Below, in pieces: positions 1-64,000 of a DNA stretch of 64,000 nt (position 1 is its first letter; each line of letters begins with the position of its first letter). This DNA comes from Blattamonas nauphoetae (taxonomy: Eukaryota > Preaxostyla > Oxymonadida), in NCBI GenBank assembly GCA_033064195.1, contig JARBJD010000067.1, positions 62,001 through 126,000 on the forward strand, given 5' to 3'. A program made the position numbers and the translations under genes. Below the pieces are notes generated by a model that saw only the letters and a list, made by a program, of their open reading frames with translations, searched no databases and was not told the origin of the DNA.

Positions 1-2
1 TT

Positions 3-353
3 TCAAATTCTCCCTTCGTTCAAGTCTGGAAACGAAATCTCTGGCCTAACTGGATGTCACTCTCTGACTCTTGTGTGCAGTGGCTCAATTTGGTGTTCGA
101 CCTTCCAAATCTGGTGTCTGTTCTCTTCCACGACTCGTATCTGTCGCTCCACTCTGTCTCCGAGTCGCTTCTGTTCAAGGTCCGGAAAGTGTTCACACTG
201 AAGAACCAGTCTCTACAGACCCTCCTGACTGACTGTGTGCTCTCCTTTTCTGAACAATCGCACTTTTCATTTATCGTTTCCAACAGTCCTCGCTCTTCTT
301 TCTTTTCGTTGCTGATTCTGCTCTACCATACCCTCAGCAGGCAGCATTTGTGA
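3..353 (+). CDS. Open reading frame running in from the window edge, product unknown
   Basis: The frame is open from base 3 to a TGA at 351-353 and codes for about 116 residues rich in Leu, Ser and Phe, with no motif I recognise. It may be the last exon of a gene that starts before the window. The next frame (from 360) is in the same phase, so the TGA could also be a nonsense change in one longer exon. A GT...AG stretch of 34 nt spans the stop but removing it does not keep the frame open, so I did not call an intron there. Confidence 0.25.
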   Translation, partial: SNSPFVQVWKRNLWPNWMSLSDSCVQWLNLVFDLPNLVSVLFHDSYLSLHSVSESLLFKVRKVFTLKNQSLQTLLTDCVLSFSEQSHFSFIVSNSPRSSFFSLLILLYHTLSRQHL

Positions 354-401
354 TGTGCGGTGGATCAGTCTCCACATGTCCAGCAAGTGACGCTCCATGA
401 C

Positions 402-845
402 ATGCCGAGCCGAAGACGGGTGTCGAAGATGAGCGAAGAACTGTCAAAACGGGATGGTCCCAAAAGTGGTGATATCGGACAAATTGACGAAGAAAACATC
501 TCAGAAGACGGAGAGAGTGCAAACCACACTCGTTTTAGTGACAAGCAGGACATTTTGAGTGAGGAGCTGATCCAAGTTTGTGTTGCGAACCTTCTTGTCT
601 TCTATTAACCCTATTCGGTCTCTCTCGACTTTTCATCGTTTTTGCCTTCAATTTGTCTCTTTTCATTTTGAATTCACACTCATTTTTTACAGGACCAGCT
701 TCGGATGAGCGATCTGGAATTTGGGCGATTGAGTGGCGGTCTTGTGCATTCCCGCTCCGAAAACGACGCTGAATGGGAAAGAACAGACGTACTGTCGGAA
801 CAGCGTGAGATTGGAGCACACAGAAACATCATTCTCCACTCTTGA
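402..845 (+). CDS. Small two-exon gene, charged protein of unknown function
   Basis: Exon 1 is 402-575 and exon 2 is 693-845, joined across a 117-nt intron (576-692) with GTTTGT at the donor and a pyrimidine-rich stretch ending TTTTTTACAG at the acceptor. The joined frame gives about 108 residues, hydrophilic and rich in Glu, Asp, Ser and Arg, ending in TGA. The start is the ATG at 402, but the frame is open further upstream to 360, so the protein may be longer or be the tail of the preceding frame. No domain is recognised. Codon quality on both sides of the intron supports the call only moderately. Confidence 0.35.
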
Positions 846-1332
846 CACCACCTCACTCACAACACTTGGCTGTCCCAGACTCACCCTCCCCACCATCCTC
901 CCACCACTCTCTCACCGACCTCCGCTCTCCTCTGCCGCAAACCATCGACTCTTCGCATTTCGATTCTCACTCCACCTCGCCTCGTCCACTCTCACACGCA
1001 CTTCACACTCCTTCTCCTTCCCAACACAAGTCTGAATCGCACTCACAATCATATTCAAACCACGGAATTCTGATCAAAATAAAAGAAGAGAGACATCTCG
1101 CGTGGAGGAACAAGAAAACGATTTGGACGTCTCGATCGACAACGGGACGCCTCTCAAATCCATTGTGGGGACACCTGCCTATCTGTTCATGATGGAGTGT
1201 CGTGACGCGGAGAGGATGATCAGACAGGAGTTTGTGGCGTGCTTGGGAGACACACTCTTTCAGGTCGAAGGAATCACTCCGCCTGTTCTCAAATCACTCG
1301 GCGGATCCACACTATCCAAGAACGATGCATAG
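842..1332 (+). other. Possible exons of an unrecognised gene (Pro/Ser/His-rich, then a 76-aa acidic frame)
   Basis: Two overlapping + strand frames: 842-1192 codes for a Ser-, Pro- and His-rich low-complexity stretch, and 1102-1332 for a 76-residue protein-like segment ending in TAG. They are in different phases and I could not place a convincing intron between them. They may be downstream exons of the small gene before them, or decayed sequence. Confidence 0.25.
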
Positions 1333-1335
1333 ATA

Positions 1336-2726
1336 ATGATGTCCTTTGTGATGTCGTTTGGACGCTCGGTGATTGAGAATGTGGTGATTCATGTGGACAA
1401 GGAAACAGATGCGAAGGATGAGAAGACAACTGACAAGTCACAGATTCTAACTCGAACAGAAAATCTTGTGAGTCGATTGATTTCCCGCGAGATCGACATT
1501 GGGGTGACCGCATTCATCACTGAGACGACTCGCATGCGGAAGGAGGGAAGGAGAAAGGAGAAACGATGCCCAAGCGTCTTCCTCGCCTTTTGGATCGCCG
1601 CCCGTTCCCACTCCAACGTCGATGCTCACACCCAGTCCACCATCCCCACTCTCAAAACTGACACTCCCGCCAAGCCCGTTCAACAAAAGCTTGTCTGCTT
1701 CACAATCTTTGGGAGCACTGACACCCGATCCAGTTACGCCTTCCATTCTCCTTTGGATCCAACTGTCGGAAGAACGATCGCTTCTTTCTCAGACTCGCGT
1801 TGGAAGGACGTGTTGAGCTATCGAACGTTCCCTTCGTGTGGGAAGCTGAACGTGGCCTTGTCTCGCCCACTCCTCTCTTGCTCAGCTGGAACACTCGTCA
1901 TCTCGCCATCTTCGTTCACTGCCACCGATCAATCTCAACTCACTGTCCCTCTCGTCTGTTCTTCTCCTCTCTCCTCATCTGCCTCCAACTCAGCGACGGA
2001 CCAAATGAGGATTGAAATGGAAGAAGTGGAATTCTCGAATCTGAATGTGGATGGATCAGTTGATGGGGTTGTGCAGATCGAAGGAGCTGATTCTCTCCGA
2101 CTGAAGAAAGTTGACTTTTCGAACGTGAAGAACGGAGCATCCGATGCCGTTCGAATCTTCGTGATGGGAGCTGGTCCACTCTCCTTCTCTACCCGAACGC
2201 ATTCGACGGAGAGACTGTGGTTGTGAGTGGAACAGAGAAGGATGGGATGTGGTGTGGCGAGGCTGATTTCCCGTGCAGAAGCCTGAACGAGGCGGACAAG
2301 CATCTGAAACACGCACTTCCGTCGACAATGGAAGTTCAGACATCTGCTGTCCTCCACTCAGAGCTGGACCTCACTCACGACATCACGAAAATCACATCAG
2401 GAAGCGGAGAGAAGGGCAGAGTGGATGTGTCGAGAGAAGGATGTCTCGTGAACCAAACAGACACCCCCACTCACTCTGATTCTGTGTTGTTGCATCGACC
2501 GTTCGCTGTTCCCCGTCTTCTTCCCGAATCGACGCCTTCTCCGTCTGATGGATGGACAGCGAGAGGTGGAATGAGCAACACGTGGCGATCGGATGGACTG
2601 AATGATTATGCATCGAAAGCAACTTCGAGAAGAGTGCGAAATGGAGAGAAGACGTTTTTTACCCTCTTTTCAGTGTTCATTCTATCACACTACAACCATT
2701 TCGCTTTTTCAAGATTCTTATTTTGA
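1336..2726 (+). pseudogene. Decayed beta-helix (pectin-lyase-like) surface protein gene fragment
   Basis: The stretch about 1740-2450 matches, at both DNA and protein level, the better preserved beta-helix gene at about 32220-33100. Shared landmarks are 'CSAGTL', 'FSNLNVD', the block ending 'SDAVRI' and 'SFPCRSL'-type Cys-Ser motifs before an 'EADKHL' segment, followed by 'LDLTHD'. The match runs through two different frames (1336-2226 and 2217-2726) and several blocks are out of phase, so it is a pseudogene. Such proteins are typically secreted or surface proteins with repeated short beta-strands in lineage-specific families; here only a middle part of about 300 residues survives. The first 400 bases (1336-1740) have no clear match to the other copy. 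Confidence 0.6.
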
Positions 2727-2850
2727 CCAATTGACACAACAATGAGACAAATATAGATACGCCTAATTAAGTCATTGATCTCAGTCCCAAAAACCGGAAC
2801 TGAGATGGATCGATCTCAGTTTCTGCTTGATCGATCTCATGTATCAAAGG
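2727..2850. other. Junction segment with nested inverted repeats at the left edge of the A/B array
   Basis: This 124-bp stretch lies between the decayed beta-helix gene and the abrupt start of similarity to the A family near 2851. It holds three alternating copies of an 8-9 bp word: ATCTCAGT at about 2778, ACTGAGAT at about 2800 and ATCTCAGTT at about 2813. The last two form a 9-bp perfect hairpin with a 6-base loop. No gene is seen. Confidence 0.4.
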
Positions 2851-4524
2851 TCTGCTCATGACGTTCAATTTCAGAGCCTCCAAAAGGCATTCCGCGATGG
2901 AACGTATTTTGAGAAGATGACACTTCTGAAAATGTGGATGCGGTGGTTTGACTTTAGAGAAGGAGATGAGCATGGTGAGATGATGACTGAGTCAGACTTC
3001 GATTTCGACGGGTTTCTGGCAGCCGATCTGAGTGACTCAGACCTCTTCGACCAATCATGTTCCTTCGTTTTGAGTATCATCATGAGCGACGTCACTTTGA
3101 TGACCCTTCGATGGAAGTTGGACTTCCTTCTTTCGTTTGAGAAGAGGCATCAGATGATGTCACGTCTCTCCAGCGATCCGAACCCGTCTTTAAAACAGAA
3201 ACCATCAATTCTGTTTCTGAGTCCACTCGCAACCAAACTCAGTTCGTTCTTGTCTGTCTTTCGTGGCTGTGATTTCCCTTCTGTTCTGACAGAATTAATC
3301 ACAATCGATTTGGACTCAATTCCACACCAACTACCTTATATCGTGAGTCCTTCCTTCTTTCTCAACCACACCTCCATCGATCCCAACCACCGACACTCAT
3401 TCTTCCCGATGGATCTGATGTTCGAGAGGTTCCTCCGCGACGACCCGAACGAGTTTTTCAGAGAATGGCTTGATGTGTCTGAATGCACTCCGAGAAAGGT
3501 CCTCTCCACTCCCTATGTTGGACTTCACTCCCTCCTTCTTCGATCACCCGAACTCAACCTCAATCCACTCACACTTTACAATCTCCTTCACATGCTTTCT
3601 CTCGACATCTCAGATCAGGACACCACGGAAGAAGCCTATCTCACGCTCTTTGCATACAACCCTCCTCATCGTCTCCTCGACACTCTGGTCTCATTTCCAC
3701 ACCTCATCAGAGATAAATCCATTATATGGATTAGTTTACTCATTATTGTCCAAAAAATTGGTGATCTCACTGCTCCTTTCGGTACCTGTGCGTCTCTCGC
3801 TCAAGTCTTCAAGATGCTCTCTCTCTTCGATCAGAATTCTGAACAGGTCGAATCTGACTTGCTGAGTGAAGTTGGAGAGATTGTTGTGTCTCTTCACTGG
3901 CTCAACATTCCTGCTCACTTCGACTCTCCACTCCTCTGCCATCTTCCTTCTCTGGCTGGTGCTCAGCGAGGCGTGCTCCAAACTCTCTCCTCTCACTCTG
4001 GCATCCCCTCTCTCCTCACACCAACCAACTCCGAATCCAATCTGGCCAGTCTCCAAGCAATGATGTTTGAAGAACTAGCTGTTCAGGATGCAATTCCCTT
4101 TCTGTCTTGGTGTGTCCGATATCTCGCGTCCTCAGGTATGACCTCACTTTTGTCATCCTTTCGCAGATTGTAATTATTTCACAATCGGATCGTCTGTCAG
4201 TGGGTTCCTCGCTTGGACTCTTAAGTTTGTCTTCTCTCGTCGCTCTCTCATCTTTTCAGATCTCCCATTCCAGCAGTCGCATCAGCTACCATCGAGTTCT
4301 TCCATCGATTCGTTAGTGTCTCGTCTGATGCTGTTCGGATCGAGTTGGTGAAGAAGGGTCTGTTGGATCATGTCGTGTTCGCTGTGTCGAATTCGTCGTT
4401 CTTGGATGACTACGAGAAAGGGATTGCTGTGATTGGGATTCTTCTGGCAGCAATTCGACGCTCGGATCAGAAACGGAGAATGAGAGTGTTCGACTTCGAT
4501 CGATGTCTGAATGCTGATTCTTGA
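2851..4524 (+). pseudogene. A1: 5'-truncated copy of the A family (helical protein of unknown function)
   Basis: First copy of the A family in the array. Similarity to A2-A4 begins abruptly near 2851 in the middle of exon 4, at the segment before 'FQSLQKAFRDG'. Exons 1-3 and roughly the first 200 codons of exon 4 are missing. What remains is open and well preserved: exon 4 to 4135, a 31-nt intron 4136-4166, micro-exon 5 4167-4224, a 35-nt intron 4225-4259, and exon 6 4260-4524 ending TGA. Splice sites and phases (1 and 2) match the intact copies. The last residues differ (ends 'CLNADS'). It lacks a promoter region of its own family type, so I call it a truncated copy, although a transcript from elsewhere cannot be excluded. 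Confidence 0.8.
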
Positions 4525-4679
4525 AGCTCATCGTCCGACTGACTCATCCAGACGAGCCAAACATGATGTGGATGCCAACCATCCGGAAGTCCCGAATCAC
4601 TCATCAATCATGCGCTCACCTAATCATCTCCAAAAAAAGAAAACTGAGGAGTGTCTGATGCGACCTTCGAGACAGAGGT

Positions 4680-5060
4680 CACAGATCGCACCCTTTGCGA
4701 CAAATTCAATGTCACTATCGATTTTTGCCCCGATCTCGTTCGATTCAACCCTGCTCACAATCGCTTCGTCCATCAACGGAATCTCCCTCAGAGACTCCGA
4801 CTTCTGGAACTCTCATCTCGACACATTTGGACGCTATCCTGTCCGAGATGTCGTTTTGGATGTTTCGAGAATGGTGAAAGACGTTTCCAAGCCAAGTTTG
4901 TCATTTTGTTGGATTCATCACTTCTCACGTGTTTCACTGAGGAGTCGGAGACACCCGAATCAGTTTCCGAAGATGGACGAAGAGGGAAGATGATCTGACC
5001 GATTTGTTCATGATTCTGATGAGTGGATTCATGAAATGTCAGAAACGGACTCAAAGTTCA
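4680..5060 (+). pseudogene. B1: short remnant of the B family
   Basis: About 100 codons match the later B copies (10454-10650 and 22592-22800). Landmarks are 'FDS.LLTI.SSINGI', a following 'SDF' and 'KPSLSFCWIH', which is the 3' half of B. The central part after 'RVSLR' departs from B2 and B4 and no intact final exon is present. It sits just downstream of A1, in the same place that B copies occupy after A2, A3 and A4, so it marks a decayed unit of the array. Confidence 0.55.
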
Positions 5061-5660
5061 CCGAATCATCCTCAAACACACAGCTATGAGAGGAAAGAGT
5101 TGAAGATGGGAAGATGAGAATGGTGAGACTTGGACCATCTGTAGATTTGGAGCAGTTAATGTGTGTTCAGTTTGATTGTTCATTGAAGGATTCATCCCTT
5201 CGCTTCACTCACTGTATCGCTCATCCACACTTCCACAAAACTTTCTTCGTTGTCTTAATATCCTCTTCCAACATTCACTCCACTCTTGATGCGATTGACT
5301 CGTTGAGAGACCGGAGAAAGACAGTCCCTCGTGGCACGGTAAGATCAAGCCACACTTTGTGTTTAATCTGACTCAACATCGAACTCTCACCTTCACTGTC
5401 TGTGTTTTTCGTACTTCCACCTTTTCCGTACTCCCAATTCATTCAATCTCTTCATAGTAACCAAAATCATCCTCAATTGGACTCTTGTGAACCGTTCTTT
5501 GTCCGTGCCCTCTCCGATCCTAACTTCGTCTGGTGTTTCTTTTTTGTTCCAACTTCGTCACATTCTTCATATGTTGTCGTTTTAAGTTCTCCGAACTCTT
5601 TTATTTTCAGAGTATCATTTTCATACCAGCTTTTGACCAGTCACAACCTCTCGTCTTCAA
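5061..5660 (+). promoter_or_regulatory. Conserved 5' flank of A2 (likely promoter and leader)
   Basis: This 600-bp flank recurs almost unchanged before A3 (about 11040-11635) and A5 (about 23100-23694), and in a diverged form before A4. It ends right at the ATG of each A gene. A run of T followed by TTTTATTTTCAGAG about 60 bases before the ATG could be a 3' splice site of a leader intron. A short open frame beginning at 5114 is partly shared among copies but degenerates before A4, so I do not call it a gene. No TATA-like element is convincing. Confidence 0.45.
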
Positions 5661-8600
5661 ATGAGTGAACAGACTTCTCTTATCCCACATTCCATTATTT
5701 CTATCTTCACTGATTCTAGCGAGGGTGATATTGCTAATCTTGCACTTTCTGAGGAGATTCAGACACAATCTCTAGCTTCGCACATCCACCGGTTTGAAAG
5801 CAGTGATGAGTCTCTTTCATGGACAGTGTGTTGTTCTTCTATTTATCTCACTTCCTGCAGAGATTGATGGAATGGTTTGTTGAAGCGGTGATTGGGGCTG
5901 AACTGTTCCAAAATGAACACCCCTCTGCCCCGCCTCTGACCTTCGAGAACATCCGAATTGACTCATCCTCCACAATCGTGATCGGTCTTCTCTTTTTCTC
6001 CTTTCATCGTCTGAACAGCTTTTCCCTCGTCGCCAGACGAACCATCGATTTCTGGTTCTCTCTCTTCCGACATCTCCACACTCTGTAAATTCTTTCTTCA
6101 CATCCATCGAACACTCGAAATCACCAACCGATTTATTCTCCCTTTTGACTACACTCAACAGGATATTGTCTTCGCCCGATTCATGGTTGCCCTCGTCGAA
6201 GAATGTGTCTCTTCCAACAAGCTCATTCTCCCAAACTCGTCTCCACATGATCACTTCCAATCTTTTGTGGAGTTTTATCAACAACTTTGCGAGACGGACG
6301 GATTCTACACGAATTCATTTCTCCCTCACACGCTCGCCGCATCATTCACTCGTTTTGTTCTTCAACCAGACCGTCGCAGTTCATTTATTCTGCCCGATCA
6401 CTCATTCCTTCGTAGCGGAGATGCTGTTGAATATTCGAACGAGCTTCTGGATGCGGTGAAGAAGATCAAAGTGACACACTCGTTGGAGGGAGTTCGGAAT
6501 GTGTATTTTGACTGGACAGAATGGGTGACAATGATGGAGACAATCGAGAAAGATGCGACACTTGGGGTGTGTCTTCATTTCTATTGATTCATCTCTTCAG
6601 AGTGATCTTTCCTTCCTCCAATCTCGCTATCTTCGAGCCACACTCCTCTCCCTCCAAACGAAGAATCAACACATTGTCAACCCGTCTCCAATCGAAGAGA
6701 ACAGTGAATCAGACTCTCTCCCCTTTCTGATTACAGGTGATCATTCAAATTTCTCCTCATCAGCCATCTCCACTGAAATAACACTCCCATCTGAACAATC
6801 GTCTTCAGAATCGCAAGAGCTCGCTTCCGAGCAGTCGGTCTTCCATTCCAACTCCATCGGTCGTCATTCCCGACAGATCCTCTCAACGATTCATGACATC
6901 CTCACACGCCCACATCACAATTCCTTCCCATGGGACAACCGTCCATCACACACTTCGGACACGGAACTGGACGCACTTCTCCAACTCCCTCCATCGAAAG
7001 TCGATCAAAACGAAAAGTTCGACATCTCGCTGTTCGACGAAGCAGACGATGCGAAGATTGTAGCATCACTCCGCCGGTGTCGGGCTGTTGTCGAGTCGAC
7101 GCAATCCACAAAATGCATTGTTGACATCGACACATTCAGGGAATTCCTCATCGCTGGTCTCAGCTCTACCAATTTAATAGTCCAGAAGGAATGTTACTAT
7201 CTCTTCTTCGCAATCGGAGAGCACCTTACGACAGTTGATGATCCTCGTGACATCCAATTTCAGAGCCTCCAAAAGGCGTTCCGCGATGGCAAATTCTGGG
7301 AGAAGGTGGCTCTTCTGAATTTGTGGACGAGATGGTTCTTCCAATCCGAGTCTGTGCATGGACAGGTGATGATGTCTGAGTTCGACTTCGATTTCGACGG
7401 GCTTCTGGCTGCTGATCTACACGAAACACTTCTCTTCTATCTGGCGTGTCTCTTCATCAGGACAATCTTCCTCAACAACGTGGTTTCGATGTCCTTTGGA
7501 TGGAGAATGGACTTCCTTCTTTCGTTTGAGAAGAGGCATCAGATGATGTCGCGTCTCACCAGCGATTCGAGTCCATCTTCTGGTTATGAAGATACGAGGC
7601 AGTCTATGAGTTGCGACACAAATCTGCTCGGCTCGCTCTTGTCTGTCTTCAGAGGCTGTGATTTCCCTGCTGCTCTGACAGAACTCATCACAATCGATTT
7701 AGATTCCTTTCCACTTGCTTTATCTAATGACATGAATCCAGCCATTTTTCTCAACCACACCTCCATCGATCCCAAACACAGACACTCCTTCCTCCCGATG
7801 GATCTGATGTTCGAGAGGTATCTCCGATCGGATCCTGACGTGTTCTTCTCTAACTGGCCTGATGTAACAGACTGCACTCCGAGAAAGTTCCTCTTCACTC
7901 CATCTGTGGGACTGCACTCCCTCCTTATTCGGTCACCCGAACTCAATCTCGACGAACAAGAGCTTCTCCAACTCATGAGCATGCTCGCTGTCGATATCTC
8001 AGGTCAGGACACTACAGAAGATGACATTAACAACCTCTTCCGTTATTTCCCTCCTCCTCGCCTCGTCGACACTCTCCTCGCCTCTCCACACCTCGTCAGA
8101 GCACACGTCGACATCTGGACCAGTTTTCTCACTGGCTTCTGCAACTTCGGTGCTCACACTACTCCCTTCGGTGCCTGCTCGTCTCTCGCCAAAGTGTTCA
8201 AATTGCTCTCTCCATTCGATTCGGATCCGGAACAAAACGAGTTGGACTTGTTGAGTGAAGTTGGAGAGATTGTTGTGTCTCTTCACTGGCTCAACATTCC
8301 TGCTCACTTCGACTCTCCACTCCTCTGCCATCTTCCTTCTCTGGCTGGTGCTCAGCGAGGCGTGCTCCAAACTCTCTCCTCTCACTCTGGCATCCCATCT
8401 CTCCTCACTCCACCAAACACCGAAACATTTTGGAAGAACATCGAAACATTCGTGTCTGAACCCCCCACTTTCAATGGTGCAATCAAGGTAATGTCGTTGT
8501 ATATACGATATTTCTCTTCTGATGGTATGAAATTCCTGTTGTCATCCTTTCTCAGACATCCCTTCATCCCACAGATCCTTTGTTGTTGACTCTTTCGCTG

Positions 8601-8953
8601 CGAATCTCCTGTTTGTCTTCTCTCATCGCTTTCTTCATCTTTTCAGATCTCCCATTCCAGCAGTCGCATCAGCTACCATCGAGGTCTTCCAACGATTCGT
8701 CAGTGTCTCGTCTGATGCTGTTCGGATCGAGTTGGTGAAGCAAGGTCTGTTGGATCGTGTTGTGTTCGCTGCGTCGAATTCGTCGTTCTTGGATGACTAC
8801 GAGAAAGGGATTGCTGTGATTGGGATTCTTCTGGCAGCAATTCGACGCTCGGATCAGAAACGGAGAATGAGAGTGTTCGACTTCGATCGATGTCTGAATG
8901 CCGATTTGAGTAGTTCATCATCTGACATGCAAGTTCAGACGTGCCAAACATGA
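5661..8953 (+). CDS. A2: intact six-exon A-family gene, large helical protein of unknown function
   Basis: Exons 5661-5825, 5861-5984, 6019-6566, 6601-8524, 8556-8610 and 8647-8953 give one open frame of 1,040 codons plus TGA. Introns are 35, 34, 34, 31 and 36 nt, all GT...AG, with phases 0, 1, 0, 1 and 2. The ATG at 5661 is the first in frame and is shared by A3-A6. Residues 1-55 are Ser/Thr/Glu-rich and exon 2 opens with 'RLMEWFVEAV'. Exon 3 is helical ('FARFMVALVEECV'). Exon 4 begins with 'SFLQSR', a Ser-rich linker and 'FDISLFDEADD', then runs of Leu-rich amphipathic helices with landmarks 'SFEKRHQMMSRL', 'LNHTSIDPKHRHSF', 'VGLHSLLIRSPEL' and 'HFDSPLLCHLPSLAGAQ'. Exon 6 carries 'SSFLDDYEKGIAVIGILL'. 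No signal peptide, membrane segment or catalytic motif is visible. The helical repeats suggest a HEAT/ARM-like scaffold, which is inference. Confidence 0.85.
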
Positions 8954-9010
8954 TGTGGATGCCAGCGATCAGGAAGTGCAGCATTCCTCTTCGAATGGGA
9001 GCTCCCCTCC

Positions 9011-10817
9011 TCATCTCCAAAAGACACTCTTTTCACTCACTCTCTGAGACAGACTCTGTGCAATCATGAGACTCGCTTGACAAAGCATTCGGGACAGTGG
9101 CTTTATAATCCACTCTCGGAGTTGAAACATTCTGAATTTCTCGTCGATCGCACATGAACCAACTGATCTGAACGAGACCTTCTCTCCGCACATCTTCGAC
9201 GAAGAAGACGATACAACCCTCGCTCGCTCAATGCTCAGCTGTCATCTTCTTTGCCAAATGATCCCTCCCGAACAGTGCATCACCAACTTGGAACAGTTTG
9301 TGGAAGGATTGGCCGCTCTTCTGGAAATTCAACACAGGCACATTCAAATTGCTGTTTTTCCGCTTCTCACCAAACTCGTTTGCGTCCTCCCTTTTGGACA
9401 GATTCATCGCCAGCTGCTGTTCTCTTTCCGACACGCTTTCCGGGAAGGCTCACTCACATTTCAGACTGTCCTCGTGTATGCTGCCATCAAATGCAGTCTG
9501 AGCGTGTCAATGTCAATCAAACCCTCAGAACATCCGCTCTCTCACTTCGATTGGGACGGAATGATTCATCACACAAACATGGACCAAATCTCATTCCAGA
9601 TGTGTGTGCACTTCCTCAGTGTCGACTTCCCTCGTCTCAGATTCGTCTCCCCAAAACTCGCAGAATCCATTTTTGTTGAGTTTGAGAGCAATCAACACGC
9701 CATCCCCAGAATCACCACGATTCTCGTTCTCATGAACGATCGAATCAACCCGACCGTCCTCCAACAATTCTTGGAGTTCAGTCTGATCCTGTCATTCTTC
9801 TTCGGAAGGACTCTTCCCAACACAATTGTTCAATCAATCTGGGAATATCTAGAAATCAGCGAGTGGTCTTCATGCGTTGGATTCCATCCCTCCTTCCTCC
9901 TCAACCACACTTCGTCCAACTGCAATCGCCACTCACAGCCAGTTATGTTGATGGAGCTGCTGTGCGAGCGACAAATACGCTCCTCACCGCACCACTTCAT
10001 CAAGTTTAAATTTTAGGGTCTTCAGGACGAATCTCCACTCTTTCTGACCACTCCTCTCGTCGGGCTCCATCCGCTCTTCTTCCGAGGCCTCGTTCCTCGT
10101 CCCAACGAGATCCACCACTTGGTGCTCGTCGTTGTCGTCATTCCAATCGTCATGTCCACGTCAAGACATCTGAGTGAACTGTGGGCCATTGCATCGCATG
10201 ACCCTCCTCCACTTGCAGTCCAATTCTTCGCTATGCCGATCTGCTCACTTCGTGCGATGGGCGGGATGGTCTCCCATCTGTTTTCTTTTCTCAGCTGAAT
10301 TCTCCCGTCGTGTGCCCCGTTTTAAGAGTGCAAGAGTCTTGTGATGATCGCCAGGGAGTTCTCGGCACTCAGACACCTAAACACACAACTGACTGTCTAA
10401 AATGTCTTTGTCGTTCAGATTTTGTTTGATCGCACTGGCTGAGCGTCCCAAGCTTGTTCGATTCTCCCATGCTCACAATCACTTCGTCCATCAACGGAAT
10501 CCCCCTCACTCCCAGTGACTTCAGGATCTCAGACCAAGACTTGTCTCAACAAGAATCTGTCAAAACTACCATCTTATTGGGATCGAGAAGAGTAAAAGAT
10601 GTCTCCAGGCCAAGCTTGTCATTTTGTTGGATTCATCGTTTCACAGAATTTGCGAAGGCGTGGAGTGTTGGATGCTGTGGTTGTGTCGGTGTCTTCGTCA
10701 TCGTTTTTGGAGGACTTCGAAAACGGAGTGGCTCTGATTGGGACTCTGCTCGGGACAATGCGACGAGTGGAGCAGAATACACAGACACGTCGATTCGACT
10801 TCTCCTCCTTCTTCTGA
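9011..10817 (+). pseudogene. B2: decayed B-family copy
   Basis: B is a diverged relative of A. It keeps the same block order, with 'FDEEDDTTLARSML' for the A block 'FDEADD', then a helical stretch around 'PPEQCITNLEQFVEG', 'LLNHTSSNCNRHS' for the A block with HRHSF, 'LTTPLVGLHPLFFRG' for 'VGLHSLLIRSP', 'FDSPMLTI' for 'FDSPLL', and a final exon with 'SSFLEDFENGVALIGTLLG'. The longest open part is 9231-10016, which stops at a TAG after 'HHFIKF'. The equivalent site in B4 is open. The parts after that are spread over at least two more frames, to a TGA at 10815-10817. Nothing like A exons 1-3 precedes it. It is therefore a broken gene, probably without a protein product, though the 262-residue open part could still be read. 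Confidence 0.65.
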
Positions 10818-11635
10818 CGTCATCCCTGTCCACCCAAATCGATCGCATTCCACTCGACGAGTTTGTTTGACGGCACATTGTGACACGAATCGAACGACAT
10901 CCTTTCAATATGTTGTTGATTCAACTGGAGGATCAGTTCGTGAAGATGGATGAAGAGTGAAGATGATAGGCCCGATTTCTTCATGATTCTGATGAGTGGA
11001 TTCATGAAATGTCAGAAACGGACTCAAAGTTCACCGCATCTTGCACAAACACACAGCTATGAGAAGAAAGAGTTGAAGATGGGAAGATGAGAATGGTGGG
11101 ACTTGGACCATCTGCAGATTTGGAGCAGGCAATGTGTGTTCAGTTCGATTGTGCATTGAAGGATTCGTCACTTCACCTTGCTGGCTTTCTTTCTCTTCCA
11201 CACTTCCACAAAACTCTCTTCATTGTTATGATGTCCCCTTCCAACATTCACTCCACTTGGCCTGTTAAGCACCGTCCAGTCGAGGTGTGAACGTCCAGTC
11301 CATCGTGACATGGTCAGATCAAGCCACACTTTGTGTTGAATCTGACTCAACATCGAACTCTCACCTTCACTGTCTGTGTTTTTCAAGCTTTCCACCTTTT
11401 CCGTACTCCTAATTAATTCAATCTGTTCATAGCACCCAGAATCATCCTTAATTGGACTCTATTGTGAATCGTTCTTCGTCCGTGACCTCTCCGATCCTAA
11501 CTTCGTCTGGTATTTCTTTTTTTCCAACTTCGTCACATTCTTCATATGTTGTCGTTTTAAGTTCTCCGAACTCTTTTATTTTCAGAGTATCATTTTCAAA
11601 CCAGATTTTGACGTGTCTCAACCTCTCGTGGTGAA
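10818..11635 (+). promoter_or_regulatory. Region between B2 and A3, mostly the conserved A 5' flank
   Basis: From about 11040 to the ATG at 11636 this is the same flank found before A2 and A5, including the T-rich stretch and possible leader 3' splice site ending TTTTCAGAG near 11586. The first 200 bases are the B2 3' trailer, also found after B4. Short open frames here (for example 11087-11290) change phase between copies and are not supported as genes. Confidence 0.4.
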
Positions 11636-14600
11636 ATGAGTGAACGGACATCTCTGTCATCTCAATCCATTGAATCTTCATCAACAGAATTTGGCAACAG
11701 CGATATCGCCAATACTACACTTTCTGAGGAGATTCAGACACAATCTCTCGGATCACACATCCAGCGATTTGAAAGCGGTGATGAGTCTCTTTCATGGACA
11801 GTGTGTTGTTCTCCTCATTTTCCAACTTCCTGTAGAGATTGATGGAATGGTTTGTTGAAGCGGTGATTGGAACAGAACTGTTCCGAAATGAACACCCCTC
11901 TGCCCCGCCTCTGATCTCTGAGAACATCCGAATTGACTCATCCTCCACAATCGTGATCGGTCTTCTCTTTTTCTCCTTTCATCGTCTGAACAGCTTTTCC
12001 CTCGTCGCCAGACGAACCATCGATTTCTGGTTCTCTCTCTTCCGATATCTCCACCCTCTGCGCGTTCTTTCTTCACATCCATCGAACACTCGAAATCAAC
12101 AACCGCTTGATCCTCCCTTTTGACTACACTCAACAAGATATTGTCTTCGCACGATTCATGGTTGCTCTCGTCGAAGAATGTGTCTCTTCCAACAAGCTCA
12201 TTCTACCAAACTCGTCTCCTACAGACCACTTCCAATCTTTTGTGGAGTTTTATCATCAACTTTGCGAGAGGGACGAATTCTACACGAATTCATTTCTCCC
12301 TCACACGCTCGTTTTATCGTTCGGTCACTATGTTCTTCAACCAGACCGTTGCAGTTCATTCATTCTGCCCGATCACTCGTTCCTTCGTGCCGATGATATT
12401 ATTGAGTATTCGGAGGAACTTCTGAATGTGGTGAAGAAGATCAAAGTGACACACTCGTTGGAGGGAGTTCGGAATGTGTATTTTGACTGGACAGAATGGG
12501 TGACAATGATGGAAACAATCGAGAAAGTAGCAACACTTGGGGTGTGTCTTCATTTCTGTTCATTCATCTCTTCAGCGTGATCTATCCTTCCTCCAATCTC
12601 GCTGTCTTCGAACCACACTCCATTCACTCCAAACGAAACATCAACACATTGTCAACCCGTCTCCAATCGTAGAAAACACTGAAACAGACACTCCCCCCTT
12701 TCTGATTACAGGTGATCATTCAAATTTCTCCGCATCAGTCATCTCCACCCAAATTGCACTTCCGTCTGATCAATCGTCTTCTGAATCGCAAGTCCTCGCT
12801 TCCGACCAGTTGGTCTTCCATGCAGACTCCATCGTCCATCATTCCCAACAGGTCCTCTATGCGATTCATGACATCCTCACACGCCCCCATCACATTTCCT
12901 TCCTGTGGGACAACCGTCCATCATACACTTCGGACACGGAACTGGACGCCCTTCATCAACCAGATCCTCGATTCATCGATGAAAACGAGAAGTTCGACAT
13001 CTCGTTGTTCGACGAAGCAGACGACCAGACGATTGTAGCATCACTCCGCCGATGTCGAGATGTTCTCGACGCGACGCAATCCACCAAATGCATTGTTGAC
13101 ATCAACGCATTCCGGACTTCCCTCGTCTCTGGTCTCAACTCGTCCAATCGCGCCATCCAGTTCGAATGTTATCCTCTCTTCTTCGAAATCGGAGAGTTCC
13201 TTTCGACAGTTGATGATCCTCGTGACATCCAATTTCAGAGCCTCCGAAAGGCGTTCCGTGATGGCACATACTGTGAGAGGATGGCTCTTCTGAATATGTG
13301 GGTGAGATGGCTGCTCGGCAGACACAGCTGTCGGCATGGCGAGAAGATGGCTGAGTCAGACTTCGATTTCGACGGGTTATTGGATGCTGACCTGAGTGAC
13401 ACATCACTCTTCTATCGGGCGTGTATCTTCATCAGGTTAATCTTTCTCAACGAAGCTGTTTCGATGTCACAAAAGTGGAAATTGGACTTCCTTCATTCGT
13501 TTGAGAAGAGACATCAGATGATGTCGCGTCTCTCCTGCGATCCGAGTCCATCTTCAGAGTATGATAATACGAGGCAGTCTATGAGTCGCGACACAAATCT
13601 GCTCGGCTCGCTCTTGTCTGTCTTCAGAGGCTGTGATTTCCCTGCTGCTCTGACAGAACGCATCACAATCGATTTAGATTCCTTTCCACACGATATCATG
13701 TATTGGGTGAGTCCTTCCTTCTTTCTCAACCACACCTCCATCGATCCCAACCACCGACACTCCTTCTTCCCGATGGATCTGATGTTCGAACGGTATCTCC
13801 GATCGGATCCTGACGAGTTCTTCGAAGAATGGCCTGATCTCTCCGATTGCACTCCGAGAAAGTTCCTGACCACTCCTTCTGTTGGTCTCCACTCTCTCCT
13901 CCTTCGGTCACCCGAACTCAACCTCAATCCACTCACACTTCACAATCTCCTTCGCATGCTTACTCTCGACATCTCAGGTCAGGACACCACGAAAGAAGAC
14001 TGTCTCATTCTCTTTGCACACTTCCCTCCTCCTCGCCTCTTCGACACTCTGCTCTCCTCTCTTTCTCTTTTCCTACCGTCAACACCAGAAAGGACGTTCT
14101 GTCTCAATTTGTTCCGCGACTTTGGTGATCTCACTTCTCCTTTCGGTGCCTGTGCATCTCTCGCTCAAGTCTTCAATATGCTCTCACCATTGGAGCAGAC
14201 AAGAAAACAGTTCGAATCTGACTTGTTGAGTAGAGTTGGAGATGTGGTTGTGTCTCTTCACTGGCTCAACATTCCTGCTCACTTCGACTCTCCACTCCTC
14301 TGCCATCTTCCTTCTCTGGCTGGTGCTCAGCGCGGCGTGCTCCAAACTCTCTCATCCCACTCTGGCATCCCCTCTCTCCTCAATCCAACCAACACCGCAA
14401 TCTTTTTGAAGAGCATCGAAGCAATGATGTTTGAAGAATTAATTATTAATGACAGAGTTTTCTTTCTGTCTTGGTGTGTAAGAAATCTCGCGTCCTCTGG
14501 TGTGGCCTCACTTTTGTCATCCTTTCGCAGATTATTATTATTTCACAATCGGATCGTCTGTCGCTGGGAACCTCGCTTTTAATCTTAAGTTTATTCTCTC

Positions 14601-14905
14601 TCATTGTTCTTCATCTGTTCAGATCTCCCGTTCCTGCTGTCATGTCAGCTGCTTTCGAGTTCTTCCATCGATTCGTCAGTGTCTCGTCTGATGCTGATCG
14701 GATTGAGTTGGTGAAGCAAGGTCTGTTGGATAGTGTTGTGTTCGCTGTGTCGTGTTCGTCGTTCTTGGATGACTACGAGAAAGGGATTGCTGTGATTGGG
14801 ATTCTTCTAGCGACAATCCGACGCTCGGATCAGAAACTGAGAATGAGAATGTTCGACTTCGATCGATGTCTCAATTCCCGTCTGAGAAGCTCTTTGCCTG
14901 ACTGA
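11636..14905 (+). CDS. A3: intact six-exon A-family gene
   Basis: Exons 11636-11800, 11836-11959, 11994-12541, 12576-14499, 14531-14588 and 14623-14905 join into 1,033 codons plus TGA. Introns are 35, 34, 34, 31 and 34 nt in the same phases as A2. Exon lengths 165, 124, 548 and 1,924 are identical to A2, so divergence has been almost all substitution. The micro-exon 5 is 58 nt against 55 in A2. The fourth intron has the donor GTGTGG instead of GTATGA. The protein shares all A landmarks but differs in blocks: the segment after 'RLFDTLL' (about codons 770-800) is unlike A2, while the following 'FDSPLLCHLPSLAGAQRGVL' block is nearly identical. Its upstream flank and exons 1-4 are almost the same as A5. 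Function unknown. Confidence 0.85.
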
Positions 14906-15531
14906 CACATCCAGACGAGTCAAACATGATGTGGATGCCAGCGATCAGGAAGTCCCGAATCGCTCATCAATCTTGTTCTCACCTCATCATCTCCAAAAGA
15001 CGATAATGAAAAACCATCTGACACGATCTTCGTGGCAACAGCTACTCTTATCACACACTTTTCGAGGCAGGCTCTGTGCAGTCATGACTTTCTTCACTAC
15101 AGTCTCTGACTTCGACTTGTCAAGACTATCCAAACATGATTCTGACTTCAAGTTTCTTCAGAGCGACTTCTCATTCCTCCGAATGCCATGTTTCAAACCT
15201 GCTCTCCTTCGTCTCCAATCGAAGTTCCAGAACATCTCTCAGCTCTTTCGTCCATCCAACCAGCCCTCACCAACTCCCAACATGATCTCGTCTTCCGAAC
15301 CATCTCTTGATTGGAGCTCAACTGCACCGTCTCTCGCCATCCAATCGCCCATCTCGCTCACCACTGCACATCTATCTGATCCAACCACAAACCGGTCAGA
15401 GCTGGATGATGAATCTGAACATTCAGAGATATCCCTCTCCAACCACCCCTCCTCAAATTCATCTTTCTCTCCACTCACTTCTCAACAGGAAGCACGCCAC
15501 ATCCTGTCTGTCCTCCACTCACTCATCACTA

Positions 15532-15575
15532 CAGTGGTTCCAAAAGCCGGGACTATTCCAAAAGGCGGGACAATA
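15532..15575 (+). repeat. Left terminal inverted repeat of the pogo-like element
   Basis: Begins CAGTGGTTCC. Inside it a 16-bp word (TTCCAAAAGCCGGGAC, then TTCCAAAAGGCGGGAC) occurs twice in direct orientation with a 2-base gap. This arrangement is typical of paired transposase-binding sites. Confidence 0.9.
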
Positions 15576-15749
15576 TCATTTTCTATTTTCGATTGTCCAT
15601 ACAATCCTATCGAAAAGCGTCATTTCATTCTCGTCATGTACTGAAATTGGGCGTGTTCTATATGTCTATTATGTGTTAATTAAGTTGTTTTGATGGCAGG
15701 AATCTAAGACGAGACAAAATGAGTGAAAATAGAGATGAGCCCATGATTC

Positions 15750-17361
15750 ATGAAAGGAACAAAAAAAAGCAGAACTCCACACCGACGAGCTATCGAACGA
15801 GAGCTCGGAAAACGGGAATATTTCGGCTTATCGCGGGCGGAAAAGGTCATTCGAATCGAGAAAGCGCTGAATCTCAAGAAGGGTGTAGTGAACAGAGTGG
15901 TGGGTGCGGGGCGCAGCTCAGTTTGGAGAGCAAGAAAGGCGGCGGCAAATCGACGGGATATAGGCGTGACAGGGCGTCCGAACAGACTTCGCAAGACTCA
16001 AAGAGATGATTTGCTGAATACTTTTAAAGAACAAAAAACAGACCGAGGGACTGTCACTTTTTCAGTCCTCCAGCAAGCTGTATGCACTTTTTTCTGTCAT
16101 AATTCCATTCTAGGCAGAACAGATGTTGAAAGATGAGATGGGAGATGAATATGAAGACAGACCTCTCAGCCCAACGTGGATATACAATAATTCGGACGCT
16201 GTGAATGAGCTGGTTGTTTCGACCCCAACAGTAATGGAAGCAAAAAAAATTTCTTGTTGCAATCCTTCAACCATAAAGGCTTGGAATTCACTCCTGACCA
16301 ACGTTGTATCCTCATTCTCCATTGACTTTCGTCTTCAATTCAATTTGGACGAAAGTTCGCTAAAAGTGACAGGGAAGAGAGTGAACATGGAATTTCATTC
16401 GAAAAAAACAATACCTCCACCTCTCAAAAAGCCGTCAAGAACGCCGAATACAACACTTTGTTCATGTATCTGCGCTGATGGCACTTGTCTCCCACATGCC
16501 ATCATCCTCGCGAAAAAGAAGGAGGCAGTCGAATTTCAGGATTTTAATCCTGACACTCTGAGACAAATTACAAATAACTCTGGATGGATGGATAAAGCAA
16601 CTTTCAAGAAGTATATTGAAACGATTTTCATTCCTTTCACCGTCAACAAAAGATCACGTCTGAATTTGGAGGACAGTTGGGCACTCTTGGTCGTTGATTC
16701 CCACTCAAGTCGTTTTCAAGATGATCTGCACAAGATACTAATCCAAAATCATATTCATCTCCTGACACTACCCCCCAACACGACGAATCTTTTGCAACCG
16801 TTGGACGACATCCCCTTCAGGACGTTCAAAAAGTCGTTTTATGACTCATATACTGAGCCATCTGATCCTTCTCGATCGGCGATTCGGTCAGCTGTGGCGG
16901 AAGCACTTAAACTGGCTTTACAAGAAGGCTTCCGCATAAAGTGCATCAAACCAGCATTCTCAAACTGTGGTTTCTTTCCGATTTCGGAAAGAAATCCAAC
17001 AAACAAGCTGAAACGTCAATTTCAATTACCGATGACTTGCACAGATGAGGAATTAGATGAATTCTGCAAACCGAAAATGGTCATCTCTGAAGGACGTCTC
17101 CTCACGGAAATACAGACAGAGATTTCACCTTCAACTGACGAAATGCAGAACAGAGCCAGACCTGCAACTGGAATGGGTTTGATAACTTCCTTCTTCCAAC
17201 CGAGAAGTGCTCACCGTTTGCATCAGGAAAATACTCCCATCGATCAAGTCAATCAGGAAACAATCAGGTCAATCGACGAAGAAAACATTGAAAATCACAT
17301 TGCACCTCCTTTTATCGAACATATTGGCCGATTCCGTCTTTACCACGACGATACCGAATAA
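15750..17361 (+). CDS. Pogo-like DDE transposase with a 34-nt intron
   Basis: Exon 1 is 15750-16079 and exon 2 is 16114-17361, joined by a 34-nt GTATGC...TAG intron in phase 0, giving 525 residues ending in TAA. The N-terminal about 100 residues are basic with helix-turn-helix character ('GAGRSSVWRARKAA', 'GRPNRLRKTQRDDLL'), fitting DNA binding. The catalytic domain in exon 2 shows the DDE_1/pogo signature: 'FNLDESSLK' (first Asp), 'LLVVDSHSSRF' (second Asp) and 'PPNTTNLLQPLDD' with the third acidic residue followed by 'FRTFKKSF'. The enzyme would cut and paste the element at TA sites. The start at 15750 is the only ATG in the right phase; an ATG at 15719 is in another frame. The gene appears intact. 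The intron has exactly the length class of the host's own introns. Confidence 0.92.
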
Positions 17362-17531
17362 CAGTTCTTTCAAGAGACTACTCGCTCTGCATGCATTTCT
17401 TTTTCACCATTCATCCTTTTTTCGTGTTGGTATTCAGATAGTGTTGTTCATAAACCAAATAAATTCGATGAATATGAGAAATGAGCGTGACACTGGAAAA
17501 CAAAACACTAGCGGCAGAGAAAGAAAGAATG

Positions 17532-17575
17532 TATTGTCCCGCCTTTTGGAATAATCCCGGCTTTTGGAACCACTG
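17532..17575 (-). repeat. Right terminal inverted repeat of the pogo-like element
   Basis: Reverse complement of the left repeat with one mismatch (ACTATT against ATTATT in the spacer between the two inner 16-bp words). Followed by the TA target duplication. Confidence 0.9.
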
Positions 17576-18030
17576 TACTCCTCTTTCATCATCTTTCCAA
17601 CCCTCCTATTCCCACTGTCCCGTCTGAACACTGTTCCTGATTTCTCGTCGATTGCACATGAACCAATTGATCTGAACGAGACGTTCTCTCCACACATTTT
17701 CGACGAAGAAGACGAAACAATCCTCGCTCACTCGATTTTCAGATGTCATCGTCTTTGCCAGCTGGTTCCTCCAGAACAGTGCATCACCAACATGGAACAG
17801 TTCGTGGAAGGATTGGCCGCTCTTCTGGAAAGTCAGAACAGGCATCTTCAAATTGCTGTCCTTCCGCTTCTCACCAAACTCGTTTGCGTCCTCCCATTTG
17901 GACAGATTCATCGCCAGCTGCTGTTCTCTCTCCGACACGCCTTCCGGGAAGGCTCACTGGCGTCTCAGACTGTCCTCGTGTATGCTGCCATGAAATGCAG
18001 TCTGAGCGTGTCCATTTCCTCTGGAGGGTC

Positions 18031-18725
18031 CAATTATGAAGATGGATGGAGCGTGACGGTGAATCAATGGATTCCATCATGGAAATGGTGGGAAGATGAA
18101 CGAAGCGGAAGAGGGTTAAACAGGGTCAACAGAAACAAACAAAAATTCTGCTCAGAAAAGAATGAATTGAAGCTGGAAAGCGGAGAATGGTGGTACTTGA
18201 GTCTCCAGTCGTGTTGGATCAGATACTGTGTCTTCAGTTTGATTATTGATTGAAGGGATTCATCTCTTCACCTCACTGACTTTCTTTCTCTTCCACACTT
18301 CTTAAAGAAATGTGTCGTCGCCATAATCTCTTCATATTGAAATTTCCTTGCGGTTGAAGCGTTTGATTCGTAGAGAGACTGAAAACCAACTGTCCATCGA
18401 TATGGAGTAAGATCAAGCCACCATTTGTGAACCTCAATTCTCAGCATCTCCCTCTCCCGTTCATTGTCTGTGTTTTTCTATCCTGTCACATTGTTCGAAC
18501 TCATAATATCATTCAATCAATTTATAGAGCCCACGATTCACCAACTCGATTGTTTTCTGAATCGTCATTTATCCGGGCTTAACAAAAGTATATTCGTTTT
18601 ATATTCATTTTTCCATCTTCATTAATCCTGTTTTGTGTCTATATTCGTTTTATGGTCTGTTCTCTCTCATATTCTTCCTGTGATTTCCATCAAGATTTTG
18701 ACATTTCCTACCATCTCCTTTATCA
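18031..18725 (+). promoter_or_regulatory. 5' flank of A4, diverged version
   Basis: Related to the flanks of A2, A3 and A5 but clearly diverged, and closest to the flank of A6 on the other strand (shared stretch around 18080 with TGGTGGGAAGATGAACGAAG, and the start of the leader). It contains a 14-bp direct repeat TATATTCGTTTTAT at about 18590 and 18640. No gene is seen. The frame at 17564-18253 runs into this region only by chance past the end of B3. Confidence 0.4.
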
Positions 18726-21700
18726 ATGAGTGAACGGAATTCTATTTCCCGTCAATCCATTAATTCTTTATCAACAGATTGTGATGACAATGACATCGTC
18801 AATACTGCACTTTCGGAGAAGATTCATACTCAATCTCTCGAATCGCACATCAGGCGATTTGAAAGTGGTGATGAGTCTCTTTCATGGGCTGTGTGTTGTT
18901 CCTTTCTTTTTTTCACTTCCTGTAGAGATTGATGGAATGGTTTGTTGAAGCGGTGATTGGAGCGGAACTGTTTCGAAATGAACACCCCTCTGCCCCGCCT
19001 CTGACCTTCGAGAACATCCGAATTGACTCATCCTCCACAATCGTGATCGGTCTTCTCTTTTTCTCCTTTCATCGTCTGATCAGCTTTTCCCTCGTCGCCA
19101 TCCCAACAATCGATTTCTGGGTCTCTCTCTTCCGACATATCCACCATCTGCTCGTTCTTTCTGAACATCCATCAGACACTCAAACTAAATAACCGCTTGA
19201 TACTCCCTCTTGATCCAAAACGGAAAGATCTTATCTTCTCTCGCATCATGTTTGCCCTCGTCGAACATTTTGTGGCTTCTGGAGATCTCATTCTCCCAGA
19301 TTCATCTCCATCTGATCACTCACCATCTTTTGCAAACTTTTATCAATATCTTGAAGAGAATTTCGGAGAAGCTTCCGATGTATTTCTCCCCCACATTCTC
19401 GCCTTATTCTTCAAACGTTTTCTTCATCTCACCAACAATCATTATTACATTCTGGCAGACCACTCGTTCCTGCGTGGCGACGATATTGAACATTCGAACG
19501 AGCTTCTGGAAGCTGTGAAGAAGATCAAAGAGACTAACTCGCTGGAGGGAGTTCAGAATGCATTTTATGACTGGACAGAATGGGAGACGATGATGGAGAA
19601 AATCGCAAAAGATGCAACACTTGGGGTGTGTCATCATTTCTATTCACTATTCCCTTCAGCGCGGTATTTCCTTCCTCCAATCTCGCTATCTTCGAGCCAC
19701 ACTCCTCTCACTCCAAATGAAACATCAACACATTGTCAACCCACCTCAGATCGAAGAGAACAATACAACAGACTCTCCTCCCTTTTGGATGCCTGACGAC
19801 CTGTCCCTCCGCTCACAAGCCATCTCAGCTTTCACTCACCTCACATTGAATCGGCACTCTTCTTTCAATCACCAAACATCCTCGACGCACAGTTCAAGTC
19901 ATGCATCAACCATCTCCACCCAAACGGCATTCCCATCCCATCAATCGTCTTCCGATTCTCAAAAACTCGCTACTGATCAGTTGTCATCCAATCCCGACTC
20001 CATCATTCGTCATTCCAAACAGATACTCTCTGCGATCCATCTTCTCCTCACACGACCACCTCCTTCTTCATTCCCAAGGAACAACCGTCCGTCATACACT
20101 TCGGACACGGAACTGGACGCCCTTCATCAACCAGATCCTCGATTGATCGATGAAAACGAGAAGTTTGACATCTCGCTGTTCGACGAAGCAGACGACCAGA
20201 CGATTGTGGCATCACTCCGCCGATGTCGAGATGTTGTCGACGCGACGCAATCCACAAACTGCATAGTTGACATCAACGCATTCCGGGAAGTCCTCATCGC
20301 TGGTCTCCTCTCATCCAATCGCGCCATCCAGTTTGAATGTCACACCCTCTTCTTCACAATCGGAAAGTTCCTTACGACAGTTGCTGATCCTCGTGACATC
20401 CAATTTCAGAGCCTCCAGAAGGCGTTCTGCGATGGCAAATTCTGGGAGAAGATGACTCTTCTGAATTTATGGGTGAGATGGCTGTTCGACAGACACAGAG
20501 ATGGACAAGTACAGATGATGGTTGAATCAGATTTTGACTTCGACGGGTTTCTGGCGATTGAACTGAATCACACGGCACTATTCGACAAGGCTTTCGACTT
20601 CGTCTGTTGTATCTTGGTAAGTGACGCTGTTTCGATGTCCTTTCGATGGAAGTTGGACTTCCTTCTTTCGTTTGAGAAGAGACATCAGATGATGTCGCGT
20701 CTCACCAGCGATCCGAGTCCATCTTCGAAACAGGAACGACCGAAATCTTTTCTGAATCTATTCACAATCGTAGTCGGTTCGTTCTTGTCTATTTTTCGTG
20801 ACTGTGATTTCCCTCCTGCACTGACAGAACTCATCACAACTGATTTGGACTCAAATACACACAAGATGTCACTTTGGGTGAATCCAGCATTCTTTCTCAG
20901 CCACACCTCCATCAATCCCAAACACCGACACTCCTTCTTCCCGATGGATCTCATGTTCGAACGGTATCTCCGATCGGATCCTGATGTGTTCTTCAGAAAA
21001 TGGCCTGATGTGTCCGACTGCACTCCGAGAAAGGTCCTCTCCACTCCTTATGTTGGACTCCACTCCCTCCTTCTTCGATCACCCGAACTCGACCTCAATC
21101 CACTCACACTTCACAATCTCCTTCGCATGCTTACTCTCGACATCTCAGGTCAGGACACCACACAAGAAGACTGTCCCACGCTCTTTGCACATTTCCCTCC
21201 TCCTCGCCTCTTCGACACTCTGCTCTCCTCTCCACACCTCGTCAGAGCAAGGTTCCTCATTTGGATTAGTTTTCTCTTTGTTTTCCAAACAATTGGTGAT
21301 CTCACTGCTCCATTCGGTGCTTGTGCGTCTCTCGCTCAAGTCTTCAAGATGCTCTCTCTCTTCGATCAGAATCCTGAACAGGTCGAATCTGACTTACTGA
21401 GTGAAGTCGGAGAAATGGTTGTGTCTCTTCACTGGTTCAACATTCCTGCTCACTTCGACTCTCCACTCCTCTGCCATCTTCCTTCTTTGGCTGGTACTCA
21501 GCGAGGCGTGCTCCAAACTCTCTCCTCTCACTCTGGCATCCCCTCTCTCCTCACTCCAACCAACTCCGAATCCAATTTGGCCAGTCTCGAAGCAATGATG
21601 TTTGAAGAACAAACTGTTCAGGATGCAATTCCCTTTCTGTCTTGGTGTGTCCGATTTCTTGCGTCCTCAGGTATGACCTCACTTTTGTCATCCTTTCGCA

Positions 21701-22077
21701 GATTGTAATCATTTCACAATCGGATCGTCTGTCAGTGGGTTCCTCGCTTGGACTCTTAAGTTTGTCTTCTCTCATCGCTCTCTAGTCTTAACAGATATCG
21801 CGTTCCTGCCGTCATGTCAACTGCTTTCGAGTTCTTCCATCGATTCGTCAGTGTCTCGTCTGATGCTGTTCGGATTGAGTTGGTGAAGCAGGGTCTGTTG
21901 GATCGTGTTGTGTTCGTTGTGTCGTGCTCGTCGTTTTTGGATGACTACGAGAAAGGGATTGCTGTGATTGGGATTCTTCTCGACGCCATCCGACGCTCGG
22001 ATCAGAAACTGAGAATGAGAATGTTCGACTTCGATCGATGTCTGAAAGCCGATTCTCGAAGCTCTTTGCCTGACTGA
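18726..22077 (+). CDS. A4: intact six-exon A-family gene, longest copy
   Basis: Exons 18726-18890, 18926-19049, 19084-19625, 19660-21670, 21702-21759 and 21795-22077 join into 1,060 codons plus TGA. Introns are 35, 34, 34, 31 and 35 nt with the family phases. Exon 4 is 87 nt longer than in A2 and A3 because of an extra Ser/Thr/His-rich linker segment between 'PPFWMPDD' and 'TAFPSHQ' (about codons 325-350). Exon 3 is 6 nt shorter and much diverged ('LDPKRKDLIFSRIMFALVEHF'), resembling A6 more than A2 or A3. The fifth intron ends CTTAACAG. The C-terminal half is nearly identical to A1 and A2 in blocks ('SLHWFNIPAHFDSPLL'). As in the other copies, no signal peptide, membrane helix or catalytic motif is visible. 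Function unknown. Confidence 0.85.
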
Positions 22078-22144
22078 CACCTCCAGACGAGCCAAACATG
22101 ATGTGGATGCCAGCGATCAGGAAGTCCCGAATCGCTCATCAATC

Positions 22145-22988
22145 ATCCGCTCCTCACCGCACCCTTTTTTCGAGAAAGGCTTTGAGGGTCTTCAGGACGA
22201 ATCTCCACTCTTTCTGACCACTCCTCTCGTCGGGCTCCATCCGCTCTTCTTCCGAGGCCGCATTCCTCTTCACAACGAGATCCACCACTTGGTGCTCGAT
22301 ACTGTCGTCCTTCCAATCGTCATGATCACATCCAATCATCTGAGTGAACTGTGGGCCATCGTGTCGCACTGTCCTCCTCCACTTGCTGTATAATTCTTCG
22401 CTTTGCCGATCTGCTCACTTCGTGCGATGGGCGGGATGGTCAAGCATCTGATTTCTTTTCTCAGCTGAATTCTCCCGTCGTGTGCCCCGTTTGGAGAGTG
22501 CAAGAGTCACGCGATGATCTTCAGAGAGTTCTCGGCACTCAGACACCTAGACACACAACTGACTGTCTAAAAAGTCTTCGTAGTTCAGATTTTGTTTGAT
22601 CTGAACTGGCTGAGCGTCCCAAGCTTGTTCGATTCTCCTCTGCTCACAATCACTTCGTCCATCAACGGAATCCCCCTCACTCCCAGTGACTTCAGGATCT
22701 CAGACCAAGACTTGTCTCAACAAGAATCTGTCAAAACTACCATCTTGTTGGGATCGAGAAGAGTGAAATATGTCTCCAGGCCAAGTTTGTCATTTTGTTG
22801 GATTCATCGTTTCACAGAATTTGCGATGGTGTGGAGTGTTGGATGCCGTGGTTGTGTCGGTGTCTTCGTCATCGTTTTTGGAGGACTTCGAAAACGGAGT
22901 GGCTCTGATTGGGACTCTGCTCGGGACAATGCTCCGAGTGGAGCAGAGCACGCGGACACGTCGATTCGACTTCTCCTCCTTCTTCTGA
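22145..22988 (+). pseudogene. B4: B-family remnant with its first half deleted
   Basis: Similarity to B2 starts abruptly near 22145, where A4 trailer sequence is joined to the B segment 'RSSPHPFFEKGFEGLQDESP', 'LTTPLVGLHPLFFRG'. It continues through 'FDSPLLTITSSINGIPLTPS' (22592 on) and 'SSFLEDFENGVALIGTLLG' to a TGA at 22986-22988. Bases 22190-22990 are nearly identical to 10018-10817 of B2, apart from a few substitutions. The stop seen in B2 after 'HHFIKF' is not present here, but other phase changes are shared (for example between 22393 and 22592). It is a partial, non-functional copy. Confidence 0.65.
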
Positions 22989-23694
22989 CGTCGTCTCTGT
23001 CCATCCGAATCGATCGGATTCAACTCGACGAGCCAGTTTGACGCAACAATGAGTCACGAATCGAGCATCTTCTTCATTCCAACGTCAAGTCCTCTGAATC
23101 ATCCTCAAACACACAGCTCTGAGAAGAAAGAGTTTACAATGAGAAGATGAGAATGGTGAGACTTGGACCAGTCGCAGAGTTGGAGCAGGCAATGTGTGTT
23201 CAGTTCGATTGTGCATTGAAGGATTCGTCACTTCACCTTGCTGGCTTTCTTTCTCTTCCACACTTCCACAAAACTCTCTTCATTGTTATGATGTCCCCTT
23301 CCAACATTCACTCCACACTTGATGCGATTGATTCGTAGAGAGACCGGAGAAAGACAGTCCATCGTGACACGGTAAGATCAAGCCACACTTTGTGTTTAAT
23401 CTGACTCAACATCGAACTCTCACCTTCACTGTCTGTGTTTTTCAAGCTTTCCACCTTTTCCGTACTCCTAATTAATTCAATCTCTTCATAGCACCCAAAA
23501 TCATCCTCAATTGGACTCTATTGTAAATCGTTCTTCGTCCGTGCCCTCTCCGATCCTAACTTCGTCTGATATTTCTTTTTTTCCAACTTCGTCACATTCT
23601 TCATATGTTGTCGTTTTAAGTTCTCTGAACTCTTTTATTTTCAGAGTATCTTTTTCAAACCAGATTTTGACGTTTCGCAACCTCTCGTGTTGAA
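22989..23694 (+). promoter_or_regulatory. B4 trailer and conserved 5' flank of A5
   Basis: About 23100-23694 is nearly identical to the flanks of A2 and A3, including the possible leader 3' splice site TTTATTTTCAG near 23645 and the A gene ATG at 23695. No separate gene is supported. Confidence 0.4.
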
Positions 23695-24943
23695 ATGAGT
23701 GAACGGAGATCTCTGTCATCTCAATCCATTGAATCTTCATCAACAGAATTTTCAAGAAGTGATATCGCCAATATTGCACTCTCTGAGGATATTCCAACCG
23801 AATCTCTCGAATCGCACATACACCGGTTTGAAAGCGGTGATGAGTCTCTTTCATGGACAGTGTGTTGTTCGCCTATTTATCTCACTTTCTGCAGAGATTG
23901 ATGGAATGGTTTGTTGAAGCGGTGATTGGAACAGAACTGTTCCGAAATGAACACCCCTCTGCCCCGCCTCTGATCTCTGAGAACATCGGAATTGACTCAT
24001 CCTCCACAATCGTGATCGGTCTTCTCTTTTTCTCCTTTCATCGTCTGATCAGCTTTTCCCTCGTCGCCATTCGAACCATCGATTTCTGGTTCTCTCTCTT
24101 CCGACATCTCCACCCTCTGCGCGTTCTTTCTTCACATCCATCGAACACTTGAAATCAACAACCGATTGATCCTCCCTTTTGACGACACCCAACAGGATAT
24201 TGTCTTCGCCCGATTCATGGTTGCCCTCGTCGAAGAATGTGTCTCTTCCAACAAGCTCATTCTACCAAACTCGTCTCCTACAGACCACTTCCAATCTTTT
24301 GTGGAGTTTTATCATCAACTTTGCGAGAGGGACGAATTCTACACGAATTCATTTCTCCCTCACACGCTCGTTTTATCGTTCGGTCATTTTGTTCTTCAAC
24401 CAGACCGTTGCAGTTCATTCATTCTACCCGATCACTCGTTCCTTCGTGCCGATGATATTATTGAGTATTCGGAGGAACTTCTGAATGTGGTGAAGAAGAT
24501 CAAAGTGACACACTCGTTGGAGGGAGTTCGGAAAGTGTATTTTGACTGGACAGAATGGGTGACAATGATGGAAACAATCGAGAAAGTAGCAACACTTGGG
24601 GTGTGTCTTCATTTCTGTTCATTCATCTCTTCAGCGTGATCTATCCTTCCTCCAATCTCGCTGTCTTCGAACCACACTCCATTCACTCCAAACGAAACAT
24701 CAACACATTGTCAACCCGTCTCCAATCGTAGAAAACACTGAAACAGACACTCCCCCCTTTCTGATTACAGGTGATCATTCAAATTTCTCCGCATCAGTCA
24801 TCTCCACCCAAATTGCACTTCCGTCTGATCAATCGTCTTCTGAATCGCAAGTCCTCGCTTCCGACCAGTTGGTCTTCCATGCAGACTCCATCGGTCGTCA
24901 TTCCCGACAGGTCCTCTATGCGATTCATGACATCCTCACACGC
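23695..24943 (+). pseudogene. A5: 3'-truncated copy of A3
   Basis: Exons 1-3 (23695-23859, 23895-24018, 24053-24600) and the start of exon 4 (24635-24943) are intact, with the family introns of 35, 34 and 34 nt. Similarity to A3 stops sharply after CACACGC at 24943, and unrelated AT-rich sequence follows, so about 600 codons, exons 5 and 6 and the terminator are missing. In exon 3 only a handful of residues differ from A3 (for example YTQQ/DTQQ, GHYV/GHFV and RNVY/RKVY). The read-through frame ends at a stop 24980-24982 after 13 foreign codons. This marks the right edge of the array. Confidence 0.85.
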
Positions 24944-25469
24944 AGGGTGTTCCAAACGTACCCATATTTTTGTAGATCATGATCACAAAAACCCATTTCA
25001 TGAACATTATGTCAAATCCTAAATGTGAATTGAATATTGATAAACAAACAAAAATCTCGGAAAAAGCGGAAAAGAAAGCGTAAGGGAGACGTTGGTTGAA
25101 GTGGACGGATGTACAGACGAAGAGATACAGTTAAGACAATCAATTTCATCTTTTCTGCGCGTCTCGCTCAGCCTGTTTTTGGGTGTCATCGATGAGCGAG
25201 AAGTGGTTTAAGCGCAGACTCGGCAGGGATTCATTCGATGGGACAAGCATGTGTTGTGTGTTTGATGAAGCAACGAAGATAAAGCAACATCTCAAAGAAC
25301 CTGAACTCATGCTATTCGAGCAAAATTGCTCGCTGTTTGTCCTCCCTCCGCCCAACATCCGAACAAGGCTGTCTGATAGTTTCTTCTATTCTTCAACCAC
25401 TTTGACCACACTCTCAATTACACACACCATTGAGCTTCAGCTTCCAACAACGCGAGGCAACTAGGCATC
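24944..25469. other. Unique sequence after the array break, no gene supported
   Basis: AT-richer sequence immediately right of the A5 truncation. A + strand frame from 25183 to 25464 (93 codons) is not recognisably protein-like and has no family match in the window. Confidence 0.3.
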
Positions 25470-26105
25470 TTGAGACTGACTGGCATGTGCAGAAAGGAAT
25501 CATTTGTTGGTCGACAAGAAAGAGACAGTCGGAGGAATCGGCAGGAAGGAGCGAGAAACACTTCGATGGTTCACAAGCGACGAGCGAGAAGCGGGTGGAG
25601 AGGAGATTCCGCAGATGGGACGAGCACTTTCTGCACCATTTTGACATCAACACGGTTTCGTTCATCGCGATTGTCGACGTCAAGTGATCTCAATCCAAAT
25701 GGTGTCACTATTCGGAGAGTCGTTCATGATGTGGACGAGACAGACGAGGAGAGTGAGGGATCGGCAGAAGAGACAGACGAGGAGAGTGAGGGATCGGCAG
25801 AAGAGACAGACGAGGAGAGTGAGGGATCGGCAGAAGAGACAGACGAGGAGAGTGAGGGATCGGCAGAAGAGACAGACTGTACTTTCAGAGACACGATGGC
25901 TCGACCGATCAGTTGTGCTTCGACGAGTGTCAGTTGGAATTATCGAGAATGGTTCGAGGACAGACGATCCAGCAATCTCATCGTTCCTTCAACACGAAGC
26001 TGTGTGGATGAAGAAACGATGACAGAGGACAGCTGGAGACCATCGCGGCGAGAGAGCAACAAGGGATTGAGTGTAACAAATATGGAAGTGTGGATGGAGG
26101 GGTAG
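25470..26105 (+). CDS. Possible gene with an acidic 11-residue repeat
   Basis: A 211-codon frame contains four tandem copies of the 11-residue acidic unit ETDEESEGSAE (25737-25868) between Arg/Ser-rich flanks, and ends in TAG. The displayed start is not a clear ATG and upstream exons could exist. An overlapping frame (25684-26022) reads the same DNA as a basic Arg-rich repeat, because 33 bp is a multiple of three. The acidic frame is preferred only because such Glu/Asp/Ser repeats are common in proteins. The surrounding DNA (26106-26938) looks decayed, so this may also be a pseudogene. Confidence 0.3.
   Translation: MRLTGMCRKESFVGRQERDSRRNRQEGARNTSMVHKRRARSGWRGDSADGTSTFCTILTSTRFRSSRLSTSSDLNPNGVTIRRVVHDVDETDEESEGSAEETDEESEGSAEETDEESEGSAEETDEESEGSAEETDCTFRDTMARPISCASTSVSWNYREWFEDRRSSNLIVPSTRSCVDEETMTEDSWRPSRRESNKGLSVTNMEVWMEG
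25737..25877 (+). repeat. 33-bp minisatellite, four copies plus a partial one
   Basis: Unit starts GAGACAGACGAGGAGAGTGA and repeats at 25737, 25770, 25803 and 25836, with the first 9 bases repeated again at 25869. The copies are identical, indicating recent slippage or conversion. Confidence 0.95.
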
Positions 26106-26938
26106 AGAAATGAAGAGCGAGATGGTCTTTCATCGGAAGGCTCAGCCACATTCATTCCAACACGAAAACGACAGCGAGTTGATCGAAGGATGAGATCCAG
26201 CAACAACAACAACCACAGCTCATCAAGCAAGGGGCAGACAGAGCGGCAAGTCAGAGCACAGCGAGAGCGACTGACAAAGCGGGGGAGAGACCGAAGAAAG
26301 AGAATGGGAACGATGTTGGGTCAAGTGAGGGTGAAGTCCAAGATTTCCTTCTCGTCGCACTCCGGAAGAGAAAAGGCTTCTCGAAATGTTGTTTGTAGTG
26401 CACTCCGTTGGCAATTGATGAGATGAGAGCGAAGTTCCATCGCTCGACACCATTCAACAGCATCGTTGGTGAGAGAGTGACGATCAATCAGGCAGAGCAT
26501 GCAGTGAGCGAGTCGACAGAAATGGAGGACAAAGAGAGAGCAGTGTCGACCGAGCAGACGAGGAGAGAGGATGCGGCGAGTGGTGGAGGACGTGAAGTGG
26601 GAAGGGCTGATGACGAGAGGTTTGAGTTAGTCAGGAGTTGGATTGTGCTCTATCTAAAAGATGAACGTAATTGACATCGAATGGAAGAGTGGTTTGATCG
26701 AATCGGGCAGTTGCTTCATGCATTCTGCTTCATCCTCGTGCTCGATGAGCGAGAGAGCTATCACTTCGCGCGAGCTCCGCGTCAGAAACAGAATCCAATG
26801 AACTTCAGCAATGCTATGTTGTCGCATAAGTCCACAACGAGTGGTCTTGTCATCCGAATGAAGCGACACGGGCAGACTCTCGTGGTCAGCGAGATTCTCG
26901 TCAACACACACAAACAGAGGCGTTGTCAATGTTTTCGC
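26106..26938. other. Low-quality, probably decayed coding sequence
   Basis: Several short frames, purine-rich and rich in Arg and Ser codons. Scattered words on the + strand (around 26420-26480 and 26690-26760) faintly resemble beta-helix protein segments and could be the decayed 5' side of the beta-helix gene that resumes at 31458. I cannot support a gene. Confidence 0.25.
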
Positions 26939-27031
26939 GGGTAAGTCTAGGCTCAGATCCGGAAAAGTCTAGACGCAGATCTGCAGATCGGTCTAGGCGC
27001 AGATCTCGAAGTCTACACGCAGATCTCTCTT
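26939..27031 (+). repeat. Left terminal inverted repeat of the cargo element
   Basis: Four direct copies of a 16-bp word: GTCTAGGCTCAGATCC at 26945, GTCTAGACGCAGATCT at 26967, GTCTAGGCGCAGATCT at 26991 and GTCTACACGCAGATCT at 27011. Similarity to the other end continues weakly inward past 27031. Confidence 0.85.
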
Positions 27032-27241
27032 GTTTTGGTTCATTTCGACTTAAAAATGTTTGCAATCAAAGAATACGACGTGAAATGTGAATTTTGTGTT
27101 GATCATTTCGCATTTTTCGGCATTGCAGTTTGGAGTTGACTTCAGAGTTGATCCCACCCATGAATGTCGCTTGCTGCCGCTGCAGTATCCTCATCCCAAT
27201 CACTGACCGTTCAGTCTTCATCCACAGGACGTATCGCCTTG

Positions 27242-30200
27242 TTAATGTCCTCCATCATCGCTTTCACACTCAAACGCGGTAGACATTCCCAAGCCGAGTG
27301 ATTGCGTGTCTGAAGGCGAGTTCTGAGGAAGGAATGAGATTGTTGCGGTGTCACTTGGGACACTTACACTGAACCGCGAGAGAGAAGCCGTGAAAGGAGA
27401 GGAAGAGAAGGGCGACGACGCGTTGAAGTGTCCAGTGTCGACAGCCTCAATCTCGTCAATCCCAACCAGTTCAAACGATCCCAACGTGTCGGTCTCGACC
27501 TCTTTGCCTGAGGGACGGAGTGTGGGGGACTGGCGAGAAGGCGGGCGAGGAGTGGGTCGAGGCAGGGAGGAGGATGTGGCAGCGGAGAGGAGGGAGTGTG
27601 GGAAGGGAGGTGTGTTGAAGAGAAGCTGATGCGAATCTGTCGGCGAACAGTGCAGTTCCTCGAAGATCGGTTGCTTTGGTTCATGCGGTGGTGACTGGGT
27701 TGATTTCGGTGATTGTGCTGTAGGGACTGTCTGCTTCCCAGACGACGACTTGTGAAGCGAATGGAAGATGGTTGGGATGCTCTGCTCAGCCTCCGAAGAC
27801 TCTTCCGACGTGGCTGGCGATCGAGACATGATTTTGAGACTGATCAGGGGAGGTGTGCTGTCGGACATTGTGCTCGGACTGCCAGCCTCAAACATGAAGC
27901 GCTGGGCAGAGAGGGAGTGGTTGATGCTGCGTGGCTGAGGAGTGGTGGAGGGGAACGGGGGCATCCAACTAGTCGACGCCATCTGAAGAGAGAGGAAGGA
28001 GCGAGAGATCGACGCCGGTGAGTGTTGCGATGTTGAGAACAGCGGAGAGTCTGTCTGCCACGGCGACGATCCCCGAATGTGCGAAGGCTGGGTTGGCGGA
28101 GAATCGATTGAGACTACAGTGGCCTTCTGTGCCTTCGACTCCTCCTCTTCCGCTCTCGACTTGACGAAGAACTCCCATTCCTCTTGCCTTTGCTGCTCGG
28201 CGTCGAGTCTCGTCTGCGCGTTTCGTTGTTTGAGGTCGACGAGAAGCTGCTCTTGAATCTCGCTTGTCTTCGAACACCACTTCTCCAGATCAGCTTCGAG
28301 GGTCCCATCTTCGTCCAACGCTTCGGAGACAGCGTCGCACAGCTCGAGGATGTACTCGTCTCGACACAGCCACTCCAACACGTCAACCATCCCCACTCCC
28401 TTCACCTCAGGAAGCTCGAGAAGGGAGTTGTGGGTGAAAGAGACTGTGCGAGTGTGGGAGTGGTTGTTGATTGTTTGGACTGTTGCTACAGAATGACAAT
28501 CAAATCGAGCAAGACGCCATTCGACAAAATCAAGCATGATTTCTTCCTTCCCCTTGTCCTTCAGGTTACCCACCCAGTTCTGTTCGACTCGTGCCATCTC
28601 TTCCCGAAAGCTCTGTTCCTCCAATCGCCGTTCTTCCATCCCCTCCATCTCGATGGTCCGGACACGCTGGGCAAACTGCATCACCATGAACGGGTACACG
28701 AAGAGAAGAAGGATCCCGTGGCGTGTTTCTTCCTGATGAGTGGTTTTGAGGAAGGAGGGTGAGGAGAAACTCGAGAAGGGACGAGCTCAGAGCGTGATCT
28801 GACAGACGGTGTTTCAGGAATGGAGTGAAGATGAGATAGAAGGGATTGGTTGGGGCGAATGACGGGTGGTCGAAGAGAGCGGGCGGGAGGAAGGACGACA
28901 GGTTCACCTGGTCCAGCAAAGAAAGGGGATGATGAAAATCTAATCCAGAAATTGACGGAAGTGTCATGTTTGGCGTGTTTGGGGGAAAAATAAGGTCAAA
29001 AGAGTGTTGGACGAATGGAGGGCGGTTCGAAGGTAGCGAAGAGCGGGCAAACTAAACGAGGAAGAAATGGGGATCTGTCCGAACAAAATAAGAATATGCT
29101 GGGTGAACACCGAGTTTGAGAAGAAAGAGAGGATTTGAGGGTGACTCGTGGATACCAAATGGCACGCCAGTTCACACAGTTGCTGGAGGGGACAGAAGAA
29201 AGAGGAAATGTCGGGATCGATTCATCTTCGAGATCTGCAACACCTGTTCTGTGTTTCCATGCGTTTAGGCAGTATGAGCAATCGGTACACGGATGAAGGG
29301 ACACCAGATCACGCGAGGAGATCTCGTCTGAAGATGAGGGAATACCCGCGAGTGAGAGTGTCAGGACTTCTTGGAGGGCGTGGTTGTCGGAAAGGTTGGG
29401 TTTTGGGGGAGGAAAGAGGGAGAGTTGATGGGTCAGAGGGACTGACGTGATGGGGCTGAATAGGAGCGGAATTAGGTGCTTAGTGATCAGCGAAGAAAGG
29501 GGATGAGACGCTGGTGTATTTGTCATTATGAGAAAAACCACATCAAACAATTGTTGCGTGATTGATCTCGGTGATGCAAAGAGGATCGCGAACACGATGG
29601 TGTGCAGAGAGGGATAATTCTGGACATGTTCGTCCTGATGTGCGGTGATAACAGCCTGTGCGTTGAACGAGAGCAACGACAGAAGCGTATTCGTGAGGGC
29701 AAGGAAAGGCGACGTCTGTTTCGGTGGTGTTGGCGTGAGGGGCGTAGAAATCTGATCTGCCTTGTCATTCTCTCGCAAATATGAAAAGAATGGTTGGCTG
29801 TTCTGTTGACTGAATTGAGTGTCAGGTGGTCGAGTGTGATGGTGTCTTGTGTTAGCGTTGGCATCTGGGATTACGATGATCTTCGTGAGGACCCTTGTTA
29901 GTTTGGAGATAACGCCGTTGTCGACAAGTTCTGTGACGACAGATTGGATTAAATTGTCTTCCTGTCCACGGCACATGATGCAGATTTCGTCGATCAAGAG
30001 GACTGCTCGCCTCCATCCGCCAAGACGGTCCAATTCCTGTTCATCAATCCGCTGAACAGACTCCGAGTTCTCAGAAAGCGACGAGAAGAAGGAGGATTTC
30101 CATGCCATCATCTCGCTTGGCAATTGAGACCAGGAACGATTGGACGAGGGCGATAGATGCCTGGAAGAGAGTTTGCGTTTTCGGACACTATTCGTCCAGA

Positions 30201-31291
30201 ATCAGCTGTCGACAGCTTCAAAATCGATGTAGATCTGCTGGTCATGTTCAGAAGGGTGATTGACTGTGTACCACCATCCATCTTCAACAGCGAGGGGTGT
30301 ATGGTCTTTTCCTTGGAACCACCACTCGCAAAGCCAAAGGTGCATGTCATGAAGACCGCATTTGTTCGAACAAGCGTGTCCTTAACGATGTCTGTGTCTC
30401 CGCCTCGTCTCCTCATCCTTTGCACTCCCTCTTGTATATTCTTCGTGTTTTTCCGGCTTTTCTCATATCTGCAATGTCTCTTTGCACTGGGCAGGGAGGA
30501 CAACGCGTTTGGGCCATAGTTGGTTACTCCTCACGCCTTCAGCTTCTTTCCTGGTCTGACCTCATTATGTTGTCCACAGCCTTGTAATTATGTTTATCTT
30601 TGGTTTTTGGTTTCATCTTTCAGCCTTTGTTCTTCAACAGTCTTTCTCAGTCCTCGTTCACTCTCCTCCGAATTTGCATCTTTTAGATGCCCCTTTCTCG
30701 CTCCTTCTCGCACATTTCTTCCTGCGTCATCATTTCCTGTCATCCTGGTTTCATTGTTCTTCTTTCAAGCGGGGTGTAATGTTCAGCCATGTGCGGAGGA
30801 GACTGGTTCCAGATCAAAATCGATTGAGGTGTGGAGGAAACGAGAGTGTCATCAGGATTAAGAAAGATGGGAAGGTAATGACCAGAATAATGATGAGATG
30901 CTGATGATGAAGTCAAGAGAGATATTCGAAGAAGAGAAGGGCATACGATTGGTGAGTGAACCGTCGATTCTGATTGGAGATCCTGGAGGATGGATGAGGA
31001 GATCAGTGAGAGTGAACTTGGAGACATGAGGAGAGAGGATATCTGGTGAAATTGAATCCAGAATTTTACAGGGGCATTGGCAAACGCTGGTTGCTTGTGG
31101 AATTCAGTAGTGGAAACGATGATGATGAAAAGGAGTATGGAAAAGGAATGGGAGAACAAACACTTGCTGGGGAGCATCCAGCCAGGTGCAGTTATTCGTT
31201 GTGCAGGCGATGAGACTTGATCAACCCAGGTTCTGATCGAGATTTGAATCAACTGATGCAATAATGCTGTTAAGTGAAGTGAAAAGCCCAA
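27242..31291 (-). CDS. Multi-exon gene inside the terminal-repeat element, large helical protein of unknown function
   Basis: Long - strand frames follow each other across the whole interior: 31291-30740, 30503-30108, 30123-28996, 29158-28964, 28967-28566 and 28699-27242 (485 codons, ends TAG-type stop at 27242). Phase changes between them fit introns, for example a CCTTTTCATAC-type pyrimidine stretch before CCACAAG near 31090, but I could not fix all boundaries. Protein-like parts include 'HVSKFTLTDLLIHPPGSP', 'RRAVLLIDEICIMCRGQED' with 'VVTELVDNGVISKLTRVLTK', a Cys cluster 'CTDCSYCLNAWKHR', and 'MEERRLEEQSFREEMARVEQ', a likely coiled coil, then a long Ser/Pro/Thr-rich tail. The alternation of Leu-rich helices resembles HEAT/ARM-type scaffolds. 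Nothing identifies it as a transposase. Some + strand frames in 30157-30861 are also protein-like and leave doubt about that middle part. Confidence 0.45.
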
Positions 31292-31364
31292 AAACAGGAT
31301 ACGATGTCTATATTTAGGTTTGAGAAGATTAAAATGTGATTCAAAGTCGAAAATAACACGAAGA

Positions 31365-31457
31365 AAGAGAGATCTGCGTGTAGACTTCGAGATCTGCGCC
31401 TAGACCGATCTGCAGATCTGCGCCTAGACTTTTTCGGATCTGAGTCTAGACCTACCC
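31365..31457 (-). repeat. Right terminal inverted repeat of the cargo element
   Basis: Reverse complement of the left repeat with a few mismatches (GGTAGGTCTAGACTCAG against GGTAAGTCTAGGCTCAG), with the same four 16-bp words in the same spacing. Confidence 0.85.
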
Positions 31458-33860
31458 AGCGTGCATGACATGGAGGCCTCGCGCTGTTCAGCCGAAGGCA
31501 AAGGAGGCGCCTTCTTCATCCACTCTGTCGATGCAACATCGCAAATCGACCTTCGCCCGACTCTCATCGACTGTTCGGCCGAACTTGGTGGGGGCATGTT
31601 TCTCGACGTGTCCCATTTTCAGTGGTTGTCACTGTCGCATCCCGGATATGTCAATCTCCTCTCACACTACATCGCTGCAAACATGTTTTCTAATTGCTTT
31701 GCTCAGAAGGGAGCAGGAATCTTCTTCGACGGAGATTGGTCGGATGTTGGTACAGTTTCATTTGGATCATTGTCAATGTCGAACGGTGGTCCTCTTGTCA
31801 GCGGACACGATCTGTTCTTCTCTCAATCACTCTCCGAGTCATTCCCAGACTTAGAACTGTTGCTGCAGAATCTGACCGAGCAAAGCTGGTCAATGAGCAC
31901 TCTGGCGTCGGATGATGATCCGTTCAAACAAGTCGTAGTGGAAGGCCGCCCTGAACTGTCTCGCAACTTGGACTGCCCAAAGATTGTTCTGATCGCCTCT
32001 GATTCGCCTACCTATCAGTGCATCTCCGATAAACTGTCGAAAAGCAGTTCCCTCCACGATTATCTCCCTCTCCTGCATCTGAAGGACGAGAACAATGAAT
32101 ATCGCCAGATCCCTGTATTCCTCCAACACACAATCTTTTTTGACCAAACTGCTGTGTTGACAGAACAATCCATCATTCTCACTCCGGAGACGTTGACCGA
32201 TCCTGCTCAGCCCTCCACTCTCTCGCTTGGATCCAACCATTGGAAGGAAGATCGCTTCTTCCTCAGAATCGAGAAGGAGGGACAAGTTGAGATCTCGAAT
32301 GTTCCCCTCGTCTGGGGAATCAATCTGGGATTGTGCGAAGTGGTTGATGGATCAGGAACAGCGAAGATCTCATCGTGCAGCACCACTCTCAGCATTGCCG
32401 TGTCTATCCCATTCATCTCTTGTTCAGCCGGCACTCTCATCATCAATCAATCTTCGATCACAACCATTGACCCATCTCCACTCACTGTCCCTCTCATCCA
32501 TTCATCTCCTCTCTCCTCCTTTGCCTCCAACACAGCCACATATCAAATCAGGATCGAAATGGATGGAGTGCAATTCTCCAATCTAAATGTGGATGAGTCA
32601 CTCGATGGGATCGTGCAACTCGAAGGAATGCATTCTCTGCGACTGAAGAATGTGTTCTTTGTGAACGTGAAGAGCGGAGCAACAGATGCTGTTCGAATTG
32701 TCGTCGTGGGATCAGGTCTTTCCAAATCGATCGAGCCAGTGCTGGCGTCTGGATTCCCTCAACCAAGAACTGGACTTGATGCTTTGTACAAATCACTCGA
32801 CATTTCTGAGCCAGACACGAGCACCTATCGTTCAGCCACTCTTCTTGTCTATCTCTCCCAATACACCGCTCCAACGATTCACGTCAAATCAATTGGGAAG
32901 GATGTGTTGGGCTGTGGGGATTCTGCTCTGTCGTGCTTCAGTTTGGACGAGGCAGACAGACACCTCGAGGAAGCATTCCCATCTGTCATCTCCGTCCACG
33001 ATTCTGCTCAACTCGCCTCCCAACTGGACATCACTCAAGACGTCACCAGAATTGCTTCAGGAAGCGGAAGTCAGTGTTCAATTGAAGTCGGTGCGAATGG
33101 CTCAATGATCAGTCACAACACTGGAAGTATGGATCACAAACTGGAACTTGTCGGTCTCTCGTTCGTTCTGTCTTCTGGTCGCTCGAACGCACTTCTTCAG
33201 TCGACGAGTGGGACACTGATTCTGACAGACTGTGTGATTGATGGGAGTTCTCTAATCGATGCCGAACTGACAACCCCACTTTTCGAGTTGAAAGGAGGAA
33301 TCACCAATCTCGCCTCGCTCACTCTCCAATCAATCACATCCTCTATCAACCTCGTCACACCCACCTCAGGCTCCGACTTATCTCTGATCATCTCAAAATC
33401 CACTTTCTCTGTCCTGACCCGTCGTGTGGGGAGTGGAGTCGTCTTCGAAGGAAGAATGACATCGGCCAGCACAATGTCCATCTCCGAAAGCAAATTTACA
33501 GAATGCCACTCACTTAACGAAGATGGCAGTGGGCTCGCAAATGGAGGAGCCGTTGCTGTGACTCTTCGCGACAGTACCTCACTCGAAATCCGCAACACTT
33601 CTTTCCACTCGTGCTCGTCAAGTGGGAACGGAGGAGCAATCTGGATTGACGCGAGTTCGTCTCCCGCGCCGTTCACATTCAGTCTTCTCGGGCTGGTGTT
33701 TGGGAGAGGGTCAGAATCGAACAAGTGTGGAGCATCGAAGCGTGGGTCAGATGTGTTCATTCTGGGTGGGAATCTGAGAACACTTGTGGATGCAACGAAA
33801 TGGGAAGGAGCGTTGGAAACAGCGCCACGAGGGACACTCTTCTACAACAAACCAGTGCCC

Positions 33861-33920
33861 TTCAACAAGTGAGATATCCCTGGTGACGTGTAAGGAAACA
33901 ATGGGTGGCAGATCCAATCA
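33861..33920 (+). repeat. Left inverted terminal repeat of the DIRS element
   Basis: Sixty bases beginning TTCAACAAGTGAGATATCCC that match the right end in inverted orientation without mismatch. The outermost 20 bases (33841-33860) are not part of the perfect match but recur in the internal complementary region. Confidence 0.92.
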
Positions 33921-34214
33921 GGAAAAACCAAACAGAATAAATCAAAAACAACTTTATCTGTTCCCAAAAAGATTGACAACAAGGGACTGAAGAGTCACGA
34001 TGTTGGTTTGCCCAAGTGGGGGCAGTTGAAGGGCAAAAAGAGAGAACGATGTCTCTCGTCCAGAAATCCTCAACGAGGAACAAAAACTGGACAAACGAGA
34101 GGTCAAAAGTGACTAATGAAGTGTAAAAGAACCAAAAGGTATATTCAGAGTCGCTCCGCGACATAAAAACAAGAGTCCCCCCGAACGAGCCCCAGTTGTG
34201 TGGCTGCGTTCTTA

Positions 34215-34293
34215 GTTGAAGGGCACTGGTTTGTTGTAGAAGGATTTCCTTTCACTCAATCCTCTACCAAACCTGTGCCTTCAACAAGTGAGA
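34215..34293. repeat. Internal complementary region of the DIRS element
   Basis: Its first half is complementary to the left extremity (33841-33867) and its second half to the right extremity (38607-38655), so it spells the junction of the two ends. In DIRS elements this region templates completion of the circular intermediate. It lies next to the 3' end, as in known members. Confidence 0.9.
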
Positions 34294-34377
34294 GTTGAAA
34301 GGGACCTAAAAGAAGGGAGAAGAATCATTGAAAATGAAAAAGAAGAGAAGGATGTCTTGATTCTTTCTCCTGTACAG

Positions 34378-35480
34378 CTAGTTCGATACAGTTGGAAGGC
34401 CGTGAACCCGTAAGGGCAGCCACCAACTCTCTGCGAGTGTGGGTACTCCAGTTCCAATCAGGATTGGAGCAGAGTAGTAGACGTCTGCAATTGTCGAAGT
34501 GAGAGACCAACCCACATGGCTATTGACTACTTCCAGCGGAACCTTGGCCACACGCCTGAGGTGGCTCACCGCTGCATGCTTGACCGTGTATGGTCCGTAA
34601 GAACCAGGGACACCGATCTCTTTCAGCACACTTTTAGAATGGACGCAATGGCCGGCATCTTCAGTGGAACGCCTTTCCTGAAATCATACCATATCTTGCA
34701 ATTCGCAATGTCTGTGTCAACCGACTCTGCAATGACTCGCTCGATGTTTCTCTTATGTGCGATCAATGCTCGAAAGGCTGAGAATGATTCATCCCCTTCG
34801 TCTCGAACAAATCTGATGTCGTCCTGCAATTGATTCTGTTTTGCCCTGATTGTCACCGTCGCAAATGACGTTGGAATGAAGTCCGATGATTCATGGAAGT
34901 CAACGTCCCTCCATCGAAGGTTGACAATCTCTGCACGGCGACAGCACGTCGTTGCAAGGAGGAGAGACAACGCTCTCATCTGCTGGACCTCTGGATCTTC
35001 GCTGGCTAATTCATTTGTTTTCTGTGCCCAGTTCAGGAGCAGATCAATATTCCACATTACGGTGTAGTGACGTTTTGACTTGTTCTTTGGGTGACTCTTT
35101 GCAAGAACCTGTCTGAAAGAATTCAGGTGTGACCTGTCGTTGTGCAGTGTTGGGTGGAAGAGGCCTAATGATCTGACGACTTTCGGAACTGCTGTGTGAG
35201 GGAGTTGGTTCGGAGGTGGGAACCGCTCGGCAAGATCTGCGACGAAACTGCAAAGAAGTTGTTCAATGTTTGTTGACTTGGCAACAATGAAGGAAACAGA
35301 ATGATTGAACTTCTCGCAATATTGTTTGAATAACTTCCAAGCCCGCATCCAAGGGCCCTTGTGTTTGTATGCGTCTTCTTCCACATTTCGGACATTCATT
35401 GGGATTCTTCCCTCATCACACAGACTTCTGAAGAAGTCTCTCCCTCCAGGTTCTCTCCCCCACCAGAGATGCTCGTACAT
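34378..35480 (-). CDS. Tyrosine recombinase region of the DIRS element
   Basis: The recombinase landmarks are 'TTCCRRAEIVNLRWRDVD' (first catalytic Arg), then 'KHAAVSHLRR' (His-x-x-Arg) and 'SHVGW...YYSAP' with the final Tyr. This enzyme replaces the integrase of LTR elements and integrates the circular DNA. Confidence 0.85.
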
Positions 35481-35525
35481 TCCCTGGGGGGAGGCTCGCT
35501 TCCGATGTCGGATCCGTATTCACTG

Positions 35526-37202
35526 TCATCGTGGAGTATGGTCCGAGAACGATGCTGTCCAACTCCACCAGAGATAGGAGAGGAGACCAAGTTTGATTGC
35601 TCCAGTCCGGAGTGATGAGGACTCCTTCTTCACTGGTTCCTCCCTCAGCTTCTTCAGAACTCGTGGAATGAGGAGAATCGGAGGATGACAGAGAGGTTGT
35701 ATCATCCCTGTCCAGTTGACGACGAGGGCATTCACGCCAGCTGAGTGCTCTTCCGGTCTCAGCGAGAAGTATTTGTGACATTGTCTGTTCTGATCTGTGG
35801 CGAAGAGATCGATCAGAGGAACGTAAGACCATCGATCTTTCAATACCTGAAGCGCTAGAGGGGTCAGCATGAACTCCGCAAGAGGGTGGAGCCTTGACAG
35901 AGCATCCGCTACTGTATTCTTCACTCCCGCAATGTGTTGGATGTCGGCCAGAATCATCCCACTCGATCTGATTGTTTGAAGAGTTTGATTCGTGATCTGA
36001 ACAAGGGATGAGGTGGCTCTCTGCTTCTTCACATTTTGAACGGCCGTCGTATTGTCGCTGTGAACTGTGATTGCCCGCACATCCTTCTGCTTGAGGAGCA
36101 TGGTCGCTTTGATTAGGGAGAAACGAATCGCTGCCGTTTCTTTCCAATTGGACGTCTGAACCTTCTGCTGTTCGGTCCAGACTCCATGGAAGAGAGTTGT
36201 CTCCTCCCCAATCGTGAGCACACATCCCCAGCCCCATGGGCTCGCATCTGTGGTGAGAGATGCTGTGGGTGTGACTTGACGGAAGGAGTGAGGAGTGTTC
36301 CGTTCTATCGCTGAAGCCCAGAAGGTGATCTCTCCCAGGTGGAGACGGTTGAGCTGGACCTTCGCTTCCCATCCACCCTGCCTGGCACCCATGTCTTTCC
36401 ATTGGTTTAATTTCTGCAGGTTGAGGCTCGCAGCTGGAATGACCGTTCGAAGGAAGTTGAGACGACCGATCTGAGCTGCCAAGTCCCTCACTCTGATTGA
36501 TTCTCGATGTAGGATGATTGCCTTGGTCATCCGCAATTGATGGAGGAGTTTGGAGCGTCGAGACGAGGTGATTGAGATCGATTGTGTAACCGCGTCGATC
36601 GACCATCCCAAGAATTCGATTGATTGGGACGGGACTGTCTGACACTTGCTGACGGCAATCTGAAAACCCAAGTTTGTCAGGGTTTCCATCGCTCTTTCTG
36701 TATTGACCCTTGCCGACTCCATCGTTTGCGAGATGAGGAGAATGTCGTCTAGATAGAAGATTATCGGAATCTGGAGAATGTGGCGGAGATGTTTCACAGC
36801 ACAACGCATAATCTTCGTAAACGTTCGCGGAGCAGTCGACAACCCGAACGGCATTCCCACGTATTGATAAAACTGCTTCTCGAACTCGAAGCAGAGATAC
36901 TTCCTGAGTTGTGGAGGCACCAAGACATGTTGATATGCATTCTTCAGGTCTATACTCGTCATCCATTCTCCTCCATTGATGAAAGAGGTCGCTGTTTTTA
37001 CATCTTCCATTTTGAAATTCTCGACCTTCAGTTCCTTGTTGAGTGCCGTCGCATTCAAGATCTTCCGCCATCTCCCCCCCGTTTTCGGGACAAGGAAGGT
37101 ATGAAGAGAGAGGGTGACTTCCGTTTGTGGGACAGGAACAACCACACCCGTCTGGATCTCTTCCAACAAGAGTGAATGAGAAAGCCGCCGTCTCCTCCAC
37201 AT
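35526..37202 (-). CDS. Reverse transcriptase and RNase H region of the DIRS element
   Basis: Reverse transcriptase landmarks in order are 'SIDLKNAYQHVLVP', 'FGLSTAPRTFTKIM', the catalytic box 'FYLDDILLI' and 'EFLGWSID'. RNase H follows with 'TTDASPWGWGCVL', 'KETAAIRFSL' and 'VHSDNTTAVQNV', then 'VADALSRLHPL'. Family: DIRS-like Ty3-related reverse transcriptase with linked RNase H. Confidence 0.9.
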   Translation of the reverse strand: MWRRRRLSHSLLLEEIQTGVVVPVPQTEVTLSLHTFLVPKTGGRWRKILNATALNKELKVENFKMEDVKTATSFINGGEWMTSIDLKNAYQHVLVPPQLRKYLCFEFEKQFYQYVGMPFGLSTAPRTFTKIMRCAVKHLRHILQIPIIFYLDDILLISQTMESARVNTERAMETLTNLGFQIAVSKCQTVPSQSIEFLGWSIDAVTQSISITSSRRSKLLHQLRMTKAIILHRESIRVRDLAAQIGRLNFLRTVIPAASLNLQKLNQWKDMGARQGGWEAKVQLNRLHLGEITFWASAIERNTPHSFRQVTPTASLTTDASPWGWGCVLTIGEETTLFHGVWTEQQKVQTSNWKETAAIRFSLIKATMLLKQKDVRAITVHSDNTTAVQNVKKQRATSSLVQITNQTLQTIRSSGMILADIQHIAGVKNTVADALSRLHPLAEFMLTPLALQVLKDRWSYVPLIDLFATDQNRQCHKYFSLRPEEHSAGVNALVVNWTGMIQPLCHPPILLIPRVLKKLREEPVKKESSSLRTGAIKLGLLSYLWWSWTASFSDHTPR

Positions 37203-38572
37203 TGCCCTTGAATGGAGGAGACCACGGGAGTTCTTGCAACTTCTGCGGGGACTCTGGACTGATCCACTCCCACATTGCCCCTGCTAACACCCTCTCCTTC
37301 CCGCCTATCTCCTCCCATCTCGCCAAGGCATCCCTCAGCCTCTCCGGAACTGGTCGACTGGATGGTTGTGTTAATGTCGTTTGGGGTAGAATCTGTTGCG
37401 TTGTCCCTTGGGTTGAGTCGGGAGGCGGACTGACCCCCCTTGTTGAGAGAAAGAATTTTGACTAAACTGTTGTTGTGGATTATTGGACTGAGTGAACCCT
37501 GGAGATTGATTGGGAGGTAGAAGCAGATCATTGGGGCTGTCGCTGGTTGAGTGAGCCCCAAAGTGAAAGCGACCTGTCCCGCATTGACCGGGGTAACGTA
37601 TCGGCCAAGATGGCTGCAGGCTGCAGAGTCCGCAGCATCCAAGATACCCTTCGTGATAATTGGCAGGATGTGTTTTGGCGGCTCTCCATGTGTGACCATA
37701 TCATAAACTTGGGCCATGTGTCCGATCGACGAAAAGGTTGAATGTGTTGCTGTCATCAAGGCCTGATCTTGTATTCTCTGCGCCTCTGTGATTATCGCAC
37801 GGTTTGCAGCTATTTCTGTGGGAATTCCCAACAAATTCTTGATCTGAGACGTATGTGAATTTGTCAAATCACGTTGCTGATTTGGCAATGTTGTTTGCAG
37901 CCAATTCTTAGTAAAAGATGGTTCTTGCTTCTTCATATCTTTGAAAAGTTGTTTCTTTAGCATTTCCTGTCTTTGTCGGCTGGAGATTCCACTTCGTCTG
38001 TGTCGCCGATCGCTGCATGATGATCGTGTCGATGTGCTCAAATTTCGATGGGAACTCTTCTTCCTTTTTGAAGTCCTGTGCGATTTCGACTTTCGGTGGC
38101 GAAGAATCTCCTTTAGACGCATCAAGTCATCATCTGTCGAAGAAGTGTCTGATATCATTGTTGACGACTGATATGACTCTGAGGATTCTTCGAAACTACT
38201 GTCAGTGTAATCGTATTTGGATTGTTGTCGTCTATTCCGACGATGCACAGCTATACTTCGATTTTTAGATGGTCGATTTCGGTGCCTTCGATCTGTTCTA
38301 GTGGGAGAAGTTCGTTTCCTCTTGAGGATCTTTTCTTGTGAGTGTATCGGTGAAAGGGGATCTAGAGCTTGTTCTGCCGTGTTTCCAATTTTAGTCTCGA
38401 TCGGTCGTGCAATTGACTGAGTTGTTGCTTGCGATATGTATTGAGGAATGGAATTGATTACTTGTTTCGTAATCTCTGTGATGAGATCAGCACTAACATT
38501 TATCGAAGATAGTGCATCGGATTGGATTAACACTGACTGTTGACTAGGCTGAGTCATGATTGGATCTGCCAC
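37055..38572 (-). CDS. Gag-like first reading frame of the DIRS element
   Basis: A 505-codon frame starting at 38572, Ser/Arg/Lys-rich with 'RRHRNRPSKNRS'-type basic tracts near the middle and a conserved-looking block around 'FTKNWLQTTLPNQQRDL'. Position upstream of the reverse transcriptase and its basic, low-complexity character fit the gag-like first frame of DIRS elements. Confidence 0.7.
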   Translation of the reverse strand: MADPIMTQPSQQSVLIQSDALSSINVSADLITEITKQVINSIPQYISQATTQSIARPIETKIGNTAEQALDPLSPIHSQEKILKRKRTSPTRTDRRHRNRPSKNRSIAVHRRNRRQQSKYDYTDSSFEESSESYQSSTMISDTSSTDDDLMRLKEILRHRKSKSHRTSKRKKSSHRNLSTSTRSSCSDRRHRRSGISSRQRQEMLKKQLFKDMKKQEPSFTKNWLQTTLPNQQRDLTNSHTSQIKNLLGIPTEIAANRAIITEAQRIQDQALMTATHSTFSSIGHMAQVYDMVTHGEPPKHILPIITKGILDAADSAACSHLGRYVTPVNAGQVAFTLGLTQPATAPMICFYLPINLQGSLSPIIHNNSLVKILSLNKGGQSASRLNPRDNATDSTPNDINTTIQSTSSGEAEGCLGEMGGDRREGEGVSRGNVGVDQSRVPAEVARTPVVSSIQGQCGGDGGFLIHSCWKRSRRVWLFLSHKRKSPSLFIPSLSRKRGGDGGRS

Positions 38573-38617
38573 CCATTGTTTCCTTACACGTCACCAGGGA
38601 TATCTCACTTGTTGAAG
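38558..38617 (-). repeat. Right inverted terminal repeat of the DIRS element
   Basis: Perfect inverted partner of 33861-33920. The outer extension 38618-38655 is unique to this end and is copied in the internal complementary region. Confidence 0.92.
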
Positions 38618-40083
38618 GCACAGGTTTGGTAGAGGATTGAGTGAAAGGAAATCCTGTGGATGGGATGAAGAGAAGGGCAGAGTGATAGATATTCTCTCTC
38701 TGTTTCGCGATGAAGTGTGGATAGTGAGTGAGAATGGGGACGACGATGAAGGGACAGGATCAGCAGATTCGCCGTTCAGAACAGTTTGGAAGGGCATTCG
38801 AGCTGCTGAAGAGAGCGGAACAGAGGAAGTGTAGGTCGAGGTTGTGAACTCAGTGTGGATGGGTAAGAAGGTGGAGATTGTCGGGGAGGATGGACGAGAA
38901 ACAACGACAACTTTGTCAGGATCAACCACCAACAGCAAGATGGTCTGCTCATTCGACAATACTGAACAAAACGATCAACTCAAACGGGAAGAGGGAATGA
39001 TTGTGCTCGCAAGACACTCTCTGGACATTGTCAGCATATGCATCGTTCTGACACCAAACCCATTCCCTGTCTTTGTGGTGCGATCGAAAGCAAAGATATC
39101 ACTGTCTGAAATCAAAGTGAGTGGAGAACAACAAACTTACTCAATGTTGGCAGTGGTTCACTCAGATGGAGTGGTGAGGGTGTTGTCGCTTGTGTGTGAG
39201 AGGATGAAGATGGGAGGGAAGGGATCGATTGTGGTTCTTCGAGGAGGAGCGGTGGAGATGGAAGACAGCTCGTTTTCCGAACTGGAGACGAAGGAAGGAG
39301 CAGTTGTGTGGGGACAGACAAGCGAGAGAATCGAAGTTCTGAACTCAAACTTCACACACTGTCGAGGTGCGGAATTCGGAAGTGTTGTTCGACTGACAGC
39401 AACAGATTGCGTCGTTGTTGTGTCAAACTGCCGTTTTGTGGAATGCTGGACGGGAGTTGGGATGAAGATGAGAAGCACAGGAAGAGGAGAGGGAGGAGGA
39501 AGCGTGATGATTGAGATGCGAGGAAGGAAGGGAGGAGGACACTGTGCTGTCGATCTGTCGAAGAGTCTGTTCATGAAATGTGTTTTGGAGAACACCGACA
39601 GTTCGATGGATGAAGGGAGGTTTGTGGGAGGAAGTGGATTCTTCGTCTTCGGGAATGGGCCTCGCCAGAGATTGGATCTTTCGGGAATGATGGTTTCTGA
39701 CTGTTCGTGCCCAAATGTGAAGATGGCTGATGGATTTGATGGAGGAATGATTGTCTGGAGGACACAACCAATCCATACAGATCTTCGAGGCATTGTTGTG
39801 AAGAATTGCATAATCGGATCCGTTAAGCTAGCAAACTGACCACCTTCTGTGTTTTCTTCCTTTTCAGATGTCTTTTCTCATTTCACAGCTTTTTCGTTGA
39901 AAGAACCACATTTCAAACAAGTCTGTGTTTTTAATGCACTTTTCGGAGCTTTTTGTGTTTTATATTCCGAAATGGGGGAGTGTCGAATGGTGTTGGCCGT
40001 CGATAGAAAAGTTACCCATAATGAGTGATGGTCAGCTTGATCAAACAAATACCCTTTTGCCACAGGTCAAATTACCCTTCGAA

Positions 40084-41370
40084 ATGTTCACTCTTCCCGC
40101 GATGATCATCGTCCTTTCTGTGCATCTACTCCATGCCACACATGTTTCTGATCTCACCACGGAACCAAACACGTTTTATCTTTCATTTGGACAAAACGGC
40201 ACAAATTGCTTCAAAGAGGACCCATGCCACTCACTCGACAAAGCCTTGAAGAGTGAATACTCTCGCTTTGTTACGAAAATTGAGGTTACAACTGCGACTC
40301 TTTATGATGTTTGTGCTTTTGACTCGAAACATTTTCAAACTGGCTCTATCAGAATGTCCTCGACCACTTTGTCTGGAACCGGTCTTTATGGAAGTGGTTG
40401 TATTGTTGTCCGGGGAAATCCGTCCAAAACAATGAAACTTGAGGTTGGATCTATGATCATTGGATCAACTCGAAAAACAAAGACAGCTGGAAAAGTGCCC
40501 TATATCTTCTGTGTGGAACAATATGGACACCTCAAAGTTGACGGCATCGTCATTGTTCCAATCGATAATCCTTTTTGACCTGCGAAAACCTTCACATTTA
40601 AAGGGAAATGCACAGATTGGAACGGGAAGAATGCAGTCTTCTATTCGAAACGAGGCGAATTGGAAGTTTCAACTTTCACCAATGTAGATGTAACATTGGG
40701 TGATTTCCACCTCGAAAACCCAGTCCTCCATGGCAAGAAGACCTTAACACTCCCTTTGTCAACTCAAGATCGAAACTACCCGAATCAAATCTATTGTGAA
40801 TCTGACCAAGAAACCATCATCAACCTTCCTACGTCTCTTTACAATGATCGGAATCCTCAAAATTCGCTCATGCTCACAATTAAAGGCAAAGGATGCACAT
40901 TTCAGGATAACGATGGATTTATATCCTCCCACTCATTCGTTGGAAATAAGGCCTCTGGTACCTCTTCCAATAACTTCCCTGATCTTGGACTCATTGATAG
41001 GGGAAATTTCACGAAGAACGGCTTCAAAGCAGATCACACCAATTTCAAAACTTATCTTGTCGAATTGCATGGGAGAGATTTGTACCCGTGTGCTCTGGAC
41101 GACTTCAAAGTTGAATTTTCGCCTCTAATCGCGGGGAATAGCACAGCAGAGTACAAACACTGGACAAAGGCAAAGTTTGTCTGGGGATATTGGAGAGTCA
41201 CAAAAGCAGGTCAGCATTTTACTGCAAACTATCTTTACGGAGGGGATGCCAATCTCGCTGTGGCTATTCCTCGGAAGTCCATTATGGTTAACACGCATTA
41301 TTCTCTCCGACTCTCCAAAGGCGATTACAAACAGATTATTCCTTGTGTCGATCTTTATCGCACCGAATAG
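40084..41370 (+). pseudogene. Secreted protein gene with one in-frame TGA
   Basis: From the ATG at 40084 the frame reads 428 codons to a TAG at 41368-41370, interrupted only by TGA at 40576-40578. It begins with a good signal peptide (MFTLPAMIIVLSVHLLHATH), then 'FYLSFGQNGTNCFKEDPCHS LDKAL'-type sequence, which is the N-terminal Cys motif seen in beta-helix surface proteins of this window. Coding quality is equally good after the stop ('TFKGKCTDWNGKNAVFYSKR', 'NQIYCESDQETIINLP'), so the TGA is either a recent nonsense mutation, a sequencing error or a read-through site. No intron removes it without shifting the frame. The ATG at 40084 is chosen over upstream starts because the signal peptide follows it directly. 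No membrane anchor is visible. Confidence 0.6.
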
Positions 41371-42867
41371 AATCATTAGATTTATTTTATGCAATCTCCA
41401 CACTGCAACTCAACATTATCTCTTTCTTTTTCAAAATGTCTGAAGAATGTCTGTTCGTGTAATTTCGGACTCTTGCCAATGGGAGGTCATCAAAACCACT
41501 GAAGTGATTGAATTGTTTCATGTTCGTTCATTTCATCTTGATGTATTGCCCAGGAAGATTGAAGAAACGTGTTCGAAGGTTTCAACGAACCATTTCAGAT
41601 TTGGCGCGGTGAGATGCATGTTTCTGTCATCAGATGAGGGATAATTCACAAATGGCTAAAAGATCTTTCAGGATGGCGTGCTGAACACGATGGTCGTCGT
41701 ATTTTCCTCTCCTCTCCCAGTTTCAATTGACAACCGTTCTCCGTGTCTGGCTCCTCGTTCACTGAATGTTCTTCCACGGAGTTTGGAGGGAATGTCTTAG
41801 TGAATCTTGCTTCCTCACCTTTGATTAACAATTGCTTTTTCGAGCTGTCGTCCACGACTTGTTTTGGTGTCACGAGTCATCAAAGAAGGCTAATTTTAGT
41901 TCAGTCCAACAGATTCATGATTTTGAATGAATATTCACTCACATAGTCAGGATCCTCTGAGACTTGTTGTGAAGGAGTGCCTGTTCGAGTTCATCTCGGA
42001 ACCCCTCTAGTTCCAATGTCTGCAACAAGAGTCTCCCTCTGCCCGCAAGTTCCACTCAGTTGCGCTTCCATTTGCTGATTGAGTGGGACAGGAGCATCGT
42101 TGTCTTTTGGAATGTGCCTCCGTGTTCGATTTTTGAGTGAAGAGATTAGAAGACAATTGGGATGTGCGAAGAAGAAATGAAATCTAATGATAGTTGGTGG
42201 TACGGACTAAATTCTAGGATTGTGGACAGTAAGTGCCTAGTTTCTTGAATTTGACCATTCCACGACAGGATGTGACGATTGCGATTGATCTGGACGAGAT
42301 ATGGTACCATTGCGATCAATATTTCATGTGGCATGAAATATCAGATGGTATCATGAAGATATTTCCATCAAAACAGAGCGGTACTTCCCAATCACTTCCA
42401 CGATCGAACAAGCACGGCATTCGTCTCCATCAACCACTTTGTTGTTGATAGGATATGAGAAGAATCATGAGACAAGCGATGATGGCTGAAAAAAAGCATG
42501 ACAGATCATAACGAGCCTCTTTTTCAGACATATTTCTAAGTTTCTTCAGATTGAACGATCCACGAAAAGTTCTTCCATTTTAACGACAAGAGTGAGTTTG
42601 TCGAGAAAAACAGGTAACTCTCAATGTCTTGGCTCATTCTATCGTCTGAATTCCAGTTCATATATGACTGGCTCAAGGAGATCTGTTCTTTCTTCGAATC
42701 CTCATTGTCGTTCCACAGATACCCTGTCAGTTCAATCCATGGGCAATATCAATATTGTCCCCAAAGTATGTTCCTTCGGGTAACTCTCAACTTCAATCAT
42801 CATTGGTCTAAAATATCCAAATTGTTTTATTGTGGGTTACATTTTTGTGGTTCGTGACTTCATCAAC
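41371..42867 (+). pseudogene. Fragments of a beta-helix gene and otherwise no gene
   Basis: The clearest remnant is 41740-42010, reading 'SGSSFTECSSTEFGGNVLVN' and then a Cys/Ser-rich strand pattern, followed in another phase by 'VVKECLFEFISEP'. A small frame at 41447-41644 is of doubtful quality. From about 42100 to 42860 only short frames are seen and nothing is recognised. Confidence 0.4.
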
Positions 42868-43375
42868 ATGTTTTGCCTCTTCTTGACATCTTCAATCTTT
42901 GCTGTGAGAGTTGGTCGTTACGACTTTCCCGTCGAACGGCTCACACTCAACGGGTCTGCCTCTTAGTCATCTCATCATTCTTCATCTCAGAACAAGCTAC
43001 ATAGAAGACCTCGGCGATGAAATGCTTTACTTCAACTATCTCGCTCCTGTTCCCCCACCCAAAGGATGTCGCATGGAATGGGATCCCGTCGCTGTGGCAG
43101 TTGCAAGCGAGGATCTCTGTGTTCACGTTGGCGATGCGAACCTAGTCGAGTATGAACTGATCCTGAATTCAACAACCGGCCAGCCGAGAGGGATTCGAAC
43201 CTTCTTTGAGGACAACTTTACCGATGAATCCATTGTATTCGACATCATATGCAGTCGCGTCGAAAAGAGGATCGCGAGGCGCCCTCCAAACTTTCAATAC
43301 CTCGTGACCTGGCACCACCCTGCGGGATGTCCTCGCCTGGCTTCGACGAAGTCTTCCAGATTCGATCGCTTCTGA
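42868..43375 (+). CDS. Small secreted four-cysteine protein, possibly MRH-like, copy 1
   Basis: Exon 1 is 42868-42953 and exon 2 is 42991-43375, joined by a 37-nt intron in phase 2; the product is 156 residues. It opens with a signal peptide (MFCLFLTSSIFAVRVGRY). Four cysteines lie in the mature part ('PKGCRM', 'EDLCVHVGD', 'FDIICSRVE', 'HHPAGCPRL'). The end 'LVTWHHPAGCP' resembles the 'W.T..AC' close of mannose-6-phosphate-receptor homology domains, and spacing of the cysteines roughly fits, but only two disulfides are possible and no transmembrane helix follows, so this is a tentative suggestion. The gene is paired with a second copy 375 bp downstream, and the similarity runs about 90 bp past the stop. 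Confidence 0.6.
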
Positions 43376-43749
43376 GTCTGACCAATCACTAAGATTTTCT
43401 CGTTCTGTTTTCAGAGTCTCCACTATTGTTCAACACTTTTCGTTTCTCCGAGTTTCCTCTGTCTCTCAACTTTTTTGAACAATGCGACAGTACAACTTCA
43501 CTGGCATGTCCACCTCGCCAGAGTCTGATGAGGTAAATGAGGAGGATCAACCCTTTTCCAACCAGTGAAATTTTCGGAGAATTGTTTCAATAGAAAACAC
43601 AGTTTCACAAAGCTCTCCGTCGTTTTCGGGCGTTATCGTTCTGAAAATTCATCACAGGTGATTATTCATTCGAATAGAATCAACCTCATTTGTCCGAAAT
43701 TACAAAGCATAAAATTTTGGGTTCACTTTTACTCCGTGACTTCATCAAC
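43376..43749. other. Spacer between the two small secreted-protein genes
   Basis: The first 90 bases repeat the trailer found after copy 2, and the last 50 bases before the ATG repeat the leader of copy 1 (TGACTTCATCAACATGTTTT). This is the expected structure of a tandem duplication. No other gene is seen. Confidence 0.5.
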
Positions 43750-44257
43750 ATGTTTTTCCTCTTTTTGACATATTCAATCGCTGCCTTGAGAGTTGATCGT
43801 TACACCTTTCCCGTCGAACAACTCACACTCAACGGGTCTGCCACTTTATCGAGTCATCATTCTTCATCTCAGAACAAACTATAAAGAAGACCTCGGCGAC
43901 GAAATTTTCCACTTTAACTATCTCGCTCCGGTTGTACTACCCCCAGTATGTTCCATGGATTGGAATCCCATCGCTGTTGCTGTAGTTGATGAGACCATGT
44001 GCTTCAACATTGGACAAGTTGACCACGTTGAGCATGAGCTGATCATGAATTCAACAACCAGCAAGCCGAAAGGGATCCGGAGCACGTTTATGGACGACTA
44101 TGGTGCTATGTCCGTTGAGTTCAACATCATGTGCAGTCGTGTTGAAAAGAGAATCGTGAGGCGTCTTCCATCGTTTGACTATCAGATCGTCTGGCAACAC
44201 CCTGCGGGATGTCCTCGCCTGGCTTCGACGAAGTCTTCCAGATTCGATCGCTTCTGA
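43750..44257 (+). CDS. Small secreted four-cysteine protein, possibly MRH-like, copy 2
   Basis: Exon 1 is 43750-43835 and exon 2 is 43873-44257, with exon and intron lengths (86, 37, 385) identical to copy 1; 156 residues. Signal peptide MFFLFLTYSIAALRVDRY. All four mature cysteines are conserved with copy 1, and the closing 'QIVWQHPAGCP' is retained. The last 17 residues and the first 60 bases of trailer are identical to copy 1, while the middle differs at roughly a third of positions, so either the C-terminus is strongly constrained or it has been converted recently. Probably a secreted or endomembrane-lumen binding protein; the ligand cannot be inferred. Confidence 0.6.
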
Positions 44258-44757
44258 GTCTGACCAATCACTAAGATTTTCTCGTTCTGTTTTCAGAGTC
44301 TCCACGACTATTCAACTCTATCCGTTTCTCCGAGTGTCTTCTATCTCTCAACTTTTTTTTAAATCGAAAACAAATTTCCTCTTATTCAGTCGCGATAACA
44401 AGGTCGTTTCAAACCGACGCAAATTGTTGGAATCCGCTTCATCCGAGATCGTTTTGTGAAAAAATGGTTCAAAACACCAAACTAGAAACAGAACGTCAGA
44501 AAAACTCGTTTCACGTAAAAGTGGAAAAAATAGTGGCGAACAACATTCAATCACAGACAGGGGCATCCACAAAAGTTAGAAGGATGTGATCCGGCGATTG
44601 AATGGAGGAATAGTGTTGATTTGATAGACATGCGATCGAGAGAAGAAGTGCTGGTAGCTGAAAGAGACAGAGAAGCAAAGAAGATGTGATCGAAAGACCA
44701 GAGAGAGCACACAACAACGGACGACGAGAACAATAAATCAAAAAAAGATGAATATGA
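44258..44757. other. Trailer of the secreted-protein gene and convergent spacer, no gene
   Basis: The first 90 bases repeat the spacer after copy 1. The rest separates the convergent + strand secreted gene and the - strand flippase. Short frames only. Confidence 0.4.
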
Positions 44758-47700
44758 TCACAGAAACAATTCATACGCACTAACAGCCAGTAGCGGTATC
44801 AAACCAGCTCCAATTGTGAGCAGAGCACAAAGATATGTGTTGGGAGCGGAAAGGATCTGGAAGAGGACACCAGGCACGTCGGCGAAGAGAGGGACAGTTG
44901 TGGTGAGGAGGACGATGGCAGAAAAGACGAGGATGGTGGCAGCTGTGCTGAAGAGGACGAGGATGTTGCCAGAACTGGAGAGGAGGAAGAGAGGAGAGAA
45001 TCAAGAAGATGGATAGAGATTAGGGGGAGAGATGGGAGAGAGGAAAAAATGAAGAGATGTGAGGATGGTGGGGTGATTGGAGAGAGAAGAAGATGGAGAG
45101 AGGAGAGAATCAAGAAAAGAAGGATGGAGAGATGAAAAGAGGAGAGATGAATGAAGGAAGACGAAAGAGAGTGTGGGGAGAGAGATGAACAATTGGATGG
45201 CTGACAAACCGAGTGCACCAAATGCAGACTAAAGTGACGAGCGAGAACATCACCAACTGCACCAGCGTTTCGGAGTGTTCGATGGATGTCGGTTGTCCGC
45301 CCGGGAAGAGGCCAGTGTGGGAGATGAAGAGGAGAGGAAAGACGAGAGAGACTGGAAAGAAGAGAGGAGACACGAGAAAGGGAACAATGAATTCAGAATC
45401 ATGAATCAACACATCAAACACAGAGAAACACCAAAAAAGACGAAAACACGTCAGAAATGTCACTTTCACCCTCAACACACTGAATCCTTGATACACAGCC
45501 AGCAACATCCACAGAACAAATCTCTTCGTGCCGAGCTGATTCTTCGCCTTCCCTTCCTCATACAGCAGCGGACACCTCTCCAACACCCAATTACTCACTT
45601 CCTTGTCCACACAACACAACACAGCGATGGGAAGCGATGAGTAGAGTATATTGAAGAGAGATGGGAATGTCGATCCCAAAGGCGGTTGTTGAGAGTGGTT
45701 GGAGACGAAGTTGTACAGCAAGAGGACTGCGACGAGCACAATGTTTTTGTAGAACGAGTACTCGATTGTCACTGTGGTCCGGCGAATGTTGTGGTATCCG
45801 TGAATGCAGAGAAGTCGTTTCAGATGTCGAAAAGCGGGGAGGGCGAAGTCGCTGGATTGGGAGGCTTGTGTTCCTTCCTTTCCAATGATCCCAACACCAA
45901 CGTGGGCTTCTGTGATCATCGACACATCGTTTGCTCCGTCTCCAATCGCCAAACACTTCGACGTGCAATTGTCTTTGACCATTCGAACGATCAGCGCCTT
46001 CTGAATCGGCGAGATCCGACAGCAGATGACAGCCTCGGAAAGAGACGCCAGTTTGATAAACAAGCCTTGCAGTTTGACAGAATTGAGGATGGCGTTGATC
46101 GCAAACCCGTCCACAACAATCGCTTTTCTTTGTTGGTCCTCCTGCGACTGATCCATTGTCCCGTATTGTGGATCTCGTGTTTGCATTGCCAGTGCATGTG
46201 CTGACATCAGAATTGACGATTCACTTCGCTTCTTCGCTTGTCGTTTCTGTTGTTTTGGTGTTGTCAAACCTTGTCCGTTCGCTGCTCTCGCCATTTCCTG
46301 ATCAGACACGTTCTGTTTCCGGAGTTCTCGCACCAACATCTGCTCAACCAGCGTGAGCAACACAAGTTGGTCTTCTGTTTGGTTCTTTTCTTCTTTTTTG
46401 ATCTCCGCTTTGACCTGACGAGTGCTGCGTGTTTGAGAGAACACTGGCTGCTTCTTCTTTCGTTGTTGGGCTTGTCCAGGGAATAGCTTGTTCTCGTCCA
46501 GAACAAGGCCTTCTGGCGCGTCGTCGTTTTTCGATCCTGCGGGGTGTTTTGGTTGTGCTTTCTCGAATTCTGTTTGTTGATCAGCCAACAACAGCGCGTC
46601 CACAGTGATTCGTTTTTCGTCTCCTTTTCTGTCAGTGTTCATTGGAACGGATGGCATCGTTGGATGCGGCTGGGAAGTGCCAGTTCCAATCAATGTTTGT
46701 GTTTGGATGTTGAACGCGACTCGTTGATGCCCCAACACTCTCTTCCCAAGCATCTGGTCTTCTTTCATCCCTTCCAATGGACGCGATGCATCAGACATCT
46801 TCAGTTGAACATATTTCGTGTGTCTGTTCTTGCTTGAGAACGAGCGCTGTGTTTTGTGTTGGATTGAGTGGAGTGGATCGTGCAGCGACTGAGCACTCGT
46901 GTCAGAGACGTAAGGATCGTTCTGGTTCAAACTAAACCCATACAAAGGTGATGAGAAGCCAGGGAGGAGTGGAGACGAGTTGGACGGATGGATTGACGTC
47001 ATTGGAGAAGGGTTTGGCGTTGGCTGAACATATTTGTCTTCTTTCTCGTTCCCCAACTGACTCAGAAAGAGCGGTGAGTTCGTCGACGAGTGGAGTCTCT
47101 GCACCATGTTCCTGTTCTTCTGCATCAAAACGAACGACGTGTTCATTCCGCCCAACAGACTCGCTTTCGTCCTCTCTCTCATCTTCTTCTCTCTGTATTC
47201 CCGCACAATGGAATTTGACGTCACATACACTGGTTGGCTTCTCCTCGACAACAATTTGCTCGCGAAGCCAATTGTCACAGCTGTGTCCTGCTTGTCTCCC
47301 GTCAGCATCCACACTTTCAATCCTGCTTCTTTCAGAAACTCGATTGTGTCGCCGCAGTCGTCTTGCAGTCTGTCTTCCACACCTGTGCACCCGACAAGCT
47401 CCATTCCATGCTCCAATTTCTCAAAACAAGCTGCTTCCTTCTCAGATCTCTTTTGGAGCGCTCTCTGAGCCATGTCGTACTCTTTTTCCCACATTTCGAA
47501 CTCAGTTTCGGACAGCTGGCGAGTGCAGACACACAGTGTCCGCAAACCGAGTCGACTGTATTCGTCGACAGCTTCACAAACAGCATTGTGGGTCCGAAGC
47601 TGTTTGCCAAGGATGTCAAGCCGTTGTTTCAGAGCGGATTGGGAGAGTTGTGGGGATTCGAGAGGGATGGGTATTGTGGGTGGAGTGTGTGGGGTGTTGG

Positions 47701-50700
47701 AAGGGGTTTGTTCGAGTGTTGTGAGGGAGATTTGATCAGCAGTGTATTCTGACTCATCTTCTTCCTTTGTCGTTTTGAACAATTTGCGGAGGTCAGCACG
47801 AGCGTTGGACACGGGTGGATCGTTGATGGACAGATTCAATGGATTGGACATCAGATTGTATTGCTCAATGCCCTCCATCGCCTTGTCTCCGATTGTGTCT
47901 CCGCCGCTCTCCTCTTCTCCCACGCTCAACACAGCCAGCTGCTTCCTCACTCTCTCCATCTCCTTCCTCACATGGACACTGTCCGTCTGACACAACGGAA
48001 CACACGCGACATCTGCCCCTTTCGTGTAAAGCCGGATCGACCCATCACTCAATCGAACGACCACACTCATTCTCTTCCTTTCTGAGGAGAAGGGAAGAAC
48101 AGCAAGGATGGTGACGGGAATCGGATGTCCATCCACCTCTGCTTTGATCATGTTCGGCGTCCGTGTTCGAAACGTCACTCCAAACTTGTTCAGAGCGGAA
48201 AGGAGGGCAATTTCGTCGGGCGAGGTTGATTGATACTCGATTTCTTTCGAACCGCTTTGTGTCTGTGTAGCGACCACATTTTCTCCATCTTTTGGTTCTG
48301 GCGTTGGAGATGCGGAAATTGCTGATGCGGCTGAATCGTCTGAACTGTCTCCTCGCCCACGTGAGAAGGAGAGGCGACGTCGCTTCTTTTCTTTTGGGGC
48401 GGGTTGGGAAGTTTCGCTTGGTTCGGAGTCTGTTCCAGAGTCTTGCGAGTGTGAATGTTCATGTTCGTGACTCGGAGCCGGCGAGCGAGAAGTGGTTGAG
48501 CTTCGTCGCGAGCGGGAGTGAGATGAACTTCGGCGGCTTCGAGTGAAAGACGAGATGAGAGACGATAAACTGAATCGATGTTTGTGCTTTCCCCTTTCTC
48601 GTTTCGTCGCCACGTCCGACTGAGCATCGTTGCAGTACAGAAGACAATTGACGAAATGGACGATGTTGTATTCGGGCGATCCAGGCAAGCTTGTGTTGTG
48701 TGGAGTGTGTGATGGAGGCGTTTCGGGAATTAATGGAGGAATGGGACTCATAGGAAGCGAAGAAACCTGTGTGAAAGGAGGGGCAAAAGGGGCTTTCTGA
48801 GCATCTGAAACTGTGGAGTCCGGAACAGGAAATGACGGAGAAAACGCCACAGATCCCGTTTCATGCAAGATTTGTGGCAGTGAAGACGATCCAATGGGTT
48901 GGGTGGATTCTTTGTTCGACAAGTCCGTGAAAACGGCGATCGCGTCCTCGAAAGGATTTGCATCGGATAACGTTGCCTGTGCAGCACCATCTTCCAAATG
49001 ATGCAGATTATCGGTCAGAGAGGCTGAGAGATCTCCGAGCTTGTATTTCTCCGTTCCGATCGTGCAGAGTTTGAAAATCATCTCATTTGCGGTTAGAGTG
49101 CCGGTTTTGTCGGTGAATATATGATCAATGACACCAAGTTCATCTGTTAATTCAGATGATCGGACAATTGTCCCGTTTCTTTCTCCATTTTCTGATTTTT
49201 TGGGATCAGCTGGTTCCATCATTTTCTCGTCCATTTGGAGGAATACTGTCTGGATAGCGTGTCCAACCTCAATAGTAACGAACAGGGACATGGGAATCGC
49301 ATAGCTGGAGTACACGTAGAAAGAGATGACGTCCACGAGGAACGAGAAAAAATGTGGCTCATGGAGAAACAGATAGGGATGTGCTTTCGCCTTAAACTGA
49401 ACAGAGAATGAATGATAAAGATGAGAAAATAGATGAGAAGGGATATAATTGACAATAAAGGCAACGACAATTGAACAAACCTTCATGACGTGGCTCAAGG
49501 TTGAGAAGAGGAGAATAAGCACCATCAACACAAGAAAGACCATCATCAGAACACGGTTCATGGACAGCTGAAGTGACGTCGTCTTACTCGTCGGCTTTTC
49601 TGTGTTGAGTCTGATCTTTGTTTCGGGTCCAGTGAAGACGACTAAGCCGAGTGAATAGTTTGTGGTTTTGATAAACGAACCCTTCAACAGGAAGTGTGGT
49701 TCTCCGAGGCTAACAGTCCGAATTTGAGTCTCCTCCACAAAATCGATTGTTGCGGTGAACTGAGTGTAAGCGAACAAGGGAATGAATAAACAAAAAAGGA
49801 GAAATAAGGAAGATATCAACAGATACGAAGGCATACATTGGAAAGATGTCGATTTGGAGGGCATGTGCGCACTGTAGCCTTCCACTTTGACAATGTGTCA
49901 CCAAGCTGAACTCCTTTGGTCTCTGTTCCATAAAATTGGTTTGGTGTGATTTCATCTCGAAGAATGACATCGGGACCGATCACTAAACCTGAGAAATGGT
50001 TAAAGTTGAGCGAAATAGACAGACCGAGTTTGTCGAGGATTGCTGGATGAGACTGTTTGATTTTGATGTTCGTCTCGCCATCGAGATTCATTGTGTTGAT
50101 GTACGCGACACCATATTCGTTTGATGTGGACAGAAGAATGCAATCTGCAGGGACTTCGGAGTTGCTGAAGAATTGATCAACACAACAATAAATATACCTT
50201 TCAAGGATAATGTAATCACCAACTTGGAGATCCTTAGTTTTGATGTGAACGAATTTCGAGTCTCTAAACGCCATGACAGGTTGTGAATTCACAGTGCTGT
50301 CATTCCTCCAGCGTTTGATGTCCTCAAAAGCATCTTTGACCATGGTCACTCCCAGAACGAAGACATACGGGAAAATACTTGTGACTGGATTGTATATGAT
50401 AAACCACGGACTGGAAAATTGGGTGAGAAGAATGTGAAAAGAACCTACAGGATGTTGACGATCATTGTGAATAGAAAGAAGACATTGGACAACTTCCGAT
50501 GTTGTTCGAGAATGTTTTTAGGGAGGAAGGTGAGAGGAGTATAGCGTGTTGTTCGAATGGCGTTGAGCGGATAATTCTGTCCAATTGTGTGGTCATTCAA
50601 TTCAAACACACGATCATGCTGAACTTCATCCTTCGGCTGCCGAAGAAAAGGCATCACAATTGATCAAATGCCAAGGGAAAGAATCCGAGCTCGATCCGTC

Positions 50701-50851
50701 TTTTAGTCTCGCCCACAAAAAAACTATTCAGATAGTCTTCAATACGTGATTGATGTGAAATGTCAATCGATTCACCGAATGGGTCTCGTTTTAGATCAAC
50801 CGGCAAACGATGATTGTCCCAACGTACAGATTCTAGAGATCGAGACCCCAT
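44758..50851 (-). CDS. P4-type ATPase, phospholipid flippase, unusually long
   Basis: The start is the ATG at 50851-50849 ('[12 protein letters not shown]') and the stop is TGA at 44760-44758. P4-ATPases flip aminophospholipids to the cytosolic leaflet of endomembranes and plasma membrane. Motifs in order: '[20 protein letters not shown]' (P4 N-terminal signature, about 50540); 'NLDGETNIK' of the actuator domain (about 50080); '[14 protein letters not shown]' in helix 4 (about 49270); 'FTDKTGTLT' with the phosphorylated Asp (about 49105); 'YTKGADVA' for nucleotide binding (about 48020); '[14 protein letters not shown]' (about 47290); and '[21 protein letters not shown]' (about 45930), then the C-terminal membrane helices. 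Introns fit at 49836-49760 (77 nt), 49480-49396 (85 nt) and 45209-44975 (235 nt), with others near 50650 and 50400. Two Ser/Gln-rich insertions in the cytosolic loop (about 48900-48200 and 47100-46200) take the protein to about 1,750 residues against a usual 1,100-1,300. Confidence 0.95.
44975..45209 (-). other. Pyrimidine-rich 235-nt intron of the flippase gene
   Basis: Donor GTTTGT at 45209, acceptor CTCCAG at 44975, phase 2. With it removed 'CIWCTR' joins to '[19 protein letters not shown]', which restores the last two membrane helices. The intron is almost pure C/T with imperfect repeats of CTCTCTCCATCTTC, in contrast to the 31-37 nt introns elsewhere in the window. Confidence 0.7.
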
Positions 50852-50910
50852 AAAGAATAACTTATGTGGATTCTCAAGAGTTCGCCAATTGGTATACTTC
50901 TTTTTCTCTT
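50852..50910. promoter_or_regulatory. 59-bp divergent intergenic space between the flippase and the + strand gene
   Basis: The two start codons point away from each other with 59 bp between them (flippase ATG ending at 50851, + strand ATG at 50911). If both starts are right, the two genes share one very compact bidirectional promoter. The + strand frame is open further back to 50866, so the space may be even shorter. Confidence 0.4.
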
Positions 50911-51995
50911 CACATGTGGATGATTCATCCAGAACATTCTCCGTTCATGAACTGGTGTCCGCAAGATCCCCGCACTTTTCGTTCTGAAGCAAAAGCTTTT
51001 GCCTCTCTTGCTTTTATGGTCAGGAAAGGCGACCTGTTTGATAATGCCCTTGTCAGTCACGCCCTACTGTTAGTTTCTTCGCTCTCCCGCGATTTCAATC
51101 CCATCTCCTTTGTCGATGATTTGATGGCGTTCTTTGGACAAAAATCACCAAATCCAGGTGCCTTGTTTGTGGATTCGTTGACTGCGCTCTTATCCTCGTC
51201 CAAAACGTCATTTCTTTCAACTGCTCTGTCATTCATACTTGAATGTGTTCGACGTGCTTCGCTGACGAACCACATAAAGCTTCTCTCCTCAAAACTCGTC
51301 CCCAAAATCCTTTCGACACCTCACCTGCGGGATTTCTCTGTGATCTATGACACGAGTATACTGACCACACTTGTCAAAATTCTTCAGAATGAGATGAGTC
51401 TCTCATTTCCCGAGACAACGAGATGTCTTTACTCCAATTGCATCACTACCCCCGAAGCACTCCAACATCTGGTGCTGCATGAAGTGATTCTCCCACTCGA
51501 GCCATTTCTCATCCGGACCAGTCGCGAGGGTCGCCTTTCATATTCTCATTACCAATGTTCTGAAGTATTTCATTTAATCTTCGATGTGTTCGACGCGAGT
51601 GCACTCCACCAACCAACTCTGAATTTCGTTTGTGCTTCTCACTTCCCAATGGCCTTCCAATCACTTTTCTTAAGGTTGGAAGAGGACCACATCCACAGAA
51701 ACAGTCTCTTGATGATATCGGAAAATATCAACAGATGGGTGATTCTAAATGAATTGTTACCCGCGTATTTTCTTCTGCCAGACGTGCAGAACCTCTCTGC
51801 AATTTTCAGAGCGCTCATATTCTCCTCCCCTCGACATGATGAAGGTGTTTTTTTGTCCTTCTGACTCTTCATACATTCTTTTGCTTCTGATTTCTGCATT
51901 CAGTCGACATTTTTCACCCAGACTTGTCTATACCTCCAAACCTGTTCAAGTATCTCGTTTTAACACAAACTTTGAAGCGGAAAACCATCGCTTGA
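50911..51995 (+). CDS. Helical protein of an oxymonad-type family with 'PFMNW' N-terminus
   Basis: Exon 1 is 50911-51844 and exon 2 is 51904-51995, joined by a 59-nt intron (GTGTTTTTTT to CATTCAG) in phase 1; 341 residues ending TGA. The N-terminus 'HPEHSPFMNWCPQDPRTF', then 'SFVDDLMAFFGQ' and 'LFVDSLTALLSSS' match what I remember of a large hypothetical family in Blattamonas, some members of which continue into a kinase domain; no such domain is present here. The body is Leu-rich amphipathic helices, consistent with a HEAT/ARM-like solenoid. It shares general style but no specific block with the A family. Function unknown. Confidence 0.65.
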
Positions 51996-53328
51996 ACAGT
52001 ATATATATTCTCATCTTCGCTTTCCAAGTCTTTGTTTCCATCATCTTCGATCCAACAACGAAACTTGACATCTCATTGATTGATTGCAATTTTGAGCTTT
52101 TCCAACTCTTTTCCTTCAACTTTCTCATTCAGATCTGGTGATCCCGTTCTTCCCCTCAAACAGTTGACTTGTGAATTCTGATCTTCCTCCCTCTTCTTTT
52201 GTAACCCTCAAAAAAGATATCCATTCACAAATTCGCCTCAAACATACCATTTGGACATATTTGGATTACTTTATGAAGATATTGCCTCTCTGATGCGAGG
52301 AAGTCAACCCAGTATTTTTCAAGACTTTTTGAATGATTCGTGCTTTCGATTCGCTTTTTTCTCACATTTCCGTAATTTTATATCGTTTTACACCATCGGT
52401 TGATTTTCTGGCACGTTTTGGGGAAATAAATGTGAAAAAAAGCCCCAATCAGAATTGGGCTCTCTCGAACGCGATCAAAACAAAATCTCCAAAATTTTAC
52501 ACTTTTCTGTCCTGAAAACTCCTGACAGCTAATTCTACAAAAATTATTTTTTTGAGACGCACCATAGTCTTTTGTAACATTTCATTTAGAATCACCCAGA
52601 TGGAAGAGCAATGGAGCTGAATTTTGGCGCAGAGGGAGAATATTGTGGGAGACACTGGGAGGAGAAGGGTTCCGAGATGGTATCGAACTATCCCTGCTTC
52701 ACTCCAAGTCTACAGATTATGGAAGCGAAGTGAGGTCGAATTCGTTCAAGATCATGAATATGTCGGGAATGAACTCACTCACCCATTTCTAGACCCTCCA
52801 GACATCTATTGCAACGCACATCCACACACTGACTGATCGTCATTCCTTCCTCTCACTCCATCGAATTAGGACTCTTTGGAAGGTCCACTCTCGCCATTTC
52901 TTTTACTTGATTCACAGAATTGTTTGTTTCTGAATTCATGAAATAAAGCCTAGCTTCAATTTGAGTGTTTTACTGCGCTCTTATCATCGCCCAAATCATA
53001 AGTTCTTTCATCTGCTCTGACGTTTCATCTTCGGAATGTTTTATCCATAATATCAGTCCTCAGAAATCAATTTCTGTCTAATTCAAGTTCAGTTGTTCAA
53101 TGGATTGACGAAGACTGTGAACGACAGTAAATAGAATTGCCGGCAAAGATGAGATCCACCGAACATGAAGTCTTGAAGAATCATCCCTTGAAGTGTCCCA
53201 ACTTATCTGTGACTGGAAAGCTGTGGCTGTGTTGGAAAAGCCGCCAGGAAGTCTGAAGGCGACCAGTTTGCATCGATGTCAGATTGCGAAGCGAAGTTGT
53301 TGTGAGAATCTTCATGTTGGGAGAGAAG
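51996..53328. other. Intergenic region, no gene supported
   Basis: Contains short frames only (52333-52515 and 52624-52836 on the + strand). AAGCCCCAATCAGAATTGGGC at about 52440 can form a 7-8 bp hairpin. From about 53230 the 3' trailer of A6 begins. Nothing is recognised in between. Confidence 0.35.
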
Positions 53329-56300
53329 TCAGAAGAGTGGAGAGAAGTCGAACACTCTCATCCTCCGTTTAAGATCAGAGCGTCGGATTGTCGCCAGAAG
53401 AGTCCCAATCACAGCAATTCCTTTCTCGTAGTCATCCAAGAACGACGAATTCGACACAGCGAACACGATATGATCCAACAGACCTCGCTTCACCAAATCT
53501 ATCCGTCGTGCATCAGACGAGACAGTGACAAGTCGATGAAAGAACTCGAAGGCAGCAGACACGAGTGCTGGGGTGGGAGATCTGAAAAGATGAAGAAAGC
53601 GATGAGAGAAGACAAACCTGACGAGATCAGTGATAACGTCCAGGACGATGAGAACGATTGAAGGAGAATTGAAATCTGGGAAAGAATGACAATACAAAGG
53701 TCAGACCATTGGATCCCATATATCGAACAGTGAAAGTCAGCATGCGGAGAGGATGGTTGAATGACATATCTTTAGGGATACTTTTTAGGATGATGTTCCA
53801 GTAGGACTTAAATGTGATGGGGGTTACGAGAGAGGGGATGCCAGAGTGAGAGGAGAGAGGTTGGAGCACGCCTCGCTGAGCACCAGCCAGAGAAGGAAGA
53901 AGGCAGAGGAGCGGAGAGTCGAAGTGAGAAGGAAAGCTGAGCCAGTGAAGAGACTCAACGACATTTCCAACTTCACTTAACCAGCTCAGCTCGACTTTGT
54001 TCGGATTGGAATCGAGAGGAGCCAGCATCTTGAACAATTTGGCGAGAGACGAGCACGCTCCGAAAGGCGCGGAGAACGCACTGATGTTTCTGAAGACGAA
54101 GAGAGCACCGCCCTTCTAGTAGGTGCTGTCCAAACCTCGGTTCCTCTCACATGAGATATGGTCTGAGTAAGGGCCGGTCAAAATTCACTCTTTGAAACGA
54201 ACACTTCTTATGATTTAACTTCCTCCTTTGCAATTGCCTTTGTCCGAAATCCCACGAGATGCCAGTTTACATCTCAAAATCAACTCACAAGACAAAATCT
54301 CGGTTCAACTTTCGTCATCGAACGAAACGAAATTTAGACATATTCAGACATTGTCTCTTGGTTCATATGCCACAAAGTTTTTCCCGTGCTCGTCATACAC
54401 CAAGTATATCGCCATAACAGTTCAGAAATTGAAAGCGCTCACAGAACTGGTGGCTTCACAAGTCACAATCGACAAATGTCATCAGAATCGATAAATCGAC
54501 CTTCTTCAAGGTCACAGCTTCCACGCACAATATTAGTCATCTGGCACATGAAACCGATAGATATCGCCCCGTCCTCGCAAGGAAAGAAGGAGGGGGACAA
54601 AGGCGACGGCACAAGAGCTACCGCAAGGACATTTTCAGGTCTTGTCAAAGGAGGAAGTGAGGAATATAGAAAAGATAAATCTCTAGCATCCAACTCCGAC
54701 ACATCGGAGTCACTTTATCAGTCAGGCACAGAAACCAGCATCCTTGAAGTCTTTCATCCTTCAGTCCGATTCCATGTCGAAGGAACGGAACAGGATACCC
54801 TCCATTTTCGACGAAGTGTGGATGAGCCGATGCTGATATCCACAGTTATGAGATGATCCCTGCACAACTCCTCGGACTTTTCGAACGGCCCGAGTACCCA
54901 GACGGAGTCGTTGTATAGTTTCATCAACGTTGTTCGACACATAGCGATCGACAAATTGTGACCACAGTCGATGATACGTCAGACAAGGATCCCAGAAGAT
55001 TCTACGACACTGTTACTCGGGATGACGTTTTGGAAGATATCTGAATCAATCTGGAGGCGACTGATTCCTTCACAAGGAAAGAAAACCGACAATATAAAGT
55101 AGATTATCTGTCGAAGGGGAAAGTTAACATTCCAATGTGCATATCACTGCGCCTCAAAACCTGGATCACAACCCACTCCTCTGTCAGTTGGGGAAGTCGA
55201 ATGATCATAATTACTTAGCGATACACTAACGACTAGCCGACAAAACAGTCTTATCCAGTGAAGAATGGCTATATCAAAGAAAAACCCGAACTGACACCAT
55301 CACAAGGTCGATCCATTCTCCGACGATGTGAACAAACTCAACTCGTCAAATAATGGCAGTATATACACGTTTCGCTGGGAAACTTCTTGAATCTGGAGTC
55401 AATATCTTTTCCTAGTGAAACCTGACTCATCTAGATCTTCGGCTCATTTATTTACGCTGGGATAGCTTGGAGCCGTACTGGATCACAAATACATTACGAT
55501 CACCACCTGGTACCAATGGGATCATCAGATAAATTCATCCTAAAATCTTGAGATGACACATTTTAAAACAGCTCACCCATCGGCTCAAAAGTCATGTTAG
55601 TTTAAATATGTGGTCGCTCTATCGTCTCATTTCCATTTAACAACTCCCTGGCAGTTCCCATCTCCAATTTCAAAGTCGAGAATGGCGTGAGTTAATCAAT
55701 TCCTGATCGGACAGGATTCCAGGGCTTAGAACCCTGTTTCTCTCGACCATTAGCAGATCAGTCCATGAGACATCTTTCTCAACGAGTTAGGACTCTGAGC
55801 ATCTCCACTTCATGAATTTATAGGGAACAGCGCCAGACAAGCAAGAAGAACACTCCGTCAGTTCACTTCGATGAACATTAGCTGCGAGACGGACACGCCA
55901 GGAGAGGACGGACCACCATGCGTATTAGTCGGAACGACGCACCATTTCCCCGCGAGTAAGTCACGCTGGGGAACGAACATCCATGCGTCATAGTCGGAAC
56001 AACGAAGCCGGGCACAGCTTCGATGACCTTTTCTTGGTCCTGAGGCAGTGGAGAATTCAATATGGTGAAGTACTACTCATTCTTTACAACAAATCGATTT
56101 TATACGCCTGTCAGCGGCAATCCAACTCCGAAACATGTCAGTTTCTTTCGATCAGTCCAGACCTTCAAAAAACGCACACGGATAGTTCACGAAGTTGACC
56201 TGATATGGGGTAGTAACAATTGCTCCAACAGCGACCCGAAATAGAAGGCGCACCAGTACTGGCTGATCCGTAAATCCGTTGAGAACAGGGAAGAAGGTGA

Positions 56301-59300
56301 TGAGAGCGTTGACCTTCACCAGCCTCTCCCTGAGGAAATATCCGTCATCATCGCCAGTCATCGATCTTGACAGGACACTAATGATATTGACTGCTGTTAT
56401 CTTTCGTACGGAAGGAAGCATCGAATCATCTTTCGACTACGCATTTTGGCGATACACTCGGGACATGGAAGGAGAAGTATTTGGCCCATCACCGTCACGA
56501 AATGTTCCCTCTGTCAGACAGGGAACGACATTACGATGTCAGAACGTCGCTTGGGCGCCGAGAGCATTAAACTCGAAGCTCCAGTTCAGAGAGTTGAAGA
56601 AGAAGGCCTCCAGGAATCGGGTTCGACAGGATTTTCATTGTTGGGGGTCATCAATACCTCTTTTCACCCCCAACTCGTCTTGAAGCACGAAATGAAAGCT
56701 GTAAGCCATCTTTTATACTCAAAGGGGTCATCCACATCTTCGGGATCCGGACAGCGGTGGAATTAACCGTAAACTTCTCGAAAACCTCTCATCCCAGCAG
56801 ACGTCCCATCTCAATTAAGAACCCTGAATCAGGCCTCTTGCATCGCCTTCCTTTCATCACCTCCTCGTTCACGGACGAGCTACTCACCTTGTCAGGCTTC
56901 GCCTTACTTGCAAGCCTGACGAATCATGGATCGCCTTTATCCTGTCTGGTCCATCCTGTCCACGATCAGATGTCAAGCTCCTCCAGATAATATGGGTTGA
57001 CTCGAGACACACTTACCGCATCCTGTTCTTGTCCACACGGACAGAATCAGGATCATGGTCAGGATCATGTATGGACAGTGGTTGTCCATGATGTGGTCGT
57101 GTGCTCTTCGATACAGTCAGTATCGGGTCCAGACCGATTTTCTCTGGGACCTGCTTCGAAATCGATGGAATGAGTGAATAGGGAGATCATAGTTGGCCCC
57201 TCTCTCTGTCAGTGTGGTGACAGAATGAGCTGTCATTGTAGGCTTCGCTAACATCTTCGACAGCGGAGGCGATATCGGTGTATATGAGCACTCTTATCAC
57301 AGTGAAGGAAGTGAGCCGATCCAACGGGATATGTGTCTTGTCTTTCTCTGCTTTCCAAGCGGATTCAATCACGGAGACCTCTTGATCAACGGAAGAAGCA
57401 ATCCAGCTGTGTTGTTAGAAGTCAGAATCGACTTCAAGGGAGAGATGACATCAGATCCGAGACTCGTCTTCGTGTAGATCGGTGCCTGAACAACGGAAAT
57501 ACTGGCCAGTGATTGCTGAATGATTTGATCTCTGAAGTTAGAATTCGCGTGAGCTTCCTCTCTGTCGGCGCTGGACCTCCCTCATCGGGAACGAGCATAC
57601 CGCCCGGCATGATTCCAATGTCACCGATCGAATAAGCTTCCTCTCTGTCAGCGCTGGACATCCTTCAGCAAGTTCTGTCCAAAAACCATTGAAGAAGTCC
57701 TCCAAAGACTCAATCACGTGTGCTCCCAAGTCAAGAATCCCGCAGGAGTCGTTCACAAACGGGTGAGATTTGAGGAGAAGCTCGTTCTCGTCCGAAACGC
57801 ATTCATCCCGCTGTTCCACCACAATCTCCTGTCCTCCCTTTCCCTTCACAACATCTCGTCTGCAACCATCTGCATGCATCTGGAGATATCTGCTCTTCCG
57901 CCATGTAATGCCCTGTTTTGATCAGAACCTCAACCTCTTCACGAAGAACGACTGTCACGAAGTCAGTTTGGAGGAAAGTTTGGACGAACTAGACGGTCTG
58001 ATCAGTGTTTGAATATCAAACGTGCGTGACATGTTGCCAGTGTCCTCGACGTGTTACCAACATTCAACAGGCAATTCTGCCACCCCCGCGACTTGATGGC
58101 AGCCCCTAAACGGGGAATCACGGTCATCTACATTAACAAGTGTCAGTCGTCAAGATATGTCCTTCACCTTCATTTCATTCATTGTGTTTCTCTCTTGTCG
58201 TAATTCCTTTCAAGACTCATGTGAGAGGAACCGAGGTTTGGACAGCACCTACTAGAAGGGCGGTGCTTGTAACAAACCGAGGTTCCTCTCGAATACCTGC
58301 TTCCACAAGCCGCGAGGAGAGCAGAAGACTTCCCGAGTTCCCTTTGGGACTCTTTTCAAAGTCCTATCACAGTTTTTTGTTCCTCGTTGAGGATTTTCTG
58401 TGATCAGGCCCTTATAAATTTTTTGTTCCTCGTTCGTCGCATTGCGACAGTCTCCATCCCTTGTGGCTCTGCCTCAGCGATTGGAAAAAGAGTAAGGAAC
58501 GGATAACTCTAAGTTTTGAAGTGTTTCGTTCAGTCGGCTCATTGACCGGCCCTTACTCAGACCATATCTCATGTGAGAGGAACCTCGGTTTGTTACAAAA
58601 ACCGATCCAAATGTCGATGTGTGCTCTGACGAGGTGTGGAGGGGAGAGAAGAGTGTCGAGAAGGCGAGGAGGAGGAAAGTAATTGTAGAGGAGGACAAGG
58701 TCTTTGTGTGTGGTCTCCTGACCTGTGAGATCGACAGAAAAAATCTTCACGAGATGGAAGAGTGCTTTTTGATCGAGATGGAGTGAGGGATATCGAAGAA
58801 GGAGGGAGTGTAGTCCAACGTAAGGAGTGACGAGGAACTTTCTCGGAATGCAGACAGGTACTTCAGGAAATCCACGAACCAACGCGTTCGGGTCGACGCG
58901 GAGGAACCTCTCGAACATGAGATCCATCGGGAAGAAGGAGTGTCGGTGTTTGGGATTGATGGATGTGTGGTTGAGAAAGAAGGCCGGATCCGCCAGATAC
59001 ACGAGGTCGTATGGACTTGAGTCCAAATCAGTTGTGATGAGTTCTGTCAGTACAGAAGGGAAGTCGCAGCCACGAAAGACAGACAAGAGCGAGCCGAGTT
59101 TGGTTGCGAGTGGACTCAGAAAATGTCGTGAAAGTTTCTGTTTCAAAGATGGACTCGGATCGCTGGTGAGACGCGACATCATCTGATGCCTCTTCTCAAA
59201 CGAAAGAAGGAAGTCCATCTTCCATCGATGGGACATCAGAACAGCCTTAATGGAGAAGACTCCTTCGATGAAGAGACAAGCCAAGTCAAAGAGGGATGTG

Positions 59301-62300
59301 TCACCCAGGTCAGCAGCCAGAAGCCCGTCGAACTCAAAATCTGACTCAACCATCTTCTGGCCATGCTCATCTCTGTCTCGAAAGTATAACCACCGTATCC
59401 ACAATCCCAGCAGTGTAATCTTCTCCCAGTATGACCCATCTGTGAACGACTTTCGGAGACCGTGAAATTGACTGTCACGAGGATCATCAATTGTTCGAAG
59501 GAAGGGACCAGTTTCGAAGAAGAGACGATAACATTCCATCTGGATGGCGATATTGAACGAGTGGAGACCCGAGATGAGGAAGGTCCGGAAAGCGACGATG
59601 TCAACAATGCATTCCGTGGATCGTGTTGCATCGAGAACAGCGTGACACCGACGGAGCGATGCCACGACCTTCACGTCGTCCGACTGGTCGAACAGCGAGA
59701 TGTCGAACTTCTCATTTTGATCGACGAATTGAGGAGTTGGTTGGTGAAATACATCCAGAAATGCTTCCGGCACGTTTAACGGACAATTGTTCCATGGGAA
59801 GGATGTGGGAGGAGGTCGTGTGAGGTGAAGATGAATCGCGGAGAGGATCTGTCGGGAATGACGAAGGATGGAGTTGGAATGGGATGACAACTGATCAGAA
59901 ATGAGGAATTGAGTATCGGACGACGATTGATCAGATGGGACTGACGTTTGAGTGGAGATGGTCGAGGAGAGGCGTGAACCGTCACCTGTCATCCCAAACG
60001 GAGGAGAGTTTGATTCACTGATCTCTTCGATCTGAGGCATGTTGGCAATGAGTTGATGCTTCGTTTGGAGAGAGAGGAGTGTGGTTCGAAGACTGCGAGA
60101 TTGGAGGAAGGAAAGATCAGACTGAATAGATGAATGAACAGAAACGAAGACACACCCCGAGAGTCGCATCTTCCTCGATTGTCTCCATCATCGTCATCCA
60201 CTCTGTCCATGCATAATAGGCATTCTGAACTGTCTCCAACGAGTTTGTCTTTTTGATCATCTTCACAGCATCCAGAAGGTGCTCCGAAAATTCAATATCA
60301 TCTCCACTCAGATATGAGTGTTCTGCCAGAACGAATGAACTGCGATTGCCGGGATGAAGAACAAAACGAGTGAACGATGCGGCGAGATTGTGGAGGAGAA
60401 ATGGACAGGAGGATGGATCGTCAGTCTTGTCAAGATCACGATAACATTTTGCGAAATATTGGAAGTGATCAGTTGGAGATGATTCTGGGAGAATCCGTCT
60501 GTGATCGCGACCATGACTTCATGATCGCGCACATGACATTTCCGGCACTTCACTTTTACTATTTTTCATTAGCTATTGTTTATCTAAGATCAATGGACAG
60601 TTACTGGTCAAAAAACAAAAAGGATATTCATGTCAGATGCAAAGAAAAGTTTGGAGCACTGCTTGGAGGTCGAGCATACACTCAATTGTCAAAAAAACAG
60701 CTGTCAACGCATTCGGAGTGTCTTCTCTTCGCCTTTGATCATTGGGCCAAGTTCTACCTGGGGAAGTCATTCGTCAAAGACATCGCATACATTTTCCGTT
60801 CGAATCGCCAGTTCTTGTGGCATCTTAGAAACCAGAGAGAGCGGCGAAACAGAGGCATGATCGTAAACGATCGTAGACTGACTGACGAGCAGGAACTCGA
60901 GGTCGTTCAAGAAATACTAACTCAAGCTGAACACCATCGACCAATTGGGAGGACTGGAATCATAAAGTTCGTGAAGAAAAAATTTCATACCACAGTCACT
61001 CAAGGATGGGTCCACCGCTTCTTAGGACGACACAAAACAACTCTTAAGCGAACTGTAGCAAAGCCGTTGGAAAGTTCGAGGTCAAGACTGCAAAAGAGGA
61101 TCATACAGAAATACAAAAAAAGACTTCAAGACTCCATAGTGGGAGTCCATCCCAGGCTGATATTTAATTGCGATGAGAGTCTCCTCAAGAAGGCTGGATC
61201 CGTTGCAACCAAGAAAGTCATTGTAAAAAAAGATGCTGCACCGCCTCGATACAAGAATTGTACGAGTAAAAAAGTTACCGGAATCTTAGCTTGCATACCA
61301 TTCCAAGGAAAGCCGGTTAAGCCGTTGATTGTTCTCAAGGCGAACAAACTTGACGAGAAAGTCGTCCAAGAAGTTAAGAAGGGGAATATAGACGCCGTTA
61401 CGAGTGTGAGCCAAAGCGGATTGATCCAGGCGGATCAATATCAGAACTGGATCAACGATATTTTCATTCCACACGTGCAGAAGGTGCGGGTCCAGCAAAC
61501 CCTTCTTGAAAATACAGCTGTGCTCCTGGCTGACAATCTAGAAATACATAAGGCGGAGAAGATCAAACAAAACCTTGCTGTAAACAACATAATATTGTTC
61601 ACATTCCCCCCGGCGTCGTCTCATCTCACACAACCATGCGACCAGCTCACATTTACGGCACTGAAACAAATTGAAAGAAAAGACAATGAAATTCAGAATG
61701 CGACAACACAAACGAATCGATTCAGCGAGACTGCTCTCACCCTTGCAAGTTGCACAGACGAAAAGAAGAACCGTTTGGCGTTCATGGATGCTGGCTTCGC
61801 GATCAAGGACCTGAAAGGCAAACGGACAGTGGTCCTCAACGAAGAGGTGTTTTCCGAGATGGAAACTCACTGTGTTCCCGACGATCAAGAAACACAAAAA
61901 GAAAGAAACGAGGATGATCTCAACCCGTCATTTGGTTTTGTCAATCGACTCCAATTTCCCGCTCGATGGGTCCCGAAATATAAACAGTAAGGAGGTGCAT
62001 TTGTTGGTTCTTTTCTCTCATTCCACTTATTTTCTCGATTCAGAAACGTTTTTCGAAAGGAAGACTGATGAAACGGAAGTGTCGAAATGTCATCAAGGTG
62101 ATCATCATGACACATTAGTGATCACCAACGGAATGAGATCACCAGAAGCAACGAAATGGTCGACGAGGGCAATCATGAATCGTGCGAAGACAACATCTTC
62201 CTGTGTGGAGTCAAGAGGAATGGTCAATCGGTTCTGCTGTTCGAGTGTTCGATGGATGTGAAGAAAGAACTCGCACAGTGAGGAGATGTCGGATGAGAGA

Positions 62301-62698
62301 GAACCAGAAATCGATGGTTGGGATGGCGACGAGGGAAAAGCTGTTCAGACGATGAAAGGAGAATAAGAGAAGACCGATCACGATTGTGGAGGATGAGTCA
62401 ATTCGGATGTTCTCGAAGGTCAGAGGCGGGGCAGAGGGGTGTTCATTTCGGATCAGTTCAGCTCCCATCACCGCTTCAACAAACCATTCCATCAATCTCT
62501 GCAGAAAGTGAGATAAATAGGAGAACAACACACTGTCCATGAAAGAGACTCATCACCACTTTCAAACCGCTGGATGTGTGATTCGAGAGATTCCGTTTGA
62601 AACTTCTCCGAAAGTGCAGTATTGACTATGTCATTATCACCACAATCAGTGGAGATAGAATTAATGGATGGTAGGGAAATAGAAGTCAATTCACTCAT
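53329..62698 (-). CDS. A6: A-family gene on the - strand carrying two transposon insertions
   Basis: Exon 1 is 62698-62534, exon 2 62498-62375, exon 3 62340-60156 (with a DNA transposon at 62131-60495), exon 4 60121-53707 (with a DIRS-like element at 58597-54104), exon 5 53675-53618 and exon 6 53581-53329. Host introns are 35, 34, 34, 31 and 36 nt in the family phases. Counting host bases only, exon 3 is 545 nt and exon 4 is 1,921 nt, both keeping phase, and no other stop interrupts the frame, so before the insertions this was an open A gene of about 1,020 codons. All landmarks are present ('RLMEWFVEAVMGAEL', 'SFEKRHQMMSRL', 'LNHTSINPKHRHSFFP', 'HFDSPLLCLLPSLAGAQ', 'SSFLDDYEKGIAVIGTLL'). It is diverged from A2-A4 throughout. 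In its present state it is unlikely to give a full-length protein. Confidence 0.85.
54139..54181 (+). repeat. Left inverted terminal repeat of the DIRS-like element
   Basis: Forty-three bases beginning GGTTCCTCTCACATGAGATA, matching 58542-58584 in inverted orientation without mismatch. Confidence 0.9.
54182..58215. other. Interior of the DIRS-like element, no intact gene
   Basis: Only short frames on both strands. A local duplication is visible near 55870-56010 (GACGCACCATTTCC/GTCGGAACAACG-type phrases and two similar 'CATGCGT..TAGTCGGAAC' words). The block 57650-57920 on the + strand has protein-like coding character but no start or continuation. Confidence 0.3.
58216..58290. repeat. Internal complementary region of the DIRS-like element
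   Basis: Begins CTCATGTGAGAGGAACCGAG. It joins the complement of the left extremity (54104-54154) to the complement of the right extremity, including ACTAGAAGGGCGGTGC directly followed by TTGTAACAAACC, so it spells the end-to-end junction of the element. Confidence 0.85.
58542..58584 (-). repeat. Right inverted terminal repeat of the DIRS-like element
   Basis: Inverted partner of 54139-54181. The outer 13 bases (58585-58597) are unique to this end and reappear in the internal complementary region. Confidence 0.9.
60495..60551 (+). repeat. Left terminal inverted repeat of the second DNA transposon
   Basis: Begins CCGTCTGTGATC and ends ATTTCCGGCACTTC. About two thirds of positions match the right repeat. 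GATC-containing words recur within it (TGATCGCG twice). Confidence 0.8.
60593..61990 (+). CDS. Pogo-like DDE transposase, second family
   Basis: An intronless frame of 465 residues from the ATG at 60593 (the first beyond the terminal repeat; ATGs at 60521 and 60533 within the repeat are also in frame) to TAA at 61988-61990. N-terminal part has helix-turn-helix character: 'RLTDEQELEVVQEIL', 'TGIIKFVKKKFHTTVTQGW' and 'WVHRFLGRHK', a pattern known from pogo/CENP-B-type DNA-binding domains. The catalytic triad is visible as 'FNCDESLLKK', 'VLLADNLEIHKAEK' and 'SSHLTQPCDQLTFTALK'. It differs greatly from the transposase at 15750, so the two elements are separate families. No breaks are seen. Confidence 0.9.
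   Translation: MDSYWSKNKKDIHVRCKEKFGALLGGRAYTQLSKKQLSTHSECLLFAFDHWAKFYLGKSFVKDIAYIFRSNRQFLWHLRNQRERRNRGMIVNDRRLTDEQELEVVQEILTQAEHHRPIGRTGIIKFVKKKFHTTVTQGWVHRFLGRHKTTLKRTVAKPLESSRSRLQKRIIQKYKKRLQDSIVGVHPRLIFNCDESLLKKAGSVATKKVIVKKDAAPPRYKNCTSKKVTGILACIPFQGKPVKPLIVLKANKLDEKVVQEVKKGNIDAVTSVSQSGLIQADQYQNWINDIFIPHVQKVRVQQTLLENTAVLLADNLEIHKAEKIKQNLAVNNIILFTFPPASSHLTQPCDQLTFTALKQIERKDNEIQNATTQTNRFSETALTLASCTDEKKNRLAFMDAGFAIKDLKGKRTVVLNEEVFSEMETHCVPDDQETQKERNEDDLNPSFGFVNRLQFPARWVPKYKQ
62076..62131 (-). repeat. Right terminal inverted repeat of the second DNA transposon
   Basis: Read inward from the right end it begins CCGTTGGTGATCAC and ends GACATTTCGACACTTC. One base shorter than the left repeat. 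Confidence 0.8.
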
Positions 62699-63385
62699 TC
62701 AAAAAAGAGAAGTCGAGAAGCCTTGAAATCTGGACGGAGATCACAGGAAGAATATGAGAGAACTATGTATAGAAGGCCATAAACGTATAAATTTGTGTGG
62801 ATACAGTGATGAGAAGGAAACCAAAACAAACTGTTGATGTGAGGGTTGGAGATTGATTCTTGAATGTCACAAAGTATGGCTTGATCTCCATTCCTCGCGA
62901 TGGGCCCTCGTTTTCCAGTCTTTCTACGAGTCGATCGCATCAACAGTGTAGAAAACATCATGATGAGGTGATTCTTTTCGCTGAAAAGATTTGTGAGGAA
63001 GTGTGGAAGTGAAAGAAAGTCAGAAAGATGAAGTGATGAACTCATTCAATGAAGAATCCGATTTAACGCACATCATCTACTCCAGCACTGTGAAGATTTA
63101 ATCCTCAACACTTCGGTTTCATCACCTTCAACTCTTTCTTCTCTGAGCAGAGTGTTTGATCTGTTGTGTCGTCATCTTGTCTGTTTTCGGTAGCTTCGTT
63201 CATCTTCCCACCACTTCCACGAAAGAATCAGTCTGATCGTCTGAAATCTCCATCCACCTTCGGAGACTGATCCTCAAGATGAATTAACAACTGATTGAGA
63301 GGATGTCGTTCATTTCCAATCCCATCGATGGGCCAAACTGGCTCGTCGAGTTGAAGGCAATCGATTCGGATGGACAGGGATGATG
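62699..63385 (-). promoter_or_regulatory. 5' flank of A6 and trailer of the next B copy
   Basis: Diverged counterpart of the A 5' flanks, most similar to the one before A4 (shared stretch at about 63190-63220, GTGGTGGGAAGATGAACGAAG). Short frames are not conserved with other flanks. No gene supported. Confidence 0.4.
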
Positions 63386-63752
63386 TCAGAAAAAGGAGGA
63401 GAAGTTGAATTGACGTGTCTGCGTGCTCTGCTCCACTTGTCGCATTGTCCCGAGCAGAGTCCCAATCAGAGCCACTCCGTTTTCGAAGTCCTCCAAAAAC
63501 GACGACGAAGACACCGACACAACCACAGCATCCAACACTCCACACCACACCAACTCCATCCGAACTCATTCGCACAAACCGGGTCAGAAATTCCAACGCC
63601 ACAGACACGCCAGCGGGGACATCAGAGCTGAGAGGTTCGATGGATGGATCCGTGGAGGAACTCTGTGTGATTGAATCTTGCACGGCAGAAGGCACCATGG
63701 TGAAGATGTCGTTGTTGTTGAGTCTGATGTCAGACAACACGCAATGCGACAT
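63386..63752 (-). pseudogene. B7: B-family remnant on the - strand
   Basis: The 3' portion of a B copy: 'EFLTRFVRMSSDGVG' followed, after one phase change near 63550, by 'GVLDAVVVSVSSSSFLEDFE' and ending TGA at 63388-63386. Upstream of 63752 only A-type sequence is seen, so the rest of B is missing. It lies directly downstream of an A gene end (63780), which repeats the A-then-B order of the left array. Confidence 0.6.
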
Positions 63753-63779
63753 GTATTGATTTTGAGTTGACTGGAAGAG

Positions 63780-64000
63780 TCAGACGATTATGTTTGAGAT
63801 GTGTTGTCGGATGATGTGTGAGGGTCGGAAGAGACGAGAGAAGTCGAACACTCTCATTCTCTGTTTCTGATCCGAGCGTCGGATTGTCCCCAGAAGAATC
63901 CCAATCACAGCAATCCCTTTCTCGTAGTCATCCAAGAACGACGAATTCGACACAGTGAAGACGACACGATCCATCAGACCTTTCTTCAACAACTCGATCC
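63780..64000 (-). CDS. A7: last exon of another A-family gene, running out of the window
   Basis: Open from the window edge to TGA at 63782-63780, reading 'IELLKKGLMDRVVFTVSNSS', 'FLDDYEKGIAVIGILLGTIR' and 'RMRVFDFSRLF', which is A exon 6. The tail after 'FSRLF' is 17 residues longer than in A6. The rest of the gene lies beyond 64000, on the - strand. Confidence 0.75.
   Translation of the reverse strand, partial: IELLKKGLMDRVVFTVSNSSFLDDYEKGIAVIGILLGTIRRSDQKQRMRVFDFSRLFRPSHIIRQHISNIIV

Follow-up and report, generated by a model that had tools for sequence, protein, structure and literature searches.

Predicted alpha-solenoid genes in a tandem array of Blattamonas nauphoetae: probable mosaics formed by segmental gene conversion

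Regional gene conversion reportedly operates in the protocadherin clusters of fugu. Both these clusters (PMC1852091) and the RHS family of Trypanosoma cruzi consist of many paralogs, and the variability of RHS has been attributed to recombination (PMC7563717). The gene family described here, designated A, resembles both in its many paralogs, although the proteins are unrelated. Unlike RHS and protocadherins, A carries one short coding island whose silent sites are conserved across copies on dozens of contigs. With regard to structure, the best matches of the predicted models of A and its sister family B are ARM/HEAT alpha-solenoids (beta-catenin, karyopherin-beta2/transportin, CAND1, and APC), with which a predicted helical repeat domain is shared. 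On the other hand, identity to these proteins is approximately 10% in structural alignments, there is no sequence or Pfam match, and the A product contains in addition a domain at the N-terminus and a long linker that is disordered. In NCBI, the A family itself is represented by BLNAU_9609, BLNAU_10867, and other "hypothetical proteins" of B. nauphoetae, which are given singly and some of which are models merged with neighboring genes. Here, we propose that the A copies of one array are probably mosaics formed by segmental gene conversion within a solenoid family that is species-restricted and subject to purifying selection, and whose products may function as scaffolds.

Array layout and gene structure

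Self-comparison of the window (the whole stretch of DNA analyzed, 64 kb) revealed a head-to-tail alternation of five A copies with four B copies, the latter all broken. Of the A copies, three (A2, A3, and A4) are complete, and A1 and A5 are truncated. A second, inverted stretch, in which A and B pieces are interrupted, was detected at 53.3–64 kb. Both arrangements had been recognized in the first-pass annotation. The features are as follows (window coordinates).

2855..4524 (about), plus strand: A1, 5′-truncated A; 5′ half absent, 533 open codons, introns 4136–4166 and 4225–4259
4730..4906, plus strand: B1 remnant, B residues 903–961 only
5341..5660, plus strand: 5′ flank of A2, with a sequence match ahead of other A copies
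5661..8953, plus strand: A2, complete; 1,040 codons, first part of BLNAU_9609
5826–5860, 5985–6018, 6567–6600, 8525–8555, and 8611–8646, plus strand: A2 introns
8272..8406, plus strand: silent-site-conserved island of 45 codons in A2 exon 4
9135..10811, plus strand: B2, 5′-truncated, containing stops
11636..14905, plus strand: A3, complete; 1,033 codons
15156..15530, plus strand: B3 first part, B residues 316–440
15530..17577 (about), plus strand: DDE_1 transposon in B3, which we take to be pogo-like; ORF 16114–17361, inverted ends, TA on each side
17600..18022, plus strand: B3 second part, B residues 450–590
18726..22077, plus strand: A4, complete; 1,060 codons
22142..22982, plus strand: B4 remnant, B residues 742–1083, with stops
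23695..24943, plus strand: A5, 5′ part; 382 open codons, homology stops at 24943
53344..62698, minus strand: inverted A, twice interrupted; pieces 62698–62132, 60503–58643, and 54133–53344
63392..63632, minus strand: inverted B C-terminal piece
63834..63998, minus strand: C-terminal piece of an inverted A, at the edge of the window

A2, A3, and A4 each contain six exons and five GT-AG introns of 31–36 bp, and the gene models agree with the three uninterrupted frames (1,033–1,060 codons) and matching splice sites noted earlier. The coordinates of these models also give A start-to-start distances of 5,975, 7,090, and 4,969 bp (A2 to A3, A3 to A4, and A4 to A5), reproducing the previous values. 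Conserved exon–intron structure and intact frames, the features expected of a coding multigene family, were thus both observed. The family had been regarded as previously unnamed. A2 does have a locus tag, since the annotated protein BLNAU_9609 corresponds to A2 over its first 971 residues, i.e., beyond the fifth intron, but it is annotated only as "hypothetical," with A2 merged with B2.

Family size and coding constraint

A is not restricted to the array, which is one corner of a genome-wide family: approximately 94 A-like places, part of which are known by short matches only, were found over 52 contigs of the genome of B. nauphoetae, an oxymonad and single-celled gut flagellate. Among 67 scored large-exon matches, 58 were stop-free and nine contained stops, including A1 and A4, in which the stops represent intron read-through. 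In simulation, about five stops are expected already at 0.05 substitutions per site, and stop-free frames are therefore in excess. The dN/dS ratio was 0.36–0.60 in nine array pairs and 0.36–0.69 across all computed pairs, with a median of 0.53 in 435 pairs of 30 copies, consistent with the earlier claim that A is kept coding by selection. The ratio is below 1, yet not far below it as had been anticipated for a functional scaffold family, so that the coding constraint on A looks relaxed. A ratio of only about 0.5, the truncation of A1 and A5, the nine matches with stops (two of them due to read-through), and the reliance of some A-like places on short matches would also fit a family of mostly dead copies, open by chance or recent duplication, with few functional genes. 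However, the simulated five stops contrast with none in 58 of the 67 matches, and we consider this explanation improbable.

B had been described as a decaying sister family in which every copy is broken. This is true in the window, where no B piece of the array (B1–B4) covers a whole B; however, long stop-free B frames are present elsewhere in the genome and contradict the idea of decay, which is therefore unsupported.

Protein searches, in each of which approximately 8,000 best word-sharing candidates were scored, detected no relatives outside B. nauphoetae, although remote oxymonad relatives are possible at this depth. No prokaryotic relative was found, none of 30 pattern matches in viral contigs was a relative, and BFVD (viral structures) gave no match at E ≤ 0.001. 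The main-text passages surveyed in the genome paper (PMC10703272) use none of the terms orphan, multigene, lineage-specific, or tandem, and the literature on Monocercomonoides and armadillo proteins, judged by title or abstract, contained no comparable family. A likely represents a large family of nuclear genes, so far found only in B. nauphoetae, to which B is a sister family and which belongs to a wider superfamily.

The high copy number of A and its dispersal on 52 contigs would also be expected if A and B were a transposable element or its cargo, whose tandem and dispersed copies arose by transposition. In addition, near-identical pieces occur on different contigs: L037/L062 (100% over 901 bp), L056/L063 (98.9% over 911 bp), and L060/L061 (100% over 426 bp), the matches of about 900 bp belonging to two of 18 further places beyond the 30 compared copies. 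However, the contigs carrying L062 and L063 are short (29 and 22 kb, respectively) and may be redundant assembly pieces, and the least silent divergence among the 30 copies is 0.18 (same contig) or 0.23 (closest pair on different contigs). Transposase, integrase, and reverse-transcriptase domains are absent from the four frames scanned (three large A frames and one B frame), and the ends of the A2–B2 unit carry no long inverted repeats (12 pairs of 16–33 nt, 73–89%). Neither Pfam nor the viral contigs nor BFVD gave a clear match of A to a transposon or viral protein, which the first-pass annotation had named as evidence against its reading. Considering the lack of such domains in the scanned frames, of terminal repeats, and of viral or prokaryotic relatives, an origin of A from a transposon or virus was rejected as highly unlikely.

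Mosaic divergence and the silent-site island

Some coding blocks of A2 and A3 are 65–72% identical, and other blocks and the upstream flank are 81–95% identical. The 5′ flank of A2 shows 92% identity to sequences ahead of A3 and A5 and 74% identity over 117 bases ahead of A4, with no other genome match among the matches listed. Divergence differs between blocks, whose closest relatives disagree, as would be expected under interlocus conversion; for the first A2 block, discordance was observed with A3 only, because A4 and A1 match it about as well as the dispersed copies do. The longest-run P-value was <0.05 (uncorrected) in three of nine array pairs. Long shared tracts were detected twice in the 435 pairs, in neither case inside an aligned gene. 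L016 and L026 share a 435-bp match of 99.8%, which was rejected as a conversion tract: its orientation is opposite between pieces that otherwise align, and an inserted repeat is therefore more likely. We infer that copies may have spread via tandem duplication of A+B units and dispersed duplication, after which segmental conversion would import diverged cassettes or homogenize surrounding blocks.

In a 135-bp coding island, silent sites are conserved family-wide (0.81 vs. 0.48 at equally conserved codons, P-value ~1e-6, with the island chosen post hoc), based on all 11 large-exon matches at ≤49% identity. This contrast persisted from a smaller set of five copies (0.86 vs. 0.46), which was biased in that four of them had been picked for an exact 32-mer. 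Under segmental conversion, the island would be the most homogenized or the most constrained block. Alternatively, it may be under direct nucleic-acid selection, as a small-RNA target, an exonic regulatory element, or a protein-binding DNA site controlling the family, with conversion playing a minor role. Such selection would account for the strong silent conservation, whose edges (codons 558 and 602) are fairly sharp, and for the rarity of long near-identical tracts among the 30 copies; moreover, 35 of the 68 silent variants are singletons, the pattern that independent departures of copies from a constrained sequence would produce. However, 16 of the 68 variants are found in both clades, and the uneven divergence outside the island still requires recombination or another cause. 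In addition, five B copies with an equivalent stretch use other silent bases, and any island element would therefore be subfamily-specific. An RNA element was rejected, as there was no Rfam match and the RNA fold was ordinary (z −1.2 to 1.0). Overall, direct selection is possible but not the likely explanation.

A variable segment is located just after the conserved anchor in A copies. A more doubtful idea is that the island acts as a DNA-level anchor, either a preferred recombination site for A genes or a shared small-RNA target silencing all but a few of them, with the hypervariable downstream segment exchanged among dozens of dispersed copies. If true, an amitochondriate protist would possess a system that diversifies, by cassettes, its repertoire of intracellular solenoids. 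The island poses a definite question: is coding DNA kept constant across dispersed paralogs via recombination or via selection at the nucleic-acid level? The genome-wide size of the family, its mosaic structure, and the island had all escaped the first reading of the window.

Predicted protein and annotated models

Structure prediction gave all-helical, ARM/HEAT-like models for both A and B, with moderate confidence. In the predicted product of a complete A gene (about 1,030–1,060 residues), a helical domain at the N-terminus is accompanied by a disordered linker rich in serine and by an alpha-solenoid of ARM/HEAT-like type. The earlier suggestion of HEAT/ARM repeats therefore stands as a fold class in predicted models, but not as a profile match to HEAT/ARM. 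The scanned frames (three large ones of A and one of B) matched no Pfam family at E ≤ 1, in accordance with the remark that A contains no known domain; a 38-sequence profile matched no PDB chain at E ≤ 1, and VIA-align placed no specific family clearly ahead of others.

A large, species-restricted, and mosaic family with a variable segment right after a conserved anchor is also reminiscent of variable surface antigens, of which one or few copies are expressed at once, and hydropathy peaks of 1.87 (A2) and 1.66 (A4) would by themselves be compatible with a membrane helix. However, the peak in A3 is lower, at 1.34, that in A4 lies at a different place, the N-termini of A2, A3, and A4 are unlike signal peptides as judged from the sequences by eye, and the predicted solenoid fold also argues against this function, which appears highly improbable. 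With segmental conversion in a solenoid family as the preferred reading, the products may be soluble scaffolds that bind partners inside the cell, and the variable segments of the solenoid would diversify what is bound. A sizeable set of "hypothetical" genes of this gut protist would then represent one solenoid superfamily, retained and reshuffled.

Some annotated proteins join A to kinases, PARG, or V-ATPase. Reading of the protein sequences P0059 and P0033 led us to take the kinase fusions as merged gene models, and BLNAU_18798 and one CAMK/CDPK-named protein are probably A models merged with kinases.

Gene models in the A/B array

The window runs from base 62001 to base 126000 of its contig, which has 295,420 bases; the whole assembly comes to 88.3 Mb, consistent with the Blattamonas nauphoetae genome as published (88.5 Mb, 25,221 predicted genes; PMC10703272). 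The head-to-tail array of six-exon A genes and pieces of their sister family B, proposed in the first-pass annotation, is real and mostly as described there, but it is only part of a much larger family. We confirmed A2, A3 and A4 as complete six-exon genes (1,040, 1,033 and 1,060 codons, respectively, with introns of 31-36 bp), whereas A1 lacks the 5' half and A5 the 3' part. The first 971 residues of the NCBI hypothetical protein BLNAU_9609 correspond to A2, and the agreement extends beyond all five introns. This model (window 5661-10867) fuses A2 and the broken B2 into one 1,369-residue protein, which indicates that NCBI gene counts for the A/B family are distorted.

B3 is interrupted by a DDE_1 transposon (15530-17577) with inverted ends and TA on either side. 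A second, inverted A-B-A stretch was also found where it had been claimed, at 53.3-64 kb; its A copy is split into three, and C-terminal pieces of a B and of a further A accompany it. Two different transposase frames lie within the A/B family, one in B3 and its relative in the inverted A copy. Two frames in the window are as follows:

45110-49897 (minus strand): 1,595 codons, open throughout, including the Pfam domain PhoLip_ATPase_C, the C-terminal domain of phospholipid-translocating P-type ATPases (flippases)
60374-61990: second transposase-like frame, in one gap of the inverted A copy, 30% identical to the B3 transposase over 173 residues

In addition, a further coding-like segment located 5' of A1 is repeated within the window (1855-2176 and 32397-32718, 79% identity). 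The annotated protein BLNAU_9608 (P0046) matches window 1444-2172 at 98%.

Extent, constraint and possible function of the family

Three protein searches placed annotated Blattamonas nauphoetae proteins at the top for the A frame (56 of 57, 52 of 53 and 9 of 9 hits so named). A six-frame genome search with the large exon of A2 detected at least 67 large matches, a lower bound since only 67 of 356 initial candidates were scored; 58 of the 67 lacked stops, although frameshifts are invisible to this method. In two of the nine stop-bearing matches, A1 and A4, the stops merely come from reading into an intron. Three short DNA patterns from the A gene occurred at 77, 68 and 74 places, compared with 0 for reversed-pattern controls. 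Merging all four lists gave 95 A-like places, fragments included, on 52 contigs (93 with a merging distance of 2,600 rather than 2,000 bases; 123 with 1,500, which splits single genes), 13 or 14 of them on the window's own contig.

Among 18 fetched places, two match copies on longer contigs at 100% over 901 bp and at 98.9% over 911 bp, and these two may be redundant pieces of the assembly. At one place (L061, C242:15800-16700), A2-like residues 94-217 are followed without a gap by 817-898. The end of this place is identical over 426 bp to another place (L060, C161:103300-104200), and the flanks differ between the two contigs. Two A loci on one contig share a 435-bp piece in opposite orientation (L016 745-1179 and L026 590-1024, 99.8% identity); insertion of a dispersed repeat is the probable explanation.

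Alignments of B with A give 22-28% identity. That every B is broken holds for the window, where all B pieces are truncated, but the description of B as a decaying family is not supported elsewhere in the genome: 11 of 12 B matches outside the array (46-69% identity, open frames of 437-1,083 codons) contain no stop. Judged from these frames, B looks alive elsewhere. Adjacency of A and B also recurs, as three of eight annotated B proteins (P0066-P0073) have an A gene within two locus-tag numbers. A third group, resembling the annotated protein P0057, gave 96 matches, 16 of which were due to an unlike repeat at the P0057 C-terminus. This 53-residue stretch (residues 407-459), found at 98% identity in 16 listed places of the genome, is probably an unrelated dispersed repeat.

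The dN/dS check suggested in the first-pass annotation (Nei-Gojobori) gave 0.36-0.60 in nine array pairs, A1 and A5 having no overlap, and 0.39-0.69 (median 0.53) in the full set of 435 pairs among 30 copies drawn from the 67. Evolving neutrally, the A2 frame would be expected to have gained about 5 stops by 0.05 substitutions per site, and 13 by 0.15. Purifying selection appears to act on the A copies, though in relaxed form. The favoured but tentative reading, at less than even odds by itself, is that A proteins constitute a repertoire of soluble intracellular scaffolds or adaptors; it draws on this relaxed constraint, a predicted solenoid, variable segments and an N-terminus that, judged by eye, is not signal-peptide-like.

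A silent-site island and mosaic divergence

Species-restricted multigene families such as A are of a kind already known; the part of the finding that deserves specialist attention is a 135-bp coding island in exon 4 (window 8272-8406 in A2), whose silent sites are conserved among dispersed A paralogs throughout the genome. In the 30-copy alignment, identity at 8281-8400 was 0.89-0.96, compared with 0.5-0.8 over most of the gene and approximately 0.33 in the downstream flank. At fourfold codons with a conserved amino acid, identity was 0.86 within the island (n = 26) against 0.65 in the rest (n = 84; P-value = 1.2e-6, post hoc because the same copies had defined the island). When two A clades were compared (10 and 31 copies, including the 11 large-exon matches of greatest distance, which were added later), silent identity between them was 0.81 inside (n = 23) and 0.48 outside (n = 66; P-value = 1.2e-6); base use alone predicts 0.27 (13 copies). 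Clade structure is small inside the island (0.77 and 0.85 within clades, 0.80 between) and present elsewhere in the gene (0.66 and 0.64 within, 0.49 between). The island's boundaries fall close to codons 558 and 602 of exon 4, and the segment that comes next (codons 603-624) is very variable.

Such conservation might reflect an element common to the superfamily or homogenisation within the subfamily. The five B copies in which the equivalent stretch was located carry different silent bases there, which favours homogenisation within the subfamily. Searches of the island yielded no RNA family match and no unusual RNA fold.

Divergence between A2 and A3 is mosaic. Identity is 0.81-0.91 in the upstream flank, 0.79-0.95 in the 5' third of the gene (5701-6750; at least 0.93 in four of seven blocks) and 0.78 in the short 3' flank, and drops to 0.65-0.72 in coding blocks 7951-8250 and 8401-8700, with the island block between them at 0.94. 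Silent divergence was 0.44 and 0.32 in two codon windows over the low blocks versus 0.12-0.25 in the remaining seven, so amino-acid selection alone is an insufficient explanation. Two histories would fit: import of foreign cassettes into A2, or homogenisation of neighbouring blocks. The first low A2 block matched dispersed copies at 76-79%, A4 at 76% and A1 at 73% (40 scored of 85 candidates); for the second, the figures are at most 77% for dispersed copies, across the larger part of the block, and 71% for A1, A4 being absent from its 27 scored matches of 27. A3 was not among the matches listed for either block, and its own block has good matches only to A1 and A4 (80%). Among the matches listed, no potential donor exceeded 79% identity across most of any block. 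In 150-bp blocks, identity between B2 and B4 is 83-98%. Few long near-identical tracts link the 30 copies, and run and block tests within the array were only weakly positive.
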